Shown here piece after piece: positions 1-64,000 of a DNA stretch of 64,000 nt (its first letter is position 1; every line of letters begins with the position of its first letter). Where the stretch lies: positions 5,742,639 to 5,806,638 of the forward strand of contig CM026562.1 of NCBI GenBank assembly GCA_015143295.1, written 5' to 3'. The notes under the pieces are model-generated. The model saw nothing but the letters and a program-made list of their open reading frames with translations. It made no database searches and was not told where the DNA came from. The position numbers and the translations under genes are program-made. This DNA comes from Tetracentron sinense (Eukaryota > Streptophyta > Magnoliopsida > Trochodendrales > Trochodendraceae).

Positions 1-309
1 GGCTCAAAAAGTCCTTGGGAAACGAAAAGCGAGAAATGATTAAGAAACGAGCTAGGGAAGACAGGGATGTTTGGAAGTCTTTAAGGAAGCGAGAGAGATG
101 GGGAAATAGGAGAGACAATGAGGTGGAGTGGTTTGGATTTTAGGGTTTTAGACGGAGGAGGATAATGCAAAGAGTTGAGAGGATACAAACGTTTGAAATG
201 GGCTGCTAAATGCCCTTTTCTTTCGTAGGTTCCTCTTATTTCTTGAATTACAAAGATACCCCCTCACATAAGAGTGGATAATTAAAGATACGTTGTAATA
301 CCCTGACCC

Positions 310-572
310 GGTCTTTGGTGTTAGACGCTCAGCAAGGCAAGAGGGGGTAAACTTGGGCATAGTGCTTGCCTGATTTTGTATCGTCGCTGTGTGCATCTAT
401 TAGGGGCTATCATGGTAAATAAAGAGAACAGAGGGCTATCATGGTGTTATGTCTTTTCTTTATGTTTCTCGCATTGGTTCATGACCTTGTGAACTATGTT
501 TTATTTGTTCCTTTGTAGCTCCTCTGTTCTCTTTATTTATATAATTGCTTGGATTATCAATCAACAAAAAAA
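310..572 (+). mobile_element. 5'-truncated LINE tail inserted in the Gypsy LTR
   Basis: The segment ends in a LINE-like 3' UTR (CTCTTTATTTATATAATTGC) and an A-run at 565-572. It is flanked by ATACCCTGACCC (298-309) and ATACCCCGACCC (573-584), a 12-bp target duplication with one change. It splits the start of the Gypsy left LTR, so it arrived later. Only about 260 bp of 3' end is present, with no coding part. Confidence 0.55.
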
Positions 573-2944
573 ATACCCCGACCCCCCTCCAAAAAAATGT
601 GAGCCTAACCGAACCATAGGCCAAAAGCCCACCTCATTATTTAAATAGTTTAATTTAAGAAAGAGGGATTTATTTAGATTAGGTTTTTTTTGAAACATTT
701 TAAATATCTTTTGAAAAAATTTTAAACATCTAAGCGTAAGGAGGAGAGAGAGAGATCGTAGAGACGTAGAAAGAGAAAGAAGAATGCAAAGGTAAGAATT
801 TTCTAGGGTTTTTCTATACTTTTACGTTTTCTTCACACTCTGATCTCCCATTTCTTTCACGTAATTTATTTATTTATTTATTATCTTTTTTGTGCTTTAA
901 ATCTTGAATAATACTACTCTCTAGGCATAGATCAAGCTTAAAAAAGTGAGTGATGAGATTGAGTTGAAAGTCTCCGGGAGAAAACGATAATCAAGAAAAC
1001 AATTAACAAAATACTAAGGTATGTTTCATCTTATTAAATTTCTTTTATAATGAATTATTTGTACAACATTTTGATAATTATTTGAATGGATGATTGCCGA
1101 AAAATTGTATTTTGTGGTTGAATATCTGTACCGGAAGTTATTAAGTTGATAACACTTAAATTTTTATTTAAAACTAAATCGGATGTGATTTGTAATTGAT
1201 AAATTAGTCAAATATTTTTAATATTTATTTAAACTTAATTATTAGTATTCATAAATTAGCATATCTCATAAGAGTTTAGACTCTTTGAAAAAAAAATTTG
1301 AATTTGTTTTAAATATAAATTCAGAATACTCTAAGAAATCTTAATGTTTCTCGTTTAATCGAATATTGTTTAGCGAATTTGGTTGGTGATGGTTGTCAGT
1401 TTTTAACGAATTTATATTTGATATGAAACGTTATTTTGGCCTAGTTAATCTTATGATGAGAATTTTGTCTGAGATGAGTTATGGTTGAGAGAGCATAATA
1501 TGGTTAAAAGTTTTGAGTCATGAAAGGGATTGTTACATCATGCATTAATGGAGGGCCGTGGTCCTTGGGTGAGAGCCCTTAAAGAGCAAGTCAGGACCAT
1601 GGGTACTTGGGTGAAAGACCATAAAGCCTCCGGAGAAGATCCTTTGCTTGGGATTTAAAGTTGGACCGAACTGGGAATAAAATTTGTGATGATAGTGGGC
1701 CGGGCTGGTATGAAAACCAGGCATCATTTGCATATATTATTACATGCAAATACCATTTCATTCTCATGTCATCACATCAATGTGTAAGTTCATACATTAA
1801 TGATTAAACCATTAAATTTTCTTTTATTTATTCTTTATTGAAGTTATGTATTGGTAGCAGTTCAGAATCAATAAAGGAAAATTTATTTATGAGATATCTT
1901 GTTATTGAATTATTATAATATCACTTTCATTATAAATGATCAAGAAAAGATAGTATAGAAGTGAAATTCTACTGAGAGTTGAGCTTAGCCCCTAATTTTA
2001 TATCAAAAGTTGTAGGTCCGAAGAATTGAGCAGCCAGAGGCCAAGATGAAGATGGAGACTTTATGTTCAAGGATTTAATTTAACTTCTTTTATTCATTTA
2101 GATGTATGAGAAGAACTGAAATAGTTGTTTTGACTAATATGGATGACTAGAATATGTGAATTTAATTTATAGATATTGTCGTTTGACTTTATGAGAAGAT
2201 TAGTTTAAGTATGGGATGCCTTGGGGTCATATTTAATGCTAACATATTCTAATTCAGATTTTTTTCCTGTCGTAGTAGTATTCTGGAATTTCTGGCTCAG
2301 TTATAGGAGAAAATATTCTTCGTACAATATTATGAAAATTTATGGGAAAATCCTAGACTGGTGGAGGGATGTTCCTGTAAAATTTTAGATGAAAAGGATA
2401 TCGTTTACCATTTTTTTAATATGTATTTATCAATGTGATATTTCAGCAAACCGATTTAGCTTGGGGGTGGAGTGGACTTATAAATTATTTTATGCCTTGA
2501 TCTATAAATAATTTTACTAATTTGAAATTTTCTAAGCAAGTAGGAACAATTATAATTCAAAACCAAATTGTTTCGGGTCATTTTGCTTGGTATTTAATTT
2601 ATCGTAAAATATGTGGTGTAAGATGTCGAGTCTGCCAAAAACATTTTGCTGCAAGAGAGTTGGTTTAAGGCCAATAATTTGTTTGGTGTGACTATTTATT
2701 AAACCTTAGATTTTTTATTTCTTTTTTTCCTTACATTCCAAAGTCTCAGAGTTCAAGTCAGGCCACAGATCATGAATTTGGGGTTTGGTTCATGGACTCT
2801 GGATTCCAGAGCATGACAAAGTGGTATTAGAGCCTAGGCTTTAGTTACTAGAGATTTAGACTAATCATTATAATTTCATATTATAACCAATGGTAACAAG
2901 TGGAAACTAATTATGACACAAACCCCGATGCATAAACTTTAGAA

Positions 2945-3122
2945 GTCATACTTTTTTTTTTTTCGGTTTTGAGATATACGTTTAGGCCGCAACGCCAGTT
3001 AGGTGTCAGTATCTATTCTGAGTCAGTGGGTGGGTGGAAAGTATAAACAACTCCCACCCTCTCAGGAATGGAACCCCGGACCTCCCCCCTAAATAGGGGA
3101 TACACAACCACTGGGCCTCTGT
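2945..3122 (-). mobile_element. tRNA-derived SINE
   Basis: On the minus strand the element starts near GGCCCAGTGGTTGTG, which resembles a tRNA A box. It then has GGTCCGGGGTTCCATTCC, a close B-box match, and ends ACCGAAAAAAAAAAAAAA. This is the layout of a tRNA-headed plant SINE of about 175 bp. The tail word, AACTGGCGTTGCGGCCTAAA, recurs at about 5318-5345 in a second copy. No clear target duplication was seen. Confidence 0.6.
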
Positions 3123-3144
3123 CTTGAAAGAAGATTAAGTTGGT

Positions 3145-3178
3145 GAGCTGTGTGATGGGAAACCTTCCCGCACGGTTC
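3145..3178 (+). other. Group II intron domain V remnant (mitochondrial type)
   Basis: These 34 nt have the layout of group II intron domain V. The first 8 bases (GAGCTGTG) pair with the last 8 (CACGGTTC), allowing G-U. An inner stem is capped by a GAAA tetraloop, and the total length is the standard 34. The flanks (AAGTTGGTGAGC before, GGAGAGCACTGAATTAGATC after, to about 3235) resemble plant mitochondrial nad-type introns as I remember them. The simplest reading is a nuclear insert of mitochondrial DNA next to a SINE inside the Gypsy fossil. It is a fragment and not expected to splice. Confidence 0.55.
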
Positions 3179-5169
3179 GGAGAGCACTGAATTAGATCCC
3201 TTCCTCCTTTTTTCCAGGGGCTGGGCTCACTCACTTTCTTTCTATAGAAAAGGAAATAGTGTACTGCAAATTTTATAAATATTTTATGTGGGAAAAAGCT
3301 AACGTGTGTCGTGTGTAAAAGATATGGCTAGAGGTATGACCGACTCTTCCACCTCTTAGGGGCAGGTTGACCTGGTTTAGGTACTTCAGGTTCTAAAGAG
3401 TATGTTAGAGGTCATGCACCAGCAGCAGGAGACGATGTTGCAGCAGGCAGTGATGGGACAACAGATCGACTCTAGTGATTCAGGTCAAGACATAGAAGCA
3501 CAGTATGATGGCAGCAGTGAAGGAGTTCAGGAGGCAAAACCCACCCGTGTTCAAGGGAGATCCCAACCCTGGGAGGCATAGAAGTGGATTAAGCAAAATT
3601 TTAAAGTATTGGGTATCTTGGAAACAACTTATTAGCAAGGTGCCCTTAGCATAGTACATGCTTGAAGGAGATGCAGACTTTTGGTGGGACTCTATTAAGA
3701 GAACTCGTGATGTCAGTACCACGACCTGGGAGCAGTTTTGAGAAGGTCTTCTATGAGAAGTACTTCCCTGAGGCAATTAGAGATCAGAGGAGGTAAGATT
3801 TTATGGATTTGATATAGAGGGTTATGTCGTAATTTTGAGGATGAAATTCTTTTAAAGGGGTAGGTTGTTGTAATACCCTGGCCAAAACAAATGTGAGCCC
3901 AAGTGAGCCATAGGCCAAAAGCCCACTTCATTATTTATATAATGAACATGATATTTCAGCAGACAGATTTAGCTTGGGGTATGAGTTGACTTATCACTTA
4001 TTTTCCACCTTGATCTGTAAATAATTTTACTGATTTAGAATTTTCTAAACAAGTGGGAAGAGTTATATTTCAAACCCAATTTGTTTCGGATCATTTTGCT
4101 TGGTATTTTAATTCATGTAAAATATGTGGTGTAAGATGTCGAGTCTGCCAAAAAAATTCTCCTACAAGTGGGTTGATTTGAGGCCAATATTTTATTTGGT
4201 GTTACTATTTTATTAAACCTTAGATTTTTTTATTTCTTTTTTTACTCAAGTTCCAAAATCTTGGAGTTCAAGTCAGGCCATGGATCATGGATTGGGGTTT
4301 GGATCATGGACTCCAGATTTCGGGGCATGACATACATTTTTTCTATTTGTGGCTGCCTAGTTCTTAAGAGCTTAGTGCTTAGGGTTGGTCTAAGCTATAA
4401 TATATATAATGTGTGTGTGTGTGGTTGATATTATTTTACTATTGAATTTTTTTTATAAACCTTCACTAATATTTGTATTACCCACTTTAGCATAAACCTG
4501 TTACTAATATCATCAGTTAACACTCAATTCCTACCAGATTCTACTAAGCACTTCACCTACTGGAACATTGCTTCCTAATCATTTCCTACTCGCTTCTCAG
4601 GAAAAGGAGAAGCCAAATCGAACTCTTCCTGGGAAGCGAGCTTTCCAACCTTTACATATCTTCCCTGCAACTACAGTACAGACAAAATGATGTTGCTATA
4701 TGAGGGCTCGTGTAGGGATTTCAAGATTTTTTATATACGGAAATTGTTTATTTTTCTTTTAATTTTGAAGAAATACTAATGAATTCTATGATAGTATGAT
4801 TTGGTTATATCCCACTTCTAAGGATTTTATGAAAAAATTAGACTATGACAGCAATGCCTGTTTTACCTACAAAAAGAAATTACGAGTTCAAAGAAATTTG
4901 AAAAGAAAAAGGTCCAAAGTAACACGTGTTAGACCATGGAGCAACAGAAAGTTTTGTGGATATGGAAAGTTAATACATAAATAATTTGATCCCTTCACTC
5001 GAGAGGGGATTTAATATACCACACTCAACCTTATATAGGTCCGCCTCCCCTTGGTGGAAACCCTTGAACCAATACAACCTTGAGTATATATCTCACTCAT
5101 CCAAGAAAATTATTCCCCATATATGGTACAACATACAATAATAAAAAGGTGAGATATAAAATCAAAGGA

Positions 5170-5362
5170 GCTTGTAGGAATTTCAAGGTTGCAAGAATGT
5201 TCAAACTTCAAAAAGGTGTTTTGAACCTTTGATCCAGGATCAAGTCCCGAGAGTGTGTGATGATTGAGATATCCATCTGATTCACAAACATAGAACAAAT
5301 ACTAACCATTCTAACTGGTGTTGCGGTCTAACCATATATCTTGATAGAAAATTTTTTTTTGG
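5170..5362 (+). mobile_element. Second, decayed SINE copy
   Basis: A B-box-like GGATCAAGTCCCGAG at about 5239-5253 is followed by AACTGGTGTTGCGGTCTAA, matching the tail of the SINE at 2945-3122, and a terminal A/T run at 5348-5360. The head is poorly conserved. It lies in makorin intron 4, 300 bp downstream of exon 4. Confidence 0.4.
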
Positions 5363-5676
5363 AACGCCGCCATATGGACACTAGTCCAGATTGGACTAAC
5401 ACAGCTAGGGCCCATTCGGCTGTCACTTTTCCAATCCCATCATATGGACACCAGTCCAACTTTGGTATTTAGGAAGTTGGAAGCCCCTTAAGCGAGTTGG
5501 TCAGCTTCCGAATTAGAACTTTGAAGAAAATTTTGTACAAAATATGAACATAGAAGTCTAAGTCAATGAGCTTGCTTTAAGGATAAGTAAAACCAAGTTG
5601 CACTCTAGATAAGCAGAAGTCCGAGTCAAAGACTTGAAGAAAACAACAGCAAGTTTCTTGTTAACAATTGACATAC

Positions 5677-5746
5677 CTTGTAGAAACAACTGGTCCCAAA
5701 GGGGCATGTCCCATTTCCAAAATCAAAATACCTGCAATCAATAGAT
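5677..5746 (-). CDS. MKRN: Makorin exon 4: C-terminal CCCH finger
   Basis: This 70-nt exon lies 31.6 kb downstream of exon 3. On the minus strand it follows the acceptor CTTTCCTTTGGCAG and completes the split Arg codon of exon 3. It reads [20 protein letters not shown] then FYK before a GTATGT donor. Plant makorins have almost the same words directly after KAKLR ([20 protein letters not shown] in Arabidopsis, from memory). Phase, splice sites and family match agree, so this is the true continuation of the gene and not a stray copy. The final finger histidine is expected to be the first residue of the next exon, which is not in the window. The exon sits between transposon-filled introns but shows no decay. 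Confidence 0.88.
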
Positions 5747-6105
5747 CTGCCAAAGGAAAGATGCGTTAGTCCAAAACAAATAACTACTATGCAGATTGAC
5801 ATCCCCTTACTTATCTACCTTTATGTTTATTAATCCAAACGTTAATTATTGATATTCAACTTAATGTCACAATAAAACTATTTGAATCCCAATGATGCCA
5901 ACGAATAAATATTCCAGAACAAAATCAGGTGGGTTTTCTATAAAGAAAAGTAGTACCAGTATGCCAATGTAAGGAAGAGAATAGAAACCAGTCAGAAAAA
6001 ACCACATAGTACAGATCTTTTGCACAACTAGGAGTATAAGTGCTGGGACCAGCATAATATGGAGTATTAGACTCAGCAAAACCAGAGAAAGATCAAGTTT
6101 ACTAA
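5747..6105. other. Makorin intron 3, exon-proximal unique sequence
   Basis: The sequence between exon 4 and the first MITE has no recognised repeat or gene. A minus-strand open frame of 92 codons here is hydrophobic and matches nothing I know; I treat it as chance. Confidence 0.5.
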
Positions 6106-6493
6106 GAGCATTCCTAGTAGCCTCACCAAAATGACTTTTGGTCATTTTGGTGAGCCAGATAGCTAAAAAGTGCTAAATAATGCCCCCAGCAACCTCACCA
6201 ATTTAACGTTTTCGGTTTGGTGAGTGTGCAGTACTCACCAACTTTGGTGAGTCACTGTACACTCACCAAAGTTAAATCTCTCTCTTTCCCTCCTTTGTGG
6301 GCCCAAACAAATAAAATAAAGGTTTCTCTCTCTTTTTTTTTGTGGAAGTGACACAAATGATAAAATAATGAGAGTTTTGGCTATTTTGGTGAGGCTGCTG
6401 GGAGTGTTTTAAAAAAGTGGCTCACCAACATGACTTTTTGTGAGTTTTGGCTATTTTGGTGAGTAAAATTTGGTGAGGCTTCTAGGAATGCTC
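6106..6493. mobile_element. PIF/Harbinger (Tourist-like) MITE
   Basis: The ends are GAGCATTCCTAGTAGCCTC and, inverted, GAGCATTCCTAGAAGCCTC. The element is flanked by TAA on both sides (6103-6105 and 6494-6496), the 3-bp target of PIF/Harbinger. The 388-bp body repeats TTTGGTGAG words in both orientations and has no coding part. The GAGCAT start is shared with widespread plant Tourist families. Confidence 0.8.
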
Positions 6494-6547
6494 TAATATA
6501 CTTAATTTAAAAAATTTAGTATTTCAATATGATAGTATACACCAAAG

Positions 6548-7342
6548 TTTTTATAACCGGACCGGCCGCCGAACCAGTTGGGTGGTCGGTTCCCAGTTCG
6601 GCCGGTTCAACCGGTTAAACAATAAGCCCTTATGAGTAAGCTCCTTCCTTATGTAGTATTTCTGACTTTTTATCAAGCAACTACAGAGTATCCAGGAGAA
6701 CATTAATTTAGAGAAGTTGGAACAGAAACAAACCACAAAAAGAAAAAATTTACTCAAAACCCATTACCAAGTAAACATCAAAAGTGAAGGAAGAAGAGGA
6801 ATTAAAAAGCCGTAACTGCTTCTCTATCTAACCAGTTTGAGTAAAATCCCTCACCTTATTGCTTCTCTCTCTAACCAATCCGAATAAAAACCCTCACATT
6901 ACCTGATCAAAGCAAAGTTTCTTGCAAAGAGGAAATTTGGAATCGTAGGGGATTTGCAAGGGAAGATGGAGGGGTTTACAAGGGAAGATGGAGGAGTTCT
7001 CTTGTACGGTGGAGCTGAAGAGGAGATATCCTTCCCCGTGAAAAGAAAATGAATGAATGATTTAGGTATAAAGACAAGGCCATGGGGTGCGACTCCTTCA
7101 GAATTTTAGGGTTTATATGAATCATGGGTTGCTTAAGAAACACGAATTACTATTTATTAGACTTTGTCACGAAACCGGCGGTTATTAGAATCGGTCACCA
7201 GTTAAACCGGCCAATTATCCCGGTTTTTTCCTTTTTTGCCAGTTTTTAATATTGAACGGTTTTGGAGACTTTGAGGATCAGATGGGGGACATGCTCCTGA
7301 TTTTACCCGTTCAACCAGCCAGTCCATTTCTTAAAACACTAA
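6548..7342. mobile_element. Non-autonomous DNA element with ACCGG-rich ends (probable hAT)
   Basis: The left end (AACCGGACCGGCCG near 6556) and the right end, inverted (AATGGACTGGCTGG near 7331), are similar and rich in ACCGG/CCGGTT words. Such words also occur at 7170-7235. The outer boundaries and target duplication are not clear, so limits are approximate. No transposase was seen. Confidence 0.4.
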
Positions 7343-7427
7343 ACACACAAATAAAGCACAAAGAAAATTACCAAGTGATGAGAAAACATAATAATTTAAT
7401 TATTAGAAGAGTACACACTAATAATAG

Positions 7428-7545
7428 CAAGTATTACAAGACAGTCTAAACCTCTAAAACATTGTTTTCAAGGTAAGCCACTTTTAAATAGAAAGTATTA
7501 CAAGACAATCTAAACCTCTAAAACATTGTTTTCAAGGTAAGCCGC
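7428..7545. repeat. 54-bp direct duplication
   Basis: The block AAGTATTACAAGACAGTC through AAGGTAAGCCAC at about 7430-7483 is repeated almost exactly at 7492-7544, with a spacer of about 9 bp. Only one or two bases differ, so the duplication is recent compared with its surroundings. Confidence 0.75.
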
Positions 7546-7625
7546 TTAAAAGCAAGCTCTTTGCAACCTAGATATGAGGTATTGCCAAGGCCTACTTACC
7601 ATCAAGAATTGTCACCCTCGATTCC

Positions 7626-8896
7626 CATGGTGTCAAAAATCGACTCAATTCCGCTGAAGTTAACCGAATTGAGTCGACTTCCGCGGTGTCCGAAGTGAAA
7701 TGCAATTGTAATGTAAAAATACTGGGCTTCGTGGTAAACTTCGGTGAACTTCAGTAAACTTCAATAAACTTTGACCGAAACAGAAGAAAAAAAATGTTGA
7801 GAAAATATAGAACTTCGGTGGAAGTTAACCAAAGTGTACAGAAAAAGTCTCTAAATTAAAGGACTTTTAAGTTTTAACTTAAAAGGGTAATGCTAATTTC
7901 AATCGCTTTAAACTTACTTTCTTCATAAGGAAAGACATGTGTCCCTAGCATTAACCTTATTATAAATATAATTAGTTTTAAAAGAGAGTGCTGTTAGTAT
8001 TAACCTTATTATAAAGTATAATTTTATTATTAGAGTGTGGTTAGCAATAACCTTATCATGAATTATAATTTTATTATTCTAATAATTTTGTTATTAGTAT
8101 TGCTTAAAATTATAAAATTATATAAATTCCTAATAGTTTTCATAAATTAAAAATTATTTAACTACACATCTCCTCTTCACATATTGATTCAGTCATGTAA
8201 AAGCAATGAGCTCATCAATTGCATATTAAAATAGGTTTAGAAACTAAATTAAATTTCAATTATTTATCAATTTTAATGTGAATTCATAAGTTTTTCACGT
8301 TTCTAAAACAATTAACATGGATAATCATTGAAAAATAAAGAGAATACATTCCCCTTCACATTACAAAAATGATAAAATATAGTTTAAAAAATTTGAAAAT
8401 ATAAAGAACTCATCAATTACAGATTGAAATAGGTTTAGAAACTAAATTGAATTTCAATTATTTATCAACTTTAATGTGAATTCATAAGTTTTTCAGGTTT
8501 CTAAAACAATTAATATGGATAATCATTGGAAAAAAAAAATAATACATATCTCTTCACTTGACAAAGAAGATAAAATATAGTTAAAAAAATTTGACAATAT
8601 AAAGAAATATCATGAAGAAAACAGCACAGACAAGTAGACAACAACGCATGTCACTTAACATGATTCTCACATTTGAGTACTACATGCTTGCATCAGTAAT
8701 ATAATGAATTTTAGATGTGTAGTTATGCTTAAGTATTAAATTTTTAAAGTTTCATCTTAGATTTTCAATGTTTCCTTCAGGTTCCTGGACTTCTTTAATT
8801 TTTACATAACTTCCTTGAACTTCCTTAAACTTCCTCAAAACGTGTCAACTTCCTTAGCTACCGAAGTTTATACCGAAATTGAAGTTTAATACCTTG
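7626..8896. mobile_element. hAT non-autonomous element (1.27 kb)
   Basis: The left end is CATGGTGTCAAA and the right end, inverted, CAAGGTATTAAA. The flanks are TCGATTCC (7618-7625) and CCGATTCC (8897-8904), an 8-bp target duplication with one change, typical of hAT. The subterminal parts are rich in AACTTC/GAAGTT words. The interior holds two about 200-bp tandem units (about 8205-8405 and 8406-8607). No transposase was seen. Confidence 0.7.
8205..8607. repeat. Tandem pair of ~200-bp units in the hAT element
   Basis: Two adjacent copies both begin near CTCATCAATT and contain TAGGTTTAGAAACTAAATT and GGATAATCATTG. They differ by scattered substitutions and short indels and look about 88% identical by eye. 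Confidence 0.7.
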
Positions 8897-9059
8897 CCGA
8901 TTCCCCTCACATAGGAGGCCTATACAGAAGTAGTAAAAAAAAGGGGGTTAGTAGAAAGAGGAAGAAGAAAAAGAATAGAAAGAAGAAGAGAAAAGATGGA
9001 TAGAGGGATTAGAGAGATAGTGATTCACTTCTCTCTTCTCCTTTACCAACCCCTGAATG

Positions 9060-9480
9060 AGGATCCTTAGGCACAGTAACTCACATCTACCATGTGCCAT
9101 TGATCAAAACTCTATCTAATTTTTCTTGGAAGACTTGGAACTAGGATGGAAAGATAAAAGCGATCTTCCAAGAAGGTTATACTTTCAACCATATTTATCG
9201 AGAAGCTAATTCAGTAGCTGATGGTTTGGCTAATATTGGGTGCGAAAGTATGACTTCAGGAATTCTTACTTCTTATAATATTGTTCTCAGGAATATCAAA
9301 TCTCTTATCCATATGGATAAAATAAGTATAGGGGGTCTTAGAAATGTAATTTAATTTTTCTTTGCGTTTGTAGGGGTAAGGTTTTATGTCCCCCCCCCCC
9401 CCAATTTGCTTTTTATTAATAAAACGGGTAGGAGTCTGTCAAACCCCCCTCTCCCTCTGAGAGGATTTATATTTTTTTAA
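9060..9480 (+). mobile_element. LINE 3'-end relic with RNase H
   Basis: The plus strand encodes HIYREANSVADGLANIGCE at about 9190-9246, the conserved C-terminal end of the RNase H domain carried by many plant L1 elements. The frame stays open to a stop near 9352. A 3' UTR follows with a C-run at 9391-9402 and TTATTAATAAAAC. Everything upstream of RNase H is missing, so the copy is 5'-truncated. It is a different family from the LINE that starts at about 9478. Confidence 0.7.
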
Positions 9481-9494
9481 AAAGCAACCACAAC

Positions 9495-10220
9495 TTGTTT
9501 TGTGCTACGCCAATATGTACAACCACACTGGTTTTCTCAGATTTGATGCCGACCACCTTGGAGGAGAAGCAGATCGACAAAGGCTCCAGGAGAAATCTTT
9601 TTTCAGATCCTCTTGAAAAAGGTCTCGAAGGGGAGTTGGGGACGCAGAGAGGTCGGCCAGTCCAGCAAGAAGCGGATTCAGGAGGGGAGAGGAGTTTAGA
9701 TCTGGATTTGGGGTTGGAACCAGGGGTTGGTGGAGGAACAGCAGATTTGAGAGTGATGCCGAGGATCTCTGAAGATGTAGCTTTTGGGAATCATGACCAT
9801 GTGGGTCGTCAGTGGGTCGACGGGGAAGCAGAGAGGGAGAGCCAGAGGGACGGAAATTTAGAGGGGGGGATATTACAGCCAGATTGCCAGCCAACGGTGG
9901 GGTCGAGCTTAGCTGTGCTACCGCAGATGCAACAGGAGGCGGTTGCGGAGTGGGTGATGTCTAATATGGTAGGCGTGGGGACAATTCTGGGGCTTTCTAC
10001 TGGAGGTCAGGAAGCTAAAACCAGCAGGATTTGTAGATCCACAGAAGAAGAGGACAAGGGGCACAGTGGAAGAAATATTGTTAAGCAGAGCAATGGTCGT
10101 AGAGGAGCCTCGGCAATGGAGATGAGAAGACTTCACTGCAGCATCAATTACGATAGAGCAAAGGGGAAAGGGAGTTTAGCCAGGTCGAAATCAGCTCGGG
10201 ACCTTCAGGTGTTAAGATGA
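9495..10220 (+). CDS. LINE ORF1 C-terminal part (5'-truncated)
   Basis: This 241-codon frame sits directly before ORF2 and ends at TGA 10218-10220, overlapping the ORF2 ATG by one ATGA motif. The protein is hydrophilic and low in structure. It ends in a basic stretch (LHCSINYDRAKGKG, then SLARSKSARDLQVLR) like the C-terminal tails of plant L1 ORF1 proteins. The DUF4283 and zinc-knuckle domains expected upstream are absent, so this is the ORF1 tail of a 5'-truncated insertion and the ATG at 9495 is probably not the original start. ORF1 proteins bind LINE RNA. Confidence 0.6.
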   Translation: MFCATPICTTTLVFSDLMPTTLEEKQIDKGSRRNLFSDPLEKGLEGELGTQRGRPVQQEADSGGERSLDLDLGLEPGVGGGTADLRVMPRISEDVAFGNHDHVGRQWVDGEAERESQRDGNLEGGILQPDCQPTVGSSLAVLPQMQQEAVAEWVMSNMVGVGTILGLSTGGQEAKTSRICRSTEEEDKGHSGRNIVKQSNGRRGASAMEMRRLHCSINYDRAKGKGSLARSKSARDLQVLR

Positions 10221-13200
10221 TTGGGTTCTCTATTTTTTTGTGGAATATAAGAGGTCTGGGGCGAGTGGAGAAGCGGGTGGCGGTTAAAAGGTTCGTGCGG
10301 ACCAAGCACCCATCGATTTTATGCATTCAAGAAACTAAACTGGCAGGCATCGAGGAGTTTCATATTAGAGATTTGTGGGGGTGCCAGGCTCCCGGTTGGA
10401 TTGAGCTCCCGTCGGTGGGGGCCTCGGGAGGTGTTCTGCTCTTGTGGGATTCTTCGAGGGTGGAGGTGTTGGAATCCGAAGTGAACGCTTTTTCGATTTC
10501 TATCTTATGCTGTCTGATTGGGGAGGATTTTCTTTGGGTTTTCTCTGGGGTGTACGGGCCGGTTGAGAGGTCGACAGACATCGATTTCTGGACAGAGCTG
10601 GATGATGTCAGCGTGCGTTGGGGAAAACCATGGTGTCTGGGAGGGGACTTCAATAGTATTCGCTTTACTTCGGAGAGGAAGGGAGGTTGCTCGCTCTCTC
10701 CTAAGATGCGGAGGTTTGGGGACTTTGTCTTCCGCCACGGTCTGATAGATTACCCTTTGAGAGGTACTCTATTCACATGGTCTCAGCCGGGGATCAATGG
10801 TCAAGCGAGCCGTATTGACCGGTTTCTAGTCGACCAAGCTTGGGAGGCTCACTTCCCAAACGCGATTCAGTCATCTCTTCCGAGGCCTATATCTGATCAT
10901 GTCCCAATCTTGTTAGAGATGGGGAGTTTTAGGGGGGGTCCTAGCCTGTTTAGATTTGAGAATATGTGGTTGGAGGATGAGCGGTTTCAGGACCTAATAG
11001 CCGAGGTGTGGGGCCAAACTAGGGGGTGGGGATCGGCTAGCACTCGGTTTGGACTTAAACTCAAAACTCTGAAAGCTCGATTGAAAGTTTGGAATAAGGA
11101 GGTTTTCGGTAATGTCCAAGTTCGCCTCTCCGGTTTACTAAGAGAGATAGAGATTTTGGATAGTTGGGCGGAAGTGCGAGATCTTTCCCCTTCGGAGTCT
11201 CGGGAGAGAGAAAGCAAGAAGATGGACTATATATCGACTTTAAAGTTGGAAGAGATAAGTTGGAAGCAAAAAGCTAGGACTCGGTGGCTTAAGGAGGGAG
11301 ATAGAAACACAAACTTTTTTCATAGAATGGCTAATTATAACCGCAAAAGGAATTTCATCTCTAAGCTGAAGGTAAACGGGAGGTGGGTGGAGGATCAAGG
11401 TGCGATTGAAGATTGTGTTATATCCTATTATAAAGGTTTGTATCGGGAGAGGGAGAGGTGGAGGCCTAAGCTTGATGGACTCGACTTTGATGGCATTTCT
11501 CATCTTCAGAGGGAGGCTCTTGAGAGTCCTTTCGAGGAGGAGGAGGTGCTTGACGCGATTCGGTGTTTAGAGAGTGACAAAGCTCCTGGTCCAGACGGCT
11601 TTACTATTGAGTTCTTCAGGAGATGTTGGGGAATCGTGGGGCAAGACTTCATGGAGGTGATGGCGGAGTTTTACGATACAGGGCATTTTGATCGAGTATT
11701 GAATAGCACGTTCATTGCTTTAATTCCTAAGAAGGAGGGGGCGGTGGAGCTTACAGACTTTAGACCCATTAGTCTGGTCAGCAGTACTTATAAAATCTTA
11801 TCTAAAGTGTTGTCAAGCCGCCTTAAGAAGGTTATGTCTTCCCTCATCTCTCCTAGCCAGAGTGCCTTTGTTGGAGGGCGCCAAATATTAGATGGGATCC
11901 TCATTGCCAATGAGTGCATTGATTCCAGGGTGAGAGCCAAAGAGCCAGGCATTCTTTGCAAGGTCGATTTGGAGAAGGCCTATGACCATGTAAACTGGGC
12001 TTTTTTGGATTACATTCTAGACAGAATGGGTTTTGGGAGGCGATGGAGGCAATGGATGTGGACTTGTGTGTCATCTGTTTCATTCTCCATTTTGATCAAT
12101 GGTAGCTCTGTGGGGTATTTTCCTAGCTCTAGGGGGTTGAGGCAAGGGGACCCCCTCTCACCGTTCCTCTTTGTGATTGTCTCTGAAGCGTTAGGTAGAA
12201 TGTTGTTGAAAGCTGAGGGGACTTTTTTCGAAGGTTTCAAGATTGGTCCATCTGGTTTGCGGATTTCTCATCTCCAATTTGTGGATGATACCCTCATTTT
12301 CTGTCGGGCGTCGAGGCGGGACCTTCTTAACATCAGATGTCTTCTCAGGTGCTTTGAGGCGGTGTCGGGGCTGCGGGTTAATCTTGCCAAATCAGAGATT
12401 CTGAGGGTGGGGGAGGTACCCATAATGGAGCACCTCGCTATTTGCCTTAGGTGTGGTGTGGGTTCCCTCCCTTCAGTTTATTTAGGCTTTCCTTTGGGAG
12501 CTAAATATAAGGCGAGATCAGTTTGGAATCCTGTAGTAGATCGGATTGTTCGGCGTTTGTCCGGTTGGAGGGCGTCCTATTTATCAAAAGGAGGGAAGTT
12601 GACGTTGATTAGAAGTACACTGCATGGTATTCCCACCTTCTTATTGTCGTCCCTTACTATTCCTCGTTCGGTGGCTCTTACCATTGAAAAGTTGCAAAGG
12701 GATTTTCTTTGGAATGATAGGGAGGGCAGCGCGAAGTACCATTTAGTGGAGTGGGCTCAGTTGTGCAGGCCAAAGGAGAATGGGGGATTGAATTTCAAAC
12801 CGATCACCCAGGTGAATAAAGCTTTACTTGGTAAGTGGGTGTGGAGGTTTGGGGTTGATAGAGACAGTTTGTGGAGGCAGGTGATTGTAGCCAAGTATGG
12901 GGAGTCTTCTTGTTGGACCCCTAGGGAGGTTAGGGGTTCCCATGGGCATAGCCTTTGGAAGGGCATTATGGCGACTGCAGATTTGGTGGTGCCGTTCTTC
13001 AGGTTCCAGGCGGGGAGAGGTTCGGAAATCAGGTTTTGGAAGGATATATGGTTAGGCTCCTCTCGTCTTTCGGACGACTTTGGTACTCTTTTTGCTCTTT
13101 CTATTGACAGGGATGCTCTCGTGGAGAGGTATTACGAGGAAGGGCCAAACGGTGTAGTTTGGTGTCCAAGGCTACGGCGCGACCTCAATGACTGGGAAAT

Positions 13201-13834
13201 CATAGAATTATCTCGGCTATTGGAGCGACTGTCTTCGTACCCTATATGCCCTGCGGTTCGGGATAGGAGGTCGTGGTATAGGAGTATTAATGGGATGTTC
13301 TCGGTTCGGCGGTTGTTCCAGTCTTTGCGTTCTTACCCGGTTGGATCTTATCCTTGGAGAGTGGTGTGGAATCCTGTCATTCCGTCCAAGGTGTCCTTTT
13401 TCATTTGGACGGCGTCGTTGGATAAGATCCTAACTGGGGATCATTTGAAACATAGGGGGTGGCAGTTGGCGAATAGATGCTATATGTGCTTTCAAGAGGA
13501 AGAAACAACGGCTCATTTGCTTTTGCATTGTCCTCTGGCGTCGGAAGTGTGGAGTTTCTTCCTATCTCGTATGGGACTGGCGTGGGTTGTTCCTTTTTCA
13601 CTACATGATCTCCTTGATTGTTGGCAGCGGGATAGGGGGGTGGGTGTTTGGAAGGAAGTTTGGGGAGCTCTCCCTGGGGCCATTGTGTGGGAGCTCTGGA
13701 AGGAGAGAAACCGTAGAGTCTTTGATGAGTCCTCAACCACAGTGCCTAGTTTGTGTGCCCGAATCAGAAGGTTAGTTTTAGAGTGGGTTGGGGTCAATAG
13801 GTTGAGGGAGGAAATCCTGGATATTCTGTATTAG
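10217..13834 (+). CDS. LINE (L1-type) ORF2: endonuclease / reverse transcriptase
   Basis: This is an uninterrupted 1205-aa ORF2. An APE-type endonuclease fills residues 1 to about 230: WNIRGLG at 9, QETK near 40, GGDFNSIR near 140, SDHVPILLE near 220. It nicks the target DNA. Reverse transcriptase follows: KAPGPDGFTIEFF, FRPISL, KVDLEKAYDHVNW, GLRQGDPLSPFLF, and the catalytic FVDD at 688-691. It primes cDNA at the nick. A zinc-binding region lies near 1088-1110 (CYMC, then HLLLHC). There is no RNase H after it, and the TAG is at 13832-13834. The start overlaps the ORF1 stop as ATGA. With an intact frame and an A-tail it is the youngest-looking LINE here, but lost 5' sequence means it cannot start its own transcription. 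Confidence 0.93.
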   Translation: MIGFSIFLWNIRGLGRVEKRVAVKRFVRTKHPSILCIQETKLAGIEEFHIRDLWGCQAPGWIELPSVGASGGVLLLWDSSRVEVLESEVNAFSISILCCLIGEDFLWVFSGVYGPVERSTDIDFWTELDDVSVRWGKPWCLGGDFNSIRFTSERKGGCSLSPKMRRFGDFVFRHGLIDYPLRGTLFTWSQPGINGQASRIDRFLVDQAWEAHFPNAIQSSLPRPISDHVPILLEMGSFRGGPSLFRFENMWLEDERFQDLIAEVWGQTRGWGSASTRFGLKLKTLKARLKVWNKEVFGNVQVRLSGLLREIEILDSWAEVRDLSPSESRERESKKMDYISTLKLEEISWKQKARTRWLKEGDRNTNFFHRMANYNRKRNFISKLKVNGRWVEDQGAIEDCVISYYKGLYRERERWRPKLDGLDFDGISHLQREALESPFEEEEVLDAIRCLESDKAPGPDGFTIEFFRRCWGIVGQDFMEVMAEFYDTGHFDRVLNSTFIALIPKKEGAVELTDFRPISLVSSTYKILSKVLSSRLKKVMSSLISPSQSAFVGGRQILDGILIANECIDSRVRAKEPGILCKVDLEKAYDHVNWAFLDYILDRMGFGRRWRQWMWTCVSSVSFSILINGSSVGYFPSSRGLRQGDPLSPFLFVIVSEALGRMLLKAEGTFFEGFKIGPSGLRISHLQFVDDTLIFCRASRRDLLNIRCLLRCFEAVSGLRVNLAKSEILRVGEVPIMEHLAICLRCGVGSLPSVYLGFPLGAKYKARSVWNPVVDRIVRRLSGWRASYLSKGGKLTLIRSTLHGIPTFLLSSLTIPRSVALTIEKLQRDFLWNDREGSAKYHLVEWAQLCRPKENGGLNFKPITQVNKALLGKWVWRFGVDRDSLWRQVIVAKYGESSCWTPREVRGSHGHSLWKGIMATADLVVPFFRFQAGRGSEIRFWKDIWLGSSRLSDDFGTLFALSIDRDALVERYYEEGPNGVVWCPRLRRDLNDWEIIELSRLLERLSSYPICPAVRDRRSWYRSINGMFSVRRLFQSLRSYPVGSYPWRVVWNPVIPSKVSFFIWTASLDKILTGDHLKHRGWQLANRCYMCFQEEETTAHLLLHCPLASEVWSFFLSRMGLAWVVPFSLHDLLDCWQRDRGVGVWKEVWGALPGAIVWELWKERNRRVFDESSTTVPSLCARIRRLVLEWVGVNRLREEILDILY

Positions 13835-14530
13835 TCATTCTAGTCGTCGGGGGGAGGAGTTGGTTCAAGGTTTTGTAGTAATGTCGGGGTCGAGTTTACT
13901 AGCTTGTAAACTTGAGGGTCCCTTGTCTTTAGTTGTTTTCTTGCCTTTCGTTTAATAAATTGAGGTATTGATCAAAAAAAAAAAAAAAATCGGATGTAGA
14001 TTTTTTATCATCTCTAGCATCTGCCTAGTATATATCTGTATAGGCCTCAACTCACATATGCCCATGTTTTCTGAATAAGAGTCCTCTACTTCGAGATGAC
14101 TTGAGATACCTCAAAATCATGTATATTGCTTCCAAGTGTGTGGACTTGGATGCATGCATAAACCTACTCACTATACTCACAACATAGGCAATATCAGGCC
14201 TCATGAGAGAGAGAGAGAGAGATTAGTTACCCCACTAATCGCTGAAAACTACTATCTTATAGAAGAACCTCATCCATCTCATCCACTTTGTGATTCTGTT
14301 CAATTGGGGTGTCAGCCGGTTTGGCCCCAAGATATTCATTATGAGATCTAGCAACCTCTATTCCCAAGTACTTAAGAAGACCTAGATCCTTGATCTCAAA
14401 CTCACTTGCTAGGTTCTTCTTCGGTTGTTCAATCTTTATCATATTTCTTCCACTGACAACTATATCATCTAAATACACGATAAGGACTCTAGTGTCATCC
14501 TTAGTGCGCCTAACAAATAAGGTAAGATCA

Positions 14531-16386
14531 TGTAGCGATTCTGAATTTCTGATTTAAATGCTAAGGGTATTTATGTAAATTCCTAGTTTAGGGGTATTTG
14601 GTAAATATCTCTAAAAGTCGTTTGGCCACGAGAACTAATTTTCTTAAGTGGAATAATTAAAAATGAGAATAATACACTAAGCGTGTAACTTAGGCTTGTA
14701 ATCAAACACAATTAGTCAAAGTAATTGGTAAAAGCACAATAAAGAGGTTATAGTATAAATAACTAAAGTTAACCTAATCTCTCATTATTTTACAAAACCT
14801 AAACTAAGAGAAGACTTTGGAGGAAGAAGAAGAGGCTAAGGTTTGAGATCTCTTGAGCAAGTTTGAAGAGTAGGAATTGGAGCTTGAGGATCTAGATTCT
14901 CGCCAACGAAAGGTCGAACTCGTGAAGCAAACCCTTTTGGGTGGTTTTCCTTTTCTAGAAATCCTAAATCTATAGGGTTGAGGCAAGTGAACACTCCTTT
15001 AGGCTTTAAATTCATGTTATTACTGTTTTTAATGTTATATTCAGTGTAATAAATGCCTAGAATCGATCTAGGAAGAAATGGGGTTGGTTTGGGGGTTTTT
15101 GGGTGAAAATGGGGTTTTACCCCGAAATCTGTTCGCAATCCGTTCGAACGGTCTGTGAACCATTGAAACAGTGAAGTTTATGGTTGATCACTCATGCTAT
15201 TTTAAAAAGTCCAGAATCTTGAACCGTTCGAACGATCGCATGACCATTCGAACAGTTATGCACTGTCACACATTTCAAAGTCCAGAACTGTCAACCGTTC
15301 GAACGATCATGCTTGTTTTTCATTGAAACATAGAAACTATGCATGTTTAGGATCCCTTCTATCATAATCATACTTTTTCCTTATTTTATAAATTGATACA
15401 CATGTTTTAACTCTATTACATTCATATTGTTCTCATCTCATATTTTGTAAATTTGATGATTAACTGTTGTGCATGCTTGTGTGAACTGCTTAAAATGTTT
15501 AGACCTTACATAGCTTAGTTAGATCCGTCTTGCTATGGTAATATAGGACACTATAGACCTATAGCAGGGAGGATATAGCTAACTTACCTTGGTTAATAAT
15601 TTGCAGTTAGGTCAGTCTTGCTATGTGTGGTATGGGATGTCGTGGCGGAGAAGATATAGCACCATTATTATTGTCTACATCATTATAATTATTAAATTAA
15701 TAAGTAACTTAACCTTGGGTGGACGGTGTACGATTCTATCGGTATCCTTGAGGTGTTGTCTAAGGCAGCCAAAAGAGGAACAGGTGTGTGATTCCATCGG
15801 TATCCGTGAGGAGTTGTCGAGGGCCGCCAACAAAGAAACAGGTGTGAGATCTTAATCGTCTTGTGAGGCATCGCTAGGGGGCTGCTATAAAGGAATAGGT
15901 GTGTGAATTCAGAGGCGTTGCGAAGGGCCGCCAGATGTGAACCAAGTAACTCAAAATGAAGAATATTAATTCATTTGAGTTGCCATTAAATTGCATATTA
16001 AGAAAAATGTAATCATAACTCGTGATTGCATGTGTTGCATGTGTGAATGTATTTATCTTTTTGGGCTTAGTGCTCACTCTTGTCATGTTGATACTTTTCA
16101 AGAGATTCCTGGAGGTCTTCTGGGGCTCTTGAGGAGCTGAGTAACTAAGAGAATATTCCTTTTGTCACTTTTGAGAGTGAATGACTGTAGAGAGGAACTT
16201 TGTTGAGAATTTAGTCGCACTTCATGTTTTGTTTAAACATTATAATTATGCTTGTTATGTTTATACATCTGGAATGATTTTGTATGCTTATGAAATTCAT
16301 TCACTATTGGGATTTGTCCTATGTTCAGGCTTCGAAACCTATACAAATATAAGGTAAATTGTGTCTAAGGGTTTCAGGGCGTGACA
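14531..16386 (+). mobile_element. Gypsy-type solo LTR
   Basis: The segment starts TGTAGCGATT and ends GGGCGTGACA, with GATCA on both sides (14526-14530 and 16387-16391), a perfect 5-bp target duplication. It splits the reverse transcriptase of the Copia fossil. It holds a TATA-like TATAAATA near 14754, a cluster of TTCGAA palindromes (15120-15320) and a tandem array (15715-15950). There is no coding part. It is an LTR left after recombination between two LTRs. Confidence 0.85.
15715..15950 (+). repeat. Tandem ~65-bp units inside the solo LTR
   Basis: Three to four diverged units share GATTC-TATCGGTATCC, GTGAGG-GTTGTC, GGCCGCCA and AGGAACAGGTGTG. They are best preserved at 15720-15850. Confidence 0.6.
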
Positions 16387-18394
16387 GATCAGCTTGACTT
16401 TGTAAGTATCCCCTTCTCTTTACAACAGCACTGAACCTTTCAAACCAGGATCTAGGAGGCTACATATAACACATTCTTCATCTTGCAAGCCAATCTTTAC
16501 CCCCTTCAAGTTGAAATCTTGGAAGAGGGGACATATAAACTTCTTTATTCAAAGTACCATGGAGAAAAACATTTTTGACATTGAGTTGGTAAAATGGACA
16601 CGACTAATTTGATGTCAATGATAAGATTACATGAATTGAATTCATCTTTGCTACCAGGGCAAAAGTTTCCTGGTAATCAATTCCATAAATTTGAGTGTAG
16701 CCCTTGGCTACCAACCTTGCCTTATACCTCTCAACTAATCCATCTGCTTTGCATTTAATCGTGAATACTCATTTACACCCGATAAGAATTTTTTCTTAAG
16801 GAAGATCTACCATCTCCCAAGTATTATTTTTGTTTAGTTCATTTATCTCTACTAGCATTACTTCCCTCCACATTAGTTGTTTTAGAGCATCGGTGACAGA
16901 AGATGGAATGAAAGTGGATAATAGTGAAGACTGAAGACACAAATGACTTGTAAGATGGAGATAACGCTTTATAGGATATAAAGTTAGCAATGGGATGTTG
17001 AGTACACGACTTCTTACATTCCTGAGAGCAATAGGAATACTAGATTCATCAACAGGCACTAAAGGCAGAGAAAAGTACTTACAAGAAGGGTTTTACTTGG
17101 ATCATCCGAAGAGATGATTTGGTCTGAGTTCGTGTTTGCTTTTGCCTTTCTTTGGTAGACTTGAATCTCTCCTTATTTTCTAACATTCTCCTCTTGAGCA
17201 CTAGTAACAGTCATCAAGGGCCAATGATGAGGGAGATGAAACCAAAATTGGCAATGGAATCATTCTCTCTTCGCACTCACTCTCCCCTTGAAGAGAGGAA
17301 GGATTGGAATATAAGGAAACAAACTCAAAGAATGTAATATCCATGGAGACAAATTTCTTTCAAGAAAGAAAATAATAAAATTTGTATTACCTATGATGAG
17401 AGGAATACCCAAGGAAGATATATTTAGATCCTTGAGGTCTAACTTAGTTCTGTTGGGACCCAAGATATGCATAAAACAAACACCACCAAATACTTTGAGG
17501 GGAATCAGAAACAAAGAACTCTCAGGTTTTAAGACCTGAGAGGGAGACTGAAAGTGCAAAACACGAGGTGAATCGACTAATAAGAAAAACATCAGTGAGG
17601 ACAGTTTCAGCCCAAAATTTTTTTAGAACATTACACTGTAATAGAAGAACATGAGTTACCTCCAATAGATGAAGAATTTTCCTTTCAGCAACATTAATCG
17701 GTTGATGGGTGTATGGACAAGAGTATTGATGTTCAATCCCATTTGTAGTCAAATATTCTGTTAACCCCCATTTATATACCCCCCATTTATATATTCTCCC
17801 CTTGATCAGTTCAAAGAATCTTGGTCATTTTTTCAAATTGTGTCTGAATTAACATATGGAATTGTTTAAAATAGTATATACCTCATCCTTTAAATTAATG
17901 AGATAAATTCATGTATATTTAGAATAATCATCAACAAAACTCACAAAATAACGATAACCAGAGATGGATGTAATAGGTGAAGGTCCCCAAACATCAATGT
18001 GAATTATATTAAACATAACAAAAGTTATATTAAAGCTAGGAGAAAAAGAAGCACGATGATGCTTTGCAAGTTCACACACTTCACAACGAAGATCAAAAAT
18101 AGAGAGAGAAGCAAACAAGTCAAAAAACATAATTTTGAAGTACTGAAAAAAACATGACCATGACAGGCATGCCAACACGTAAGACTAAAATGCTCGAGGA
18201 ACAGTAGGAGTTGCATCCAACAAATAGAAGCTAGCGGCTTCACAACCCGTACCAATTGTCTTCCTCGTTACCAAGTCCTGAAAAATACTGTAAGGGAAGA
18301 AAGTGACAGTACAATTCAATTTTGTCAGAAAACTAACAAAAAGAATATTTAATGCAAAATCGGGAACATGGAGAATATAGCTAAAGATAGGTGG

Positions 18395-20460
18395 TGTAGA
18401 GACCTGAATTTATTTTCCTTGACATTTGTGCTATTTATTTAATTCTATAGAAAAATGTGTTTAATTTTAATGCGATTAATTCTTATGAAGATTTATATAG
18501 AATGTATGAATATTGAAACCCAATTAATTTTCTTAATTTAACTCGTTTTTATAAATAAATTGCATGAAAAAGAAGTATATCAAAAAGTAGCGAAAAAGTA
18601 AAAATAAAAAAAAAATGATGAGAGACGGCCGATCGATCGGCAGTCGGCACACCACAGCTGATCGATTGCCGGCGGCTCCGATCGACACTAAATGGCCGAT
18701 CGATCGTCCGATGGTGATTTTCTCGGGATTTGTGTTTTTCCGACTTTTTGACTCCCTAGGGTTACCAACCTAAAGAGAGAGAAGTTTATTTGAGAGATCT
18801 AAGAGGAGAAACCAAAGGTTTTGCAAGGAGATCAAATTGCAGGATAAGAAATAGAACGTGAAGACCCAAATCGAACCCATTCGTAAGCGCTAAATCGTAG
18901 GGAAGCGATCAGGAGAGGTAAATATGGATTCCGTTCTATTAATAAAGTAATCATTAATGTAAGTAAGAATGATAAGATCAAGATCCAAAGAAAGAATTCG
19001 ATCAAAACATATTTACATAACATATGGCCCTTAAATAAGATTTCCATGAATTTTTAGAGATATTCTCTTATGATTTTCATTATGTATATCAACAAGGGGA
19101 AAAGGAAAATTTTTGTGGTATATGTATGATGGAGAATGGAGGAAGGGTGATTATTGGATTTGAAGGAATGCTTATGATCGTGATGCAAAAAATTGTAATG
19201 TGTCGTGAAATTAAGTTTTTGTCAAATTCTATTTATGAAATTATATACGTGGAATGGATGTATGATTTTTAATTTGATTTCTTGATTTAATTGTGGAAAA
19301 CCTATAGAACATGTTTTAAATTGATCAACCGTGTGAATTATTATATGCTTTGAATTGATGCATGATATACAAGTTGCATAGATGATATATGTTTAGTTAA
19401 AACAAACCGTAAATTATGGTTGTGTGGCTTTGGAGTATTATCATGGCGGTGTTAGTCGTTATAATGAATTTTCGAGAGTCCTTGACCATTAGGGTGCGAT
19501 TTAACTGAGGGTTATCATTGTTAACTCATGTCCACTCCAAATAATAAATATGTACAAGCATGACGAAAACCACGATTACAATAACTATGCAAGTATATAA
19601 GTATACAAGCATGAGCATGTTGAGTTTTGCACTGCCCGAGTACCAACAAGTCTAAAATCAAGGCAAGATAAGCCAAACAAGTTAATTACAAGCAAGCCGT
19701 GTACACCGGATAATGTTTTAAGCCATATGCACCGGATAATGTGCTAAGCCGTATGCACCGGATAATGTGCAAAAACATGTGGTACCTCAGTAAATAGAGT
19801 ATATGTTAGTCTCTACCCAATATATGGGGTAGAGTTATTTTAAGTTATTGCACAGTGCATATTGTTGAATACACTCACGGACAAGAAAGACAAGTACGGA
19901 AGACAAGTACAAGTAAACACACGTAAGAATTGAAAAGAAAGATGTTTCCGCACTTTGATTTATGTATGTACACATGATTTGTCAATCCATGATTTATGCT
20001 TTGTATTAATGTTTACTATATTTTTAGTTAGGAGTTCATATACGCAGAGTGTTTTCAATACTCAACCGAACTGTTATTTTCGGCAGGTTTGGGGTTCGAT
20101 ATTTGCACACCTAGACCGTGGGAAGAGGAAGAATACGTAGAGGAAGAAGATCCAACGGGGTGATTATCCCGAGGGTGAATGAAATCTGGATCGTTGGCCG
20201 TATTCCGGAAATTGATTTATTAGTATTTAAATTGAGTCCAAGAAATTGTAATGGAATTGATTTTGGATTTATGGTTAGGTTCAATTGATGGTTAAGAATC
20301 ACGAGGATGATTCAGATTTTCATATTTAGTTTAATTGTGGATTTTTATAAATGTTCTTTGAAGTATCAGTTTATTATTAATTGAGAAAAAAAATCAGGTT
20401 CACTTTTCAGATTGCCTAAAATGCTTATGACTGGATGTTATGATGGTTAAGTAGACACAT
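18395..20460 (+). mobile_element. Second probable solo LTR (about 2.07 kb)
   Basis: The start, TGTAGAGACCTGAATTT, resembles the first solo LTR's TGTAGCGATTCTGAATTT. It breaks the Copia fossil between the protease/pre-integrase part and gag. The right end is near 20460, and GGTGG/GGTGA flanks would fit a decayed duplication, but the boundary is uncertain. It contains a cluster of CGATCG palindromes (18627-18713) and a short tandem array (19686-19771). No coding part was seen. Confidence 0.6.
19686..19771 (+). repeat. Three tandem ~28-bp units
   Basis: Three copies of a unit containing AAGCCGTATGCACCGGATAA follow one another, the first with GTGTAC in place of GTATGC. Confidence 0.7.
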
Positions 20461-21140
20461 GGTGAGCAGAACCAATGATACTTGACTGAGCAAAAGTGGA
20501 GGTGGAGGTAGCAGATGGGCCATCTAGTTGTGTCATGAAACGCAGAATGTTTTCTATTTCACCCTTAGAGACAGAGATCATATCCTTGTGGGAAAAGAAT
20601 ATCTTGTGAGGTTTCCAAAGATGCACGAAGAGCTGAAGGAGGAGAGAGAACCGAACCAATAGCATCTCCCATGGAGGTATTATGAGTTGTGGAGGAACCT
20701 AGCATGTTGAACTTCTATAGTCGACCAACCAAATCCTCGCAATTTTCCTTCAAGTGGCTCCTATGTCCACAATGATCACACTTTAACTTATCACGGTCTT
20801 CAAGGCGAACATAATTCCTCTGCAGTTGTCTGAGCCCATTTCTATTACCCATTTTTCCCACTATGGAAGAGGCTAGGGCAGATCTTTTCATTACTGGCAA
20901 TAGGAGTCATGGCAGTTCTCCTGCTTGCATCACTCTGAACATAAGCATAAACATTATTGAGGGATAGTAACTCATCCTTACTGATGATCTATACCCTTGT
21001 CAGCTCAAGATCCGGATTCAGTTTTACAAGAAACTCAAAAATTCTGGTTCGCTCGACCTATTTCTTGGAAAGAGCTTTGTCCCTAGGGCATAAAGGCTTA
21101 AAAATCTAGTAGTGGTATAACTCTTCTCACACACTACGAA

Positions 21141-22779
21141 TAGGGGCGAAGCCAGGAATTTTCTTCTTTCTGGGGGTGGAAGAATAGGACAATAGGTTCG
21201 GTAGAGTTATTATTTAAATCAAATTAATTGTATTTTTAATTTTTTTTATATTATATATATAAGGAAAATTATTCTTTTTGGCGGAATGCACGGACCTCTA
21301 CAGCCGCCACGTGTCCCTTTTTAACACCCACTAACTTTGGTTAAGATTCACTCACCCCTAAGGTTCATCCATCTAACCTTGGTTTTAAGAAAAAAATATT
21401 AATCTTTAAGTTGATTAAGCTTAACCACAGTTAAAGGAGGATCTACAACCTACCATGTCTCTTTTAACACCCACTAATTGTGGTTAAGATTCACTCACCC
21501 TTAGTTTAATCTTGATTTTTAGAAGAAGGAAAATATTAACCATTAAGCTTAACCATAGTTAAAGGGAGATGAACAGAGCACGCGGAAATTTGGGAGGGCC
21601 ATTAACATAGTTGTCAAGGCGACTAGGTGACTTGAGGTGATAGGCCCCATGGACGCCTGAGTCGGTAGCCTGACGCGCCCGAGGCATCGCATGATGAACT
21701 TTTTGTTACAGAAATTCCTCCTAATGTGAGATCTATGTATGAGCATTTTCTTTTATAAGAGACCATACATTCATATAAATTACATCATTGTCAAGATGCA
21801 CTTTGATAGAATCATTGTTAGAGACATCTCTAAGAATAATAGAGGAGAATTTCAAGTGTTGGAAAAAAAAATTGAATAAAAATTAAGTCTACACTGACTA
21901 CTGAAAGAGAGGGAGAGAGGGATTGTGAGGGATAAAAATAGACAGCCCAACAGGAAAGAGAGAAAAGAAGGAGAGGAGAGACGAGAGGAGAGAAGGGAGA
22001 ATATAAAACTAAATAAAATGTAGAAAAATAGTTCAACAGTCAAATGTGACATTGAACAAGAGAGAAAGAAGAGAGAGGGAGATGTTGTACATTTCACTCT
22101 CATTTCTTTCTTTTTCTCGATTATATTTGAGATAAGTAATAAAAATAATATTATAAGCAAAATATATAACTATAGGGTATGCATTTATTTGAATTATAAA
22201 AAAAAAAAAATCCCCTTCAAATATGAGTTTATAAGAGTTTGAGGGGTCCAAGAAGAAATTTAGGGCATTTGAAGGCTCTTAATTTATTATTAGGCCACCT
22301 GAGCTAGCTGTATTTTAACAATCATGGAAAAAAAACAAACGGGGACTATATGGTCCTCTTCTTTCTTCTTCTATCTGTAAAAAATTTTTGTTTGATATAC
22401 AAATCTGAACATATTGTATTGTAAAAGATATTAGAAGTACATAAAATAACCTATATTTTTGTTTACCGAATTATCATATTCAAATAAAATAAATATTTGT
22501 ATCCTTAGACAATAATAATGTTATATATATATATCAATTTTTAATAATGACCGCCTGAGGCGGCCAGTCGCCTGAGCACAGCAGAGCGCCTGGTCACCTA
22601 GGCGACCGCCTGAGACACCTAAAGCGACGCCTTTAACAACTATGGCCATTAACTCATAATTTGGGGGAGCCACTATATAAAAAATTTTGATAATTTTTTT
22701 TTTTTTTAAATCCTACTAGCTCAAGAAGGATTTGCCAAAAAAAAAATTTTGGGGGGGGGGGGCATGGGCAAATACTCTG
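21141..22779. mobile_element. hAT-like element with GGGGCGAAGCC end, partly degraded
   Basis: The left end TAGGGGCGAAGCCAGG belongs to the widespread plant CAGGGGCGGAGCC group. ACTACGAA (21133-21140) and ACTACAAA (22780-22787) suggest an 8-bp duplication, but the right terminus is not a good inverted match, so the right limit is uncertain. It interrupts the gag of the Copia fossil and carries a TTAACC-type repeat pair (21300-21580) and a complete smaller hAT. Confidence 0.5.
21606..22644. mobile_element. hAT non-autonomous element (1.04 kb)
   Basis: The ends are CATAGTTGTCAAGGCG and, inverted, CATAGTTGTTAAAGGCG. GCCATTAA flanks it on both sides (21598-21605 and 22645-22652), a perfect 8-bp duplication. 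The subterminal sequence is rich in CGCCTGAGGCG/CCTAGGCG words, as in the element at 40497-41119. No transposase was seen. Confidence 0.85.
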
Positions 22780-23926
22780 ACTACAAAGATGAGCAAATAC
22801 TCTGTCAAAGACTTATCACCTTGTAAAAAATGAGCAACTTCTTGACCTAGCTAATAGACATGAGCAATATTCCCTGTCTGAGAATAAGTCTGAGTTACAT
22901 AATCTCAAATCTCCTTTGTAGTGCGAAGAAATAAGAATCTCCTACTCATCTGCGGCTGCATGGAGTGAAGTAACCATGACATTACAGTAAGGTTTTCAAA
23001 CTCCCATTGCTCATACCCTAGAGCATCTGCCTTAGGTTCACAAATTCGGCCATTAACATATACCAATTTCCTACGGCCTTCGATATAATTTTGTCCATCC
23101 ATTTTGACTATAGTAATCTGATAATTAGGGTTCTCCATAGGAGAATTACTCATAATTCCACCTGATGAGATGGCGAAGAAACATTCAACTTTTCTGAGGT
23201 CGACATCCTCTTAGAAAATCACAGAAATATACCCAACACTTCAAATGAATACTTTTCTTACAAATCGGACCAACTAGGCAATAACAAAAAATTCCAGCAT
23301 AAGAACAACAACAATAAACACTGCTAATGCCTCTTACGGAGGTTAAATAGGATTGTTTTTCACAAAATACAAATTACAGAAAAAGTTTAGGGTTCCCGGA
23401 ATCTTTCTTTCATCAAACAAACTCCAAAGAACTATTGCTTTGTTAAAAACAATGAATTCACACATTTATAACTTCAGATCTAATGATTCATAGTTTATCA
23501 TTCGAGAGCATCAATCATCAACTTAGTCACTTAGATACTTCAAAAAAACATAATAAAATCATTCTGAACTCCAAAATATTAAACCATACCAGATCCACAC
23601 AACACTATTCATGTGGCACTATTCACAACACTCTTCATGCCATCAAACAAAAGAAAAGGAAAAATGCAAGCATTGCTTTCCTGCTCTGATACCAAGTAGA
23701 AAGAGGAAGAAGAAGAAAAAGAATAGAAAGAGAAAGAGAAAGAAGAGAAAAAGGGAAAAAGCGATTAGGGAGATAGTGATTCACTTCTCTCTTCTCCTTT
23801 ATATATTTTTACTTAACTGGAGAATTATATATTTACCCTTATGTGTATTACGTGTACTAGACACGGTACGCATAATACACACAATATAGCTAATAACATG
23901 AAATACCATAAATACTCCTATCAACA

Positions 23927-24557
23927 TGTTTACTTATGAGGAAATATTACTACCATAAGTGAACCCCGCTCACAATTCATACACATCCATAGTCCAGACC
24001 ACCCACTTCCTGCTCTTAGCATTCAATTTTTGCATATTCAGGCAATCACTTTTTACCATACAGTAAAATCATGTTTCCTACTTCCATTTCTTTCATGATA
24101 TCTAAACCAAGTAATTATGCAACACACGCAACCAGGACAATGATGGAATTTCCATTTCATCCTTAGCTTTGGTATTTTTGGATGATCATTAACTAATATT
24201 TGCTAGGAAACTATTTTAAAATTGTTGGACACTACAAAATATAAAAGGAATTAAAACTCCGATTTATTCTAAATCTTGGACATCGTAAGTCTCATTGGTG
24301 CTTTAATAGAAACAAAGAACCATGAGATATACAGCACATAGAAAACCTTATGCATGCCAAAATACTGTTAGCCAAGTTAAAAGGTAGGGCACAAGTGCCA
24401 AAATCAAAATGGACAGGGATATTGCATCGTTGAATCCCTAGGACAGGCTTGATTCCTTGATTTGACAATATATTGTAGTTAATTTGAAACAAACACTTAG
24501 GTACATAAAGAAGTAGATAAATCAAGAACATAGACTATTATATATAATAGAATATAG
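23927..24557. other. Makorin intron 3 island between two Copia fossils
   Basis: About 630 bp of sequence without a recognised repeat separates the two minus-strand Copia elements. It is probably original intron sequence. No exon was found in it. Confidence 0.5.
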
Positions 24558-25209
24558 TAAAAATATAAACATACATACAAGAATGGAGGAAGAGGAAGGA
24601 GGAAGAGAACACAGTGATATTCTTGAGAATAGAACGAAGTGTTAGACACCAATGTGGTGCACACTCATGTTTTTATTGATAAAGTAATGTAAAGACAAAA
24701 ATACCCTCACTAAATTTAGGCCCATCACAACATTCCCCATCAAGCGGGGCATAGATATGCAACATGCCCAGCTTGTTATTTGTTAATAATATCATGTTGC
24801 CGATTAGATGTCATTGCTTTTGTGAGAATGTCTGTCAATTGATCAGTTGTCTTGACAAATGGAACACTAATTATTCTTGATGCTACTTTTTCCTGAATAA
24901 AATGCTTGTCAATCTCGATGTGTTTCGTCCTATCATGCTGAACTGGATAACGAGCAATACTGATGGTCACTTTGTTATAATTTATAACAACCCAACTTTA
25001 TTTATGAATGAACTGGAAATCGAAGTTGTCATTAGGATCTCGATCCACAGTAACTCCTATGCCCCATGTGTCTTTGCCCTATATTCCGCTTCAACACTAG
25101 ACCTTGTTACAATTGCCTATTTCTTGCTTCTCTATGTGACTAAATTGCCACCGACAAGAGTAGAATATCCTAATGTGGATCTTCTGTCCATATCTGAACT
25201 TGTCAAATC

Positions 25210-28200
25210 TATTGAATAAGGCTTTATGGGTTTTATGTTTATGTTATCTCTTATCTCTTATACACTGTATTGTGGGTATATTATTAGTATATCTTATATA
25301 TTAATAGTATACCATTAGAGGAGTATAAATAATAAAGTATGGGAGAGACATCATTAATCTCTCACAATTTTTCCCTAAACCTATTCTTCTTCTTTTCCTT
25401 TTTTTCTCTCTCAAACCTTAACTTTTATCCTCTTAAACTAATCCAACTTGGTATCAAAGCTTATTGATCTAAGGGGTCTATAAAGAAGGCAAAAGAGAAA
25501 AAAAAAAAAAAAGAGAGGGGGGGGGAATCTGACGTCGGATGACGTAAGCGTCCTTACGGACTGTCGTCCTCAGACGCACTGACAGCCATTGGATCTCGAC
25601 TGCAAAGGTATGTTTTAAGAGGTCTTGATTTTAGAGAATTTTAGAATCAAGAATCATGTGATTTGGAGTTAATTTGAGAAAGTTATGACACTTTTTGTGG
25701 GAATATAAAAACAAATTTAGAAAAATACAAATCTAGTGTTTTCTAGCCACCAGATTCATGTAGAGAATTTTTTTTTTGTCTGATCTCCAATGGATTCTTC
25801 ATTTTTTTAATCTTGATCTAATGGAGGTGGTTGTGAATCATATGGACCTATTGAAGTTTCAGTGATTATTTTTTCAAACCATATTTGCTGTTTTTCTGCA
25901 TTTTGAGGATTTGGTTCATTTTTTTCATGCATAGAAGTGTTGTCACATGCTTGGTAAAAGTGATTTGAAGCTTGTGCATGGCTGGTAGGGGTTGATTCAT
26001 GATTTTTGACTTGTTTAGTTGCTGTTATGAACTTTGTTTAGAGGTTTCTCATATATTAAGGTGAAGAACGTGGGTTGTGGAACTCTAAAGTGTAATTTTT
26101 TGGGTATTATTGGTTGGAATAGGCTGAATAGCTCTCTTTTGGTCTATTTTTTGTGTAAAACAGTCCAATGAGATTCGTGATGGATGACTCTGAGGTAAGC
26201 CAGTTCTCTAGTGTCCCTATGCAGAGTAGAGAGAGTATTTGGGTTAGTGCTAGTGATGCACCTAACATCTAGATTACTACAGTGAAGTTGGATGAGACAA
26301 ACTTCTTTGTCTGGTCACATCTGCAATGTTATTTGTTGAAGGCAAGGGGAAGATAAGATACTTGAATAGTACCATCTCCACTCCCAAGTTTACAAATCCA
26401 GCCTATGCCAAGTGGGAGGTTAAGAATACTGTTGTAATGTCATGGCTTCTCTACTATACAATCAAATATCAATAGTGTCTACCTGTTCCTTCCTTCTGCG
26501 AAAGCTATATGGGATGTCGTGACATAGACTTATTCTGAGATAGGGGGTCCAGCTAGTATTTATGAGTTGCGTCAGAGGATCTCGCAACTCAAGCAGGGAG
26601 ATATATCTATTCCCACCTACTATTCTTCTCTTTGTCATCTCTAGGAAGAGCTAGATCACTATCAGACCTTCTAGGTTAAGTGCCCAGAGGATGAATCGAG
26701 TATTTGAGCTACTTGCAGGCCTGAATATGGATTATGAACAAGTAAGGGTCCAAATACTTGGCAAAGATCCGGTCCCTCCTCCTAACAAGGTTTATGCATA
26801 TTTACACCGTGAGGAACGCCGTCAGAGTGCTATACTCCACCCTCCCGCCCTTGATAGATCTGCATTAGCCTCCTCATTCCAGTGGGGACCTAGGAGTAGC
26901 GATCGTGGAAGAGGTGGTCATTTTGGATCTTCTGGACCTTCTACTGATGATGAAGATAAACTTAAATGTGATCATTGTGGGCGTACCAGTCATACGAAAG
27001 AGACTTGTTGGGACTTGGAAACGAAGATGACCATTTCTTGTACACACAAAGTTAAAGTTGTCAATGGTACAATATCATCCATTATGGGTAAGGGGAATGT
27101 TGATGTCACACCCTCTATGTCCCTTTCCTCTATTCTTCATGTTCCTAAGTTCACCTTGAGTCTTTTATCTGTTAGTCATATTATCAAATCGTTGAACCGT
27201 AGCGTCACTTTCTTTCCTTCTCATTGTTTGTTTCAGGACTTAGAAACGAAGAGGACGATTGGTACGGACCATGAGGAGCGAGGATTGTATCTGCTTGACG
27301 ACCCTTTGCCTTGTATTGCTTCATCAGTCCAGCAAATACCCCATAGTGTTCGGAGTATTAGTAGCACGGAAGAATTATTCCAGTGGCACAAACGTCTTGA
27401 CCACCCCTCCGTTTTCCTTCTTAGGCGTTTATTTCCGCATTTATCTTTTTCTAGTGTGGTTTCCTCTTTTGCAATGTGAAACTTGTGAATTTACAAAACA
27501 TTATCAAACTTTATATCCTTATAGTGGTAATAAATGCAATTCACCTTTTTCTCTAGAGTATTCTACTGTGTAGGACCATCCCCTATTGCTTTATCATGTG
27601 ATTTTTAAGTATTTTGTTACTTTTGTGGATGATTTTTCTCATACTACATTGGTGTATATCCTGAAATCTATGGGTGAAGTTGGCACGGTTTTTTTTTCTT
27701 TTCACACAATGATTGTCACTCAGTTTAATGCCTTAATTAAAGTCCTTTGTTAAAATAATTGGGGGGGGGGGGGGGTATATGTCTACTAGTTTGTCTACCT
27801 TTTTTGATTCTCATGGTATCATTCATTAGACTTCCTGTGCTTGCTGACACACCTCAACAAAATGGTGTGGCTAAGCGAAAAAATCGACATTTGTTGGAAG
27901 TCATTCGCTCTCTTATGGTTGCTATGAATGTGCTTAAACGTTTTTGGTTTGACAACGTATCGACTACTGCTTTCTTTATCAATCGAATGCCTTCCCGGAT
28001 TTTAGAGTTCCAATCTCCTGTTTCCCTATTATCTCCTTCCACTCCTTTGTTTCCGGTGGCCCGTGGATCTTTGGGTGTATTTGCTTTGTGCATATTGCTA
28101 GTTCTGCTCGCACAAAGCTTGATCCTAAGGCTCTTCGCTGTCTCTTTCTTGGGTATATTCCTCATCAGAGGGGTATATATGCTATCATCCCCTTCTCGTT

Positions 28201-29296
28201 GGTCATTCGTATCTATGGATGTCACCTTTTTTTAGTCTACTCTATATTTTTATGCTAATGAGACATCTCTTCAGGGGGAGAACATCAGTGAAGAGATATC
28301 TTCTTCTCTTCTCATTCTTATTTTCTCCTCTGACAATGATTGTGGACAGGGGAAGTGTGAACCCGTGATCAAAGAATTGCAGGTATATAAGAGAAGGCAG
28401 AAAGATCCTCATGAGTCCCACCAAGAAACCTCTTCTAATCCAGGTAACATTGTTCATTCTAGTCCTAACATTATTGTTCATTCTAGTCCTGACATTGTTG
28501 ACTCTAAAGCTCCTATTGCCCTTAGGAAAGGTACTAGAGCATGTACTCAGCATCCTATTTCAAATGTTGTATCTTACCATGCTTTGTCTTCTTCGTATCT
28601 TTCGTTTGCCTCGGCTTTGTCTTCTGTGGCTGTCCCTCGCAGTTTAGCAGATACACTACGTCAACCAGAATGGAAACAGGCTATGGATAAAGAGATTTGT
28701 GCACTTGAAAAAAATTACACCTGGGATATGGTCAACTTACCAAGAGGGAAGAGGTTGGTTGGATGTAGGTGGGTGTTTACAATGAAACACCGCTCGGATG
28801 GATCAGTAGAGAGATACAAAGCTCACTTGGTTACAAAGGGATATACTCAAACTTACGGGATAAACTATCAAGAGACATTTGCCCTAGTTGCAAAAATGAA
28901 CTCAATGAGAATCCTCATTTCACTTGCAGCCAATAAGGATTGGCCCTTGTTTCAGCTTGATGTGAAGAATGCATTTCTTCATGGTCATTTGGAGGAAGAG
29001 GTGTATATGGTACCTCCTCCTGGGTTCAAATGCTCCTCAAATGAAAGGAATGTGTGTAAGCTGAAGAAGGCACTCTATGGATTGAAGCAGTCCCCCAGAG
29101 CATGGTTTGAGCGTTTTAGTAATGTTATGGTGAAGAATCGTTCAAGACAAAGTAAAGCAGACCACACATTGTTCCAATGTTACCTAGGCACGTGGTACGG
29201 GTATCAAGTGTCTAGGTGTCTAAGGGTGTCGGCACGGCAAGCTCTGAAAATCCCAATACGGCAGCACAGACGTACAATTTTTTTACATGATTAAAT

Positions 29297-29330
<34 letters not shown>

Positions 29331-30992
29331 ACTCAAAATTTTTAAATAACAATAATAAAAGAGGGGGATCACCAGTCCCTAATTTTTTTTTAAAAGTATA
29401 TACCTGAGTTATAAAAAATACTTATATAGAGAGTAGAAATGAGCAACAAGAGACAAGAGAAGAGAGAAGAGAGAAGAGAGAGATATACATATTGATCATT
29501 GCTGTTGCCACTGCTCTCCTGGTAAAATTTCGTCTATGTTTTCAAAAAAAAAATTTGAAAAAAGTTCTTTGCAATTGTATTTTTAAAATGACACGACATA
29601 CTTGAAGCACCATGCGCATAATCATAATGTTAATGTCACCATGACATGGTATAGGCACATATCAAGGAGTGTCGTGTTGTGCCATGGAGTGTCGTGTCGT
29701 GTCCAAGTGTCGGCATGACAAAATTTGGGAAAACTAAAGTGCCTAGGTAACACTGCAGTGTTCCTCAAACGGTCTTGTCAGAAGGTGACTATCTTGATTG
29801 TTTATGTAGACGACATTGTGCTAACAGGTGATGATCTTGATCAGATAGAGTCACTGAAGGGCAAGTTAGCAAAGGAATTTGAGATCAAAGACCTTGGTCT
29901 TCTGAAGTATTTTCTTGGGATTGAAGTTGTCAGGTCTAAGAAGGGCATATTTGTCTCTCAGCGTAAGTATGTTCTTGATCTACTCAAGGAGACAGTCATG
30001 ATGGGTTGTAAGCCCTAGCACCTATAGATCTGAATCATAAAATCAATGAAGCTAGTGGGGAACGTTTGTCGGATGCAAGGAGGTACCAAAGATTTGTTGG
30101 CAAGCTTATATATTTGTCTCTTATCAGGCCAGACATCACTTATGCTGTCAGTGTAGTCAGCCAATTTATGCATTCTCCAACTACTGGTCATCTAGATGCA
30201 GTCTATCGAATCCTCCACTACTTAAAGTCGTCCCCTGGGAAGGGTTTGTTGTATACTTGTAATGGGAACCTAAGGTTGAAGCCTACACCGATGCAGATTG
30301 GGCTGGCTCATTATCTGATAGAAGCTCTACTTCCGGTTATTGCACCATGGTTGGAGGTAATCTTGTTACATTGAGAAGTAAGAAACAGAATATGATTGCC
30401 AGATCCAATGTAGAGGCGGAGTTTAAAGTCATGGCACATGGTGTGTGAGCTGTTGTGGCTTCGATTGCTCTTGAATGAGATTGGATTTCCCACCGAAGGC
30501 CCAATGACCTTATATTGCGATAATAAGGCTGCTATTAGTATTGCTCATAATCCGGTGTAGCATGACCTGACCAAGCATATTGAGATTGACCATAATTTCA
30601 TCAAGGAGAAGTTGAAGGAGAGTTACATTTGCACCCCGTTTGTGAAGTTTGAAGATCAATTGGCTGATGTGTTGACTAAGGGTCTTGGTGGTACTCAGTT
30701 TCGAAACATTGTTGGGAAGTTGGGCATGAGTGATATCTACGCACCAACTTGAGGGGGAGTGTTGAATAAGGCTTTATGGGCTTTATGTTTATGTTATCTC
30801 TTATATACTGTATTGTGGGTATACTATTAGTATCTCTTATATACTAATAGTATACCATTAGAGGAGTATAAATAATAAAGTATGGGAGAGATATCATTAA
30901 TCTCTCTCACAATTTTCCCTAAACCTATTCTTCTTCTTTTCCTTCTTTTCTCTCTCAAATCCTAACTTTTATTCTCTCGAACTAATCCAACT
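25210..30992 (+). mobile_element. Copia element (call it Copia A) with both LTRs and target duplication
   Basis: LTRs lie at 25210-25448 and 30760-30992, with AAATC on both sides (25205-25209 and 30993-30997). The primer site TGGTATCAAAGC is at 25449-25460 and the polypurine tract GAGGGGGAG just before 30760. Parts in order are gag with a CCHC knuckle (26180-27020), protease (27020-27240), integrase (27360-28230), reverse transcriptase (28640-29170 and 29756-30020) and RNase H (30060-30740). The coding region is broken in several places and carries a hAT insertion. The LTRs differ by roughly 13 substitutions plus two short indels by eye (about 6%), suggesting an age of a few million years. 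It inserted into the RNase H of the older minus-strand Copia. Confidence 0.88.
29175..29755. mobile_element. hAT non-autonomous element inside Copia A
   Basis: The ends are CAATGTTACCTAGGCAC and, inverted, CAGTGTTACCTAGGCAC. The flanks CATTGTTC (29167-29174) and CAGTGTTC (29756-29763) are an 8-bp duplication with one change. A (TA)n run lies at 29298-29327. Since Copia A is itself only a few million years old, this hAT moved more recently. Confidence 0.8.
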
Positions 30993-31216
30993 AAATCTAG
31001 AGTTAATTTTTTTCTTCTAAACACCAAGGTTAGGAGTGAATCTTAATCACAATCAAGAGGTATTAAAAGGGACATGTTTGACCTATGGGCTGTAACCAAC
31101 TCCAAGGAGTCGGATTATAACAGTAGAGGATTCTAAATCCTTAGTAAACTATATTTTTTTTAAAAAATTCAAAAGCTTAAGGGCACCCACTTGAGACCGA
31201 ATCACAGCTAATCGCG

Positions 31217-31509
31217 ATTGAACTTGGGGAGAGTTCAATCACACCCATAGGCCAACTGTGTCCCTTGTAACCCCTATTAACTGTGGTTAAGATTTACATA
31301 CCCTTGATGTTCAACAATATAACCTTAGTTTTAGAAAAAAATATTAAACTATAGTTAAGTATTTGCAACTGTTAGGGTTAATATTTTTTATAAAAACTAA
31401 AGTTATATTTGTGAACCCCCAAAGGTTAGTGAATCTTAAACTCAGTTAATAGGGTTAAAAGGGACATGTGTTGGCCTATGGGTGCGATTGAACTCTCCCC
31501 GAGTTCAAT
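31217..31509. mobile_element. Palindromic MITE of the TTAACC family
   Basis: The first and last 23 bp (ATTGAAC...GAGTTCAAT) are inverted copies with one mismatch, and similarity continues through CACCCATAGGCCAAC and GTGTCCCTT for about 95 bp from each end. It is a fold-back element with no coding part. Related GTGTCCCTTTTAAC ... GTTAAAGGG segments occur near 21308-21575, 31020-31075, 50200-50370 and 61020-61175. Confidence 0.7.
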
Positions 31510-31640
31510 TTCAATTGGCCATCCACCTCCATGCCCATGCTATGCTATGCCATATAATACATATAAAAAAAAAACTTTTTTTTCCAAAAGTTTGGATGGG
31601 GCACGTGCCCCCCTAGGCCCACCCTTGGCTCCGCCCCTGC
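31510..31640 (-). mobile_element. hAT terminal fragment (GGGGCGGAGCC type)
   Basis: The right end, read inverted, is CAGGGGCGGAGCCAAGGG, the classic terminus of a large plant hAT-like group. It abuts the Copia B reverse transcriptase at CATCCGAT. The other end is not recognised, so this is a remnant. Confidence 0.5.
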
Positions 31641-31840
31641 ATCCGATTGATGGAGTGACCAAGACAAATTTGCTGCAAGTGAGAACAAACCGGGTTCATC
31701 TCGACAACTGAAGCAAATGTCTCCAGGTAATCTACTTCATACGTTTGAGTAAACTCTTTAGTGACCAACCTTACCTTGTAATCTGTCCACTGTCATATTA
31801 GCTTTATGCTTCACTACGTACACCCACTCATAGTGACAAA

Positions 31841-32112
31841 GTCAAGGTTCAGAGATAATTTGGCAAGGGTCAAGTTTGGAAAAAATCGAGAAAAAATAAA
31901 ACAAAAATGAATAATTAATAATTATATAATATGTCCATCAATTTGATTAAATAATATACAAAAATATTAGTTTATTTGTTGAACTAAACAAATTATTCGT
32001 GTTTTTAAGATTTATTTGCAAATAATTCAATACACCAATAATTCTTGAAAAAAATTGACACAACTAAAATTCGCAATTTTTTCAAAAATTCGGCGAATTT
32101 TGTTACTTGGCA
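31841..32112. other. AT-rich insertion of unknown type in Copia B
   Basis: About 270 bp of AT-rich sequence splits the reverse transcriptase of the Copia fossil. I saw no convincing inverted ends or target duplication. A decayed MITE is likely. Confidence 0.35.
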
Positions 32113-32760
32113 CCCGCTTAGATCCCATTAGTCTTCTTCTTAAGAGTAATCAACAAGTTTCCATGTATTGTTCTCTACAAGAACCTTCATTTCTTCCCAC
32201 ATAGCTTCTTCCCCTTGTGGATGCTTCAAGGCTTCTGCTACACTAAAAGGTATAGACGTTGAAGACAAGGAGGAACAAAGGCTCAAAAAGATAAAGAAAG
32301 TAAGACATAGGAAAACAAAGAGGGAAATCGGATGAACAGTCGTACACATACGTTTTATTTTGCATAAGGCAATAGGAACATTATAAGGAATACTAGAAAC
32401 AGATGAAGACTTCATAGGAGGAATAAATCCTGAATCTGCAGTGGTCGGGTGAGAAGGTTGTTCTGCTGATGTAGACTATACCTTGGATTGTCTAGAGTAA
32501 GTTCTCAACTTGTTATTATAAGCACCCCATTTTTGCACCCACTTTTTCTTTCTTCTTTCAAAGCTCCAAGGCGTAAACCAAAACCCAAAACAAGCCAAGA
32601 TACCCTTCCATTGCAGCCCAAACCCCCTATCCAAATCCAGCTAATGAGCTCCTTTTCTGCCTATTTCGTTCGAACGAAATCAGATTTCGTTCAAACGACT
32701 TAGCTACTGTTTTCAATTTCTGAGAAATTCAATCATCCCAAGAGTTCTATCGCTAGAAAC

Positions 32761-34132
32761 CAAGGTTCTGAATGTCGATATCGCTCGACATGTCAAGCCG
32801 CGGAAAAAAGATATATCAGAGATATATCGCAAGATATATCGTTTATCGGTGATTTTTGAAAAAATTAGGAAAAACATAGAATTTTGCAGTGATACTTCAG
32901 GAAATGTTAAAATAAATGTTAATACACCTTTTAGAATAAAAACATTTAAAAAACAACAACGTATATAAGAGATGCAATGAGAAGAGAGAAAAGATGTGCA
33001 CTGACGAGTGATGATAATGAATGATTGATTCATGTAAATCTGAAATAAGTTATATGTTATTAAAATCAATATTTTTTTAATACAACTCATGATTAAAAAT
33101 ATTTTATATTTTTAACAGATTAATAATTTGTTTTACTTTTAATGTTATTAAATAATATATTTAAGTAGTATTTAGTAATTTTGTGTATTATTTTTAGTTA
33201 AATAAGTTATATTATTTTGTCGATGTTACTAAGTATGCTATTTAGAATTATTAGCTATTAATAATAATAAAAAAACATTATTAAATTCATAACTAAATAA
33301 AATATCCATGAATTTCATGTATAATCCTTAAAATAAAAAAGGTCTTATATTAAATTTTAATATTTCTTTTGAAAATATTTTTAAAAAGCCCTTATGAGCT
33401 TAAGATATTTTTTAATGAGATTATGAGAGTGACCCTAGCGTTACCCTTGCTAGGTTAAAACAATTAAATGAAGTATGTTTAATGACATTATGGGAGTGAC
33501 CTTAGCATTACCCATATTAGGTTAAAACAATTAAAGAAATATGATTAATAATATTATGGGAGTGACCCTAGCATTACCCTTGCTAGGGTTAAAACATAAG
33601 AGTGCCCAAGCCCTCATTCTCAGTCGATCAAAACAGACGAAAAAAAAGGAGAAGCAAGGGCGAGAGGTAGAGCTCAGAAAGGGGAAGGGTAAAGGAGATA
33701 ACCGGATAAGTTGGCGTATGGATTTTGCTATTAGCGAAGGGTACAAGCCTACAAACACGGCAAGGGCGAGGGCGAGGGCGAGGGCGAGAGGTATGTTGCC
33801 TCTTCTTCCTCCTTCATCCTCCTTTCTTCTCTACTCTCAACCCTCTTTTCTTTTTTTCTTTCTAAATCAAATATTCAAGAGATTGTTTGAATCGCATGAT
33901 GTTGGAATTTTCACATTTAAAAACGAGCAAAAATTGGGGAAAAGGTTCGCATTCACGGTTTCTGTCGAAATTGGTGAGATATCGATGACAAATCGTTGAT
34001 GTCGGTGATATATCGTCGATATCTACCGACATCATGTAAAAAATTATGTCCATCGTATGGATACATCGGTGGTGACCAATATCGAAAAATATCGGTGATA
34101 TATCGCCGATATTATCGAAATTTCGAACCTTG
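32761..34132. mobile_element. hAT non-autonomous element (1.37 kb)
   Basis: The ends are CAAGGTTCTGAA and, inverted, CAAGGTTCGAAA, with CTAGAAAC on both sides (32753-32760 and 34133-34140), a perfect 8-bp duplication. Subterminal GATATATCG words recur in both orientations. The body includes a (GGGCGA)n run near 33762-33788. A 152-codon frame across that run is repeat-driven and not a transposase. Confidence 0.85.
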
Positions 34133-34405
34133 CTAGAAACAAACTTAGATTCGTTTGAAATCATTCGAACGAAATCAGGTTTTGTTCGAACGGATGCCAA
34201 TTTCGTTCGAATGACTTTCGTAGACTTCATTTTTTTAGGTTTAAACCCTAATTTGGCCATCCATTCTCTTTCTTAAATTACCCTAAACTTTCCTAATAAT
34301 TACCAAACTACCCTAATCCTAGGAAAATCTATAAATACCCTACCCCCAAACCTTTAAACCCTAATTCAAGCCTCCAATCTCCCAAAATCCTCACAAGGTG
34401 TTTCA

Positions 34406-34724
34406 TGTTGAGTGTTGTTTATTGCCTCCGCCGCATATCATGCCCCATTTATCCCGTGACCCTCTTATATTCATTGTTACTACTCTCTCCATCAGATGGT
34501 CTTTTGGAGTAGTTGGTTGTTAACATGGTATCAGAGCTCTAGATGTGATTTGGTCACGGGTTCAATTCTTTCCACCCTTTGGGTGAGGGGGAGTGTTGAG
34601 TGTTGTTTATCGCATCCGCTCCCGGGTGTCGCGTATCGCGCCCCATTTATCCCGTGACCCTCTTATATTCATTGTTACTACTCTCTCCATCAGATCGGTC
34701 TTTTGGAATAGTTGGTTGTTAACA
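34406..34724 (+). mobile_element. TRIM element, structurally complete (319 bp)
   Basis: Two short LTRs (34406-34525, 120 bp; 34594-34724, 131 bp) both run from TGTTGAGTGTTG to GTTGTTAACA. TTTCA flanks both sides (34401-34405 and 34725-34729). The 68-bp interior starts with a tRNA-Met primer site TGGTATCAGAGC (34526-34537) and ends with the purine tract GTGAGGGGGAG. TRIMs encode no protein and depend on other elements. The LTRs differ by a few substitutions and one 11-bp indel, so the copy is not very recent but looks whole. Confidence 0.92.
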
Positions 34725-35348
34725 TTTCATTCATCCATCAATCAATCATAATAATAAAAATACACAATTTCATACATAATACATCCATGATACAACCCAC
34801 CCCAAGAACTACAATCATAGCTATATGGAGTTAAGCTAAAAAAAATAGAAATTTTTTAGATTTTCCTCCCTTAAATAAAATTTTGAATTTATAAATCCGG
34901 TGTAAATGCATCAAATTGATGCAAGTGCATTAGTTTAGGACTAATGACATACTATTTATGCAAAACCCTATTCTAACTCGAAGAAAATTCTTACCTTTTA
35001 AGCAAATTTCACCAAAGGTAATGCAAATGGGGTGCACTTCGAACCCGAAAAGCAAATATAAGTAAATGTGGGTACCAAAGTGGTGAATTTCCTTAAAAAA
35101 CGAAATAATCTCACAAACTTCTTCAAAATCTCACAAATCCCACCTATTTGGTTAATATTTCTGCTTTTATAGACTAAGGGCAGAAGATCCCTAACTTAGA
35201 AAATATATATAGGAGATATCATATGTCAAAAATATCGAGGATATATTGAAAATATTTAAGGATATTTTGTATTAAAAAAACTACATGTGAGACATTTTAC
35301 ACCTCTGCAATATGAAAAAAAAAATATTTGGGATATATCAGAAATATC

Positions 35349-35761
35349 CATAGTTACCAAAGCGAGAAGCGCAAACGAGAAGCAAAGAGAAAGCGAGAAG
35401 CAGGAAACGAGGCTCAAAAAAACTTTAGGAAAAGGGAAGCGAGAAATGAGATATAAGCTCCTCATTCCCATTATGTTATTATGGGTAGCTCTACCTTCGA
35501 TTTTATCTTACATCAGATTTTTCTGAAAAATCTAGTGCCTAAGGTTCCAAACTGACAATACTTGCTTAAAGTCTACATCCTAGGCTATAGATTCTGGTCT
35601 ACCCCATCACTTCACACAAATTGTTCCCTTTAACTACTAAATGGGACGTGATGGAAGCGAGTCTATCTGAGGAAGCGAGCTTCCTAGGAAGCGAGTTTGT
35701 CCGAGGAAGCGAGTCCAGAAAACGAGCTTACCACCCTGTACATAGCTTCCCTGCAACCATG
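35349..35761. mobile_element. hAT MITE with AAGCGAG subterminal repeats
   Basis: The ends are CATAGTTACCAAAGCG and, inverted, CATGGTTGCAGGGAAG. GAAATATC flanks it on both sides (35341-35348 and 35762-35769), a perfect 8-bp duplication. AAGCGAG occurs many times near both ends, a pattern typical of transposase-binding repeats. It belongs to the same family as the split copy at 1-4690. Confidence 0.8.
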
Positions 35762-36825
35762 GAAATATCAATGATAATTCAAACCATGCCCACTTGTCAT
35801 ATGAGGCATCAGATGGACTAGGCTCCACTACTCTTCCATTAAAATACCCAATCTTGCCCCCGACTACCGATAAACGTCTTCTTAGATTGTGACCATTCAA
35901 CTTCACAGTTGTAATCTACAAACTAGGATTCTCCGGTAGAGAAACCACATAAGATGGAAACATTGGGCTATTATTGTTTCATGAATTTTCTCCCATACCA
36001 TTAAATCCTAACATGCTGTCAATTTTGGAACTATACGTCGATACTAATAAAACTGAGCCCCGAGCCTTCTGATCACCCAAAAATACTCAAACTGATAAAA
36101 AAAAACAAGGCTGGTTTATAAAAAACAGCCCACAAAACACTAATACTAATCTCTACATATCAGTGAGTGTTCAGACCATAGGACTTCACAGTCCGAATGT
36201 GCTAAAAAAAACAAGAGGGCGGTATACATGCCCTAGAAAAAAGCTTGTGAATTCCTCAATTCTTAACCAAACTGCATAAAACTTGTTTAAATCTTCTCCA
36301 AAAATATGGAATAGATCAAGCTATATCAAATTGGCTCATCAAAAAACACCTCTTAAGAAATCCAACCATCCGATTGATCGAAAAAAAAAAATTTCCCCAG
36401 ATTCAATTGAACAGGCATAACACCATAAAAACATCTCAAACAATTCTGTAAAAATAACAAAAAAAAGCACAAAAACAATTTCCTCTTACCAATAGTATTT
36501 TTCTGATCTGGGGGTTGGTCCATTCGACTGCTGATGCCAGCCCTGGTGTTGCGTTCTTTTGGCCTTTTGGAAGTCTGGAACCCTTATTGATGATCTTGTA
36601 ATGTCTACAACTACACTATGATACCAAGTAGAAATCTAACCCTAGATGCAAGAATGGAGGAAGAGGAAAACACGTGATATTCTGGAGAATCAACGAGTGT
36701 TAGACACCAATGTGGTGTACACTTTATTAATAAATAATGTGGAGAAAAATACACTCACTAGAGTGTAAAGCATATATACATTAATCAAAAACATATTATG
36801 GACTTATAGATTTAGGCCCATAACA

Positions 36826-37381
36826 GAAAATATCAAAAGTGAAAACTAAACAATATTGTCAAGTATTACAGTTTACAAAACAAGAGCATATTTGTAGATA
36901 CAATGAATAAAGACAAGGAAATGATGGGTTATGCTACACTTTGGCAATTACCCATTCAGTCAAAGATAGGAGGCATTTTCCAAGGAAAGGGGAGAGACAT
37001 TGTGGTATTATCTTGGGACTTGACCCATGGAGAAATGGATCCTGATGGGAAAGAGGCTCTTTCTTTACTAAAGGGACTCAAACTTCTTCTTTTATTTACT
37101 CTAGCTGGTAACCAATTACGGTGATCATAGTTACCCAATTGGTTATAAGTTACCCAATTGGGTAACCAATTGCGATGGCTGGTCTCAAAGATGGCTGGTA
37201 ACTATAATTAAATCTGGCCAAATTTGATTAGACTGAAAACATCGTATCTATGTACATTTCCTACAGAAATAGAATCTCTGTCAAGAACTATTTCAAGAAA
37301 ATATCGAAGCTAGGGTAAAGAACACGTGAACTAGAACCCTGCGGTCTGATTAATAAACAGACTTGTAAGATGGTAGCATAC
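36826..37381. other. Makorin intron 3, exon-proximal sequence
   Basis: Between the Copia fossil and exon 3 there is unique sequence with a 73-codon plus-strand frame (36903-37121) that I do not recognise. A cluster of ACCAATT/AATTGGT words includes the perfect palindrome GTTACCCAATTGGGTAAC at 37149-37166. No second makorin exon was found here. Confidence 0.5.
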
Positions 37382-38181
37382 CTGAGTTTCGCTTTGTAGC
37401 CATCAATAATCTTCTGCTTTTCTTCTTTCGTGGAATACCAAATGACACTTGGAATGACAAAGTATGAAAGCTTGCGACATATTGGGCAGGCTCTCAGTGC
37501 AGTATTGACATCAATGCCAGAGGTTGGGGAACTACTACGCCAATTCCTAATACATGATATACAGAATGGATGATCACATTCTGATAGCAATCCAAACTTC
37601 CGTTCAGCCATTGTGAACTTCGAAAGAACACGATCTAGGCACACACTGCACTCTATTTCTTGATTACGTTTCAATGCCTCAAGGTGTTTTTTCATTGTCT
37701 CACATGCTCTTATGTGCTCCTCTCTTTCATCAGGTCTATAAGGATGCAAGCAATGTTTACTACAGGTGGGACATAAGTCCCCATGAATATGTGGGCATCT
37801 TTCCCCATGAGGACAATTACCAGCAGCAGCATTTGAACAAATAGGCAGGTCAGCAGGTCCGACAATTGTAGAGTCAGCAGCATCCTCGCCAACTAAGAAA
37901 TTATGATAACAAGAATCTTGATTCCATGCTAGTCTAGTGGGAGGAAAGAAAGATCTACTCAAAGCTGAAAGCTCTGCAGGAACAGTCAGGACTGGAGTGC
38001 ATACCCTACTTGTGGCAATTCTAGAAGGACAAGTGACTGGAACAGAATTCGAAGTTAGATGATGGTGAGAATTTGTTGATGAAGATGATGAGAGAGAACT
38101 CTGTGAACGAGAAGCTTTAACATGTTCATATCTGCATCGACTGCCGTACAAGCAGACTCCTTTTTGATAGAAGGTGCATAA
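37382..38181 (-). CDS. MKRN: Makorin exon 3: CCCH fingers, makorin Cys-His block, RING
   Basis: This 800-nt exon is the body of a makorin E3 ubiquitin ligase. It opens with the second CCCH finger ([19 protein letters not shown]). A Ser/His-rich linker of about 80 residues follows. A third CCCH finger comes next ([19 protein letters not shown]), then the makorin Cys-His block ([11 protein letters not shown], ending EEHIRAC). A C3HC4 RING runs from CSVCLD through [13 protein letters not shown] to CPICR. The RING recruits an E2 and transfers ubiquitin, while the CCCH fingers bind RNA in studied makorins. The acceptor is TCATCACAG at the high end and the donor GTATGC at 37376-37381. Reading past the donor adds about 30 unrelated residues before a stop, so the splice is needed. 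All zinc ligands are present, so the gene looks functional. Confidence 0.93.
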
Positions 38182-38280
38182 CTGTGATGATAAAACACCA
38201 AGAAGCTATAGTTAGGAAACACATATTGCAGCCAGTAAAAGTTGATGGCGGAAAAGTCAACTAGAATTAGATTTTTTTAC

Positions 38281-38368
38281 AGTATTTGCTTGGTCCTTCC
38301 AATCATGTGAAAACTCACACTGCTCCCCTTTTAGACATGCTCCATTTGCATAGAACTTGCAAAGAACC
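38281..38368 (-). CDS. MKRN: Makorin exon 2: first CCCH zinc finger
   Basis: This 88-nt exon encodes residues 4-33, [17 protein letters not shown] and on to the finger histidine in EFSHD. The spacing is C-x7-C-x5-C-x3-H, a CCCH finger of the RNA-binding type found in pairs at makorin N-termini. The acceptor is TTCCTTCAG at the high end and the donor is GTAAAA at 38275-38280. The exon ends in phase 0 and joins exon 3 over a 99-bp intron. Too short to stand out as an ORF, it was found by reading upstream of exon 3. In the family these fingers bind RNA; that role is not shown here. Confidence 0.85.
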
Positions 38369-38830
38369 CTGAAGGAACAAACAAAATACACAGATTATAA
38401 GGAATGATTTTTTTGTTTACAAAATGTAGATTTAAGTCAGGTGACAATGGAAAATGCATGGGGGCTAGTGTAGCTCAATCGTTGCCAAGATAGCAAATTT
38501 TATAAAACCTCAATTGGCGAACATGAAAATATTTTTTCATCTAAAAGACTAAAACCCTATGACAATGAAATTCATTATGATTGCACGACTTGATTAAGAT
38601 TCAATAACGAACAACAGCCCAGGAGAACCTCCGTATGCAACCAAAATTAACTGCAAACATTTATTTGCCAACTTCATTCACTCTGATAAATCCATCCAGG
38701 GGTTGCCCTCACTTTCTCGCTTAATCAGATTATGTGTATATAGGAGACCATTTCATGAATCTAAGATAAACTACATCTACGTTACAATTTAAGCAATTCA
38801 CATCATCACTGGACAGTAGACCATCCACAA
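38369..38830. other. Makorin intron 1, unique part near exon 2
   Basis: Nothing recognisable as gene or repeat was seen in this stretch. Confidence 0.4.
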
Positions 38831-41800
38831 CATGGTTCAAAATATCCAGAGTATCTATTTGTTTCATATAAAACATATCGTTTTTAGCTTTACCGATACA
38901 ATACCGCCATGTAGTGAATAAATTCCAACAGTTTTGGACGTATCGTGGTGCATCGGTTGTTCTGATATGGGACATAAATCCCAAAATAAAGGCACAACGA
39001 ATAGATGCGGGGAAAAGAGATCATTGTTTTTCAAATTCGGCATTTGACAGTCAATGTTAAAAGATTTATTACTTTCTAGTTTCTACTCAAATGTCGGATC
39101 AAGAATCTGTCAGATGTGCCCAAAAGAAATTTTTGAGATTTACAACAGCTATTTCACGAAGCTTTTCAAGAATTTAGTTTTTGGGACGTCAAAATTGAGT
39201 TTTCATCTTGGCTGTAAAATCAGTGAAGAAATTAGGAATATATTAGGTATTTTAAAATTATGTTTAAGTTAATTTAGATGTAGGGTTCACATTAGTTGTT
39301 TAGCTTATAAGTTAGCTTTTAGGGTTTTCTTTTTATTATAAATAGTTGCTATGGGAGCATTGTTAGGGAGATTTTTGAATTTTTGAATGAGAATTGACCT
39401 TTGGCTTTTCTTTGATTTCCTTCGTGAATTTTTGGATTGCTTGGATTAGCACCTTGTAGGAGGGTTTGTTCTAGGTTTACTCTAAGAAACTTAGAATTTG
39501 ACAGTGATCAAAGATTTTATATTTTGTACCTCCCAATTGTAGGATTGTCCTACATCACATATGTATCGTGGCATATCGAAACATGAGTTAAACATGTGTA
39601 TTTCAACTTCTAAAATCCACTCTTTTATTGTCTATATTGACTTTTGTCTCCAAAACCCACACTCTATCCCTAAAAACGAACGGTCCATTCCTTTCATTCA
39701 ATCAAAAACAAGATCAATCTCCGTAGAGATCGAATCAAATACCTTTTTTCACTACTCATTAAGGGCTCCAACTTCTTTATTTTCCATTCTGAGGGTGTTA
39801 AATCACTTGAAATAGTTACAAAGATGCTTGTAGATCATATATCTATGGATTTGTAGCCATATCCATATATCTATGAAGTTCATCAAGGAGAATAGACCTC
39901 ACATATTTCATTTTCTTTTTTAAATCCAAAAACATAATACATTTTTCATTTTATGCCATTTATATTACTAATTTTTAAATCCAACCCTAATTTTGAAAAA
40001 ATATATTTTCTATGTTAATAAAAATTAATATTCCGATAGGTGAAATTATTGATTTTAACCTCAATACTAAATATTATTGTTTGACATAATTACATGGCAT
40101 TAATCTATGGATGATCTATTAGACCCATTGGCGATGAGGCTAATAGTAGCATTAGTGATTTCGAACCCGCACGTAATTCAATGAGGTATTGATGTACCCA
40201 CTAAGTAAACACCATTTATGTATATTTGTATTTCATAATAACGATATGTATTAGTTAACTTATAATTTGATGCATGAGTATCTATGGACGAGCATAGCAG
40301 TGGTTCTAACTTCTAACCATATAGGTCAACTGATAGGTGGCCGGCTAACATGGGGAGGACATCACAGGAGGCCCATGAGCCCATATGAGCCCCCATGCAT
40401 GATAAGGGCCCAATAGGGTTTTAGCCCATGGGTTCTTAGAGCTATTTATAGTCTTTTTTTAAATAGTTGGTTGCTAGTTAAAATTCAAATATTGTTCAAT
40501 GTAGTCAAGGCGTCGCCTAGGCGATTTTGGGCCTGCGTCGCCTAGGTGCCCCTCTAGGCGGGCGATCCTAGTAAAAAAAAAAATTTTTTTTTTTTTTGCT
40601 TAAAAAAAATCCAAAATATCTCAATAAATAAAAAAATAATTTAAAAAAATGTAATGAAGAAGTAATAAGATTTTAAATCGTTTTTTTCACTAAAAATATC
40701 AATTTTTTTTACTAAAAATATCGTTTTCGAAGCAATCTGGGCCTAATAGGCCCAGATTGCGGACGCACTTCGTGCGTCACAGGGGGGCGCTTCCCCCCTG
40801 CTACCCCCGGAGCAATCGTAGGGGGGCTCTGCCTAATATTATACATGGACAGTGACACAAATTTGGGTATTTGGCTCAGATTTTGAAGTGTTTAATACTC
40901 CACTATGTCAACATGTCTTTGGTTATGTGATGAATGATTGTAATAGACTTTTTATTTTATATTTTTGTGGAATGTGGGTGTGGAGTTTTGATCTTTTGGA
41001 TGTTATATATAATAATATATATACGTGATATATATATATATATATTTATATTAAATTTATCGCCTAGGCCTAGCCGGGGCTAATCGCCTAGGCATCGCCT
41101 AGACGCCTTGACTACACTGATATTGTTAGGATTTTATTGTTTTAGGAAACCAAGTTAGAAGAAAGTATAAGAGTTTTGTTGTTTTAGAAATTTTATTAGA
41201 ATAGGATGTCTATTTTGGAACCTGTCTATTTATAGGTAGCAATGTTTTGTAATAGATTATAGTTTTTGATTAATTAAAGAGAATTGATACTTGATTCAAG
41301 TTGATTGCTGCCGTTGGGTTGATTGTTTCATTGTTTTTCAAGTTTTGGATCAAAATCTACTTTTACAAACCCAAGCCAACTAGCAAGGTTAGTAATTTCA
41401 ATAATTTTGATCAAATTACAGCTTGTTTCCCCTTCTTATAACTGTCACACCTCTCTATTGGGGTCCTATTGCTTTGATTTTAATTCCTGCTATTGATTTT
41501 GGCATAAACTAGTTTTCCCCAAATTGATAATTTCGGCCCTACTGAAACTCAAGGAAGTTATTCAATTAAACCCTAGAGTTCAATGAAATTCCTCAATTGA
41601 ACCTTCGGTTTTGCTGATTGATCAATCATTGAAGTGAATTTGATCTGAGTTCCATTTTTAGAGCCAAACCCTAAAAGTAGATAGTAATTGAGATTTTACA
41701 GCTTTTCCAAAAATTTCAAACACGCCTCTAATTCTTTGAATCTCCAATTGACTGATCAATACTTGTCGGATTACATTGAGATTTGGGCATTTGGATTTGT

Positions 41801-43711
41801 GAAATTGGGACACAGAATTGTCAATTCCGTCCTACAATTTCAATTTCATCATTTGGACACATTATAAAGATGGTGGAATTAGAATTCTCCAATTCATAAG
41901 GAATTAGAAGTTAGAACAATGATTTCATAAGCAAAATATGTGGAATTCAAATCCTTATTAGGAGGTCTTAATTGACAAATCCACAGTATTGTGGAATTGA
42001 ACAAAAGGGAAAAGCCTGATGGTTTCTCTCCATTCTTTTGGTTGTCTCCCACCTCGCTCACCAGAGAGATGTCTATTGGCTCAGGTTCTTCGCTTTCTCA
42101 TTCTTCCTCTTCCCCTGTCCTCCGTCTGGCATCCCCGCTCTCTCTCTCTCTCACATGCTCTCATCCTCTCAGTCTCTGTTTTCTCTCTCAGTCATCTCTC
42201 TGTCCCTCACATAGCTCTCTCACTCACTCTCTCTTTCTAGTTTTGATTTGTTAACAGAAAGGTTCCTTATGATGTTTGGATGTATATATTGATTTTTCTT
42301 TTATGCTCTCTTCTGTTTTGATCAAACTTTTGATGAAGCAATTGGGGAGCTGGGTGTTTTCTTGAAACCCTAACTTCAGAAAAGATGAAACCTGGACGCA
42401 TCCACCAAATCTTCCTCAATTTGTAGACCACACTTTTCTTTCTATGCAGGAGATGGAATCTCTCTGACAAAACACAAAATAACCGGAAATTGGAACAATG
42501 TTTGATATAAGACTCCAATCTAAAGAATGAGGAGGAATTCAACTTCAGTAAAATGCACGAAATTCTAACTGCAGGGAATTGAACAATGTACTCTACGAAT
42601 CCCCTCAAAGATTTAAGACATCCAAATTCAAAACTGTTTTTAGCAGCCTTTGAGAGAAACTCAAAGCTTCAGAATACAAGGACGTTATGTACGAATAGGC
42701 ATGGACTCAAAACAAATTTCTAGTTGAGGTAAATGGAAATCAAGAAAATGTTCTTTGGAGAATCCTTTGCAAATGTCTGCCTACTGAATGGTGTATGCAG
42801 AGATGTATTTGGTATGAAATAGTCGGTCAGTTTTTATATTTGAAACATTTCCACACTTACACCTGAAAACTGAGTGTGAAGAAAGCTGGTGCAGTAGTGC
42901 AGAGACTTCAAATCGTCTCTTATATCCCCAAAATCCCCATTTTTTTCCTTCAAACACTATTATCTACAAAATCGCTGAAAATTCCAAACAATTTAAATTA
43001 GAAATTCTGCAATCCAATTTCATGAATTCAGTAATACATCCAAATGTTAGAATTATGAATTTTGTGGAATTCAATTCAATGGTTTTTAATTCCATGAAAT
43101 CCAATTCTTTGGATCAATTCCAAACCCATAAATCCAAACGCACCCTTAGTTCAATTCATAGGCCACATCTATTGGCCTGATCCTTTGGCTGAAATCTTTA
43201 ACTAAAGGATTTTGGTAATATGGGTTGATCCTCTTACTTAATAAGGCTATTGCTTCCACACTGCATCATAATTGTTTACAGTTTACACGTGTATTTCCAT
43301 ATATTGGTTGTCTTTCTTGTGCCTCTACTTGTTTACAATTGTGTTAAATGGTGTAGTCATCTTAAATGTTTATGCATTGTCTACAAATGAATTGTCTCTT
43401 AATGAATTATGCTTTGATTTGTCTCAATTTATGATGTGTGTGCGTATTTATACATATACATTCAACGTATTCTGCGGTTCTAGGGAGTGATGCATTGTGG
43501 AAACTAATATAGATAGTTCAAATGGTAGCTATAGGATTTTATTATATTTTAAGATTATCTTTGCCTTAAAATATGTTTAGCTTTAAGTTTTCATGAGTTT
43601 CCAACATGTCTTAAAATGTTTCAGCCATTCTAACCTTTTTCAATACGTATCGATACATTTCCTATTTTGGAGTTACCAATACACCCCTCGATACCGATAT
43701 TTTGAACCATG
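38831..43711. mobile_element. Large hAT-bounded unit (4.9 kb)
   Basis: The ends are CATGGTTCAAAATATC and, inverted, the same 16 bases, with ATCCACAA (38823-38830) and ATCAACAA (43712-43719) as an 8-bp duplication with one change. Subterminal sequence contains TACGATACG/ATCGGTATCG-type words. The interior is a mosaic: LTR-like AT-rich stretches (39060-39520, 41120-41450), a hAT at 40497-41119, a CT-rich run (42095-42240) and GGAATT-rich sequence to 43150. No transposase was recognised. Confidence 0.6.
40497..41119. mobile_element. hAT non-autonomous element (623 bp)
   Basis: The ends are CAATGTAGTCAAGGCGTC and, inverted, CAGTGTAGTCAAGGCGTC. ATATTGTT flanks it on both sides (40489-40496 and 41120-41127). 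CGCCTAGGCG-type words fill the subterminal parts. It is a relative of the element at 21606-22644. Confidence 0.9.
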
Positions 43712-44059
43712 ATCAACAACCATAATCAATTCAGCATCACCATCTGTAAGCTGCAATATTGGTGGCATTTGTATCTCTCAAGGAAAAAAGCAAACCTAGA
43801 TTAAAAAATTCCACACACTAAGTACTTCCAGACACCTAGCTAACATATCAATTGCCTCAAATTGGTTTCAATCTATTCTTCAGTTAATTGATTGTCATTT
43901 CACGTCTTGGATGCACTCAAATTCACAGTTAATTAAATTTGATTAAGACAGGTAATCACAACTGAAATAACAAGAAAGATAGAGCAACCATAGGAATCAT
44001 TTCAATACGAAAGAAAAACAAAATCAATAAGTTAAAACACATTTATATCGTAGAACCCA

Positions 44060-45301
44060 TCTCTTTCTACCTTACAATGAAATTATGAAATAAAATACAA
44101 TAGAATAAGATAACCATTCTGGAAGCTTTTCTAAATAATGATATCCCCGAGGAGTGGAATTCTTGAAATACTCTAAGAAGATCAGATTTGATAAAGACCC
44201 GGCGCCTCTTATAAATTTTAATTGAGAATCCATCAGGCCCCGTGCTTTATCTCCCTTCATACCTGCAATCACCCTCAAAATTCCTTCTTCCACAAACGGA
44301 TTTTCAAGCCTATCTCTAAGCTCCTCAGAGATGCTATCAAAAGAAACCCAATCCAGTTTTGGCCTATAACCCTGATTTTCCTAATACAAATGATCATAAA
44401 AAGCCACAATTGACTCCCTAATTTCCTTTTCACTATTCTTCCAAAACTCACCCACCTTTAGCCATGAGATATGGCTGACTTTGCTTCTATGATTCGCGAC
44501 TTTGTGAAAGAACTTTTAGTCCAATCTCCTTAAGTCATTGAATTCTTAGTTTTTGCCTCCAACTAATCTCTTCACATTTCAAAAGATGTTGAAATCCCTT
44601 TAGCAGATGAAAGACGACCCACTCCCTCACTCAAGTCAAGACCTTCAATGGCCTCTAAAATCTTTCTTTTATTCTCCTTAACGCTACCAAACACTTCATT
44701 TGCTCCAAGTTTTAAGCCAAGCATTTACAGTTTTTAATTTGAAGCCAGAGATGGTATTGGTACGATCCCAAAAATTGGATTCTTGCCGAACCTCCTCCAC
44801 CAATAAAAAATCAAGTTGTTCCAACTACATGTTTTCAAACTTGAAAAGCCTAGGACCTTTAAGGGGGCAATCCAAGAGATCGTAACAAAAGATAAATCGC
44901 TCAAATTCTCTCATGTTACGAGATATTGGTTCCGCCCTGGATTTTTCATGCACGAATCTTACACAAATGAAATCCCCCCGATGCATTGTACAAAAACTCA
45001 GCAAGTCAACTCGAAACTTGGCCGAGTCAACTCGCCTAAAAAACTCGATCTATCTCTTTTACCCAAGTGATTGAGGACATAGTTGTCTTTTTTATTATTA
45101 TAAAATCACATTCGACCCATATCAAAGTCTCATTCGAGCCCTAAACTGAGGAAAAGAAGGAGAAGGAGGAGGAGAAAGCTAAAAATAATGATTTGAAGCT
45201 TGCATTACAATTACTTTAGGACTATTTTTAATTTGTAAGTTTATAATAGAATTGTAGGAAGTAGAAATTATTTTTCAATAGAAATTTTTTATCTATGTTG
45301 G

Positions 45302-45336
<35 letters not shown>

Positions 45337-45524
45337 CCGAGTCAGCCGAGTCGAGTTTTTTTTCGAGTTTTCCGATTTACTCAACCCGGCTAACTTTCGA
45401 GTCGAGTCAAGTTTTCAAGTTTTTGAACTATGCCCCTTTGCACCACAAGACTTTCCACCAAACACTCACTTGTTTAGCTCCTGCCAGAAAGCGTCCCCAA
45501 ATTCGCCCGCGTACGAAACCTTTA
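44060..45524 (-). mobile_element. Decayed LINE: endonuclease and RT N-terminal parts
   Basis: The minus strand encodes pieces of an L1 ORF2. Endonuclease remnants lie at 45430-45520. GPRLFKFENM follows at about 44830-44860, then the linker, then YRPKLDWVSFDSISEELRD and NPFVEEGILRVIAGMKGDKA (44240-44370). The frame shifts near 44190, from the phase of NLIFLEYFKNS to that of DLLRVFQEFHSSGI, and there are several stops upstream, so it is a relic. The catalytic RT core and 3' end are missing. It lies in makorin intron 1 and is interrupted by one MITE and cut by another. Confidence 0.7.
44990..45430. mobile_element. MITE with ACTCGA-rich inverted ends
   Basis: The left 60 bp (CAAAAACTC, GTCAACTCG, CTTGGCCGAGTC) and the right 80 bp, inverted (TCAAAAACTTG, GACTCGACTCGAAAG, GCCGGGTTGAG), are imperfect inverted repeats. 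A (TA)n run lies at 45306-45333. It splits the LINE relic. The target duplication is unclear (perhaps ATGCAT/ATGCCC). Confidence 0.6.
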
Positions 45525-45693
45525 CCCTATGTTTGGTTGCCGAGAAAATAGGTAAAAACATGGAAAAGAAAAGAAAATTTTGAATTTCTAATACAATTTT
45601 TAGTTGAGTTTCTAATACAATTTTTATTAGAAATTCAAAATTTTCTTTTCTTTTCCATATTTTTACCTATTTTCTCGACAACCAAACATAGCC
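45525..45693. mobile_element. Fold-back Tourist-like MITE (169 bp)
   Basis: The element is almost a perfect hairpin. About 68 bp at the left starting CCCTATGTTTGGTTGCCGAG matches the inverted right end starting GGCTATGTTTGGTTGTCGAG with few mismatches. TTA flanks both sides (45522-45524 and 45694-45696), as for PIF/Harbinger. The small divergence between the arms suggests a recent origin. Confidence 0.88.
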
Positions 45694-46231
45694 TTAGTCT
45701 TTACATCATTATTATAGTGTGCCCTCCCCTCCAGATGTAACGAAGCTAATGCCACATTGTGGGAATCTTCAGTCGGGTTGAAATAGAAGAATTACTCAAC
45801 TACTCAACTCAACTCAATACGCCATTGAAATGAGGAAAATTGATTTTGGTGGATCGTATTTGCACATTTCAGCTCAATAGGAAAATTCTCCATCTGATAT
45901 GCGAGAGATTTCAGGATTTGAAGAAAAAATAAAAATAATAAAAATAAAGAAAGAAACAAAAGATAACGCAACTGTCCCAGAAATCAAAATAGCATCAGAA
46001 ATTTCCAATAATTCATCCGAAACTCATAGTGATAGCAGGCATATAAATTATAAAGAATAAAACAATCAAAATGATTGAAATACGTAAACTAGATATCGTC
46101 AAATAAGAATCAAATCCTTAAATACAGGTCAGGTCATTAGGTAGAAACACTAGATAAGGAATTGAGCACCGTTTCAGCTAGAGAAATCAAAGAACGATCT
46201 AATCAAATAAATTAAAGAAGGAAAAAATTAC

Positions 46232-46242
46232 CTCATTGACAT
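46232..46242 (-). CDS. MKRN: Makorin exon 1 coding part (11 nt)
   Basis: Read on the minus strand this is ATGTCAATGAG followed directly by a GTAATT donor. It encodes M-S-M and the first two bases of an Arg codon, which the G at the start of exon 2 (38368) completes. The result, MSMRVLCKFY, matches the start of plant makorins (for example MSDRILCKF in Arabidopsis, from memory). The start was chosen because the phase fits exon 2 exactly and no in-frame ATG lies in exon 2 before the first finger. The intron implied is 7.86 kb. With so few coding bases the call rests on phase, donor and family N-terminus. A start in another unseen exon is possible. Confidence 0.65.
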
Positions 46243-46460
46243 GTCAAACGTATATGAAAATTGGAGAACTGCTTCTGCAAATCGAAGCTTTCTAGCTTTC
46301 ACAAGAAAACTGCAGAAAAAGGAAAGTGAGACACAAGGAAATTCATGGAGTTGCGGATACAAGAAATCTCATCTAGGGTTTTAATGGCGATTTAATTCTA
46401 AGGATTGTAGCAGGACGAGCATCCATTTTGGATGATAGAAGTACAATATATGCCCCTAAT
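46243..46460 (-). promoter_or_regulatory. Makorin 5' leader and probable core promoter
   Basis: Upstream of the makorin ATG there is about 150 bp of unique sequence that reads as a 5' leader on the minus strand. A TATA-like GCATATATTGT lies at 46443-46453, about 200 bp before the ATG. The leader includes a CTTTTTCTGCAG tract that could be a splice acceptor within the 5' UTR. No transcript evidence is available, so the transcription start is a guess. Confidence 0.3.
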
Positions 46461-46956
46461 TTTCATCCATTTGCAAAATAGTGTGATTTAGGTAAGAATG
46501 GTATTTTCGCAATTAAATGGAAGTTCGCGGCCTTGGATGTTCCGACTTCCATGCTTCCAATTGGATTGTTCAGAGTCCGGATATCATCCATTATTCAGTT
46601 CATCCGTACGGATTCGGGCCACGTTTCCGTGACTTTCGTCGGAACGGGAAATGAATGGAAGTTTAGAGAGGATTGCGAGAGTCACGCGCATAATGTTGAA
46701 GTCGACGACACATTCTACATTACTGCACCCTCTCAAAATAAACAATGAGACTTTTCCCACCTGCCTAGGGTGTAGGTTGGGCTGTGAAAAGGCAGGTCCT
46801 AGGTCTTATCGGGCCTCCTCCTCGTTCACTGGGGGTGAGGCTCTAGCCGTCAGAGGGTCTGAATTGGTTAGCTCAGGTCAAGGCTGAAAGAATTTTAAAA
46901 AAATCTATCATTTCTTAGTATTTTTTTTTACATTGATTGTCAACCTTATCTACAAC

Positions 46957-47534
46957 CTAGAAAGCATGATACTTCAAATACCCTCTCGTACCCGTATCCG
47001 ATACGGATACGACGGGATACATATGGGAACGGCTAAAACGTATCCGATTAATTAAAAACAATTTTTTTATTTCGGATATGGCTCCGATATGGCATGGATA
47101 CGCCAGGATACGGGAATTTTTTTATTTTTTTATTTTTTTAAAATTTGGAGACCCAAGGGTGTGACCCTTTTTTTTAAAAAAAAAATTTTTTTTTTTTGGA
47201 AACCCAAGAGTGTGACCCTATCTCTTTTGTTTTTGCATGGACATGATCTTCTTTATATTTTGCTTAGTGGATGATATGATGACTTTCTTTTTTGCTTAAT
47301 GGATGATGAGATGACCCTATTTCTTTTGCTTTTGCATGGACATAATCTTTTTTATACATAAACAGAACTGAAACAATGGTTATTTTGTAATTATAATATA
47401 AAATATAATATTATTATTATTTATAAAAAAAATTGCAGACGTATCCTGGCCGTACCCATATCCTGTTTTTTTTTGTTCTACCGTATCGCCGTATCCGTCT
47501 CGTATCGTATCCTACCTGTATCCATGCTTCCTAG
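46957..47534. mobile_element. hAT non-autonomous element (578 bp)
   Basis: The ends are CTAGAAAGCATGATAC and, inverted, CTAGGAAGCATGGATAC, with TCTACAAC on both sides (46949-46956 and 47535-47542). Subterminal CGTATCCG/CGGATACG words are frequent in both orientations. It is the first element upstream of the makorin start, about 0.7 kb away. Confidence 0.85.
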
Positions 47535-47861
47535 TCTACAACTCTCAACCTTTGTTCGAATTAGGGACCCAAGGAGTTTTAATGTCGTTAGATTATTAGT
47601 ATCAATACACCCCGCTAATTGTTACTGCTAAATTATTAGTATCATTACTGTAATATTTTTTTTTTAAATGTGGAAAAATGTTACAACTTATAAATAGTAA
47701 TATTAAAAGATTCTGGAAATAGACTATACTATTAGTATGTTACATATACACATAGTAAATTTATCCTTTATTAGACTTTTTTTAAAAGGAAAAATGTTAC
47801 AAGTTAACGTATTAAAAAGATTTTAGAAAGATACTTCACTACAGTATTAGTGTGTTATACA

Positions 47862-48549
47862 TAGGGTTGTACATTGGGTCAAGCTGCTTCACGGCTCGCA
47901 CAACCCAACCTGAATTAGGGTGGGTTGGGCTAAGGTTTCATGGGTTTAGGCTGGGTTTGGGCTCTATCTTCATTAAGTGTTTGGGTTTGGATTAAGTTTA
48001 AATAAACCTTAATAAAGCCCAATTAACCCAACCCGGCTCAAAATTTAACCACCTGTTTTTTATAACTAAACTGCTCTACATAATGAAACCCTTAGTCAGT
48101 TAGTATTGCATCCAAAATCTAAAAGCTGCGTTTGGGTTTCATTTCTATTTTCATTCTTTCTCTACCTCTTTGATTTCTAAAGTTGGATCTATATTCCCAA
48201 TTTGGTTCTACAATTGGATTATACTCCCTCAATTTCCAACAAGTAAAGAGGGATTAATAGAATAACTGAGTTAGATATTATCAAGTGAAACCCTAACTCT
48301 TCGCAGCTTTGATCTATCCTTTAAATTTCATTATATGTTGTAAGGTAAATCATTGTCTTACAAATATAGGTTTGAATATTGTATTTAGCCCAAACATAAC
48401 TAAAACATACAAAATCATACATGGGTTGGGTTTGAGCTTCATATATTGAATGAGATTGGGTTTGGGTTGAGTTGGACATGGGAATAACTAAGACGGGTTA
48501 AGCCCAAACTGGCTTCAGCCCAGTCCAACTCGTCCACTGTACACCCCTG
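47862..48549. mobile_element. hAT non-autonomous element (688 bp)
   Basis: The ends are TAGGGTTGTACATTGG and, inverted, CAGGGGTGTACAGTGG. GTTATACA flanks it on both sides (47854-47861 and 48550-48557). Both ends are rich in GGGTTGGG/CCCAACCC words. Confidence 0.88.
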
Positions 48550-48563
48550 GTTATACATACACA

Positions 48564-49635
48564 TGGGGGTGTCAATGGGCTGGGTTCAGGTCGGCCCGGT
48601 TGCAGCCTGTTTAATAAACGGGTTCAATAGGTATGTCCAAGCCTGCCCTATTATTAATCGAGTTGGGCTGGGCTTGGGCCTTTGCGGGCTTGGGGAGGCC
48701 AATTTTAATCGGGTTTTATACGGGCTTGGGTGGGCTTACACATTTTTATGGGCGGGCCAGTTTATAATCTTGCCTTATACGGGCTTAGGTAATAATCTGG
48801 TTTCTCTGTGTATCAATTGTAGGATGCATCATCATCAATTTACCAAGACATTTATAATATAGAATGAGGAAAAACTAACTCATCTGCCTTCAAAACTTAT
48901 TTGGGCAGACTTGTATGTGAGAACCAAGGCCATTATTTTGCTCATTTGAGAAGAGATGGCAATGCTTTAGAGAGAATTCAACGGATCCTATAATTTTTAG
49001 CTGAAAAATACAACTAGTTGAAATCTGTATTGACTTATTATGTTCAGTCAGGATCACCATCTTCTTGGAACTCCTTCAAACAAGTCGAACTAATTCGCAA
49101 CAGCAGTAAACAAGTCCAACAAGCCAACAAGGTATATATTTTTTATGTTTGCATTACAAGGATCAAATGTGGCGAATAGCAAGATTGCATTCATTGGAAG
49201 CATATATTCATCTTAGTTTGACTTTTTTTTTTTTTTTATAGCATTTCTCTGAGAGTGGGTAATATAGTTCTTATGGCCAATTTGTTATCGACGATGATAA
49301 ATTTCCCATAATGGTAAATGGGAAAGAGTCCACATTTACCATTATGCACCCTATAATCAAGCCGTTGAACTTCTTCAATGACTTGAATTTCAATGCACCC
49401 CTTAGTAAATTAACATAAAACTAATATAATATCTTTAATATATATATATATATATTAATTGAGCCGGGGCTGGGCTGGCCCTAATAGAAGCCTACTAGCG
49501 GGCCAAATGGATCTTTAGCTCTAGTCCCAAGCCTGGTCCAATTATTAAACGGGCCTCATAAACGAGTATGAGTCGAACCTTTAGTGGGTCGAGCCGGGCT
49601 AGGCCGCAGGCCATCCCAATCCATTGACACCCCTA
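48564..49635. mobile_element. hAT non-autonomous element (1.07 kb), abutting the previous one
   Basis: The ends are TGGGGGTGTCAATGG and, inverted, TAGGGGTGTCAATGG, with CATACACA on both sides (48556-48563 and 49636-49643). The left duplication overlaps the right duplication of the element at 47862-48549, so one hAT landed at the edge of the other. GGGCTTGGG-type words fill the subterminal parts. Confidence 0.88.
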
Positions 49636-49727
49636 CATACACACGGTAAGGATTAGACTCTTAGGTTACTATAAGTCGTAAGTTATTATATTATATATAG
49701 TATTATACATGGTATAACATATAGAAT

Positions 49728-49912
49728 GTCGGGTCGGGTCGGGTCGGGTCGGGTCGGGCTGGGTCGTATGCTTATAAAGCTTGGACCTCAAGTAAGAGGT
49801 TGGTCTTCCAAAATTAGACCCGGCTCGGCCTAGGGCCTTATTAAGGAGAAGAAAGACCTCTATCTTGCAGGCGGGTAGGTCTCCCTCATCAAAGGGCCAG
49901 ATTGACAGCCCT
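49728..49912. mobile_element. hAT-like remnant with a GGGTC pentamer run
   Basis: A run of GGGTC units at 49728-49766 is followed by sequence ending ATTGACAGCCCTAG, the inverted form of the CTAGGGCTGTCAAT terminus common among plant hATs. The left terminus is not clear. It probably is a third hAT relative beside the two at 47862-49635. Confidence 0.4.
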
Positions 49913-51010
49913 AGATGTAGGGTCAGTAATTAAACTATTTTTTATATTAATCTTCCGCTTTTCTAGTGTGCACTAAGGGATTAAAATAACACCTGCCTTG
50001 TCGAAGAGAACAAGGCTCAAACTCCTTGAATAAGTGTGGCGGTTGATATGCCTACTCGCTAACTAAAACAAATATTAACCAAACTAACTGGGTTTTGGCT
50101 GAACCGTGTGACAAGTACAAAAAAAAAACAAGAGGAGGATTAAGATTTTAGAGCAATAGTTCACTCCACCGGCAAGGAGCAAACTATTGCTCCTCGTTCT
50201 CACATAATTGGCCCTTCAACTGCCATTAACTCGGGTTAGTTTTTTAAACCCTTTGGTTATTTCTTTTTATTTTATCTTTTTAAAAACCAAGGGTAGATGG
50301 GTGAACCCTAGGGGTGGATGAATCTTAACCATGGTAAATAAGGTTAAAAGAGGGACACACGATAAGAAAAAGGGAGATGAAACGCCCCTCCTCGCGTCAC
50401 CCACCGATGAGATGATTATTTTCCTTTTCTGTTTTAGGATTTGGGTACAAATATGAAGGGAGGTATGCTCCAAAAGACGTGGGAGTATGGATCTTCTCTC
50501 GTAGACGTCGGAACTTATTTGGCTTTCATTAGGGAATAATATCTATTCTTTTTGAATTTTGTATTTTAAAAATCAAGGTTAGAAGTATTAATCCTATGTG
50601 TTAAGGCTTCTTGATCATAGATGAAAGGACATGTGTCGTATTGTACAAGAAAAGCAAGAGACTATCCTAAATCCCCAAAATATAGTGGGCATTTTGAAAG
50701 TTTGAATATGCTCAGCAGATACACTTCTCTTGCCGTTCAAATGGTAGAGTTGTATTTAGATCGACACAGAGCTAGAGCCAAGGGGGCAGTTGCCCCCTAA
50801 ACTTTTGAAAGAAAAAAGTTATTATGTTATTAATTATTTAATAGGGCATAGATATGGGCAAGGAGACAGCTGCCCCTAAAGAAAGAAAAACAATACTCAA
50901 GATATGTGCGAAACATACAGATGAGAGGGCCAATGAACTTAGTCCTCAAAAATTTGAGGGTTACACCCCCGAACCTCAATAGTGGGTTGAAATCCCCCTA
51001 AAATATTTCA
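49913..51010. other. Repeat-rich spacer
   Basis: This holds a TTAACC-family segment (about 50200-50370), a second partial one (about 50560-50640) and an AGAGCTAGAGCCAAGGGGG hAT-type end near 50767. No gene was seen. Confidence 0.45.
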
Positions 51011-51013
51011 TAC

Positions 51014-54000
51014 TGATTTATTTCATCAGTCTTATCTTGAATGCTACAATGCTCGGTTAACTCGTGATAAGGGGCAAATGAGGAAACCAAGAACCTGATA
51101 AGATTTATCCTTATTTTAGTTTTTAAATACTCCAAAATTATATTGTTACGAAAATATTAAATCTGAATTTTATTAAATCTATTAAGAAATTCTAAATTAA
51201 TTTTAGTACCCTAACAAGTCTTTATGGATCGACCCCGTTTTGCCGCTATCTTATAATAAAAAGTATGCGTTCGGGTTAATTATATTTGAACACACCAAAT
51301 TTTGGCCTTTTTGCCAGGGACTAGTACTTAAAGAGGTTCTAAAAAAATCTCGAATTTATTTTTGGGTTTGATTTTTTTAGGCTAGGTTAATTTCTATATA
51401 TTTTTTTTTAAAGAAAAAAGAAAAAAAATCTAGGAATTTTTATTTCAGTAATTTTCGGGTTAGGTTTAGATTAATTTTTTTATTTTACTTTAGTTTACTT
51501 TTGTTAGAGTTTTATTTTTATTCCTTTATTTATTTTTATTCTCCTTTTCCATATTACTTTGATTTTTAATTCTTATTGCAGAAAATTGGAGAAGGAGATC
51601 TAAAAAGACAAGGAGCCAAATGAGGATTTGAAGAAAAAAAAAAGATTAGTTTTTTTATTTATTTATGTATTTTTTTTAGACAATTGTAATAGGACTTTTT
51701 AAATCATTTGGAAATGCCCAAATTGTAATAAATAGAGCAGGGAAGGAGGAGACTTGGACTATACCCTCTCTACACTTCGGGTTCGTACATTAAGTTTGGT
51801 GTTGGTGACCTGAGTTGACTTAATTGGATCTTCTCTCACCTAGAGTGGGAGGTACGTACTTTAATCTTTACCTGCAGATCTTTTACTTGGTAGCGGAGAT
51901 TATTTGATGTCGTTAAATTAGAGTGTTTGCATGCTTGACACCAATTTAATTGGAGCACCGTTTTTAGTAAGGGCACTTCAAAACCTACAACAAGATAAGA
52001 ATCGAATTTAATCACCGGATTCTTGCCCATAGGTTTAAGCACAACCCATGTTAGCACCCAACCAATCAATCTTAAATAAAATTAATTAGACATTGGCCCT
52101 ATGACCTTCGAGCTCATTAGGATGAAGACCCACCAAAAGTTGGGCCAATTGCGTTCTTTGACCAAACTCGATAACAAGAAAAGCCATGCCCCTTTAAAGG
52201 GTGATAGTCTCTGTTCTTTGAGAGCTGGTTTTTAAGCGGGACCCTTGCCTAGTGAATTGTGAACTTACCACTCAACCTGGGGGCTTATCTGATCGACTTG
52301 ATTTCATAAGATCGATTTGGAGGCTTAGGTGCACTCTTCAAACCAGTTAGGGGCCGTCTAATTAATTAGGAAAAAAATTAGGTTGTTGGCGTGTTTCAAT
52401 TGGACCGTGCTTGCTTGTGTACGCATCATCAGGATTGGATTAGACTATGATTTTTTTCTTAGAAGTCGATACTTCAGTTTATGTACACTTGGGTAAATGT
52501 GAGAGGTCGTTTAGTCAAAGTAGAACTCATAAGTAATCCCATCACATATATTGAGGATTTTTCCATTTTCTTTGAAATGAAAAATCCTCCAGAAATGACT
52601 CTGAATGAGCTTTTTGCTCCTACCTCTGCTACACCACCGACATGCATAGTCTTGCTGGAAGTGGCAGCAAATCAATTTGAAATCAGGTCTGCAACTATCA
52701 ACATGTTACCCAAATTCCATGGTTCTGAGAGTGAACAACCTTATATTCACTTAAACAAGTTCTTGACAATTTTTCAGACATTCAGGAACCAAAACTTGGA
52801 CATGGAGAGTGTCAAGTTGAGGTTATTCCCTGTATTCCTAGAAGATCACGCCGCTGCGTGATTGAATTCTCTTCCACAAAATTCCATCACAACATGTGAT
52901 GAGATGTCTAAAAATTTCATGATCAAATTCTACCCAATCGTCAAAACTGAGAAAATTAAGGATGCGATTAGAAATTTTATGGCTAAAGCAAATGATGAAT
53001 TTCTTCAAACATGGGAAAGATTACATGATCTTCTTGTCAAATGCCCGCACCATGGGATTTACAAAGCTCAATTAGTCAATTGTTTCTATAGAGGACTAAC
53101 CACTGCTCAACGTACCATGATAGAGTCCATGCACCAAGGCAAATTCATGAGATAGAGTCCAACCCAAGCATACGATTTCCTGATAGACTAGTAGAGAATT
53201 CCCAAAATTGGAGCAGTAACAGGGATGAATATGAGAGAGAGGAACTAAGATCCAAAAGTCAAGGATTATATAATCCAAAGAAGGACTATGATCTAAAGAA
53301 GGTCATGTCTAATCTGGTCAATGGGGTAAACAATTTGACCAAAAAGTTTGATGCCTTCACAGTCACGCAAACAAGAATCCCCCAATTTGACCACAACTCT
53401 TTGACTAGTCTGACTAATCCAATTGTCATGTGCCTACAATGTAATAGCTCTAAACACATGGTGGAAAATTGCCCAAGCTTGCCACCTATCAAGGCAGAGT
53501 AAGCCAATGTCATAAACGGGTATAGCACCTTTAGGAAACCCACACTGAATTCATTCAGTCAGACATATCACCCTGACAATAGGCTTCATCCAAATTTCTC
53601 ATACAGATAGAATGAACCTATCCAATCTCAAGGTGGACCGATTTCCAGAGGAATTACCAAAGGCAAGGTATTCCACAGTCTCCTCAGAACAATCATGCTA
53701 TAGTGTCCCAGTCTGCTTACTTAGCACCTCAACAGTCTAACAACTATAGAAATCTAGTGTCGGATCCTATGACCAACTACTCCCCTCCAGTATCTTAGTA
53801 GACATCTAACCTGAAAAATGTGATGATTGACATGATGAAGCTACAATAGCAATTCATGCAACAACAGTTTCAAACAAATTCAACCCAAGAAAGGACAAAT
53901 CAAACAATTTCCCAAGCCATTACCAAGATAGAAGTCCAAATCAATCAATTGGCCCATTTAGTAGGAGGTAGAGAGAAGCGGTAGTTTCTTACTCAAACAG

Positions 54001-54500
54001 TTCCTAACCCTAGGGCCCAACCTATTCTTCCCATTCCTCCTAGAGGTCAATATAAGATATGAATCAACTCAGCATCAACCCATGATGAGGTTCAGGCCAT
54101 CCATACCCTGCGGTCTGGCAAGTAGGTAGACAATAAGGTTGGAATGCATGAACAACTTGAAGAGAAAGAAGATCAAAAAGAGAAAGAGAAAGTCCCAATG
54201 TCCATAGATAAAGGCAAAGATAAAAGAACCAAGATCAGGATCAATCCATCAACTCGTACATCCCAATAGCCCCCTATTTGCAACGTCTGCAGGATAATAG
54301 AAAAAATTCACACTATGAAGGAATCCTAAAAGTATTTAAGAATGTACAGATCAATATTCCCCTCCTAGATGCCATCAAACAGATTCCTTCATATTCTAAG
54401 TTCTTAAACGACCTGATCACTATCAAAAGGAAGACATCAATTCCTAGAGAAGCTGTTCTTGTAGCTCAATCTTCAGGGCTTATCCAGTACAGAGACTTGT
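51014..54500 (+). mobile_element. Gypsy fossil with gag remnants
   Basis: LTR-like sequence at 51014-51305 is followed by a Gypsy-type junction (TTTTGGCC ... GCCAGGGACTAGT), an untranslated leader and gag remnants between about 52480 and 54510. These include retrotransposon gag words such as LPKFHGSESEQPYIHL and LVNCFYRGLTTAQRTMIE, a CCHC knuckle and PLLDAIKQIPSYSKFLNDL. The style is that of the Athila/Tat side of Gypsy. It is broken in several places and no pol was found. Confidence 0.65.
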
Positions 54501-54507
54501 TAAATGG

Positions 54508-55665
54508 GTACTAAGATTAATTTGGAATTTCTTAATAGATTTAATAAAAACCGATTTAAAATTTTTATGCTAAGATGATAATTAAAAATAAAATAAAACT
54601 AATTGAACAAATAAATCTTTTATTAAAGTAGAATGAGAATCGGGGATCTGGATTTCACTAAAAATATAATAAGATTAATCCTAAAATTAAATTTTAAATT
54701 CTCCAATTAAACACGATCCAATAAGCAAGCAAATGCTTTGGATCGAAGACATATCTTATGAAAACTTCAATTAAAATCCAAATTTCACATTTTCGTAACA
54801 ATATAATTTTGGAGTATTTAAAAACTAAAATACGGATAAATCTTGCCGGGTTCTTGATTTCCTCCTTCGTCCCTTATCATGATTTAGCCGAGCATTCAAG
54901 ATAAGACTGATGAAATAAATCATTCTCCTCTTCATTGATGTTTAATCGACTTTTTTACACTACTCCCTTTTCCACTTTTACAAAATAGAAAAATAAAATA
55001 AACGAAAAGTCTCTTGGGTGTGAGAAAGAACTAGAGACTAAAAGAAAGTATATCCTTTTACACCACTCAATCTCCAATAAAATCAGTCAAAAGAGAAAGG
55101 AAGTTGAGAGAAAAAAGACCAAGGGAGAGAGCAAAAAACTGTTTTTAACCCTGATTTCCTTCTCCTCTATGCATAAGCCTTTACTTGACCGAATATTTTG
55201 ATCCCTTAAACGTCCAAATTAGCAGATTCTCCTGAAATCTAATTTTGTTATCCTTTGAGTCTTCTTTCCAATGTCTCAAATATTGCCTTAATCCGATCTG
55301 TCAATCAAACGTTATGACCAAATTAGTGAGTCATGGTCAGCTTAGATTGGAATTCGAGAAATCTTACTTTTTTGCGGATTTGTTGCTCAATAACAATACC
55401 CATAAAATTTACTTGCTTTTCTTGTAGATTTGGTTGCCAAATATCAACAACCCTATCTTCTCCTTGACTTGATCCAATTAGATGAGTGGGCCTTGTATAG
55501 CTTTTCTCTCTAATGGGCTTTGAACTTTAAATTTCTTCAATTTGGGCTCAAATCTGTAAAATTCTCTCTAACTCCTACATAAATAATTAAGACAAAATAA
55601 AAATTAACAAATGTAAATAAAGAGGCAATTATTAACATAATGACATTCATATCACGTACCCACCC
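54508..55665 (-). mobile_element. Gypsy LTR-like segment in opposite orientation
   Basis: Read on the minus strand, 54935 down to 54508 matches 51014-51205 (GATTTATTTCATCAGTCTTATC, in part, to AAATCTATTAAGAAATT). It has about 190 bp that the left copy lacks and extends further outward. It is therefore an inverted LTR-type sequence next to the gag relic, either a separate insertion or a rearrangement. No coding part was seen. Confidence 0.55.
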
Positions 55666-55777
55666 AATCATTCTTCACAAATCCATCAACAATTACTAAT
55701 ATTTTCAATCGATCATCGCTTTCCCCTTAAAAGAAAATCTTGGCTCCGCACAATCCCTCACACTAAGGAGAAAATGA

Positions 55778-58700
55778 TTTTTTTTTTATAATCATCTAAA
55801 ATTTTATTCATCTGAAAGAGGGGTGAACATGAGCTTGAAAATTCAAACTTCTACCATAATAGACCAGATTTTGCTTAGTACAAAAACTCGATCTAAGAAG
55901 ATTTGAGGCCTCCAAGTCTACTACTTTGACAAGGTTATGAGCTACAGTATTTTGAGATCTTTGCACCCAGTGAATGTTGAACTTAGAAAGTTTCTCCATA
56001 AGATCAAGATGTCCTCAAAAATAGCTTGGATATCCCAATGATGGGCCATTTTTCCTTCACTGATAGCATTTAAAAGAGTTTGAGAATCACCTTCCAATTA
56101 TTTTGTATGCATAACAGAAGGCCCAAGAATATAGCCTTTGCCTTAGATTGTCTTGCATTTCCGGACATAATAGGAAAACAGAAGGAAGCAACACATTTTC
56201 CAGTATGAGTCTTGGCCAACCCTCCCACACTAGAAATCGAGTCATCCAAGGAATGAGAGCCATCCACATTTATCTCGAGCCAACCAATTGGGGGAGCAAC
56301 CCAATCTATGACATCTACATAGTGCATTAGGACTCTTTGAACTGTAGGAGTATGGGAATCCAAAACCGAGCTAGACTTTTGAGCAGAAGATAGCTCAACT
56401 GCATACATATTGGCTTTGTCTACCGTTCTTTGAGGATCAGATTTGGAGCTCTTGAAGATACATTCATTCCTAGCTTTCCAGATCATCCATACCACACAGA
56501 AAATCTTGATAATGATGTCATAGTTATTTGATTTGAATAAGCTCTCATTCGACCATAATTCCCACCATTTTCCCATGGATTCCACATTACCCTTGTCACT
56601 GTGATAACAAATTGAGGAGCCAAACCAAACACTTCTTGCAAACTCGCATTGAAGGAAGAGGTGGACCCCAGTTTCTGCTTCTTTCCCACACAATTTGCAT
56701 ATGTTAACTTTCTTGTTCAAAAGATTTACACATACTTCCAGGATATTAGAGATACATCTCCACATAAATAGAAGTAATTTCGGAGGTACAAGGATCTTTC
56801 ATAGAGAACTCCACTTTGAGTTTGGGATATTATCTGCAGATGAGGATGCATTTTTTAGCTTCCAAGGGTCGTTCTTTATAGCTAGGTAATATACTGATCA
56901 TTTAAGACTAAAATTACCCTTAGCTTCACAATGCCACACCCAAGAGTCTTTAACACCAAGGACACTCAGATGAATATCCAAGATTTCCTTAAGCTCCAAA
57001 TTGGAAAAGAGATTACGGACAACATCAATTTTCCAGTTTTTAGAAATAGGATCAAGGAGATGAGAAATTTTCGAGATAAGGCAACCTTCCGGCCTTGGGG
57101 AAAGGATTTGGAAATTTGGAAAATTAGGAATCCACGGATCCTTCCAAGGGTCAATAGAATGGCCCGATCCAACCTTTCTCTGGATGCCAAGCTGAAGTAG
57201 TTCTCGACCATGAAGAATACTCTTCCATCCCCAAGATTGTCTATAGTTTCTTTTGGCTCGCATAAAATTTTCTTTTGAAAATTAGAGTCATTTTAGAATT
57301 TTACTCCAAAGAAGATTCGACTTCATTTTCACTCTTCATACTTGTTTGGCCGGAAGAGCCTGGTTGAAAAAAGCCATATTTTTTAACCCAAGGCCCCCAG
57401 CTAATTTAGAGTAACACACTTTTCTCCAGCTTTGCTAGTGAATACGGCCTTGTTCCTCTTTTTGACCCCACCAATAACGAGAAATAGTTGAATTAATAAG
57501 ACCGAACCATTTGGCTATAATTTTGAAGCAACTCATTGCATAACAATGAATTGACTACGCCACTGCTTTAATCAATATATCTCTCCTAGCCTGCGAAATG
57601 AGTGACCCTTTCCAGCCTTTGATTTTAGATAGTATCCTTTCTTTTAGATGCCTGAATAATTCCATTTTTGACTTTCCGAACTCTGTAGGTAAACCCAAAT
57701 ATTTCCCTGAAGGTGCCATAGAAGTAATATTCAGTTGAGCTAAGAGAGAAGCCCTTATCACTTCTGGAGTGTTGTTGCTGAATGTGATACCGAACTTTTG
57801 GAGATTGATAGCTTGTCCTGATGCTTTGCAATAATAGTCAAGGATAGCTATCATTTTGTTGCACTCTTCTGAATCTGCCTTTAGGAAAATGAAGCTATCA
57901 TCTGCGAAAAGAAGGTGGGAAAGAGGTGGAGCTGTTTTTGCCACTCTAATCCCATTTAGAGAGTTGCAGGCCATAGCATACCTAATTATAGAAGATAGAG
58001 CTTCTGTACAAATAATGAATAAATATGGAGATAGAGGGTCTCCTTGACGGAGCCCTCTTGAAGGATTAATATTATCAACCGGTTCACCATTGATTAAGAT
58101 AGAAAAAGAGGCAGTAGTAACACATTGCATGATTAGTTGCCTCCATCTTATACAAAAGCCAATTTTTTCCATGACTTCTTCAAGAAAATTCCATTCAATG
58201 CGGTCATATGCCTTAGTCATGTCAAGCTTCATTGCAAGTTTATACTTTCCCACTTTCTTAAGTCTTCCGAGATAATGGAAGACCCCATGAGCAATTAATA
58301 CATTATCAATGATTTGTTTTCCCGTAACAAAGGCTGACTGCTCTAGACCAATAAGTTCTGGAAGATATTTTGAGTCTATATGCCAAAACTTTTGAAATAA
58401 TCTTGTAGCCAACATTGCACAAGCTAATTGGTCTAAATTGACCAATGGATTGGGGATTGGGAATTTTGGGGATAAGTGCAATGAGGGTATGATTCAGTTC
58501 TTTTAGGAGGAAACCACTATTGAAAAAACCAAGAACTGCTTCATTAACATCCTTCCCCATAATTTCCTAATGCTTTTGAACAAAATGTGCAAGCATTCTA
58601 TCCGGACCAGGAAATTTTAGAGGACTTATTTGGAAGAGAGCACGTTTAATCTCTTCGATAGTCACATTTTGGTACAATTGATTGTTCATCTCAAAGGTAA

Positions 58701-59430
58701 CTGATAGATGAATATGATCAATAGACTAAGAAGAGATTTCAGGGTTACAGGTGACAAAAACTGACTGAGAGTGTTGGACAACATAAATTGATATCCTCCT
58801 TTTGAAAAATCCAATCCCAAGACTTGAGAAGAATAAAAGATATTTTGTTTGATCTTCTTCTTTGGAAGGTGGTTTGATGGAAAAACCTAGTATTTTTGTC
58901 CCCTAATTCTAGCCAATTTACCCTGAATTTTTGAGCCCATAAAATTTCTTCCTGAGTTAGGGCCTCTTCCACTTCAAAGTAAGCTTCTCAATAGGCATAA
59001 AAGGCCCCTATTATCCCTCCATTGTAAGGATGTAATGAGGGCTTTCAGGAACATGATCCTGGAATGATGAGATCCAAACTCCTCTTGGTTCCATTGTTTC
59101 AAATCAACTTTGTATTTCTTGATCTTATTACATAGAGAAAATATGAATGATCCCCTATAGTTTTTTGCCCAAGCATTAGAAACAATCCCTACACAAGAAG
59201 GATGGGATGACCACATTGCCTCATAACGAAATGGGGGTCTAAAATCTCTGGTTGGAGACTTAGAATTAATTAAAATCGGTCATTGATTAGACCCAATTGC
59301 AAGCAAATGTGTGACAAAGACATTAAGAAATAAATCAATCCATTCAGGGTTAACCATACCTCTATCAAGTTGAACCTGAATATGTTTACCCCCCTCTCTT
59401 TTGTTGCTCTAGGTAAAAGGCGGTCCTTGA
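55778..59430 (-). mobile_element. Decayed LINE (L1-type with RNase H)
   Basis: This minus-strand LINE keeps the end of the endonuclease (59220-59430), the linker (58745-59216), reverse transcriptase (57555-58640: TKAYDRIEWNFLEEV, GLRQGDPLSPYLF, and catalytic FADD in HLLFADDSFIFLKAD), a zinc-binding region (CKLCGKEAETGVHLFLQC, 56600-56720) and RNase H (56070-56300 and 55808-55999). The 3' end is an A-tail, seen as T's at 55778-55787. The frame is broken by several shifts and stops (for example near 58480 and between 57263 and 57555), and the 5' end is missing. It is older than the plus-strand LINE at 9478. Confidence 0.85.
57555..58481 (-). pseudogene. LINE reverse transcriptase segment (longest open part)
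   Basis: This 308-codon open stretch holds the palm and fingers of the reverse transcriptase: the K-L-DMTKAYDR motif, GLRQGDPLSP, FADD and SGKYLGLP. It belongs to the decayed LINE at 55778-59430. The upstream part, with LIALIPKIPNPQSIGQFRP, continues in another frame at 58306-58560, so a shift lies in the overlap. No functional protein is expected. Confidence 0.85.
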
Positions 59431-60683
59431 TAATGAAGATCAATCAGCCGAGCTTGAGATACCATACTTTGAAACTACTACTATGCCAAGATTTCAGAGA
59501 TATGAAAAATAATAACTTCGGGTGGAAAAACTTACCAATTAAATGCGTAATCTAGCTCTTAAATAGTTCCCCAAAATTTATCTTTGATGAAGGTTGAAGA
59601 AAAACGAAGAAAAATGTGAATTTGTAGAGGTTTGGAGTGGGGTTTTAGGCCCAAATAGGTTGGCTAGCAGTGACTTCAATTGGTCGGTGATGGTGTCAGT
59701 GATGGTGATCGGGTCTTAGAGAGAGAAGAGGAAAATGGGAGGGTGAGAGAAGAAAGGAAAGAAAAAGAAGAAAAGAATATGAAGAGTAGAGAACGTGAGT
59801 TCTTTTTTTAATAATTAATAATTTGCATTAAATTTTCCATACTAACCAAATACATCCTACTTAATAAATAAAATGCTCAAAATGCATATTATATGAAAAC
59901 GCGCGTGACCACCATCAAATAATATTTTTGGAATGCCATTTATATGATGTGTTATGCATGCCATGCCTATGAACTCATATAATGATGATAATGATATGTA
60001 TGATGGCACATAACTCATAATATCTTTAACAACGACCAAAAATGTAGAAAATGGCAAAATTGCCCCTGGTTCGTAGACTCAGACATTACATGTGGCAAAA
60101 TATTAGTTGGATCAAACACTTATAAGCGAGTCATGCTAATTAAAGCCTTCAATGAGTGACCCTTAATAACATGACACCTAGCATTTTGTTCCAGAATCTG
60201 ACTGTTAGATGTCAAGATGGGTCGCCTGAGGGGAAATTTCTACAATTTCGTAAAACCACAGGGAGGTCAGTTTAATTTACCCTATTCTTTATTATACAAT
60301 CCCTTTTGTTTATGTTATGCATATGTATAGTTATTATTATGCATGTACTACTATTCTATATTGTACGTACATATAAATATAATACATGAGCTTGGCTGGG
60401 ATGATTTCGGGATGTGTCAGACTCAGAGTTCACCTCAAACCTAGCCCGAACTCAGCTTCGTGCTCAAAATTGAGCCCGAACCCAACCCAACCTGTTAAAT
60501 CCTTAACCCAATCCATGCCTAAACCGGTTTGGGTCAGGCGAGCCTCATGCCAACCTGGCTCCATGTTCAAGCCTCTGAACCTTATGGTATGTTGTTATGA
60601 TATATAGTAACTTATAGTGGAAAAGAATTGTTTTACCTTGTGTGCGTATCGTCTATCTACTCACCGCAAGAATACAACTTCTA
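59431..60683. other. AT-rich spacer without recognised gene
   Basis: No gene was seen. The part 60390-60600 has GCCCGAACC/GGGTT-type words like those at the ends of the hATs near 48 kb and may be a remnant of that group. Confidence 0.4.
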
Positions 60684-60691
60684 CATGGACA

Positions 60692-60919
60692 CAGGGGTGG
60701 AGCCACATGGGGTCCGAGGGGCTGAAATTCTGAGAAAAAAAACTTATAGTATTAATAGGGGTGTAGGGAGAGGGGAGGAGTCGGGGGACGGGGGACTCTA
60801 GCGCCCCCTAAAATTCCGAGAAAATATATTCTTTACAAAGGGACACAAACATATGCGATGGCCCATGACCCGAACCCCCATTGTTAGCCCCTTACAACAG
60901 AATCCTAGCTCCGCCACTG
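60692..60919. mobile_element. hAT MITE (228 bp)
   Basis: The ends are CAGGGGTGGAGCCA and, inverted, CAGTGGCGGAGCTA. CATGGACA flanks it on both sides (60684-60691 and 60920-60927), a perfect 8-bp duplication. It is the smallest and cleanest copy of the GGGGCGGAGCC group in the window. Confidence 0.9.
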
Positions 60920-61019
60920 CATGGACATGATACTCATTGTGTAGTATGAGTAATGAAAATGCTTCACTTACTGCGCATTTCCACTATGTACCGAAATGTC
61001 GGTCCTCATTGGTCTCTGC

Positions 61020-61175
61020 CCCCTTTTAACACTCATTAACTTTGATTAAGATTCACTCACCCCTAGGGTTCATCCATTTAACCTTAGTTGTTAGGAAAGA
61101 ATATCAACTTTATATTGGTTAATCTTAACCAAGCTTAACCACAATTAAAGGGGGATTGAGCTTAACCACATTTAA
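61020..61175. repeat. TTAACC-family palindromic repeat copy
   Basis: CCCCCTTTTAACACTCATTA at the left and CTTAACCACAATTAAAGGGG at the right form an imperfect inverted repeat. The same pattern is seen at 21308-21575 and 31217-31509. Confidence 0.5.
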
Positions 61176-61479
61176 AGGGGATGAAATGGGTAGTCAAATG
61201 CGGGGTGGGCTAATCACTACTCAATAACATAGAGGACAATGCTTCAAACCATTTGATCAATAAGCTGTCGTCTTGACATCCACCTGCATCCATATTTCCC
61301 CCTCTCTAATCTGTAGAGAGCTTTCCCTAACCTCGTCTAGATCTTCTTTTTTCATAAAAATTTCTACAGATCCTTGTGCCATTATCAAATTAACTCCGCC
61401 CTTTTCCTGTCTCTCATTGGCAATATGAACTATGACTGGGAGGAGTATCTCATTGCTAAAACTTAATATCATTCATTAG

Positions 61480-62160
61480 TAGAGATTGATGATAGTCTTT
61501 TGGAGGAGGGAAGAAAAAGTTATCAAAACAACCTGCTGGGAAAATTCATCGCCAATAAGCCTCTCAATCTCGTGACAGCAAAAAAGATGATACTACTTGT
61601 GTGGTGACTAAAATCAAACGTTTTAACTTTCGACCTCAGTAAAGAAGTCGTTCTCTTAAAGTTTTACAAAAAAAACAGAAAAACAGAAGGTTTTAGCATA
61701 CTCTCCTTGGTCCTTCAATGACAATATTCTTGTTCTTCAAAACTGGAAAAAAGACACGAGCGTGTCCGAATACGTTTTTGACTCGTTCTAGATTTGGGCA
61801 CAACTCCATGATCTACCTATGGAGTGGATTACTAAGAAGATTGGTCTGCATCTGGGAGGGGACATTGGATGTGTGGAGGACGTTGATATCCCACCTGAAG
61901 GGATTCTTGGAGGAAAACTCTTAAGAATTTGGGTTCGGATAAAACTCGATCACTCACTGCTATAATTCGTTATCACCAAAAGAAAGAATTTCGAGCCGAA
62001 ATTTTTGAAGTCAAATTTGAGAGACTGCCCTACTTTTGTATCTACTATGGTATAATTAGTCATGATACTTGGCAATGCGGCAGCGAAATTATTTTGGGGA
62101 GAACCAACAGTGATAAACCTCTACCCTTTGGTGTTCAGATTAAAGCGGTGACGAGATGAA
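61480..62160 (+). pseudogene. LINE ORF1 relic (DUF4283 plus zinc knuckle)
   Basis: The plus strand encodes GKFIANKPLN, then WITKKIGLHLGGDIGCVEDV and FERLPYFC in changing frames. These are marks of the DUF4283-type RNA-binding ORF1 of plant L1 elements. The zinc knuckle is degenerate (FCIYYGIISHDTWQC, second Cys lost). At least two frameshifts and stops are present (near 61610 and 61790). No ORF2 follows, because the next recognised sequence is a Gypsy LTR. Confidence 0.65.
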
Positions 62161-62389
62161 GAACCCTCACCTTGAAAATTCAGATCTAGTTGCAAGAAGT
62201 TTATACCATTACTCTCATCTCCCTCAGTTCAAGCGCCGGTTTCCAACATGGAAATGATGATTTCATCAACAAACTCGTCGGAAGAGGGATCAAAACCGTA
62301 TCTCTAGCTTGGGCCGGATCTACGGTTGCAAAGAGCGTCACGTGCAGTTGTGGACAATGAAATCTCACCGCCTGCAAGGCAGGTGCATG

Positions 62390-64000
62390 GTGCACCTATC
62401 TCACCACCCATTGGGTGGGTAGTTAGGCTTCACGCATGCCAAAGGCACGTGCACTAGCTGGCCAAGGGCTGGCATACCGCTAGCATTAAATGCTACCAGC
62501 AGGGCATTAATGCCCCGTGGACATCTTTTGTGTCAGTCCTTAGAGGACTGACACGTGGATAGGGTTTGCTCTCGCAGATGTCTTATTCAAATTTGCGGAC
62601 GGACTCCACGAGTCCATTCGCGGGCCAGTCAATGACTAGCCCAGCCCGTGTCCATAAAAGGTCATGGACCTAACCTAGACCAAGGGTTGGACCCATGGTC
62701 CCTCCCTGTATTGGTCTGCGGACTAACTAAGGTCAGACCCTGATCAGCGGTCCAAATATACTTGGACCTGACCTAGACCGCGGGTGAGACCATGGGTCTC
62801 ACCTCTTTTAATTGCGGACTGACCAAGGTCAGTCCTTTCCCAGATGGCAGCCATTATTTGACCACCATATGACAAAGAATCCTTAATAAAAAGGACTCTC
62901 TGCCAGCTTTGGGGGATCCCAAGATAGAGATCTCCTCCCTTTCTCTAATAAGAGAGTGTCATATGGCACCCTATCTGAAAAGGGAAGTAATCTCTTTCCT
63001 TTTCTAGAAAGATAAGAATCTTTTCCCTTTTTGGGGAGAAGGTTTAATCCTCCCAGGTTTCCCAGAAAAGGAAATCAATTGGTAGTCCTTCAAAAAGGAC
63101 TCCATCCGTGTGGTTTCTCGGAGATAAGAGAAACCAATTGTCTTGGACAGATGACCCTCTCTAAGACGAGTTGACCTCTTTTGATTTCTTAAAAAAGAGG
63201 AAATCAAAAGGGAGTACAAAGAGGACTCTCCAAAAGATATAAGAAGAAAAAGAGAAAAAACACAAAAAATAGGAAGACATACGAAGACACAGGAGAAAAA
63301 AATCTCAAGAGGAAGAACCCTCAATATGGCCACCTCTCTTTCTTTTCTTTCTTTTTAATGCTAAAACCTCTATAAGGTATCTTGTAACGCCTACATGGGA
63401 TCTAGGCAACCCCATTGAATAAATACATATATTTTATTCAACATATGTTCTTCTTTAATTTTTCTTCTTAATCAAAGGTACTTCCCCAAATAGGAAAGGT
63501 AATTAACAGTCTGAGTTTACTCAGATTGGAAGGATAGTCCCCCACAACAAACAATAAACTCCATACAATAATAGAGAAAATTTAAAAGCAAAAAAGACAA
63601 ATTTTGCGCTTACAAATTAATGGCACGCTTGGTGGGACTTTCTTCTCCTCTCATCTTTAAAAAAAGATAAAAAAATAAGAAAAAAAAAGTGATTTTTTCT
63701 TCTCTTCTTGTTGTTGCTGACCAGGATCATCGAGACCATCTGCATTCGTCGGGCCTACATCCTGACCATCAACCGGTGGGTGTATGTACCCCCAATCCGG
63801 ATCCCGGTAACTCATCCACTCACCTAGGCTGAGGTTGTAGCAACTCCAGCCAGGCAGGTCCAGCCAATTGGCCAGACCTCTGCAAAAAGGTCGTGGTCAC
63901 CAGACCAGGCCTCTGTTGAAGACGCCCTAGTCCGCAGCAGAAGCAGAACCCACCCTATCAACTCAGGGGTGGAAAGGCAGTTTGCCCGCCTACATCAAAG
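62390..64000 (+). mobile_element. Gypsy element, left LTR and gag start, cut by window edge
   Basis: The LTR end CGCTTACA at 63614 is followed by a primer-site region TGGCACGCTTGGTGGGAC (63621-63638), a form seen in Gypsy elements. The LTR start is uncertain, near 62390. The LTR has two about 115-bp tandem units (about 62650-62850) and an AATAAA signal near 63418. Downstream to 64000 is a gag beginning (VERQFARLHQ). The rest lies outside the window, so wholeness cannot be judged. Confidence 0.6.

Follow-up and report, generated by a model that had tools for sequence, protein, structure and literature searches.

A makorin gene spanning 51 kb in Tetracentron sinense and its shorter intact copy

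The stretch of Tetracentron sinense DNA that was analysed (64,000 nucleotides, C12:5742639-5806638, hereafter the window) carries on its minus strand four of the six exons of a makorin gene, which encodes 364 residues and measures 51.0 kb between its start and stop codons. These four exons form one open frame of 969 nt and 323 amino acids, and their positions, GT/AG sites and reading frame agree to the base with the original prediction; the intron sizes of 7.9 and 31.6 kb given there are confirmed as 7863 and 31635 bp, to which a third intron of 99 bp is to be added. The assumption that the four exons constitute the whole gene does not hold, since exons 5 and 6, which carry the frame through to the stop codon, lie outside the window, and for the same reason the extent of 'more than 40 kb', while true, is an underestimate. 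All five introns are bounded by GT..AG (the last measures 142 bp), the frame is open over all 364 codons, and there is not a single N either in the window or across 124 kb of joined sequence. The parts of the gene are as follows.

46232-46242, minus strand: exon 1, start codon, MSM plus two bases of codon 4; a homologous exon 1 with flank occurs on C7
38369-46231, minus strand: intron 1, 7863 bp, with a degenerate LINE piece inside (44171-44857)
38281-38368, minus strand: exon 2, first C3H zinc finger
38182-38280, minus strand: intron 2, 99 bp
37382-38181, minus strand: exon 3, 800 bp, with the second C3H finger, a putative makorin-type Cys/His region and the RING
5747-37381, minus strand: intron 3, 31635 bp
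5677-5746, minus strand: exon 4, beginning of the C-terminal C3H finger
1-5676, minus strand: window part of intron 4, 10166 bp in total, the remainder lying before window base 1
C12:5738148-5738060, minus strand: exon 5, 89 bp, 4491-4579 bp before window base 1
C12:5737917-5737881, minus strand: exon 6, 37 bp, 4722-4758 bp before window base 1

The assignment to the makorins stands, as both C3H zinc fingers and a RING were recovered by Pfam in the 323-residue four-exon protein: PF18345, PF18044 and PF00642 are above cut-off over two stretches each, and the RING family PF00097 is above cut-off at residues 211-268. Residues 168-194, a region which may be the makorin-type Cys/His motif preceding the RING, weakly match a solved piece of makorin-3 (9p2q, E=0.0068). 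The C-terminal C3H finger, read by eye, and the tail are encoded by exons 4-6, here as in a second copy on C7, and a plant makorin tail query matches exon 4 (E=3e-11), exon 5 (2e-14) and the short exon 6 (0.13). Chance is ruled out by the match of most of exon 3 to the second locus, at E=2.7e-144 in a search of the genome (1.161 Gb, 1479 contigs). Judged by its encoded domains, the C12 locus is a plant makorin gene of the C3H/RING E3 ubiquitin ligase family, and its product would be expected to act as a ligase.

The second locus, C7:43149338-43164314, is likewise an intact makorin gene of six exons (11, 88, 797, 70, 89 and 37 bp), encoding 363 residues within 15.0 kb. Exon lengths are equal in the two copies save for one codon in exon 3, and 292 of the 363 aligned residues are identical. 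What distinguishes the copies is the extent of their introns, those on C7 measuring 7141, 113, 3463, 3015 and 153 bp, so that introns 3 and 4 occupy only 3.5 and 3.0 kb and the whole gene 15.0 kb as against 51.0 kb on C12. The first intron of the C12 copy, to which attention had been drawn, is long, but at 7.1 kb so is its counterpart on C7; growth specific to the C12 copy is located in introns 3 and 4. Outside the stretches extending from the exons, the third introns share seven same-strand matches (E 1e-12 to 7e-4), all of them collinear, some of them weak and two overlapping each other in C7.

36830-36949, minus strand: two short matches, 81 and 89% identity
24013-24325, minus strand: two short matches, 68 and 76%
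7370-7581, minus strand: two short matches, 72 and 71%, mutually overlapping in C7
6036-6071, minus strand: one short match, 89%

The collinearity of these matches indicates that the 31.6 kb form a single intron which has grown by about 28 kb, with two main enlarged gaps, one from 36830 to 24325 (about 12.5 kb) and the other from 24013 to 7581 (about 16.4 kb). One could suppose instead that exon 4 derives from another gene and that exons 1-3 belong to a gene ending in intron 3, a proposal for which the very long distance is the sole argument; yet the phase fits, the C-terminus of the makorin is completed by exons 4-6, and on C7 the exons follow one another in this order within 15 kb, such that we hold this to be very improbable. 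Ordered matches between the copies are found also in introns 1 and 4, and this bears on a further possibility, namely that scaffolding has artificially joined exons of two loci. Hi-C scaffolding was indeed used for the Tetracentron assembly (PMC7709256), and its 1.17 Gb in 24 chromosomes contrast with 908 Mb in 19 in a second assembly, a difference that the authors of the latter were unable to explain (PMC8810787). Nevertheless, the ordered C7 matches in introns 1, 3 and 4, together with zero N in 124 kb, render a mis-join unlikely, and we accord it hardly any credence.

The comparison of the two copies also yields many dispersed-repeat matches off the diagonal, and a transposon-like block (window 22644-21606) is common to both third introns in opposite orientation. 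The proposal that transposons have enlarged the introns is supported for intron 3, in which Copia and LINE elements were identified and which measures 31635 bp versus 3463 bp in the C7 copy, but the accompanying tally of elements could be confirmed only in part.

25210-30992, plus strand: Copia with both LTRs (about 25210-25448 and about 30760-30992), antisense to the gene, with a fragmented coding frame
13992-21045, minus strand: broken Copia in gene sense, pieces 13992-14541, 16388-18385 and 20718-21045
31694-31780, minus strand: small Copia reverse-transcriptase fragment
10157-13989, plus strand: LINE, antisense to the gene, open ORF2 of 1225 aa at 10157-13834 (endonuclease, RT, zf-RVT), poly(A) ending at about 13989
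32761-34132, no strand assigned: hAT-like candidate in intron 3, 11-bp TIRs with two mismatches, exact 8-bp TSD
40497-41119, no strand assigned: hAT-like candidate in intron 1, 11-bp TIRs with one mismatch, exact 8-bp TSD

Where at least three Copia elements had been counted, one possesses both LTRs, which differ by a K2P of 0.073 (232 sites) and are flanked by an apparent 5-bp TSD on a by-eye reading; the rest amount to the broken element, for which sequences at 8950-9045 and 23695-23801 (83%) may be remnants of LTRs, and the small reverse-transcriptase piece. The 'several' LINEs comprise the element with the open ORF2, which adjoins the broken Copia, and the degenerate piece in intron 1, a third piece being situated in intron 4 outside the window. 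The bases following the poly(A) of the main LINE have no good upstream partner that would make a target-site duplication, and its 5' end is therefore undefined. The figure of 'about ten' hATs was not confirmed: two candidates combine TIRs of 11 bp with an exact TSD of 8 bp, and five are obtained on allowing one TSD mismatch, compared with means of 0.05 and 0.2, respectively, in a set of 20 simulated sequences with matching dinucleotide composition. Pfam matches with E up to 0.01 were present in seven of the 20 frames scanned (from 81 listed at >=85 aa), involving six retroelement families, three of them below the curated cut-off, and weakly an RNase P subunit family. A tRNA scan of the 64-kb window returned none. 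Depletion of CpG and CHG sites was uninformative as a proxy for methylation, the observed/expected ratios for CHG being 0.78 in C12 intron 3 and, in the C7 copy, 0.95 for intron 3, 1.00 for intron 4 but 0.58 for intron 1.

Since the introns are common to both copies, the duplication took place at the level of DNA. The dS between the copies, 0.32-0.37, is somewhat below the value near 0.5 at which Tetracentron paleologs are reported to concentrate (PMC8810787). A whole-genome duplication is the presumed source of the pair, and two rounds of such duplication would fit with the further makorin copies on C3 and C18, which are degenerate pieces. As to shared gene order, the sole neighbouring C7 exon tried, CtpA-like by eye, matched only C7 itself, and the correspondence was thus not extended beyond 2-3 kb downstream. 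The Copia and LINE insertions are, on their sequence divergence, younger than the duplication, because the LTR K2P is 0.073 versus a dS of 0.37, and because partial copies of the LINE that are 98-99% identical occur on C21, C23, C19 and C7 (47 matches, obtained from 40 candidates scored out of 4769 at first look). If time is scaled by the dS of the pair, about four fifths of the period since duplication had elapsed when the Copia was inserted.

How far selection has maintained the long copy can be approached from the exons themselves. By the NG86 method, dN is 0.110 and dS 0.370, the resulting ratio of 0.30 being an average over the C12 and C7 branches together, and the corresponding pairs are 0.115/0.344 (YN00) and 0.108/0.318 (LWL85). 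The differences are distributed as 43, 37 and 77 over the three codon positions (third-position excess, p=3e-5). In 4000 simulations, a C12 frame free of selection remained open since the duplication with a probability of 0.0005-0.002. The dN/dS ratio and the improbability of the open frame together point to constraint during much of the time since duplication, and on these estimates long-term constraint is supported for the two branches taken jointly. The lack of exon decay noted in the original prediction does not amount to evidence of function across such a load: about 1.5 stops would be expected in an unselected frame since the Copia insertion, and 22% of simulations are stop-free, such that this insertion is too recent for undamaged exons to demonstrate a working gene with the load it now carries.

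This short interval lends some substance to a different view, according to which the C12 copy is dying or truncated, young Copia and LINE elements stopping or reducing its transcripts in intron 3 while the C7 copy does the work. There is an intact makorin on C7 to do so, and the C3 and C18 copies are already degenerate. Furthermore, at sites differing between C12 and C7, the degenerate C3/C18 fragments match C7 at 48, C12 at 19 and neither at 15 (four fragments summed, in loose alignments that scattered some of them across as many as 1098 columns), which favours C7 as the more conserved copy and is suggestive of a C12 copy that may be evolving faster. Against this, GT..AG has been kept in five out of five introns with 364 codons open, the two best-preserved elements are antisense to the gene, and transcription occurs at many rice loci whose introns are heterochromatic (PMC7145194). 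On balance we consider it unlikely that the copy is dying, and doubt in like measure that its exons are intact merely for want of time since the insertions.

The span of the gene can be set against others in the same genome. The 12 spans obtained from family profile searches are lower bounds, in which neighbouring matches were taken as one gene, and cover the RAD50, RAD3-like, XPB-like, B-family polymerase and RPA1-like families, named as in the search output. The longest is that of RAD50, with five matches in gene order on C8 (profile positions 2 to 1294) covering 22085852-22176752, or 90.9 kb, a figure taken from the matches, with profile positions 187-1123 without match. RAD50 is thus, like the makorin, a conserved gene extended across tens of kb, but is longer than the latter's 51.0 kb. 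The RAD3-like spans are 29.7 (C4), 14.5 (C8), 13.4 (C6) and 5.6 kb (C9), the XPB-like span 9.3 kb, those of B-family polymerase 4.6 (C5) and 2.6 kb (C14), and the RPA1-like spans 8.0 (C22), 2.6 (C10), 2.2 (C15) and 1.7 kb (C4). Single stray matches were excluded, valS matches were too few for a gene span, and the bacterial PheT model found no match in the family search of the genome. With RAD50 at 90.9 kb as the one span in 12 to exceed 51 kb, and with ten below 15 kb, the makorin belongs to the upper tail and is no outlier in the Tetracentron genome.

Repeats are reported to make up 67.8% of that genome, and the mean intron of its published gene set is given as 283 bp (PMC7709256). For the sister genus Trochodendron the mean is 2308 bp, although the authors deem the distribution comparable to that of other angiosperms (PMC6859433). 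Set beside this figure, and beside some genes here spanning 15-91 kb, the value of 283 bp suggests that long introns may have been lost in the annotation of Tetracentron.

All in all, the locus very probably holds a single six-exon makorin gene of 51.0 kb whose introns 3 and 4 became swollen by transposons after duplication, and which is presumably transcribed and spliced normally with its elements silent. An old duplication at the DNA level would have left two intact makorin copies, of which the one on C12 would subsequently have outgrown the other by about 28 kb in intron 3 and about 7 kb in intron 4, as ordinary transposons of the Copia, LINE and DNA types inserted there and became nested. 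Transcription would presumably run through these insertions, with normal splicing of the pre-mRNA, and the elements could, by analogy with other plant genes, be kept silent as intronic heterochromatin. There is a small but real chance that the load has lately changed the output of the long copy, yielding short isoforms that end in intron 3 or an expression that is tissue-limited and dependent on a heterochromatin reader, with C7 as main supplier. The two copies form a matched pair within the same genome, with the same exons over 51 and 15 kb, and allow the effect of 36 kb of extra intron on a conserved gene to be measured.

Among the results listed in the literature searches used for context there was no paper on the Tetracentron makorin gene, but the situation has close parallels. 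In grapevine, where introns of 3 to 100 kb have been analysed, large introns are described as containing many LINEs and Copia LTR elements, recent LTR insertions are enriched, and the size of an intron has in general no relation to what the gene does (Jiang and Goertzen 2011, PMC3058033). The makorin introns resemble these large Copia- and LINE-rich introns, although the grapevine introns were EST-mapped whereas those described here are known from genomic sequence alone. Likewise, the rice loci with heterochromatic introns, which are regulated through OsIBM2 (PMC7145194), share with the makorin the presence of transposons within introns, the latter being known at the level of DNA. Heterochromatic introns that depend on IBM2/EDM2 are recognised by CHG methylation and H3K9me2, and by a full-length transcript that requires IBM2. 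The transposon-stretched makorin thus appears as an ordinary case of a phenomenon already documented from transcripts in grapevine and rice.

The LINE in intron 3 of the makorin gene belongs to a family that was probably active recently, and near-identical partial copies of it lie on at least four other contigs among the matches listed. The window also carries shorter repeats, one of them tandem and the other a dispersed element with numerous further occurrences near the second intact makorin copy, on C7.

Window 10157-13834, + strand: LINE ORF2, open, 1225 aa
Window 21312-21402, 31258-31348, 50268-50358 and 61017-61107, both orientations represented: dispersed repeat of about 90 bp
Window 8196-8606: tandem pair of 198-bp repeat units with 87-89% similarity to each other
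Window 3143-3239, + strand: group II catalytic intron match (Rfam, 45.9 bits against a cut-off of 40)
C3:42391752-42391931: degenerate makorin copy with stops and interruptions
C18:25188974-25189060: degenerate makorin copy with stops and interruptions
C8:22085852-22176752: RAD50 exon matches

The group II match, which is located in a patch of makorin intron 4 richer in G+C, is possibly a piece of organelle DNA within the nucleus.

Dozens of matches to the RPA1 profile, confined to its positions of about 225-310, are dispersed over the whole genome and, since RPA1-like domains of this kind are found in Helitrons, may represent such elements.

Assuming that neighbouring matches constitute one gene, RAD50 on C8, with its exon matches scattered across 90.9 kb, exceeds the makorin gene in length.
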